A DNA stretch of 26,995 bases from a virus, in IMG/VR virus record IMGVR_UViG_3300032291_003084, positions 1-26,995 of that record; one strand, given 5' to 3'. Numbering within the stretch: the first letter of the stretch is position 1; every line of letters starts with the position of its first letter. The notes under the pieces were generated by a model. That model was not told where the DNA came from, ran no database searches, and saw nothing but the letters and a program-made list of their open reading frames with translations. Of this stretch, positions 1 through 26,995 are shown in pieces. A program made the translations under genes and the position numbers.

Positions 1-131
1 GTAAGGTGTCGGTCGTCTTCCGCCGCTTTGAGCGCGGCCTCTGCCTTCTCGGCGCGGGCTTTCCACTCCGCGACCTTGGCAGCGAGGAAGTCGTTGAGTT
101 CGCGGAGTTCGTTCACCTGCTCCTCGCTCAC
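1..131 (-). CDS. Partial coiled-coil protein (N-terminus only)
   Basis: The first 43 codons of a minus-strand gene run off the left edge of the window. It starts at a GTG (129-131) that overlaps the TGA of the glycosyltransferase-like gene as GTGA. A strong Shine-Dalgarno sequence, GGAGGG, sits a few bases upstream and decides this start. The visible peptide begins SEEQVNELRELNDFLAAKV and continues rich in Ala, Glu and Lys with heptad-like spacing, so it should form a helical coiled coil. It is probably co-translated with the gene before it. No function can be assigned from this fragment; small phage structural or scaffolding-like proteins are possible but unproven. Confidence 0.7.
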   Translation of the reverse strand, partial: MSEEQVNELRELNDFLAAKVAEWKARAEKAEAALKAAEDDRHL

Positions 132-736
132 AGCCGTCCCTCCTTCACGCACTGGATGAGCTGTTGCTTGGCGTCTTTGTGAAAGATGACCGCGTCGGGG
201 CGGATCACTCCGAGGTCTGGCGGGAAATCGTGGTGGCGCTCGATGTCGCCGTTTGTCTTATACCACGCGTAGTGATGCTGGATGAGCGGGGTGCGGTGGA
301 CGAGGCCCATGCAGTTGCTCACCACCCAGCCGTCGAACCCGTCGTGCGTGATACCGTCTGGGATGATGTCGTCAATCTCGCCACTGAACACACCTATGCC
401 CCCGATGCGGTCGTGGGGTGCATTGTAGTCGGACGCCCACATCATGTGGCAGCCGTAACGCTTCGCGTTCTGCCACTCTGCCGTGATGGCGGCGAGCCAC
501 CCCTTTCGCAGGGGAATCGAGTCAGCCTCCAGCCAGAAGAAGTCTTTCCCTTTCATGTGCTTCGCGACTTGCTTGAACGACCAGTTTGGCAGTCCGGGGT
601 ACACGAGTCCCGTGGGCTCGGGCCGGGTGAAGGGTGTCGCCACCGTGCCGTCGAGTTCGCGACACCACGACACGAGATTGTCAACGGCGCTGCGCTGTGT
701 CGGCGGGCGGTAGATGATGACGGGGAGGGAGGTCAT
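128..736 (-). CDS. Glycosyltransferase-like protein (GT-A fold type)
   Basis: This is a 202-aa protein. The ATG at 734-736 overlaps the TGA of the upstream methyltransferase as ATGA and is preferred over an in-frame GTG at 758-760. The segment FFWLEADSIPLRKGWL (about residues 67-81) resembles the metal-binding acidic motif of GT-A glycosyltransferases found in phages, which carry a WxEPDxxPL-like core; here EAD stands at that place. GIGVFSG (about 113-119) and a C-terminal VIFHKDAKQQLI also fit that family. It would transfer a sugar in the cytoplasm to an unknown acceptor, for example DNA bases or a virion protein. Coupling to a methyltransferase suggests a shared modification task, but this is inference. 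The exact donor and acceptor cannot be read from the sequence. Confidence 0.6.
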   Translation of the reverse strand: MTSLPVIIYRPPTQRSAVDNLVSWCRELDGTVATPFTRPEPTGLVYPGLPNWSFKQVAKHMKGKDFFWLEADSIPLRKGWLAAITAEWQNAKRYGCHMMWASDYNAPHDRIGGIGVFSGEIDDIIPDGITHDGFDGWVVSNCMGLVHRTPLIQHHYAWYKTNGDIERHHDFPPDLGVIRPDAVIFHKDAKQQLIQCVKEGRL

Positions 737-1308
737 GCTTTCAGGTAAATGAAGCAGCACTGCGCCAGAGCACCGTGCTGCGTTTGGTCGAGGTCACGAT
801 CCCATGTGAGGTTGAGACGGTATTGGTCAAGCTCAAGCCGGGCATCCACGAGCGTCAGCCCTGCTTCGAGTCCGATGCGTCGCATGTCGCGCATCGTGTA
901 GAACGGATGCTTGGGACGCTGCAACGGATCAATCAAATCGAAGGACGCCTTGTGATCGGCATTGTAGCGCGAGGGCCACTGCTGCCGTTCGTAGAACGTC
1001 CACGACGGGACGAGGACGTAGAGGTAGCCGCCATCCTTGAGAACCCGGCCCCAGTTCGACAAGGCCACCGGCACGTCGGTCATGTGCTCCAAGCAGTGAG
1101 CCGAGACCACGGTGTCGAAGGAACGGTCGTCGAGGGAGGCGAGATACTGGGCGTCGCCATCGGCCAAGTCCCACCCACGGACGACGTGAGGCGGTGGCAA
1201 CTTGATCGGGTCAGGCCCGCAGCCGATGTCGAGGACACTCCCTCGAATATGCTCGTAGTCGCCGTTGCGGTAACGGGCGTTGTGGGATTTGGACATCTCG
1301 TTGCTCAT
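733..1308 (-). CDS. Class I SAM-dependent methyltransferase
   Basis: This is a 191-aa protein. Start chosen: ATG at 1306-1308, preceded by GAGGAGGG and GAGGGG Shine-Dalgarno-like runs in the 40-bp gap after terL; an upstream in-frame extension would run back into terL. Motif I is VLDIGCG (residues 25-31), the acidic loop GWDLADGD is at 45-52, and HCLEHM (71-76) followed by a KDGGYLYVLVP strand (91-101) is typical of methyltransferase_11/23-type Rossmann folds. It transfers a methyl group from S-adenosylmethionine. There is no DPPY or PC motif, so it is not a recognisable DNA methyltransferase; small molecules, sugars or proteins are likelier substrates. It is translationally coupled (ATGA) to the glycosyltransferase-like gene, so the pair may build one modified glycan. 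Confidence 0.8.
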   Translation of the reverse strand: MSNEMSKSHNARYRNGDYEHIRGSVLDIGCGPDPIKLPPPHVVRGWDLADGDAQYLASLDDRSFDTVVSAHCLEHMTDVPVALSNWGRVLKDGGYLYVLVPSWTFYERQQWPSRYNADHKASFDLIDPLQRPKHPFYTMRDMRRIGLEAGLTLVDARLELDQYRLNLTWDRDLDQTQHGALAQCCFIYLKA

Positions 1309-1348
1309 GCGTCGGAAACCCCTCAACCCTCCTCGTGTTATCGTCAAG

Positions 1349-3319
1349 CTAAATCGGATACCGGCCCACATTTGCCCAGCCTTTCGACGACCCGAGCGTC
1401 TTGGGGGCGAGGTCGGTGTACTTGCCCTTGCCCGTCGGCGCAGAAGTCGCGGCGATCAGGGCTTCCCACCTCGCGTCGGTCGGTGGCCCGGCCACCTTGA
1501 CCTTGGTCGCCGCTCGCACGTTCGGCGTGAGGCCGAGGCGTCGGCGGGCGATCTCGATGCAGCCGAAGAAGGCGTCGGCCCGGTCGGGGGATTTCCCGCT
1601 GGTGCGCTTCCGCATTTCCTTCTTCGATTCTACCTCCATCACGTCCCGCCCGGTGAGGCGGTAGAGGCGAGCGGCCATCTGCATGCAGGTGGCGTTGTCG
1701 AGTCCGCGAATCTGGCCTCCACGCATGAGGTCTTTCCCGACGCCCCACAACTCGGAGACTTTGTTGGCAAATCGCTTGTTGCCGGGGCGAGGGTCAGTCG
1801 CGGACACGGGGCGCTCAGAGGCGTTGCCACCGAAGCTGACCATCTGGAAGTCGCGGCCCATCGTTCCGGCCATGAGTGTCGAGAAGGGGTCGCCCGCTCC
1901 GGTGCTGTCCACGCCACGGTTTGCCACCTCGACGCCATGCCGGTTGCAGGCTGCGTGGAAGGCGATGACGAGCTGCTGGTTGCGATCCACCTGCTTGTTC
2001 GAGGCGTCCACTCCCTTCATCAGGTCGATGGTATCCACGATCTCGATGCCGACGACATTCTTCATCGACAGCGGGTTGTAGTAGGTGCCGACGTTGCAGA
2101 TGCAAACGGGTGCCTCGTCGCCCCCGGTGCTGAATGACGGGTCAAGGAAGGCAACCTTCGTGGGCTTGCTTACCCATGTGGCAACCTTGGCCTGCGAGTT
2201 GGTGGAGGTGATCTCGGCTCCGCTGTAGATGGCGAAGCTGTCCCCATCCGGTGACAGGAATCCGCGCACCATGCGGTAGTACTCCGGTGACTTCTCGCCC
2301 TTGTCGGCGCGGATCTTCTCCAGCTTCTCCAGTGTGAGGAGTCCGGGCCATACCTCACGGCCAGCGACGACGTTGGGAGACTTCTCCCCATCGAAGCGGA
2401 TGCAATAGCCGTTCTTCGTTTCCCAGCCATCCATCGTCTCGTCGATGCTGGCGTAGCCACCCTTCGGCTCCATGACCACTCCGAACGGATCGAAGGGAGA
2501 AGTGGGATTGCCAATGCCGATGAACTGCGAGTGCTCGTTTGATTGCAGGTTGGAAGCGGCTGTCTCGTAGAAGGAGTGCGTGAGCAGGGGAAGCTCGTCT
2601 GCGATGACGATCATCCGGCGAGCCTTGAAACCGATCTTCGTGCTGGCCTCGCCGTCGTGCCCTTTGCCGCCAGCCACTAGCTCGATACCAGCCAGCTTGT
2701 TCTGGGTGCCGTCTGGCATGATGTGGGCGATCTTGCCAGCCGATGACACGAGCTTGCCACCCATGTACTTCTCACCGCCGAACACGCGAGCCGCCTCTTT
2801 CCAGTACCCTTCGATGCGTCCCCAGATTCGGCCACGGGATTCTTGGAGCGTGGTTGAGGTGACGAACACCTTCACGTTGGCGGGGGAGGCGAACCGCTTC
2901 TCGTCGTCCACGATTGCCCCAGCCGGGAACGGCGGTTCTTCCCCAATCAGAAATCGGCAGATGGCATACACGCCAAAGAAGTCCGACTTGCCGGACGAGG
3001 CATGACCGGCCACCGCGAGGTTGTCATAGACGGAAGCCCCTCGAAGCATTCGCATGGCGTAGGGATTCCAGCGAAAGGGGAAGTTGGGCTCGGAGTCCGG
3101 GCGATCCCAGATGAGCGACACCATCCGCATGAAGTGCTCTTCCCACGGCATGAGCTGCGCACCCCGTCGCCGGAAGATGGCGTAGTTGCCGAGGATCAGC
3201 TTCTCGATGGCGATGGCCTGTAGCCTGTCCGGGTCGGTGCCAGCGGGCACACGTTGCAAGCGCGGCCACTTAAAGCCGTACTGGATAACTACGTTTGCGG
3301 GTGCTGGGGTGCGGGCCAT
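1349..3319 (-). CDS. terL: Terminase large subunit (ATPase/nuclease)
   Basis: This 656-aa packaging motor has the expected two-domain layout. The ATPase domain carries a Walker A GHASSGKS (105-112), a Walker B MIVIADE (236-242) and a GIGNPTSPFDPFG coupling motif (about 268-280). The RNase H-like nuclease domain shows AFLDPSF (about 390-396, D393), GVDSTGAGD (D471) and a C-terminal SPDRADAF (D579/D582), giving the usual acidic metal site. It cuts concatemeric DNA and pumps it into the prohead through the portal. The start at 3319 has no Shine-Dalgarno but lies only 9 bp downstream of a good -10 box, suggesting a nearly leaderless message. The expected portal and capsid genes are not in the window and may lie to the left. 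No small terminase gene is adjacent. Confidence 0.93.
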   Translation of the reverse strand: MARTPAPANVVIQYGFKWPRLQRVPAGTDPDRLQAIAIEKLILGNYAIFRRRGAQLMPWEEHFMRMVSLIWDRPDSEPNFPFRWNPYAMRMLRGASVYDNLAVAGHASSGKSDFFGVYAICRFLIGEEPPFPAGAIVDDEKRFASPANVKVFVTSTTLQESRGRIWGRIEGYWKEAARVFGGEKYMGGKLVSSAGKIAHIMPDGTQNKLAGIELVAGGKGHDGEASTKIGFKARRMIVIADELPLLTHSFYETAASNLQSNEHSQFIGIGNPTSPFDPFGVVMEPKGGYASIDETMDGWETKNGYCIRFDGEKSPNVVAGREVWPGLLTLEKLEKIRADKGEKSPEYYRMVRGFLSPDGDSFAIYSGAEITSTNSQAKVATWVSKPTKVAFLDPSFSTGGDEAPVCICNVGTYYNPLSMKNVVGIEIVDTIDLMKGVDASNKQVDRNQQLVIAFHAACNRHGVEVANRGVDSTGAGDPFSTLMAGTMGRDFQMVSFGGNASERPVSATDPRPGNKRFANKVSELWGVGKDLMRGGQIRGLDNATCMQMAARLYRLTGRDVMEVESKKEMRKRTSGKSPDRADAFFGCIEIARRRLGLTPNVRAATKVKVAGPPTDARWEALIAATSAPTGKGKYTDLAPKTLGSSKGWANVGRYPI

Positions 3320-3328
3320 GCGGAGCGC

Positions 3329-3356
3329 ATGATACCCGCTGCCGGTGGCCGGTCAA
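3329..3356 (-). promoter_or_regulatory. Candidate promoter for terL
   Basis: On the minus strand a -35 box TTGACC (3351-3356) is followed after 16 bp by TATCAT (3329-3334). The start codon of terL begins 9 bp downstream of the -10 box, so transcription starting about 7 bp after the box would leave a leader of only a few bases. The call rests on box matches and position; no start site has been measured. Confidence 0.5.
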
Positions 3357-3874
3357 GGGGCGTCGGCGTAGCGCCAGCCGATGACTTCCGTTTTTGGCGA
3401 GTAGGCGCATGTCTTCCAATCAATATCGTGCGCTGGTGACGGTCTTTGACTTGCCGCACACCGCATAACGTAGTGCAGCATCGCATCCCCGTCGCACGGC
3501 ATCGGATCGCCGGGCGTGTGCTTGATCCACGTCAGGCCATGCGCCTCGAAGGTTTCGGGCTGGGGCTTGGCGCTGTCAGGGTGCGGCATCACGACCTCGT
3601 GGTTCACCTGTTCGGCGAGCACGGCAGCCCGGCCAGCCTTCCACGCGGCAAAAGCCTGTGTCTCTCCTTGCGGAATCTGCGCTGACGCATACCAAGCGTC
3701 GAAAGCCTCACGCTCGGGGTCCACGGGTAGCTTGTAGCCGACTGCGTCGAGCACGGCTTTGACGAAGGCTTCACGGGCGGATCGGTGGTCGCTGTAGCAG
3801 GTCATCGTGTCGATAGCGTTGTATGCAGCCGCCGCTCCGATGTCGGCGAGTTGGGAAAGGGTGGGCGTGTTCAT
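3353..3874 (-). CDS. Phage hypothetical protein with GDxMPCDG/IGWRYAD domain
   Basis: This is a 173-aa protein. ATG 3872-3874 overlaps the TGA of the SNF2 gene. It appears to have three parts: an N-terminal helical segment; a REAFDAWYAS...AFAAWKAGRAA segment (about 55-84), seen in many small phage proteins; and a C-terminal module with GDPMPCDGD (122-130) and IGWRYAD (165-171). That module recurs in the 364-aa protein at 18514-19608. No catalytic motif is seen. There is no Shine-Dalgarno; expression is either coupled to the helicase or comes from the TTGACA box at 3906-3911, which lies in the 3' end of the helicase gene. The function is unknown; the C-terminal module loosely recalls DUF551-like phage domains. 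Confidence 0.7.
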   Translation of the reverse strand: MNTPTLSQLADIGAAAAYNAIDTMTCYSDHRSAREAFVKAVLDAVGYKLPVDPEREAFDAWYASAQIPQGETQAFAAWKAGRAAVLAEQVNHEVVMPHPDSAKPQPETFEAHGLTWIKHTPGDPMPCDGDAMLHYVMRCAASQRPSPAHDIDWKTCAYSPKTEVIGWRYADAP

Positions 3875-5535
3875 AGGGTTTTAGTGTGCTCGGTGCTTGC
3901 GGTATTGTCAACCACTTTCGTCATCCGCTCACTCAACTTCTCGTCATCCCGCACAGCTTCGAGGAGCATGAGGGCGGACAGGAGCCGTTGCTCGGTGTCC
4001 CTCTTCTCTTGCAACACGGTAGCCACGGCATCGTCTGCCGTGCCGGGGCACATGAGGCGGTACACCGTCACCACGTCGTGCTGCCCACGGCGTGCGAGGC
4101 GTGCGATCATCTGCTCGTAGAGTTCACGGCTGTAGGTGAGCGACATCCACACCATCGTGGAACTGCCACGCTGGAGGTTGAGGCCGTGGCCCACGGACGC
4201 GGGGTGCGCGACGAGCATGGGTATCTTGCGCTGGTTCCACTGCTCAAGGAGCGCGAGCTGCTGTGTCTCGCTCTTCGCGTCGGCGAAGAACCGGGCGTCG
4301 GGGAACGCCTTCTTGATGCGCTCCTGCTCGTGCTGGTATATGCAGGCAACCAGCAGGGGGGTCTTGACTTCCTTTTTCAACTTCCTCAACGCTCCGATCT
4401 TGAGATCATGGATGTCGTGAATCTTGCGGTCCTCGTCATAAACCGCGCCACTGGTGAACTGGAGCAGTTTCGTGACGAGGGCAGCCGCATTGGCGGCAGT
4501 GATGTTCTTGGTGCCGAGTTGCAAGACAAGCTCCTTCTCGAACTCACGATACTGGCGCATCATGGGATCGGGCATCTTGATCTCAATATCCTCGACGACC
4601 GTGTCGGGCACATCCTTGAGCCAGTCGGAGGATCGCAGGGTGATCGTGATGTCCGCGATGCGCTGCTCAATGGCCTCCTTGGCGTTGGCATTCGGTGCCC
4701 AGTTGTACTGCATGTAGTCGGTCGTGTGGAAGTACGTCCGCTTGAACATCTCGAAGTTGGGGCCGAGACGCTTGCCGTCATCGAGCAGGCGGACTTGCGC
4801 GAACAGGTCGAGGAGGCTGTTGGGTGCCGGGGTGCCGGTGAGCGCGATGCGGTTCGGCACCTTGTCGGCGTTCTCGCGTAGCCATTTACGCAGGCGATTG
4901 CCGCCCTTGTTGTCGGGTGCTTTTAGCTTTGTGGACTCATCGTAAATTATCGTGTCCACGGGAACGTCGCTGCGCCCTTCGAGGTATTCTTCAACGAAGC
5001 CGGGACAGTTTTTCGCGACTTCGTCGAAAAACTGGAGCCACGGAAACAGGCGACCGTTGCGCAGTTCCGCTTTCTCGGATTCGGTCAGCGGGCCGCGCTT
5101 CTTCCGGTTGGGCGACATCATGCATCCGAATGGCAGCTCACCTGTGGAGCGGAGGTGTGACAGTTCATCCTGCGTCGGGGCGCGGCGCTTCTTCACCGTG
5201 ATCGTGCGTGACGTGAGGGCCTCATAGTTGATGAGGTAGATGTGGGCAGCACCGGTGAGGAACGCATGACGACCGGATGGCGTGCGGAGGTTGGCTACCT
5301 TCATCCAGCGAAACTGTTCCCATTGCTTCACCTCAAGGGGCCAAGTGAGATTGACGACGCGGATCGGAGCGATGACGAGGACACCCTTGCATTCGAGGTT
5401 CTGGAACCGCTGGTTGAGGTGGTAAAGGCACCCTGCCGTCTTCCCAATACCACACCCAATCGCCCCGAAGGCTTGGGGGTGTGTGTCAAGGTGGCGTATC
5501 ATTCGCCACTGCGGCTCTTCGGGTTTGAAGATCAT
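3871..5535 (-). CDS. SNF2-family DEAD/DEAH helicase-like ATPase
   Basis: This is a 554-aa superfamily 2 protein. Motif I is GCGIGKT (27-33), motif II is DEST within IIYDESTKLK (199-202), and motif III is LTGTPAPNS (232-240). Motif V is HPASVGHGLNL (444-454) and motif VI is EQMIARLARRGQ (474-485). Phage SNF2 proteins of this type are DNA-dependent ATPases found in replication and recombination modules. It is longer than the usual phage version, apparently because of a charged insertion around residues 112-190 (Lys/Arg-rich, then a WLQFFDEVAKNCPGF helix) before motif II. Both ends overlap neighbours as ATGA: the 74-aa gene upstream and the 173-aa gene downstream. It has no Shine-Dalgarno, so translation probably depends on coupling. 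Confidence 0.9.
   Translation of the reverse strand: MIFKPEEPQWRMIRHLDTHPQAFGAIGCGIGKTAGCLYHLNQRFQNLECKGVLVIAPIRVVNLTWPLEVKQWEQFRWMKVANLRTPSGRHAFLTGAAHIYLINYEALTSRTITVKKRRAPTQDELSHLRSTGELPFGCMMSPNRKKRGPLTESEKAELRNGRLFPWLQFFDEVAKNCPGFVEEYLEGRSDVPVDTIIYDESTKLKAPDNKGGNRLRKWLRENADKVPNRIALTGTPAPNSLLDLFAQVRLLDDGKRLGPNFEMFKRTYFHTTDYMQYNWAPNANAKEAIEQRIADITITLRSSDWLKDVPDTVVEDIEIKMPDPMMRQYREFEKELVLQLGTKNITAANAAALVTKLLQFTSGAVYDEDRKIHDIHDLKIGALRKLKKEVKTPLLVACIYQHEQERIKKAFPDARFFADAKSETQQLALLEQWNQRKIPMLVAHPASVGHGLNLQRGSSTMVWMSLTYSRELYEQMIARLARRGQHDVVTVYRLMCPGTADDAVATVLQEKRDTEQRLLSALMLLEAVRDDEKLSERMTKVVDNTASTEHTKTL
3897..3911 (-). promoter_or_regulatory. 15-bp inverted-repeat element, site 1
   Basis: The minus strand reads TTGAC-AATAC-CGCAA. 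It is one of seven related elements in the window with half-sites TTGAC or TTGCG and a 5-bp centre. TTGACA doubles as a -35 box; a weak CACACT lies 17 bp further on, and the 173-aa gene starts 22 bp beyond the element. It sits inside the last codons of the helicase gene. Confidence 0.45.
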
Positions 5536-5756
5536 GCCAGTGATCGGATTGCGGATTTCAGCCGTTGTAGTTCGCCACGATTTTCTTCTTCCCCTTTTTC
5601 GAGGTGCTTGATCTTCGCTAACGCGCGTTTCAGCATGTTGACGAGCGCGTTCACGTTTTCGGGTTTCCGGTAGTGGTACTCATTCTCCTCGAAGTCTCTG
5701 ACTTGCCAGATGAATACGATCTCTTCGGCGAAGGGGTTGGTGGGTTCGGGTGTCAT
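5532..5756 (-). CDS. Small helical hypothetical protein
   Basis: This is a 74-aa protein. The ATG overlaps the stop of the DNA methyltransferase and is preceded by GGAGG at good spacing. The N-terminal half holds a short aromatic stretch (EEIVFIWQVRDFEENEYHY). The rest is a charged helix, LVNMLKRALAKIKHLEKGEE onwards, with coiled-coil character. It lies between the methyltransferase and the helicase and is coupled to both by ATGA overlaps, so it may be an accessory subunit or oligomerising partner. That role is inference; no known domain is recognised. Confidence 0.75.
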   Translation of the reverse strand: MTPEPTNPFAEEIVFIWQVRDFEENEYHYRKPENVNALVNMLKRALAKIKHLEKGEEENRGELQRLKSAIRSLA

Positions 5757-6937
5757 ACGTCAATGTCCTCCAACGCGAGCTTCGGAACTCCGCAGCGTGC
5801 GCGTGCGATGGTGTAGTATCCTTCGTCCTGCTCCATGCCGATGAACCTGAATCCTTCTTCCTTGCATGCGACGCCCGTGGACCCGCTGCCCATCCAAGGG
5901 TCGAGCACCGTTCCACCGGGCGGCGTGATGAGGCGGCACAGATAGCGCATGAGCGCGATTGGCTTGACCGTTGGGTGGTTGTTCTTCGATGGGTTGAACG
6001 GGCGCTCTCCTCGTTGCGGGATCGCAGCTCCGTCGCCCTTCCACTCCTTGTCTGACAAGTCGGACAGCCCGGCGTTGCGCTCCGATGGTGATACCTTCGC
6101 GCAGTAGAAGAAGCGGGCTGCGGAGCCGGAATCCGCGTACCCGCCGTACCCGCTTTCCCCCCAGCCTTCGGAGGACTGAATGCGGATGCTCCCTTTCCTC
6201 TTAAGGTGCGCCCCGATGGGCGAGCCGCCCTTCGCCTCCGGGAACAGTCCAACCACCTCATCGCTGCCATCATGAATCAGGTTGGCGGGCCAGCGGCCTT
6301 GCTCATTATCCGGTTTTGCTTCACGAGCATAGTTCTTTCCAGACATCGCCACGTTCCCGGACTCTTTAGACCCGGTCTCGGACCACCCGCTCTTATCGTC
6401 GGCGCTGCGATACACACGGCACCCGTCCACGTTGATCGCGCCTGTGTGCCACTTGAGCACGTTGGCTGCGACTGTCCCTTCGAGGGGTTTACGCGCCAGT
6501 GTGATCGGCTCCAGCGCAGGCTTGAGCGCGGTGCCGTACCCTTCCCACTCGCCTTCGAGGTTGTGTGATTTAGGGAACCCCGATCCGTACACCCACGCTA
6601 CCAAGTCACGAATCTCAAAGCCCGCCAGCCGGATACCAAGCGCCATTAAGTCCTGCGTTCGGGTTCCAGCGAAAGCGAGAACGTGCCCACCGGGTTTGAG
6701 CACCCGGTACACCTCACGCCACTGCATCGGCTGCGGGACAAAGTTGTCCCACGCCTTACCCATGAAGCCGCGTTTGCTCTTCACGTCGTGGTGCCCCGTC
6801 TCTAGCCAGTCGCGGAGCATGGCGAGGGCATCGGGTGGATCGCCGAGACCGTATGGCGGGTCGGTGACAACAGCGTCGATGCTGTTATCTGGCAGAGTGG
6901 CAAGGAGCGCGAGATTGTCGCCGTGTAACAGTGTCAT
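5753..6937 (-). CDS. DNA methyltransferase, N4/N6 amino type (beta class)
   Basis: This is a 394-aa protein. The catalytic motif IV TDPPYGL is near the N-terminus (25-31). The SAM-binding motif I, LDPWMGSGSTG (345-355), is near the C-terminus and is preceded by HPTVKP (321-326). This order, with the target-recognition region of about 290 residues between them, marks the beta class of N6-adenine or N4-cytosine methyltransferases. It would methylate phage DNA at a specific sequence using SAM. No restriction endonuclease gene is adjacent, so it is probably an orphan enzyme for anti-restriction or regulation. A strong Shine-Dalgarno (GGAGGGGGAGGT) precedes the ATG at 6935-6937, which also overlaps the stop of the metalloprotease gene. 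The target sequence cannot be predicted. Confidence 0.92.
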   Translation of the reverse strand: MTLLHGDNLALLATLPDNSIDAVVTDPPYGLGDPPDALAMLRDWLETGHHDVKSKRGFMGKAWDNFVPQPMQWREVYRVLKPGGHVLAFAGTRTQDLMALGIRLAGFEIRDLVAWVYGSGFPKSHNLEGEWEGYGTALKPALEPITLARKPLEGTVAANVLKWHTGAINVDGCRVYRSADDKSGWSETGSKESGNVAMSGKNYAREAKPDNEQGRWPANLIHDGSDEVVGLFPEAKGGSPIGAHLKRKGSIRIQSSEGWGESGYGGYADSGSAARFFYCAKVSPSERNAGLSDLSDKEWKGDGAAIPQRGERPFNPSKNNHPTVKPIALMRYLCRLITPPGGTVLDPWMGSGSTGVACKEEGFRFIGMEQDEGYYTIARARCGVPKLALEDIDV

Positions 6938-7383
6938 ACCTCCCCCTCCATGTTGAGCAGGAACTTCTCACGATACGACTGCATCTCGGCAGACGACATG
7001 GAGCCACTGCCGCCTATCTCCGGGTGCATGGCGTGCGCAATGTCTCTGGAGTGCGGCAGGCCAAACACATGCCCGAACTCGTGGATCATGGTGACGTAGA
7101 GGTTGTGACCGTTGCCGATAAACCGCTGCCACCACGTCGTTGCCCACTTCTCTCCGACGGCGATGACGATCTCCCATTTGTCGGGTCCGTGGTGTCGGCA
7201 CTCCGCGATTCGGCCCGGATATTTCTGGCGGTCGATGTTGCCGAAGTGAATGAGGATGTTGGGTGCTGTGGTCTCAAACTCCTTGAGAGCTACGAGGTCA
7301 GAGAGGATGTCGTTCCACTTCGACGCTGCCTTGCGGGCGGATGAGCGGATGGCGGGTTCAGCGAGGTAGGTGAGTGTGGTCAT
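6934..7383 (-). CDS. Matrixin-like zinc metalloprotease
   Basis: This is a 149-aa protein with a textbook metzincin site, HEFGHVFGLPH (101-111). Its three histidines bind zinc and Glu102 is catalytic. A Met-turn candidate AMHP (118-121, M119) follows. It is close to a bare catalytic domain: no signal peptide and no obvious pro-domain cysteine switch are visible. The family cleaves peptide bonds; in a phage it could process a virion or host protein, or act at the cell surface after release. It sits between a hypothetical gene and the DNA methyltransferase, coupled to the latter by ATGA. A GGAG sequence precedes the start. The substrate is unknown, and no secretion signal supports export. Confidence 0.82.
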   Translation of the reverse strand: MTTLTYLAEPAIRSSARKAASKWNDILSDLVALKEFETTAPNILIHFGNIDRQKYPGRIAECRHHGPDKWEIVIAVGEKWATTWWQRFIGNGHNLYVTMIHEFGHVFGLPHSRDIAHAMHPEIGGSGSMSSAEMQSYREKFLLNMEGEV

Positions 7384-7386
7384 GGG

Positions 7387-7980
7387 TCAGGGTTCTCCGA
7401 TCTGGCATTCAGCCGTGTATAGATGTTCAAGGGACTCGAAGCGGGGAAGCTGTTCGCAGGGTTTCTCGAAGGCGGTGTCCACGCTCAGGACGCGGTTGTT
7501 CGGGACGGCTGCAAACCAGCCCTGCTCGACCTGTAGAACGTGGAGTTGTTTATGCTGTTGGGCGTCGTCGGCCAGCGCGTTCCCCTCGAAGTCGATGGTG
7601 AACAGGTAGCGGGCATTCAGGCGCTCAGGAAACCCTTTGATCTTGCGCACGTTGAGGAGCTGCGCGTTGCCGCGCTTCCACAGCGCGAACTCATGCACCG
7701 TGAATGTCGAGGAGAAGGTGTCCCACGGCTGTATCAGCTCCACGTCTGGCAGCTCGCACGGCTTCCAGCATAGGGCTTGGATGGGCAAGCAGAACATGGC
7801 ACCCGCGCACTCATGCTCGTCGAACCGGACTTGGAATTGCAGACTCGCTGCTTCCTGACAGCGGATGCCGAGGATGTGCGCTTTCAGGTACTCGTTCTGT
7901 CCGCTGATGTGGTTCTGCGTGAACTCTTTGCGGACGAGGCAGCGGACGATGGAGGGAGTGTCGGAGAGAATGAATGGCAT
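7387..7980 (-). CDS. Hypothetical protein, 197 aa
   Basis: The protein starts MPFILSDTPSIVRCLVRKEF and is soluble, with alternating hydrophobic strands suggestive of a beta-rich fold (for example RYLFTIDFEG and HEFALWKRGN). It has several Cys and His residues but no clear metal-binding pattern. No known family was recognised. It ends 3 bp before the metalloprotease start. Its own ATG lacks a Shine-Dalgarno and is preceded by the C/A-rich run CCCAACACC. Length, coding bias and tight packing support a real gene. Confidence 0.75.
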   Translation of the reverse strand: MPFILSDTPSIVRCLVRKEFTQNHISGQNEYLKAHILGIRCQEAASLQFQVRFDEHECAGAMFCLPIQALCWKPCELPDVELIQPWDTFSSTFTVHEFALWKRGNAQLLNVRKIKGFPERLNARYLFTIDFEGNALADDAQQHKQLHVLQVEQGWFAAVPNNRVLSVDTAFEKPCEQLPRFESLEHLYTAECQIGEP

Positions 7981-8001
7981 GGTGTTGGGATTCGTTGGTC
8001 A

Positions 8002-8466
8002 TTAAAAAGGTTCCTCGTCGTCGAGTGTGTCCGTGCATACAAGGTCCGAGTCATCGGCGTCGTGCTTCTCGTGCCACGCGGCGATCTTGGCATCGGCGTA
8101 CTGGCGGCGCACGTTCTCGGTGCAGGTGATGACACGGATATTGCCGACCTCGTACCCCTTCGAGGGGTCTAGGCGATCAACGTGTAGCTGGTGACGCAGA
8201 CAGCCCTTGCCGTCCATGTACCCCGTCGGCTCGACCACCGACCACCACTCATCGAAGGACAGGATGAACGGGATGCGACGAGCGCGGGCATGGTCACGCT
8301 GGATTCCAAACGCCGCTCGCTCGGGGTTCTTCGCCCGCCACTCGGCTTTGTAGCATCCGCCGCACAGTTGCGTGGAAGTAGGGTGCGTGGCGACGTTGCG
8401 CGGTTTGGCGGTGCAGCGCCAAGCGCGGCAGACACCGGGGCGAAGGGTTTGCTTGAGGCGGATCAT
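8002..8466 (-). CDS. HNH-like endonuclease with zinc-ribbon cysteines
   Basis: This is a 154-aa protein. ATG 8464-8466 overlaps the VRR-NUC stop; longer in-frame versions would be read through that gene. Cys13/Cys18 and CGGC (35-38) could hold one zinc. The segment HVDRLDPSKGYEVGNIRV (about 95-112), followed by NVRRQY, matches the phage HNH pattern of a histidine-aspartate pair, then a KGY...GNIR stretch. Such proteins nick or cut DNA and often act in packaging or as homing enzymes. It lies in the replication cluster directly after the VRR-NUC gene. The C-terminal tail is acidic. The nuclease call is moderate because the third metal ligand is not obvious by eye. Confidence 0.62.
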   Translation of the reverse strand: MIRLKQTLRPGVCRAWRCTAKPRNVATHPTSTQLCGGCYKAEWRAKNPERAAFGIQRDHARARRIPFILSFDEWWSVVEPTGYMDGKGCLRHQLHVDRLDPSKGYEVGNIRVITCTENVRRQYADAKIAAWHEKHDADDSDLVCTDTLDDEEPF

Positions 8467-8786
8467 GCTACGCGCGGGATTGGCTGCTTCACGCTCATCG
8501 CCACCAACCCATCGACGAACTTGCATCCGTCTGCCACGCTGTCGCACCACGCGACGATGCAGCCGAGCGCCTGCTTCTCGTTCAATCGCTCCAACTGCAA
8601 CACGGTTGGCTTGCCACCGGGGCGCTTGATCTCCAGCCAGCCGGTAGCGCCACCCGGTGCGATGATGCAGCGGTCGGCTACGCCGCGCTTGGCTGGAGAT
8701 ACGAACTTCTCGAACAGGCATCCCTTGCTCACTGCGTAAGCCCGGATGCGCTTCTCGATGTCACGTTCTAGGGGGAGGGGGGTCAT
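8463..8786 (-). CDS. VRR-NUC domain nuclease
   Basis: This is a 107-aa protein from ATG 8784-8786; an in-frame TTG at 8822 is the alternative start. It is an almost bare VRR-NUC (PD-(D/E)XK superfamily) domain. ERDIEKRIRAYAVSKGC forms the N-terminal helix, GVADR (35-39) supplies the aspartate, and LEIKRPGG (51-58) gives the E-x-K pair, followed by the conserved Gln64 region. Such phage proteins are structure-specific nucleases usually placed between the polymerase and SNF2 helicase genes, as here. The start lacks a Shine-Dalgarno. A 15-bp inverted repeat lies 21 bp upstream in the short gap after the polymerase gene. Confidence 0.88.
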   Translation of the reverse strand: MTPLPLERDIEKRIRAYAVSKGCLFEKFVSPAKRGVADRCIIAPGGATGWLEIKRPGGKPTVLQLERLNEKQALGCIVAWCDSVADGCKFVDGLVAMSVKQPIPRVA

Positions 8787-8807
8787 GGTGAGGCACCCTA
8801 CCCGCCA

Positions 8808-8822
8808 TTGACTATACGTCAA
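8808..8822 (-). promoter_or_regulatory. 15-bp inverted-repeat element, site 2 (perfect arms)
   Basis: The minus strand reads TTGAC-GTATA-GTCAA. The two 5-bp arms are perfectly complementary, which makes this the clearest symmetric member beside sites 6 and 7. TTGACG could serve as -35, but the position 17 bp later (AGGGTG) is a poor -10. The VRR-NUC ATG begins 21 bp downstream. Confidence 0.45.
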
Positions 8823-8825
8823 CCC

Positions 8826-10871
8826 CTATTTGCGATAATATGGAACCACCTCACCACTGGTGCCGAGCGGCAGGCCGTCCGCCCACGCGGGCGCGGACTC
8901 AAGGCAACGCTGGAAGTCCTCGATGCTCTGAGTCTCCACGTTGTCCCATGCGGCCATCGCTTCGTCGTGAATGAGTGAGTAGATGCGGTAGCCCTTGCGT
9001 GCGGCGACGAGGGTGCCGTTCGCCATGAGGTCGAAGGCGACAGCCTGTGTGATGTTCTCGACGATCTTGCCACCGTAGAGCGTTGCCCGTCCCCACACTG
9101 CCGACCTCGCGCCACCGGCTGTCGAGCCGGGGCCGAAGTGGGTGATCTGAAAGCGGTAGCCTTTGCGGCCATCGTCGGACACCTGCGCCATGCGTTCGGT
9201 TTCCTGCTCCGGTGTCTCGTCCTTCGGCTTCGGGATGCGAACCCACTCCATGCGCGGATCGCGGTAGCACAGGCAACGACCACTGGGCAGGCGGATGAAG
9301 AGGTAGGGGGCACCTGCTGCGGCGAATACCCCGATCTTGATGAGGCGTGCGTCGAACCACATGCCGGGCTGCTCGATAGCCTGCTTCGCGGCGTTGTCAC
9401 ACGCACGCCAGAATGCCGTGATAGCGGGGTTGGCAGCACGCCACGCTTTGACCAGTCCGGGGAGTTCCTCTTTCGTGAGGCCCATGTCGAGAGCGCCCAT
9501 CTTTTCGAGGGCACCCACGCCGCCTTGGTATCCGAGTGCCAATTCTGCGACTTTCGATTTCTGACGGATCGCTTTCGTCACCTGCTCCATCGTGAGACCG
9601 AACATCTGACATGCGGACGCCTCGTAGATTTTGCCGTGAGTGCGGAACACCTCAATCCGCCACTCCTCACCCGCCAGCCATGCAATCACTCGCGCTTCGA
9701 TGGCAGAGTAGTCAGCCGATAACATTGGACCCTGAGCATCGTGGATGAAGTGACGGATGCAGGAAGCGATTATGCTATACACCGAGCGGTCATACCACGT
9801 CTCAAGCATGCCCTTCGCCCAGCCTGCCCGGATGTGGGCGTAGGCCTGCTCTGTCTCCTCGAACTCGGGGCGCTTGAAGTTCTGAGGCTGGTGCAGACGC
9901 CCGCTCCACCGGAAAGTTGCCTGAGCACCGCCGAACTGCAACGACCCCCGGATGAAGTTGTCATCGGGACCGGCGCATTCGATCATGGTATCCACCTTCT
10001 TCACTGCCGCGAAGCCGAGCTTCTGGAGCAGCTCAATGGCTCGCCCCGTCGCAGTCGCCGGGTCGGCCTGCAACGCTTCGAGCGTGTCAGCTTGGAGGTT
10101 GTCGAGGAGCAGGCCGTTGCTGGCGAACCACGCTCGGAGCGCGGCGTTCTGCGTCGGGTTGAGGCCGGTCAGTTGCCGGAACTCCTCGAACGCCGGACCC
10201 TTCTCCGCTTCGATGAGTGCTTGTGCTTTGTGCAAAGCATCGAGGTTCACGGGCATGCCGCGACCGTTGATGTTGATGTCCTCGTGAAAGATGTCGAGCA
10301 ACCAGCCCTTCAACTCGAAGTGCTTCAACGCTTCGGCGATGTCGCACTCGGTCATCACATCCTGTCGGCAGTATTCGAGGAACTGGCGGAACTGCTCGGG
10401 GTATTCGCTGGGATCGTTGAACCCGCCGTCCTTGCGTGGGATCGAGAACAGCTTGATGAGCGCCGATCCTCCTTTGTCCTTCTGGTTGGTAAGCCGTAAC
10501 GCCTCCGCCGCTTTCTCCAGCGACGGGGGTATGTTCGCCCTCCTCGCCATCGTGGCGGTGCAGCGCCAGCGTGTGCGCTCAACGGCGGGGAAACCCATGC
10601 GCGTGAGAACGTGCTCGGTCATGGGCACCTCGAAGCCGGTGGCGTTGTGGGCGTAAACGGGACCGTCGTCGGCCAGCATCTCGCGCAGCAGTTGCTCCGC
10701 GCCGGGGTCGCCGAACCCTTCGATGGGTGACCATACGAGCACAGGCTCACTGTTGCGCCGAACAGCGGCACACAGAATCTCGGTGCTCGGATGCCGTGCG
10801 TAGTGCCAGCCGCCGACGACGGTCAGGTCGGCGAGGCTTCTCGTTTCGAGGTCCAAATGATAGCTATGCAT
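8826..10871 (-). CDS. DNA polymerase I-like (family A) with 3'-5' exonuclease
   Basis: This is a 681-aa protein from ATG 10869-10871, after a GGGGGT Shine-Dalgarno-like run; a GTG three codons upstream is less likely. The proofreading exonuclease shows HLDLETRS (about 5-12), YAHNATGFEV (about 73-82) and YCRQD (about 167-171). The polymerase domain shows SGRLHQPQNF (about 323-332), motif A SADYSAIEARV (about 385-395), motif B RQKSKVAELALGYQGG (about 436-451) and motif C LIHDEA (about 633-638). It copies the phage genome. It is typical of phage polymerases found with DUF2800, DUF2815 and VRR-NUC genes, and all three are present here. The two catalytic aspartates (motifs A and C) and the O-helix lysine are in place, so it should be active. 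Confidence 0.95.
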   Translation of the reverse strand: MHSYHLDLETRSLADLTVVGGWHYARHPSTEILCAAVRRNSEPVLVWSPIEGFGDPGAEQLLREMLADDGPVYAHNATGFEVPMTEHVLTRMGFPAVERTRWRCTATMARRANIPPSLEKAAEALRLTNQKDKGGSALIKLFSIPRKDGGFNDPSEYPEQFRQFLEYCRQDVMTECDIAEALKHFELKGWLLDIFHEDININGRGMPVNLDALHKAQALIEAEKGPAFEEFRQLTGLNPTQNAALRAWFASNGLLLDNLQADTLEALQADPATATGRAIELLQKLGFAAVKKVDTMIECAGPDDNFIRGSLQFGGAQATFRWSGRLHQPQNFKRPEFEETEQAYAHIRAGWAKGMLETWYDRSVYSIIASCIRHFIHDAQGPMLSADYSAIEARVIAWLAGEEWRIEVFRTHGKIYEASACQMFGLTMEQVTKAIRQKSKVAELALGYQGGVGALEKMGALDMGLTKEELPGLVKAWRAANPAITAFWRACDNAAKQAIEQPGMWFDARLIKIGVFAAAGAPYLFIRLPSGRCLCYRDPRMEWVRIPKPKDETPEQETERMAQVSDDGRKGYRFQITHFGPGSTAGGARSAVWGRATLYGGKIVENITQAVAFDLMANGTLVAARKGYRIYSLIHDEAMAAWDNVETQSIEDFQRCLESAPAWADGLPLGTSGEVVPYYRK

Positions 10872-10873
10872 GG

Positions 10874-11116
10874 TCAGCACCCCCAGCGTTTCCGTGCTGC
10901 CTTGCCACGCTCGCCCTTCCAGTTGGAGCTGCGGGCGCAGAAGGATTTCTTGCGTCCTTCGTCCTCTTTGGTCTTCGGGTTGGGGGCAGGAGGCTTGAGG
11001 TTACTCCCGGTGGCGGCATTATATTTCGCTCGGCCCTTCGCGGTTAAGCCTGCCCCTTTGGACACGGGCAGCTTCTCGCCTCGACCGACTGACAGATTGG
11101 GTGCTTTCTTCGACAT
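10874..11116 (-). CDS. Small basic phage protein (GLTAKGRAKYN / RKKSFCARS family)
   Basis: This is an 80-aa, very basic protein. It carries KGAGLTAKGRAKYNAATGSN (about 20-39), a proline/lysine linker PAPNPKTKEDEG and RKKSFCARS. This combination is widespread in small proteins of unrelated phages (I recall it as DUF6321; that name is from memory). The charge suggests nucleic acid binding. It lies 2 bp upstream of the polymerase gene and downstream of a strong terminator, so it probably opens a new transcription unit. The ATG has no Shine-Dalgarno and is preceded by CACCACACACTACC. Confidence 0.8.
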   Translation of the reverse strand: MSKKAPNLSVGRGEKLPVSKGAGLTAKGRAKYNAATGSNLKPPAPNPKTKEDEGRKKSFCARSSNWKGERGKAARKRWGC

Positions 11117-11168
11117 GGTAGTGTGTGGTGGGTGAAAGGTTTGCCAGCGCCAAGGATACCACGCAGGC

Positions 11169-11183
11169 TGGCGGCTACGTCAA
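11169..11183 (-). promoter_or_regulatory. 15-bp inverted-repeat element, site 3 (imperfect)
   Basis: The minus strand reads TTGAC-GTAGC-CGCCA, with one mismatch to the half-site. TTGACG could be a -35 box, with GGTATC at 17 bp or TATCCT at 19 bp as -10. It lies between the terminator of the SSB gene and the start of the small basic gene, where a promoter is needed for that gene and the polymerase. Confidence 0.4.
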
Positions 11184-11234
11184 AAACAGGAAGAACCTAA
11201 AGCCTGTGGCACGACTCTCTTGGCTTATCGAAAG

Positions 11235-11273
11235 GGAAAATAAAAAGGCGACGCCCCGCGAAGGGCGTCACCG
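11235..11273 (-). terminator. Rho-independent terminator after the SSB gene
   Basis: Read on the minus strand, GACGCCC (11263-11269) pairs perfectly with GGGCGTC (11250-11256) across a 6-base loop TTCGCG. Two more G-C pairs extend the stem past one mismatch. It is followed at once by TTTTTATTTT. It stands about 10 bp after the stop of the SSB gene and should end the upstream minus-strand transcript. Confidence 0.88.
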
Positions 11274-11282
11274 TAGTTTGCA

Positions 11283-11885
11283 TCAGACCTCCTCGGCGGG
11301 GGCGTCCATGATCTCCATGGCGGCAGCAGCGGTGTCGGTGCCTCCGCCAGAGAGTTTCTCGCCGTCTCCGGTCTTGATGATGGCAGCCAGCTCGCAGTTG
11401 ACCTTCTGACCGTGGACGTTGTCCTGTGCCCAGAACTTCACGACCACGTTGCCCATCGCGCCGGAGTAAGGGTACACGTCGGGGTTGGCCGTGATGCTGA
11501 GTTCCGTCTGCCCGCCGTTGACGGAGGGGTGACGGACAGCAGGGGGACCATCGGCGGGTTTGCGGGAGGCGTTGAAGAACAGCACGCCGGGGCCGAAGCC
11601 CTCTTTGCTGCGATGTTTGAGTTCCGTCTTGTCGTCGGTGTCTCGAATGCACATCGTGGGGAACACGGTCTTGTTGAACTTCTCACCCCACTTGGCCTGC
11701 GCGACCTCGTTGGCGGCAGCCATGAGAGCGGCGACCTGCGGGTGGTTCTTCGGGATGACGGGAGTAATGGAGTACTTGGCCTTGTCGGCGGGGTCTCCTT
11801 GCTTGGCCCACGCCTTATCGACGTGGACGTAGGTGAGTTTGACGTTGCGAAGGGCAATCTGCCCCGGTGTTTTGGATGTGCTCAT
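11283..11885 (-). CDS. ssb: DUF2815-like phage ssDNA-binding protein
   Basis: This is a 200-aa protein. The pattern KYSITPVIPKNHPQVAALMA near the N-terminus fits the DUF2815 (gp2.5-like, OB-fold) family. So do a central VFPTMCIRDTDD and a C-terminal NVVVKFWAQDN...CELAAIIKTGDGEKLSGG. The last residues are acidic (MDAPAEEV), as in many single-strand binding proteins that use the tail to recruit partners. It would coat single-stranded DNA during replication and recombination. It follows the Cas4-like nuclease gene and ends at a strong terminator. A TTGACA / TAGAAG promoter at 11925-11953 overlaps the end of the nuclease gene, so it can be expressed separately at high level. Confidence 0.88.
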   Translation of the reverse strand: MSTSKTPGQIALRNVKLTYVHVDKAWAKQGDPADKAKYSITPVIPKNHPQVAALMAAANEVAQAKWGEKFNKTVFPTMCIRDTDDKTELKHRSKEGFGPGVLFFNASRKPADGPPAVRHPSVNGGQTELSITANPDVYPYSGAMGNVVVKFWAQDNVHGQKVNCELAAIIKTGDGEKLSGGGTDTAAAAMEIMDAPAEEV

Positions 11886-11924
11886 GGGTGTATCGTGTTT
11901 TGGTTAGTGCCTCGTGGCGTTGTG

Positions 11925-11953
11925 CTTCTAAGGCAAAGTGTTTCAGGTGTCAA
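11925..11953 (-). promoter_or_regulatory. Candidate promoter for the SSB gene
   Basis: On the minus strand TTGACA (11948-11953) is separated by 17 bp from TAGAAG (11925-11930). The predicted leader is about 33 bases and ends in the C/A-rich run ACACGATACACCC before the ATG. The -35 half-site TTGAC is shared with the dispersed inverted repeat, but the second half is missing. Confidence 0.5.
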
Positions 11954-13160
11954 GAATCATTGCGACGGCGTCATCACTGACCGCATACTCGGGTCGTGGG
12001 TCGCTCTCCGGCACCACGATTGGCGAGCCGGGCGGTTTGGTGATGAGCTTGAACAGGGCAACGGCGTTGTCGCTGGTGCGGTCAGAGAACATCTTCTCCG
12101 CTTGCGCAGGAGTGGCGATCTCCTCGCTGTAGATTTCCTCTCGTGGGACGCCGAGGGCCATAAGCAGTTCGCCCGCCCGCAGGGGGTCGGCCCACTTGCG
12201 ATGAGCGCCCTTGGACAGGACCACCTTGCGGCCCGGAACCTTGGTGCCGCTGTTGACGAGTCCATCGACGTGCTTCTGCATGGCGTCGATCCAGTCGGTG
12301 ACGATGTCGCGGTTGTTGACGATCCACACCATGCGTTCGAGGGAAACCACGGGTTTCGGCTCATCGGCGGTGCCGAACAGCAGGTCTTCGAGTTCGGGGA
12401 TGAGTGCGTTCTTGTAGGCGTGGCGGGCGGAGCAGATGCCAGCAGCCGGGCAGAACTTGCACGTCGCATCGGACGGCGCGAAGCGCAGAGCGGAACCGGG
12501 TGGCGGCTCGGCCTTGTCCCAGCCAACCGGCCACGCTGGCTCCGAGAGGATGAGCCTCGCCTTCGGGGTGATGGTGTCCTCAGTGAACTCCACCAGCTCG
12601 CGGTAGGTGATGGACCACGGCTGCGGATCGCCGGGCAGGCGGGGCTGGAAGATCGTCATCGTGACGGGCGTCTCGGGTGGCAAGGTGTCCCAGTCGAGCG
12701 AGTCCTCGATGATGCTGCGGGCGTAGCTTGCCATCTGGCGGTTGCCCTCGGAGGCCACCTCGCCGAAGCCGTACTTGTAGTCGGTGACGAACACACCTTC
12801 GGAGGTGTGAGCGAAGAAGTCCACGGTGCCACGCTGTGCGGGGTAGTAGAACAACCGGACGCGGTGCTCAATGCCCCACGCAATCGGGCTTTGGCCACGC
12901 TGCGCCAGAACGAAGTTGGCGTAGGCGCGTCCATGGCGGATCATCTCGGGGGTGGCGTAGGCCGGAGCAGGCTCTTCGCGCACCATGTTCTCGCATACCG
13001 TGTGGGCCTTGGTCCCTTCGATGGATGCAGAGGATGAGGTGTCCTTGGGCAGCCGGTGGGCGTTGGCCTCCTTGAAGGCAACAGACGCCGTGCATTCCGT
13101 CCACTGGTAGGCGTGCGACGGAGAGAGGCGGGAGTGGGTTGGTGCGGTGTCGGGTGTCAT
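11943..13160 (-). CDS. DUF2800 / Cas4-like Fe-S PD-(D/E)XK nuclease
   Basis: This is a 405-aa protein. Nuclease residues are visible as EGTKAH (48-53), RGTVDFF (110-116, D114), VTDYKYG (125-131, D127 and K129) and NRQMASYA (140-147). Four cysteines, C23 together with C234, C237 and C243 in CKFCPAAGIC, match the split 4Fe-4S cluster of Cas4 and AddB-type nucleases. These enzymes resect DNA ends; in phages the DUF2800 gene is regularly next to DUF2815 and family A polymerase, as here. The C-terminal third is a family-specific extension. The ATG lacks a Shine-Dalgarno; a hairpin lies just upstream. Confidence 0.9.
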   Translation of the reverse strand: MTPDTAPTHSRLSPSHAYQWTECTASVAFKEANAHRLPKDTSSSASIEGTKAHTVCENMVREEPAPAYATPEMIRHGRAYANFVLAQRGQSPIAWGIEHRVRLFYYPAQRGTVDFFAHTSEGVFVTDYKYGFGEVASEGNRQMASYARSIIEDSLDWDTLPPETPVTMTIFQPRLPGDPQPWSITYRELVEFTEDTITPKARLILSEPAWPVGWDKAEPPPGSALRFAPSDATCKFCPAAGICSARHAYKNALIPELEDLLFGTADEPKPVVSLERMVWIVNNRDIVTDWIDAMQKHVDGLVNSGTKVPGRKVVLSKGAHRKWADPLRAGELLMALGVPREEIYSEEIATPAQAEKMFSDRTSDNAVALFKLITKPPGSPIVVPESDPRPEYAVSDDAVAMILDT

Positions 13161-13179
13161 GGGAGTCGGGGAAAGAGAT

Positions 13180-13211
13180 GGGCGTGCGACCGCGTTTCCG
13201 ACCGCACGCCC
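13180..13211 (-). other. Intergenic hairpin before the DUF2800 gene
   Basis: GGGCGTGCG (13180-13188) and CGCACGCCC (13203-13211) form a perfect 9-bp GC-rich stem with a 14-base loop. On the minus strand it is followed by ATCTCTTTCCCC, which lacks a real U-tract. It may be a weak terminator, an mRNA stabiliser or a translation control element. It sits in the 56-bp gap between two genes, ending about 19 bp before the ATG. Confidence 0.5.
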
Positions 13212-13216
13212 AAAGG

Positions 13217-13837
13217 TTACACGAGCGCCCGCTTGATGGCGTCGAGGAGGCGGTCACGGTTGTCACCGACATTGGGGATCTTGGATAGTGGAAGGCCTTT
13301 GCCGGAAGCGAGGGTGCCGTCAGGCTGCAAGAACTCGGAGGAGTCACGCCATGCCTGATAAGCGCGGAGTTTGTCGGGGAACTCTTTGAGCTGGTTGGCG
13401 TGGGTGGCGAGTTCCTCGTCGGTGACGGTGGACTGCGGCGGTGGATTGAACAGAGTGACGGCAGCGGGTGCAGGTGCAGCGGGTGCAGGTGCAGCGGGTG
13501 CAGGTGCAGCGGGTGCTGGGGCAGCGGGTGCAGCGGGTGCAGGTGCAGGTGCAGCAGACTGCTCGATGTTCGTCACAGGCGGCGTGGTGGTCACGACGAC
13601 AGGCTCGGCGGGGGCGGCTTTGCGGATGCGCTTCGCGGGGGTAGCAGGTGCGGGTGCTTCGGCAGCGGGGTGGGCGTGCCGTTGCTCCCAAGCGAAAGCC
13701 TCGTCCCCTTTCTGGGTGGCTGGTGTAGTATCGTAGCCAGTGACGGCGGGGTCCGTAGAGAGGATCGCAGTGCATTCGTCGGCGACGGCCTGTGAAGCTG
13801 CGCGGATGAGTCGGAGGGTGGTGTTGTCGAGTTTCAT
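13217..13837 (-). CDS. Protein with Ala/Pro repeat linker, unknown function
   Basis: This is a 206-aa protein with three parts. An N-terminal helical segment begins MKLDNTTLRLIRAASQAVAD. A low-complexity middle (about 58-125) is dominated by Ala and Pro, with repeated APAAP units encoded by 15-bp DNA repeats. A compact C-terminal part carries ELATHANQLKEFPDKLRAYQ and ends in DNRDRLLDAIKRALV. The linker should be extended and flexible, tethering two small domains, as in some DNA-associated proteins with AP-rich spacers. No family was recognised. Location between primase-helicase and nuclease genes suggests a replication role, which is inference. The spacer upstream of the ATG is almost purely C and A. 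Confidence 0.75.
   Translation of the reverse strand: MKLDNTTLRLIRAASQAVADECTAILSTDPAVTGYDTTPATQKGDEAFAWEQRHAHPAAEAPAPATPAKRIRKAAPAEPVVVTTTPPVTNIEQSAAPAPAPAAPAAPAPAAPAPAAPAPAAPAPAAVTLFNPPPQSTVTDEELATHANQLKEFPDKLRAYQAWRDSSEFLQPDGTLASGKGLPLSKIPNVGDNRDRLLDAIKRALV
13461..13556. repeat. 15-bp tandem repeat encoding Ala/Pro linker
   Basis: The plus-strand unit GCAGCGGGTGCAGGT occurs three times in a row, then a variant (GCTGGG ending), a 9-bp partial copy and another full copy. Each unit adds five residues (APAAP) in the minus-strand protein. It is likely to vary in length by slippage while keeping frame. Confidence 0.85.
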
Positions 13838-13861
13838 GTTGGTGGGTTGTGGGGGTGAGGG

Positions 13862-13996
13862 TTACGCGGCGTGCTTGACTTTGTGGCGCTTGATGACGTT
13901 TCCGTCCGGCAGGCGAACGATGTAGGTTTTCGGATTCTCTTTGAGAACCTCGACGCTGGTAGGCTCGTCGGAGACGAGGATGGTGATGCGTTTCAT
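13862..13996 (-). CDS. 44-aa hypothetical protein
   Basis: The translation begins MKRITILVSDEPTSVEVLKE and ends KRHKVKHAA before a TAA. It is basic, with a beta-strand-like first half and the phrase TYIVRLPDGNVIKRHK, which suggests a small beta-barrel or strand-turn-strand fold. It starts 19 bp after the primase-helicase stop and ends 24 bp before the Ala/Pro-repeat gene, so it fits the gap well. The leader GGCACCCGCACCT is C/A-rich and lacks a Shine-Dalgarno. No family was recognised. Confidence 0.7.
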   Translation of the reverse strand: MKRITILVSDEPTSVEVLKENPKTYIVRLPDGNVIKRHKVKHAA

Positions 13997-14015
13997 AGGT
14001 GCGGGTGCCAATCGG

Positions 14016-20716: not shown

Positions 20717-21145
20717 TTACTCTTCGATCAGGTCACAATAGGCGCGGGCGACTTCCTCGGCGGCATACCACGCGAGAGCGTTGAGCACGGTGTCGGTGTC
20801 CTCCTGCGACCTGCCGCCGTAGAGGGCAGTCGAGATGCCGGACACGTCGGGCTTGGACTGGCGGAAGCAGCCGAAGCCCTGAATCATTTCGAGGGGGTTG
20901 CTGCCGAAGTCGTCGGCTTGCTCTTGCGCCATCTTGGCGATGTGGGCGCGGTTGCGCTTGGCGAAGCGGATCGTATCGGCGTAGTAAATGAAGCCGTTGA
21001 AGCCGCCGTCGATGCCGTGGCGGGCGATGTCGGGGGCATAGTTGGTGAATGTCTCCCAGCCGCCCATCTGGCGCACAACGGCGCGGATGAGCGGGGAGGG
21101 GATACTGGACGAGGCGACGAGGGAGTTAAGAGATGGCGTTTTCAT
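20717..21145 (-). CDS. Conserved phage protein (HGIDGGFNGFIYY family), 142 aa
   Basis: Start chosen at ATG 21143-21145; an upstream in-frame start would extend into the promoter-like gap. IRAVVRQMGGWETFTNYAPD (about 20-39), HGIDGGFNGFIYYADT (about 42-57) and LNALAWYAAEEVARAY (about 122-137) form a strongly patterned small protein. I recall a family of this pattern from phages and mobile elements (possibly DUF7222, from memory). No enzymatic role is known to me. A 15-bp inverted repeat lies 54 bp before the ATG. Confidence 0.75.
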   Translation of the reverse strand: MKTPSLNSLVASSSIPSPLIRAVVRQMGGWETFTNYAPDIARHGIDGGFNGFIYYADTIRFAKRNRAHIAKMAQEQADDFGSNPLEMIQGFGCFRQSKPDVSGISTALYGGRSQEDTDTVLNALAWYAAEEVARAYCDLIEE

Positions 21146-21199
21146 GGTGTGCGGGTGTCGGTGTTCGGGTTTCTGGCTACGGGCGGAAGGTGGCACGGG

Positions 21200-21214
21200 T
21201 TGCGGATAACGCAA
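21200..21214 (-). promoter_or_regulatory. 15-bp inverted-repeat element, site 6 (perfect arms)
   Basis: The minus strand reads TTGCG-TTATC-CGCAA, perfectly symmetric in its arms, and is followed by CCCG as at site 7. It lies in the 74-bp gap before the 142-aa gene. The -10 position 17 bp downstream (ACCTTC) is poor, so it may be a binding site rather than a promoter on its own. Confidence 0.45.
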
Positions 21215-21219
21215 GGGGT

Positions 21220-21519
21220 TTATTCGGGTTTCTGGTCGTGGTCGAAGGCGTAACCGGCTTTGCGGAGGGCGGATTCAATGGCGGCGGCGTGATAATTGCC
21301 GGGGTAAGGGATATCCTCGATGATTGAAAGCGCGGTTTCCAGCGCCGTAAGGAGGTCGGGCAGGGCGGCGAACGCCCGTTTGAGGGCTGCGACGGTTTCC
21401 GGGGTGGCGGGCAGTCCTTCGAGGTTCAAGAGGAAATAGCCGTCGCCGGTGACGATGGCGCGAGAGTCGGGCAGGGGCGAGGCCTGCCAAGGGGAGGCGG
21501 GGAGCGTTGGGGGGTTCAT
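21220..21519 (-). CDS. Hypothetical phage protein, 99 aa
   Basis: The protein begins MNPPTLPASPWQASPLPDSR and includes AIVTGDGYFLLNLEGLPATP, then a helical stretch AALKRAFAALPDLLTALETA and a C-terminal PYPGNYHAAAIESALRKAGY. The phrase order resembles small accessory phage proteins of the Ead type, with a beta hairpin followed by helices. No function assigned. The spacer before its ATG is CCCCCCGCACCCCGCACC, with no purine-rich Shine-Dalgarno. Confidence 0.72.
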   Translation of the reverse strand: MNPPTLPASPWQASPLPDSRAIVTGDGYFLLNLEGLPATPETVAALKRAFAALPDLLTALETALSIIEDIPYPGNYHAAAIESALRKAGYAFDHDQKPE

Positions 21520-21537
21520 GGTGCGGGGTGCGGGGGG

Positions 21538-22488
21538 TTACGCGGCTTTCTTGAGCTGGCGGGCGATGTGGAGAGCGAGGCGAACGGCGGAGGGGTTGCC
21601 GGTGCGGATGAGTTGCGGCAGGGGGGCCTCGTCTCCGATGCCGGATGATGCCTGAAAGGCGCGGATGCCGGGGTCGCAGAAGCCGAGCGCCTTAGCATCC
21701 GCCAGCGTGGCCTTCACACCGCCGCAAAGCCGGGCGATGAGCCGGGCGCGGCGTTCCTCTTTGCCGCGCTGGCGGGCGGCGTCCTGCTCACGTTTGATGG
21801 AGTCTAGCTTTTTCTGATATCCTTTGGCGGCGTGCTCGCGGCTCGTGGTGGAATGGTAGCAGGTTTGGGAGTCGCCGACAATCCAGCCCGCTTGAGCTTC
21901 GATTTGTTTCCCTTTGCTCACGATCCAGACGGCGGAGCCGTCCGGCTTGAGCGAGACGAGCGGCAGGCCATCGCGGGCGGATACGGCGAGCAGCGGGGAG
22001 GAGGCCAGCGCGGAGACGCCGGAGGGATCAAGCCGTATAATGTGGGTGGCGTCGGTTTTGCGGTAGGTGCACTTGCGGGAATACTGGTCACCTCTGCCGG
22101 TGGTGGTTGCGGCGGTGGCCGGGCGCGGGGCATCGTGCCAGCGGACGGAATGGTCCACCGCGCCGGAGTAGTCGCCGCCCATGCGCCAGGCGATGGCTAG
22201 GGCGTGCTGCTCGGCAAACGTGACAGCGGCGGCGGCAGCATCGCGCCGGGGGCGCGGGATTCTGGCGAGGGTCTGCGCGGCATCGCGGGCCGCCTGCGCG
22301 GCATCGCGGGCCGCCTGCGCGGCGGCGGTGTACGCTCCGATATGGTCGGGGGGTTGCGGTGGCGCTGTCCGGGCGGCGAGGGCGTCAATGTGGGCGATTG
22401 CGCGGGCGCGGGCGGTGGCGGTTGCCGCTTGCGCTGTCCGGGCGGCGAGGTGGGCGAGGATGTCTCGGGTTTGGGTGTCCGGTTTCAT
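21538..22488 (-). CDS. Ala-rich phage protein, 316 aa
   Basis: The N-terminal 90 residues are strongly Ala/Arg-rich and probably one long helix, including two copies of an AARDAAQ repeat encoded by 21-bp DNA repeats. A central beta-rich region includes SALASSPLLAVSARDGLPLV and GWIVGDSQTCYHSTTSREHA. The C-terminal third is a basic helical part, RRARLIARLCGGVKATLADA, then KALGFCDPGIRAFQ. The last part recalls phage proteins with an ARLCGxxKATxxDA...GxCxPGIxAFQ pattern. Function unknown; the length and layout suggest nucleic acid or protein binding. No Shine-Dalgarno; the leader is CACCCACGCACC. Confidence 0.75.
   Translation of the reverse strand: MKPDTQTRDILAHLAARTAQAATATARARAIAHIDALAARTAPPQPPDHIGAYTAAAQAARDAAQAARDAAQTLARIPRPRRDAAAAAVTFAEQHALAIAWRMGGDYSGAVDHSVRWHDAPRPATAATTTGRGDQYSRKCTYRKTDATHIIRLDPSGVSALASSPLLAVSARDGLPLVSLKPDGSAVWIVSKGKQIEAQAGWIVGDSQTCYHSTTSREHAAKGYQKKLDSIKREQDAARQRGKEERRARLIARLCGGVKATLADAKALGFCDPGIRAFQASSGIGDEAPLPQLIRTGNPSAVRLALHIARQLKKAA
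22273..22323. repeat. 21-bp tandem repeat in Ala-rich coding region
   Basis: The plus-strand unit CTGCGCGGCATCGCGGGCCGC occurs twice in full and then partly. It encodes repeated AARDAAQ heptads in the minus-strand protein, so the repeats extend a coiled-coil helix by whole heptads. Confidence 0.8.
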
Positions 22489-22506
22489 GGTGCGTGGGTG
22501 CGTGGG

Positions 22507-22665
22507 TTAGGTGTCGGGGAAATTGGTTGCGGCGTGCTGGCGCTGCCAAATGCGGCGGAAGGCCTCGCGGTTGTCGGTTATCCGGGCCGGGCGTGTGCGT
22601 GGGCGGGTTGTCAGACGGGCGCGGAGGCGGGAGGGCGGGAGTGTGATGGAGGGGAGGGGGGTCAT
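22507..22665 (-). CDS. 52-aa Arg-rich hypothetical protein
   Basis: The frame reads MTPLPSITLPPSRLRARLTT and then RPRTRPARITDNREAFRRIW, ending NFPDT before TAA. It is strongly basic, with Pro/Arg in the first half and a likely helix in the second. It fills the gap between the 147-aa and 316-aa genes with spacers of 10 and 18 bp, both lacking purine-rich signals. Basic charge suggests nucleic acid contact. No family recognised. Confidence 0.6.
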   Translation of the reverse strand: MTPLPSITLPPSRLRARLTTRPRTRPARITDNREAFRRIWQRQHAATNFPDT

Positions 22666-22675
22666 GGGTGGTGGG

Positions 22676-23119
22676 TTAGACGGTGAACAGTTTAGCGCGG
22701 TACTCGGCGATATATTCCGGCAAGATGGCGAGGTCGATTTTGCCGTCGTCCATGCTGAGATTGCAGGCGAGTTCCTCGAAGCGGTAGTGGTCGCCTGAAT
22801 AGGTTTTCAGGGCGTCGTCAAAGGCGCGGCCTAGCTCGGCGTTGCGGTCATCCCAGAACCCGCAGCCATGGCCGGAAAGGCTGAAATAGATATTGCCACC
22901 AAAGGAGCGTTCTAGCTCGTCGGCACGTTCCGCGAGTTCTGGGTGGTGGGTGTCGAGATAGGCGCGAAAGCCGGAGATAAAGGATTGCGCTTCGATGGTG
23001 AAGGCGTCTGAGAAGTCGAAGATTGAGGCCTCGCGAAGCTCGTCGTCGGCATCTTCCGGCAGGGTGAAAAGGAGGGATTCGAGAAAGGAAGCAACATCGG
23101 AGGTGGTCGAGATTTTCAT
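22676..23119 (-). CDS. Conserved phage protein with SGHGCGFWDDR motif, 147 aa
   Basis: The N-terminus MKISTTSDVASFLESLLFTL is helical. GGNIYFSLSGHGCGFWDDRN (about 74-93), then ELGRAFDDALKTYSGDHYRF and a C-terminal KIDLAILPEYIAEYRAKLF complete the protein. Related phage proteins carry a TRNGHGxGFWD-type motif at the same place; their function is unknown. His and Cys in the motif could bind metal. Its promoter is the best in the window (perfect TATAAT) and would give an almost leaderless message. Confidence 0.78.
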   Translation of the reverse strand: MKISTTSDVASFLESLLFTLPEDADDELREASIFDFSDAFTIEAQSFISGFRAYLDTHHPELAERADELERSFGGNIYFSLSGHGCGFWDDRNAELGRAFDDALKTYSGDHYRFEELACNLSMDDGKIDLAILPEYIAEYRAKLFTV

Positions 23120-23128
23120 GGCGTGTGG

Positions 23129-23157
23129 ATTATATGGGCGGGTTGCGGTTAGCGCAA
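23129..23157 (-). promoter_or_regulatory. Promoter with inverted-repeat element, site 7
   Basis: On the minus strand TTGCGC (23152-23157) is followed after 17 bp by a perfect TATAAT (23129-23134). The element TTGCG-CTAAC-CGCAA (23143-23157) covers the -35 box. The ATG of the 147-aa gene begins 9 bp after the -10 box, so the leader would be about 3 bases. Confidence 0.68.
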
Positions 23158-23658
23158 GTTATATTTTACGGTTTTAGATGGCCGGAGATTGATGCACATC
23201 CCACGGCCAGCGCCGCGCCCGTGCCAGCGGTTGCCGTGGCAGTCGATGGCGGAGACGCATGAGCCGCGATTGTGCCGGGAACCGAAAATGCGCCAGTCGG
23301 TTTCTTTGGTGACGGTCATCAGCTCGCCGCCCGTCCATGATGTAATCTTGCGGCCATCGCTGGAAAGGTAGGCTCCGAAGGGGCGCGAGCGGTCTAGTAG
23401 GTCATCGCGCTGGCGGGCATCGGCGCAGGCGTAGCAAATGCGCTTGCCCTCCGAAGTGGTGGCATAGCCGGAGGTGAAGTAGGAGTGATCCCCGATGGGG
23501 TGGCCGCAGTCGAGGATTTGCTTCGATTGGCATGCGTGGCAAATCTGCCGCGAGCCGTCGAGGGAGAGGGTGAACGTCCAGCCGATTTTGTCGCCGTTGT
23601 AAGGGTGGCCTGCATCGTGAGGGTGGCCGCAAGAGAGAAGAGGGGTGTCGGTTTTCAT
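23149..23658 (-). CDS. Zinc-binding phage protein with repeated CGHP...CxAC modules, 169 aa
   Basis: Two similar modules are visible. LSCGHPHDAGHPYNGD with ICHAC follows the N-terminus, and LDCGHPIGDHSYFTSGYATT with ICYACAD comes next; each likely binds one zinc through Cys and His. The C-terminal part has ITSWTGGELMTVTKETDWRI, then SAIDCHGNRWHGRGAGRGMC. This layout recurs in phage proteins of unknown function with paired zinc knuckles. It is the first gene of the minus-strand block, reading away from the divergent control region, with its own TTGACG / TAAAGA promoter. Confidence 0.78.
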   Translation of the reverse strand: MKTDTPLLSCGHPHDAGHPYNGDKIGWTFTLSLDGSRQICHACQSKQILDCGHPIGDHSYFTSGYATTSEGKRICYACADARQRDDLLDRSRPFGAYLSSDGRKITSWTGGELMTVTKETDWRIFGSRHNRGSCVSAIDCHGNRWHGRGAGRGMCINLRPSKTVKYNLR

Positions 23659-23685
23659 ATATAGTGGGTGTCGGGTGACGCGATA

Positions 23686-23714
23686 TCTTTAATAGGGCTT
23701 CTGGATATCGTCAA
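23686..23714 (-). promoter_or_regulatory. Candidate promoter for the leftward block
   Basis: On the minus strand TTGACG (23709-23714) is followed after 17 bp by TAAAGA (23686-23691). The leader before the ATG at 23658 is about 20 bases and C/A-rich. Confidence 0.5.
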
Positions 23715-23851
23715 GCGTGAGAGTGAAAAAAGTTTTTCGTTGGCGACTTCTCCCTTCTCTCCAAAACAGTTAACAACTTACTTGTTTCTTTATTTACTAT
23801 TAACTCTTTTTCCTTCCTCTAAGAAAGGGTGGAGGTTGAAAATAAAATGGA

Positions 23852-23880
23852 TTGACGGGAGTTGTTAACCGGGCATTTTA
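23852..23880 (+). promoter_or_regulatory. Candidate promoter for the plus-strand genes
   Basis: TTGACG (23852-23857) is followed after 17 bp by the weak box ATTTTA (23875-23880). The GTG at 23886 begins 5 bp later, matching the short-leader spacing of other promoters here. The spacer contains the AGTTGTTAAC copy of the inverted repeat. Confidence 0.4.
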
Positions 23881-23885
23881 GCCGC

Positions 23886-24254
23886 GTGAAGTACCCCATT
23901 GCCACCCAACTACCCATCGAAGTGCTCGCGTGTTTGCCCGGCTACGGGCGGTGTTTCGAGCCTGCTTCCGTGCTCTACCCATCCCCGCCCCCAATCGAAG
24001 GACTGCCGAAGTTTTGCGGTATCCATGTATCCGTGCATTACTATGTATCCTATTCGGATAAGGAGGCGTTGCGGGCAGCGGGGAGCCTTGCTAAAGTCAT
24101 AACGGCGGGCGTTCGTCGTTCGCACCCCGCCGCGTTTAGCAAATGGGTCGAAGCTTTCTCTCAGTTTCGAGGGAAAAGGCGAGTGACAACCATGATATAC
24201 GTCCACTCCCTTTGCAAAAAAGCCTCCGCCCCTAACATCCTTGACCTCGTATGA
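23886..24254 (+). CDS. Hypothetical protein, 122 aa
   Basis: Start chosen at GTG 23886-23888 just after the promoter candidate; a TTG at 23862 would give eight more residues but lies inside the promoter spacer. The protein reads KYPIATQLPIEVLACLPGYG near the N-terminus, then CGIHVSVHYYVSYSDKEALR and a basic end SQFRGKRRVTTMIYVHSLCK. It contains scattered Cys residues with no clear metal motif. The gene ends in ATGA with the next gene. No family recognised. Confidence 0.6.
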   Translation: MKYPIATQLPIEVLACLPGYGRCFEPASVLYPSPPPIEGLPKFCGIHVSVHYYVSYSDKEALRAAGSLAKVITAGVRRSHPAAFSKWVEAFSQFRGKRRVTTMIYVHSLCKKASAPNILDLV

Positions 24255-24859
24255 TTGCCTCCATTTCGTTCTGTCCTGCCTCTACCGCCGCCCTTCCGAA
24301 GTACGGGCGCTCTGCTTTCGTTCGGCGGGCTGTCCTGTTCTATGCTGCCTCCGGTGCCGCCCCCGCATCGGAGGGAGAAGCGCCAGCCGCTCCGACTCCC
24401 ATGCTGCCTGTAGCCGTTGCTCCCGTGCCAGTGCCAGCCGATCCCGTGAAGCCCTACAATCCCGCTGAATGGGTGCGGGATGGCTTGAAACCTGATTTGA
24501 AGGACGGCCCGTACGAGACCTCACTCTTGCGCTACCGAAAGGAAAACGGGCGGTCTGTTTGCGTTAACCCGCCCCCGTGGCCAGCCGTGCCGGGAATGGA
24601 TTCGGTGCAAAAGTACCAGTGGCTTTCCTTCATCGAGGCTTGGAAATGGCCGGAGCATTTCCCCTCGCCTCTCGAATGGCTGGCAATGGGCAAGCCTGAG
24701 AAGCCGTTGCCGGTGCATCGCCGGGCCGTGGAGCCTGCTATCGTGGAGCCGGATGTCGTGGAGCCGGATGTCGTGGAGCCGGATGTCGTGCCAGTGGTGG
24801 CAGTTAATCCCCCGTTGCAAGGTGGCGGGGTATCGGGTAGCGTGCTCGAAGAAATCTAA
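24251..24859 (+). CDS. Pro-rich protein with VEPDV repeats, 202 aa
   Basis: The protein has a low-complexity Ala/Pro stretch (about 35-66), then a better-ordered middle (YNPAEWVRDGLKPDLKDGPY; PWPAVPGMDSVQKYQWLSFI). Four pentapeptide repeats follow (VEPAI, then VEPDV three times), encoded by 15-bp DNA repeats, and the end is Val/Gly-rich. The aromatic middle (EAWKWPEHFPSPLEWLAMGK) looks like the functional part. The ATG overlaps the stop of the gene before it. No family recognised. Confidence 0.68.
   Translation: MIASISFCPASTAALPKYGRSAFVRRAVLFYAASGAAPASEGEAPAAPTPMLPVAVAPVPVPADPVKPYNPAEWVRDGLKPDLKDGPYETSLLRYRKENGRSVCVNPPPWPAVPGMDSVQKYQWLSFIEAWKWPEHFPSPLEWLAMGKPEKPLPVHRRAVEPAIVEPDVVEPDVVEPDVVPVVAVNPPLQGGGVSGSVLEEI
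24728..24787. repeat. 15-bp tandem repeat (VEPDV units)
   Basis: The unit GTGGAGCCGGATGTC occurs three times exactly, preceded by one diverged copy (GTGGAGCCTGCTATC). Each adds the five residues VEPDV to the plus-strand protein and can vary in number without breaking the frame. Confidence 0.85.
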
Positions 24860-24866
24860 CTAACCT

Positions 24867-25415
24867 ATGGCCGATCTTATCGTCACGAGTTCCGATTGGC
24901 AGGCAATCCGTAGCCTTGCAGAGCAGGGAGTTGATTATGACACTTTGACAGAGCGGTACGGGGTGTCGTACAATTCAATAGCGATGCGCTCTCACAAAGA
25001 GCAATGGTTCACCCCGGAAAGGGTAAAGCTAAAATTGTCTCGCGCTTCAAAATTACCAGAAAACGGGGTGTCGGGTACTGCTCAAAATACGCCCCTTTCC
25101 GCAAATCCGGTCTCAAAAAAGGATGAAATTCTCGAAACGGATTGGAATGAAGCGGCCACCTATGTTCGCAAGCTCTCTCTCAAAACGGCTATCCGAGCCA
25201 TCGAAGGGGCGCAATTCATCGAATGCAAAAACGGGGCGGATCTCAAGGCCCTCGTCCATGTCGCAAGGCAAGCCACCGGCGTTCTCGACACGGAGGCCCC
25301 CGCCATCTCCTTGAATCTCGGAGGCGGCGGGGGCTTTTTCGAACAGGCGGGGCCGGTTTATGAGGCTATTAGCGAGCCGGTGGAGCCGGTGACGCTGGAG
25401 GACTGCGGGGTCTAG
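24867..25415 (+). CDS. HTH-domain protein, possible small terminase subunit
   Basis: This is a 182-aa protein. WQAIRSLAEQGVDYDTLTER and YGVSYNSIAMRSHKEQW (about 11-47) form a classic helix-turn-helix. After a polar linker, a helical region TDWNEAATYVRKLSLKTAIR (about 91-110) and LKALVHVARQATGVLDTEAP follow, then a Gly-rich acidic tail. An N-terminal HTH, central helices for assembly and an acidic tail is the design of many phage small terminase subunits. It is not beside terL, so this remains a hypothesis; a transcription factor is the alternative. The gene is less GC-rich than its neighbours. No Shine-Dalgarno; the stop overlaps that of the next gene head to head. Confidence 0.7.
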   Translation: MADLIVTSSDWQAIRSLAEQGVDYDTLTERYGVSYNSIAMRSHKEQWFTPERVKLKLSRASKLPENGVSGTAQNTPLSANPVSKKDEILETDWNEAATYVRKLSLKTAIRAIEGAQFIECKNGADLKALVHVARQATGVLDTEAPAISLNLGGGGGFFEQAGPVYEAISEPVEPVTLEDCGV

Positions 25416-25714
25416 GCCATCATCGCGGCTGTTGCCTCTTGTTCGCTGGCAAATTGTCCGTGCAAGGCATCATCAAACCATGCAAACCAGACGTCGCAGG
25501 TTTCATTCGTGCGGCGTAGCAGCATGCCCGGCTGGCGGATGGCGTCAGGATGCACAAACATCGAGTTATTACGGGGGCGGCACTTCGGAGCTTCTGAGAC
25601 CGTCATAAAATGGCCGGATGGCAAAAACACCGTTGTCGTGTTTTGGTCGCGTAGCGTGACGGGAAAGCGGCCTTGCTTGGCAGCGAGTAGGAGGGATTCA
25701 GTTATACTTTTCAT
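25412..25714 (-). CDS. Hypothetical protein, 100 aa
   Basis: The sequence begins MKSITESLLLAAKQGRFPVT and contains TVFLPSGHFMTVSEAPKCRP and a C-terminal CDVWFAWFDDALHGQFASEQ. It probably combines a helix with a small beta-sheet. Its stop codon overlaps that of the HTH gene on the opposite strand, leaving no room for a bidirectional terminator. An 8-bp tandem repeat stands directly upstream of its ATG in place of a ribosome binding site. No family recognised. Confidence 0.68.
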   Translation of the reverse strand: MKSITESLLLAAKQGRFPVTLRDQNTTTVFLPSGHFMTVSEAPKCRPRNNSMFVHPDAIRQPGMLLRRTNETCDVWFAWFDDALHGQFASEQEATAAMMA

Positions 25715-25715
25715 A

Positions 25716-25742
25716 GGGTGGCAGGGTGGCAGGGTGGCAGGG
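25716..25742. repeat. 8-bp tandem repeat GGGTGGCA
   Basis: Three exact copies of GGGTGGCA and the start of a fourth fill the spacer between two minus-strand genes. On the coding strand they read TGCCACCC, again a C-rich, A-containing leader. Related units recur at 26230-26265. Confidence 0.8.
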
Positions 25743-25744
25743 TT

Positions 25745-25918
25745 TTATGCGCGGAGTAGCCTAATCACTTTGTCGGCCTGCTCTTGTGAGTCTTCCTCAT
25801 TATCCACCAGCTTTTGCAGCTCGTGACCGGCTTCGATGAGTTCGCCATTGTCATAGGCTTTGCCGGTGCGGATTGCTTTGTTCGCGAGTTGCTCGTGAGT
25901 CATATCTTCGGAGTTCAT
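25745..25918 (-). CDS. 57-aa acidic helical protein
   Basis: The frame reads MNSEDMTHEQLANKAIRTGK, then AYDNGELIEAGHELQKLVDN and ends VIRLLRA before TAA. It is acidic and should fold as two or three helices. Size and charge resemble small phage inhibitors or regulators that bind host proteins, but this is only an analogy. The (AACTC)8 tract begins 10 bp upstream of its start, and no Shine-Dalgarno is present. Confidence 0.65.
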   Translation of the reverse strand: MNSEDMTHEQLANKAIRTGKAYDNGELIEAGHELQKLVDNEEDSQEQADKVIRLLRA

Positions 25919-25928
25919 ACTATTTGAT

Positions 25929-25968
25929 GAGTTGAGTTGAGTTGAGTTGAGTTGAGTTGAGTTGAGTT
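25929..25968. repeat. Pentanucleotide repeat, eight units (GAGTT on +, AACTC on -)
   Basis: Eight exact copies of a 5-bp unit occupy 40 bp directly upstream of the 57-aa gene. Such tracts gain or lose units by slippage. At this position a change would alter promoter or leader spacing in steps of 5 bp. Confidence 0.92.
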
Positions 25969-26556
25969 TCAGGGTTGCGCCAGCCCGTCATCGGCTGGCA
26001 ATGGACCATATTAATGCCATCGCATAATCCGTGCAAGCTATTTTTTGCTGCCAATCGCATTTTACTCAGTGCGCACTGTTATCAATCCCCCGCGAGCCTA
26101 TGGCAATTCACAATTCCAGACTAGCGCTTAGCGCCGTTGTGTAAGGTTATGCGATTTTGGGGGCGGGAGGCAGGATCATGGGGGCGGGAGGTAGGTGGAG
26201 CGGTGGCACGGTGGAGCGGGGGCACTGTAGCAGGGAGGCAGGGAGGCAGGGAGGCAGGGTAGCAGGCCCCCGGCACCACCACCGGGCGGGGGAGGGCGGC
26301 CCTTGAAGCGGGATCGTGAATGCGCTATATGGCACCTCAGCCGTTTTTCCTATCCATTCAGCATAATAAAGGCATTGCACGACACCCCGGCATCCAAGCA
26401 ACCGGGCAATCATATAGCGCCGACACCCCGACACCCCGACACCCTGACACCCCGAATCCCCGGCACCCGACCACCACCCCCTTCGCTCCCTCGCTGTCCG
26501 CCACATATAACAGGCACCCCCGCTTCAAAATTTTCCGGCACTACGATTTTCCGAAC
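25969..26556. repeat. Repeat-rich intergenic region without a convincing gene
   Basis: About 590 bp separate a leftward and a rightward gene. The first part (25990-26150) is AT-richer and holds a perfect 12-bp palindrome CAGTGCGCACTG (26067-26078). The rest contains tandem 8-bp units: GCAGGGAG three times plus a variant copy (26230-26262), and GACACCCC in five full or diverged copies (26422-26461). Reading frames here are products of repeats. No tRNA, integrase core site or terminator was recognised. Confidence 0.6.
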
Positions 26557-26585
26557 TTGACACAACGCCTATTTCAGAATACCCT
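26557..26585 (+). promoter_or_regulatory. Candidate short-leader promoter for the HNH-type gene
   Basis: TTGACA (26557-26562) is followed after 17 bp by TACCCT (26580-26585). The ATG at 26592 begins 6 bp later, so transcription would start essentially at the start codon. The -10 match is weak, but the -35 is perfect and no other candidate is present. Confidence 0.4.
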
Positions 26586-26591
26586 ACACCA

Positions 26592-26995
26592 ATGAACCTA
26601 GCCCGCGATCTCACCGACCAGCGATTCGGCAACTGGCTAGTGCTCCACCGCACCCCCTCCGCCCCCCACCACAAATCGAAGGGAACCCTGTGGACCTGCC
26701 AGTGCGGCTGCGGCACCATCCGTCCGGTCAACGCGGCTCACCTCCTCCGGCAACGCACGCTGTCCTGTGGCTGCCTCAACCCCCTGCGGCTACCCGCCAA
26801 CCAAGTGCGCTCCCAGCGCAACCCCACCTACCGCGCATGGGTCAGTATGAAGACCCGCTGCCTCAACCCGAACCACCCAACGTACGCCCACCACGGCGCA
26901 CTCGGCATCCAAATAACCCCCGAGTGGCTCGACTACGACCGCTTCGTCGCTGACATGGGCCACCGCCCGCCCGGCACCACCCTCGTCCGCTCCCA
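26592..26995 (+). CDS. Phage endonuclease-like protein, AP2/HNH type (partial at right edge)
   Basis: 134 codons are visible before the window ends. The N-terminus LARDLTDQRFGNWLVLHRTP matches the DLTGQRFGxLxVL opening of phage HNH/AP2 endonucleases. It is followed by a zinc-binding set CQCGCG (36-41) and SCGCL (58-62). Then comes NPTYRAWVSMKTRCLNPNHP with ITPEWLDYDRFVADMGHRPP (about 106-125), the hallmark stretch that precedes the HNH catalytic part. The HNH residues themselves would lie beyond the window. Such proteins are homing-type nucleases or nicking enzymes, often acting on relatives' genomes. The plus orientation and isolated position fit a mobile gene. Confidence 0.85.
   Translation, partial: MNLARDLTDQRFGNWLVLHRTPSAPHHKSKGTLWTCQCGCGTIRPVNAAHLLRQRTLSCGCLNPLRLPANQVRSQRNPTYRAWVSMKTRCLNPNHPTYAHHGALGIQITPEWLDYDRFVADMGHRPPGTTLVRS

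Follow-up and report, generated by a model that had tools for sequence, protein, structure and literature searches.

Fifteen-base near-palindromes scattered in front of minus-strand genes of this phage raise the question of whether one protein governs several of its transcription units, or whether the resemblance between the sequences has a more ordinary cause. In the window (the whole stretch of viral DNA analysed, 26,995 bp), an earlier note had listed seven copies and read them as a phage-encoded regulon. All seven 15-mers lie on the minus strand at the positions it gave; six (3897, 8808, 14036, 19917, 21200 and 23143) form one tight family, while the seventh (11169) is background, and a conserved, weaker eighth member (1333-1347) had been overlooked. 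The observation is largely real and in part confirmed. With a symmetric weight matrix built from the six strong sites and three sites of relatives, the strong sites score 17.1-20.7 and the next best position in the window 10.0. Half-sites are TTGAC or TTGCG (once TTGCC) on both sides of the 15 bp, with five arm bases paired in three of the six, four in one and three in two, and one helical turn (10 bp) separates their centres, the spacing that a dimeric helix-turn-helix (HTH) protein would need. The sites, with two comparison sequences, are:

23143-23157, minus strand: strong site TTGCGCTAACCGCAA; -10 TATAAT at 23129-23134; start of 22676-23119 lies 23 bp on.
21200-21214, minus strand: strong site TTGCGTTATCCGCAA, its 5-bp arms pairing perfectly; the -10 position has just a weak CACCTT; start of 20717-21145 (DUF7222) lies 54 bp on.
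19917-19931, minus strand: strong site TTGACATAACCGCAA; TTGACA-17-TATAAC (19903-19908); 25 bp to the GTG start of small ORF 19787-19891.
14036-14050, minus strand: strong site TTGACAATAAGGCAA, within the 3′ end of the primase gene; small ORF 13862-13996 starts 39 bp on; no clear -10.
8808-8822, minus strand: strong site TTGACGTATAGTCAA, immediately past the stop codon of the DNA polymerase gene; TTGACG-16-TAGGGT (8795-8800); 21 bp to the start of 8463-8786.
3897-3911, minus strand: strong site TTGACAATACCGCAA, contained in the 3′-terminal part of the SNF2-like helicase gene; -10-like CACACT (3883-3888); start of 3353-3874 lies 22 bp on.
1333-1347, minus strand: weaker eighth member TTGACGATAACACGA, present in the blind motif; TTG at -39 relative to the start of methyltransferase gene 733-1308.
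23700-23714, minus strand: degenerate, left half only TTGACGATATCCAGA; TTG at -56 relative to the start of 23149-23658.
3329-3356, minus strand: terminase promoter-like TTGACC-16-TATCAT, 9 bp ahead of the ATG; no right half-site; comparison.
26557-26585, plus strand: promoter-like TTGACA-17-TACCCT, 6 bp ahead of the ATG; no right half-site.

In this incomplete genome two strong sites lie wholly within gene 3′ ends and two more (19917, 23143) overlap one. The 15-mer at 11169-11183 (minus strand) was rejected as a family member: its matrix score (9.0) is that of background and its TTGAC is not kept in relatives (counterparts TTAGCGTAGCCGCCA in L004 and TATGCGTAGCCGCCA in L005). What is conserved near it is a downstream promoter-like TGGTATCCT and a GCCAGC..GCTGGC inverted repeat.

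TTG-N9-CAA alone occurs eight times against a simulated mean of 4.7 (at least eight in 33 of 300 simulations), which is no clear excess, and consensus searches allowing three mismatches gave 13 against 7.2 (1 of 100 shuffles) and 14 against 10.4 (16 of 100), a weak excess or none. Adding a TA centre leaves six occurrences against 0.41 expected, and adding five paired arm bases leaves three against 0.33, each with 0 of 300 simulations reaching the count, both patterns having been picked post hoc with the sites already in view. Location and blind searching gave clearer results. Of the eight TTG-N9-CAA sites, six end within the interval 15-60 bp ahead of a called start, which takes up 7.1% of positions (binomial 3e-6), and a motif search run blind on the upstream regions of 37 genes, a check of the kind that the earlier note had proposed, recovered all six strong sites in its top motif, with a best LLR of 119.2 against 93.9-97.7 in four simulated controls. 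Strong matches number 0.22 per kb here and 0.0024 extra per kb in 101 viral contigs chosen for carrying one exact copy, a difference of ~90-fold; comparable numbers of sites were thus absent from both simulated and other viral sequence, and the regulon claim withstood the shuffled-sequence count on which it had been staked. Palindromes in general are not in excess in the window (39 against 33; 47 of 300 simulations reach 39). Raw k-mer family size was dominated by GC-rich k-mers and uninformative.

The placement of the strong sites 21-54 bp before a start codon, as originally described, is correct for all six, with 21-25 bp in four. In four of the six the left half occupies the place of a -35 box, with -10-like hexamers (TATAAT, TATAAC, TAGGGT and CACACT) 16-17 bp on; the first T is at -38, -40, -36 and -37 from the start codon in these four, and at -54 and -69 in the other two. 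Sites 14036, 21200 and 1333 have no convincing -10, and two strong sites carry TTGCG, which makes a poor -35, rather than TTGAC. The -10 spacing and the position of the first T in the four sites together imply leaderless, or nearly leaderless, mRNAs, and the 4-base Shine-Dalgarno core is absent from 30 of the 37 genes. Two good promoters had been claimed to overlap sites: direct reading supports both, at 19917 (spacing and hexamers as listed) and at 23143 (TTGCGC-17-TATAAT), while a stricter consensus scan lists neither. Since the sites are near-palindromes, their shared orientation, also remarked on before, is partly convention, although several do place TTGAC at the -35 position on the transcribed strand. 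On that strand 11 of 20 TTGAC sit 30-72 bp before a start (6.6% expected), and TTGACRATA occurs four times there, one of them at 23700, and never on the other strand (simulated mean 0.18).

Where close relatives cover the sites, these are mostly kept. Site 3897 is identical (15/15) in three of four close relatives (L004:11457, L005:12254, L009:4523), and the 23 bp downstream retain only 16, 11 and 12 bases, respectively; in L009 the helicase frame terminates at a TGA inside the equivalent site, and in L007 the helicase is retained and both the site and its gene are gone. The counterpart of 14036 is L005:708-722 (TTGACAATAAGTCAA, 14/15), and site 1333 is found in L007:8903 (15/15) and L004:14063 (13/15). 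At 8808, the -35 (6/6) and the -10-to-ATG segment (17/17) are unchanged in L004 and L005, with the other site positions retaining 2/9 and 3/9; the right half there is CGCAG, and in TTGACGATACCGCAG and TTGACGATAACGCAG (L004, L005) the right half CTGCG is one base off the family. None of the four close relatives contains a segment homologous to the early-arm sites 19917, 21200 and 23143, and the gene behind 23143 has a 72% identical relative in L041, where no site accompanies it. A form similar to the family, as in L005, is also seen in G003, where a strong site (TTGACATTAGCGCAA) precedes a plus-strand gene at the junction matching 26557-26585 of the window. A matrix scan of late arms (G001 to 24037 and 28000-40666; G003) gave nothing above 16 beyond the sites named, the best other match being TTGCTTTTTTGGCAA (15.1, G003).

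The matrix scan found no strong site in distant relatives (best 14.1), so that the expectation of retention in related genomes held for close relatives only. Blind motif searches stayed within controls in G005 and G012, rose barely above them in G007 (107.6 against at most 105.4) and exceeded them in G010, where the motif was AT-rich (102.8, controls no higher than 87.7). Compared with a reversed control, the relaxed half-site pattern is in excess in G012 (22 against 11), shows no clear excess in G002 (6 against 5), G003 (21 against 23), G013 (20 against 18) or G014 (14 against 15), and is not in excess in L039/L040, with one common gene at 42%. No relative of the primase or of 23149-23658 was confirmed among viral contigs, scans of genome contigs with alignments of SNF2 and of terminase were likewise negative, and in the ‘phages’ database a near-DNA search with window positions 1-25000 and a terminase protein search gave no match, DNA polymerase matches (1610 records) all being below 60% identity. 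No tRNA was found in the window.

Three HTH proteins had been put forward as possible binders; one of them has a clear HTH domain, and for 17693-17995 and 18218-18550 the HTH model matches are below cut-off only. The two candidates are:

17992-18195, minus strand: 67-aa Xre-family HTH protein; PF13560 (HTH_31) 1.2e-9 and PF01381 (HTH_3) 9e-8, above cut-off.
17693-17995, minus strand: 100-aa protein, second candidate; weak HTH_31 match (PF13560 3.3e-5), below cut-off.

As the binder we tentatively put first the Xre-type protein encoded by the phage itself (17992-18195). An HTH_3 protein lies near the primase in all five more distant primase-holding records counted (G005, G006, G007, G010 and G011; G009, a sixth record with primase, is left out of this count), and the 67-aa protein itself matches three of 11 records (G006, G007 and G011). 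Its nearest solved structure by sequence is DdrO (E 7e-4); a single-sequence model was poor (pLDDT 66.5, pTM 0.28). Upstream of 18195 there is no strong site, only TTGACACTGGAAGAA, and autoregulation is therefore not visible. Lysogeny is the usual reason for such a repressor; neither integrase nor resolvase (PF00589, PF00239) was found in eight records, all possibly incomplete, leaving lysogeny without support.

The sites are probably operators for one homodimeric DNA-binding protein, embedded in several sigma-70-type phage promoters at gene junctions of the replication and accessory arm. This reading draws on the symmetric half-sites, the promoter position, the blind motif match and retention across changed flanks, and it is the part of the regulon claim that fits the evidence, the phage-encoded binder being a candidate only. 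In most sites the left half (TTGAC or TTGCG) would double as the -35 box; the palindrome would extend over roughly -36 to -22, so that a dimer on it would obstruct RNA polymerase and act by repression rather than activation, and RNA would start at the start codon or a few bases before it. Bound protein would hold the units off or low, and its loss or dilution would activate them jointly. With at least six near-copies before replication and accessory genes, one protein probably switches several genes together. Counting against the operator reading, besides the sites without a convincing -10, the HTH gene without a strong site, the lack of the site in L007 and L041 and the distant relatives without a strong site, the right half of 8808 is not conserved base for base, and the strong site of G003 precedes a plus-strand gene at a junction where the window has a promoter without the site.

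If the sites were instead plain strong phage promoters that answer to no regulator, each a TTGAC -35 box followed by a preferred sequence, then the enrichment of TTGAC before starts, the same geometry without the right half in the terminase and plus-strand promoters, and conservation at 8808 confined to the -35 and the -10-to-ATG part would all be accommodated. Such promoters fit less well with the two strong sites that have TTGCG, with a recurrent right half that uses the left-half alphabet in reverse complement, and with the 3897 15-mer, kept whole while the sequence behind it, -10 included, varies; we regard this explanation as rather unlikely. Nor do we favour binding by a host regulator, which would tie phage genes to host physiology. 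It would suit a binder that is still a candidate, the lack of a strong site at a phage HTH gene, and distant relatives that have the HTH gene without the motif, but a host site should recur in distant relatives if they have a common host, and it does not.

The position of the sites at gene junctions along one direction of transcription, and the lack of clear -10 boxes at 14036 and 21200, would also be expected of stoperator-like roadblocks, at which a repressor stops elongation rather than initiation. Cluster A stoperators, as described in the excerpts available (PMC6550527), are asymmetric and mostly away from promoters, whereas the sites here are near-symmetric and four of six are in promoter position, which makes roadblocks improbable. 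Still less probable are recombination or boundary sequences for the exchange of accessory genes: genes are gained or lost right behind 3897 (insertion in L005, loss in L007), 8808 (exonuclease gene in L004), 14036 (gene lost in L005) and 1333 (extra gene in L004), but breaks occur also at junctions without sites, inserted genes are not flanked by a second strong copy, and recombination does not require a preferred distance to start codons. Chance resemblance picked out by eye is the least probable of all and is already largely refuted for the six strong sites by the blind search, the location test, the real-sequence control and retention in relatives, even with loose pattern counts near expectation and one of the seven listed sites being background.

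Dispersed phage operators in the literature, as far as listings and excerpts go, are mainly from mycobacteriophages and their relatives, with the role of some unsolved. The closest known systems in these sources are the Cluster O 17-bp palindromes and the Cluster A stoperators, each with defining features that the present sites lack. Published excerpts on Cluster O (PMC4351075) describe dispersed symmetric sites alongside DNA-binding proteins and no integrase, with repeats that are thought to bind a dimer and are absent from other mycobacteriophages; some deletions between copies are reported, and few, if any, rearrangements involve the repeats. Dyad symmetry is shared; Cluster O, however, has more than 30 copies, about one-third in coding regions and most away from promoters, compared with six to eight copies here in 27 kb, which differ in sequence and length and, for four of the six strong sites, occupy a promoter position. 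Cluster A operators and stoperators (L5, Bxb1), in the parts of PMC6550527 available, are likewise repressor sites scattered through the genome in the direction of transcription. Some act as promoter operators, and the motif varies between clades; the sites are 13 bp long, number 20-30 per genome and block elongation, whereas the 15-bp near-palindromes here mostly overlap a -35 box. Cluster K start-associated sequences (excerpts of PMC3203893) also accompany gene starts, within the non-structural half and for the most part in a single orientation, but are 13 bp long, lie typically 3-7 bp before the start (here 21-54 bp) and contain AGGAG, which the present 15-mers lack. The DdrO/RDRM regulon of Deinococcus (excerpts of PMC5552922) resembles the present system in its Xre-family repressor and dispersed palindromes in or near promoters, one example having a 17-bp motif that starts at -35 with the RNA start at +1; it differs in being a host stress regulon, with DdrO cleaved by IrrE, and in a motif of 17 bp in place of 15. 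Of the features of an Xre-type repressor regulon, an HTH_3/Xre protein is present in the same genome and a site at the regulator's own promoter is absent. The parts are thus familiar and the combination is a variant; listings and excerpts gave no phage with such an arrangement, and the literal string TTGACNNNNNGTCAA had no match in the papers searched, a weak test.

It is conceivable, though on balance doubtful, that the accessory slots carry the same repressor-bound leaderless promoter as a plug-in socket, with gene replacement at 3897, 8808, 14036 and 1333 as its trace; because such slots would share one operator-promoter, an incoming gene would join the regulon at once, without control or a ribosome-binding site of its own. 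The 15-bp site and the 67-aa candidate offer a ready test. A phage that mostly lacks Shine-Dalgarno sequences and keeps operator, -35 box and start codon together in a single short block would illustrate how regulation and exchange of small phage genes can operate on whole units.

The window encodes the products listed here, which makes it part of a tailed phage.

Products encoded in the window.
Terminase large subunit
Family A DNA polymerase
Gp2.5-like single-strand DNA-binding/annealing protein
Exonuclease-family protein
SNF2-like helicase
Primase/VapE-like protein

The 26,995 bases of this IMG/VR record have a GC content of 61%, and a simple gene caller placed 37 minus-strand genes in the main block. 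AGGA, GGAG or GAGG is missing from -20 to -4 in 30 of these 37, and a 5-base Shine-Dalgarno core in 32/37; the 20 bp ahead of gene starts are C-rich (C 42%, G 19%). Together, the 30 genes without a core and the C-rich upstream DNA suggest a host that often initiates translation without it. Upstream sequences in L041, a record with a relative of the gene behind site 23143, resemble those of the window by eye. The window polymerase carries no insert, while in two relatives (L004:2403-5426 and L005:4014-6461) an insert, in frame and at one shared position, interrupts it, with boundaries as in inteins (start ELA|CIAE, end VLVHN|CG) and a much shorter length in L005; leucine occupies the window position of the others' cysteine following the insert. 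No intein model matched, in Pfam for L004 or in NCBIfam for either.

All seven 15-mers listed in the earlier note are present at its positions, although as a family only six hold together: these score 17.1–20.7 on a symmetric weight matrix, and the seventh, at 11169, scores 9.0, within background. Everything else in the window scores 10.0 or less, a gap partly built in, since the training set of the matrix was these six plus three relatives' sites. A blind expectation-maximisation search of the 70 bp ahead of the 37 starts returned as top motif 11 segments, including the six, 11169 and a weaker site at 1333–1347. The blind motif (log-likelihood ratio, LLR, 119.2) exceeded four second-order Markov controls (94.0, 97.7, 93.9 and 96.4). 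Counting against the family, loose patterns with three mismatches were little enriched (13 seen versus 7.2 expected; 14 versus 10.4). Six of the eight window copies of TTG-N9-CAA end 15–60 bp before a start, a zone holding 7.1% of positions (p = 3e-6); the two exceptions lie at 10221 and, only 9 bp ahead of a start, at 19800. As a real-sequence control, contigs with one exact TTGACAATACCGCAA were collected (103 stretches) and the 101 newly fetched were scored; two, including the close relative G001, had another strong site besides. Strong-site density is 0.22 per kb in the window versus 0.0024 per kb for extra hits in these contigs, a ratio that is only approximate because GC is 0.45 or less in 11 of the 14 control contigs printed.

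Left halves of the six sites read TTGAC in four and TTGCG in two; right halves, on the opposite strand, read TTGCG (four), TTGAC (one) and TTGCC (one). Right halves in relatives vary among similar forms (14036, GGCAA versus GTCAA in L005; 8808, GTCAA versus CGCAG in L004 and L005). Half-site centres are 10 bp apart, and this spacing and symmetry would be what a symmetric dimer needs on one face of the DNA.

Sites and promoter-like segments, with first T relative to the start codon and -10-like hexamers (TTGAC/TTGCG taken as -35).
23143, minus strand, strong site: -38, TATAAT
21200, minus strand, strong site: -69
19917, minus strand, strong site: -40, TATAAC
14036, minus strand, strong site: -54
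8808, minus strand, strong site: -36, TAGGGT
3897, minus strand, strong site: -37, CACACT
1333, minus strand, weaker site: -39
Terminase gene, promoter-like: TTGACC-16-TATCAT, ATG 9 bp on, no right half-site
Gene at 26592, plus strand, promoter-like: TTGACA-17-TACCCT, ATG 6 bp on, no right half-site

Where the -35 lies about 36 bp ahead of the start codon, the usual spacing would put the RNA start at or just before that codon. Since the terminase gene and 26592 have the same layout without a right half, the phage would use this layout as one type of promoter and add the second half-site to only some of these. At these spacings only 8808, 3897 and the terminase promoter passed a strict nAnnnT test among 11 TTGAC near starts, and none of nine elsewhere did; TATAAC of 19917 misses by its last base alone, and 23143 (TTGCG) falls outside a TTGAC test. 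Repetitive CGACACCC-type DNA, partly common to the relative G003, lies at about 26420–26500, ahead of 26592.

In the four close relatives found, G001 (stretch L004), G002 (L005), G003 (L007) and G004 (L009), the sites that they cover are mostly retained. Site 3897 is unchanged (15/15) in L004, L005 and L009, and is missing from L007 together with the gene behind it. In L009 the helicase tail differs and its frame, other than the window's, stops at a TGA within the site; all 15 bases are kept between flanks matching at 11/20 before and 12/23 after. Site 14036 is 14/15 in L005, the sole relative covering it. At 8808 both L004 and L005 keep the -35 and -10, with a changed spacer. The weaker site 1333 is 13/15 in L004 and 15/15 in L007, where it says little because the flanks are conserved to much the same degree (18/20, 20/20). 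No homologous stretch was found in the four for 19917, 21200 or 23143. G003 has an additional strong site (TTGACATTAGCGCAA, 283–297, plus strand, ATG 18 bp on) where the matching window junction has a plain promoter, and the symmetric matrix gives another of its sequences, TTGCCAAAAAAGCAA (L037), a score of 15.1, a one-sided matrix 17.3. Elsewhere in G001, no further position of 2091–24037 or 28000–40666 exceeded 13.0 on the matrix, and 24038–27999 was searched by exact pattern only.

The segment at 11169 was rejected as a member: it is 13/15 and 12/15 in L004 and L005, yet neither keeps TTGAC, and conservation there falls on a promoter-like block downstream (45/45 in L005, 37/45 in L004). A strong terminator-like stem (11247–11272) precedes this block, which includes GCCAGC..GCTGGC as well as an extended -10, TGGTATCCT (within 11105–11272); in L004 the block stands across the small gene 10874–11116, on its other side.

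Genes behind several sites differ between relatives: L005 has an additional 92-codon gene behind 3897 and lacks the small gene behind 14036, and in L004 an Rv2179c-like exonuclease gene follows 8808 and a further small gene follows 1333. Since site-free junctions show breaks too, no statistical link between sites and gene exchange is claimed.

The 67-aa protein encoded at 17992–18195 is a clear Xre-type helix-turn-helix (HTH) protein, whose nearest solved structures by sequence are DdrO (E 7e-4) and the ICEBs1 regulator (E 0.0026). It may be the binder of the sites, an assignment we hold tentatively, at somewhat below even chance. No strong site lies ahead of its own gene in the window. Among more distant relatives, whose helicase is 59–61% identical in the three aligned, all five primase-holding records searched (G005, G006, G007, G010 and G011) have an HTH_3 match near the primase: in four it lies 0.3–0.4 kb upstream (1.4 kb in the window), and the one in G010 overlaps the primase match, in a different frame. 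The 67-aa protein itself was matched in 3/11 records, G006, G007 and G011 alone (E about 2e-4), which are nearly the same phage judged by helicase and motif results. A matrix scan found no strong site in the distant relatives (best TTGACGAAAGATCAA, 14.1, in that group), which fits co-divergence of site and protein, but also the absence of any relation between them. In G010 (L035, L022) an AT-rich motif, roughly TGnnAAnnTTT, emerged from a blind search ahead of 12/29 genes and above three controls; AT-rich promoter DNA may account for it.

As far as the cited accounts describe them, none of four known systems is the same as the sites here. Cluster O repeats likewise have dyad symmetry and clade restriction, and occur in phages without an integrase, but have far more copies, mostly off promoters (PMC4351075). 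In this analysis PF00589 and PF00239 gave no integrase or resolvase in 8 records, all possibly incomplete. Cluster A stoperators are asymmetric, unlike these near-symmetric sites (PMC6550527), and the Cluster K SAS, also unlike them, is located at the ribosome-binding-site position (PMC3203893). The best parallel in mechanism is the Deinococcus DdrO regulon, in which, by the cited account, an Xre repressor acts on palindromes over promoters, one with the RNA start at +1 (PMC5552922). From sequence, our claim is that the sites would work like DdrO sites, not that they are a DdrO system. The operator-like set was not found in the scanned relatives outside this clade, and its presence within the clade is reasonably well supported by sequence; so is its reading as a real, small set in phage promoters, with a putative regulator and a putative direction of control.
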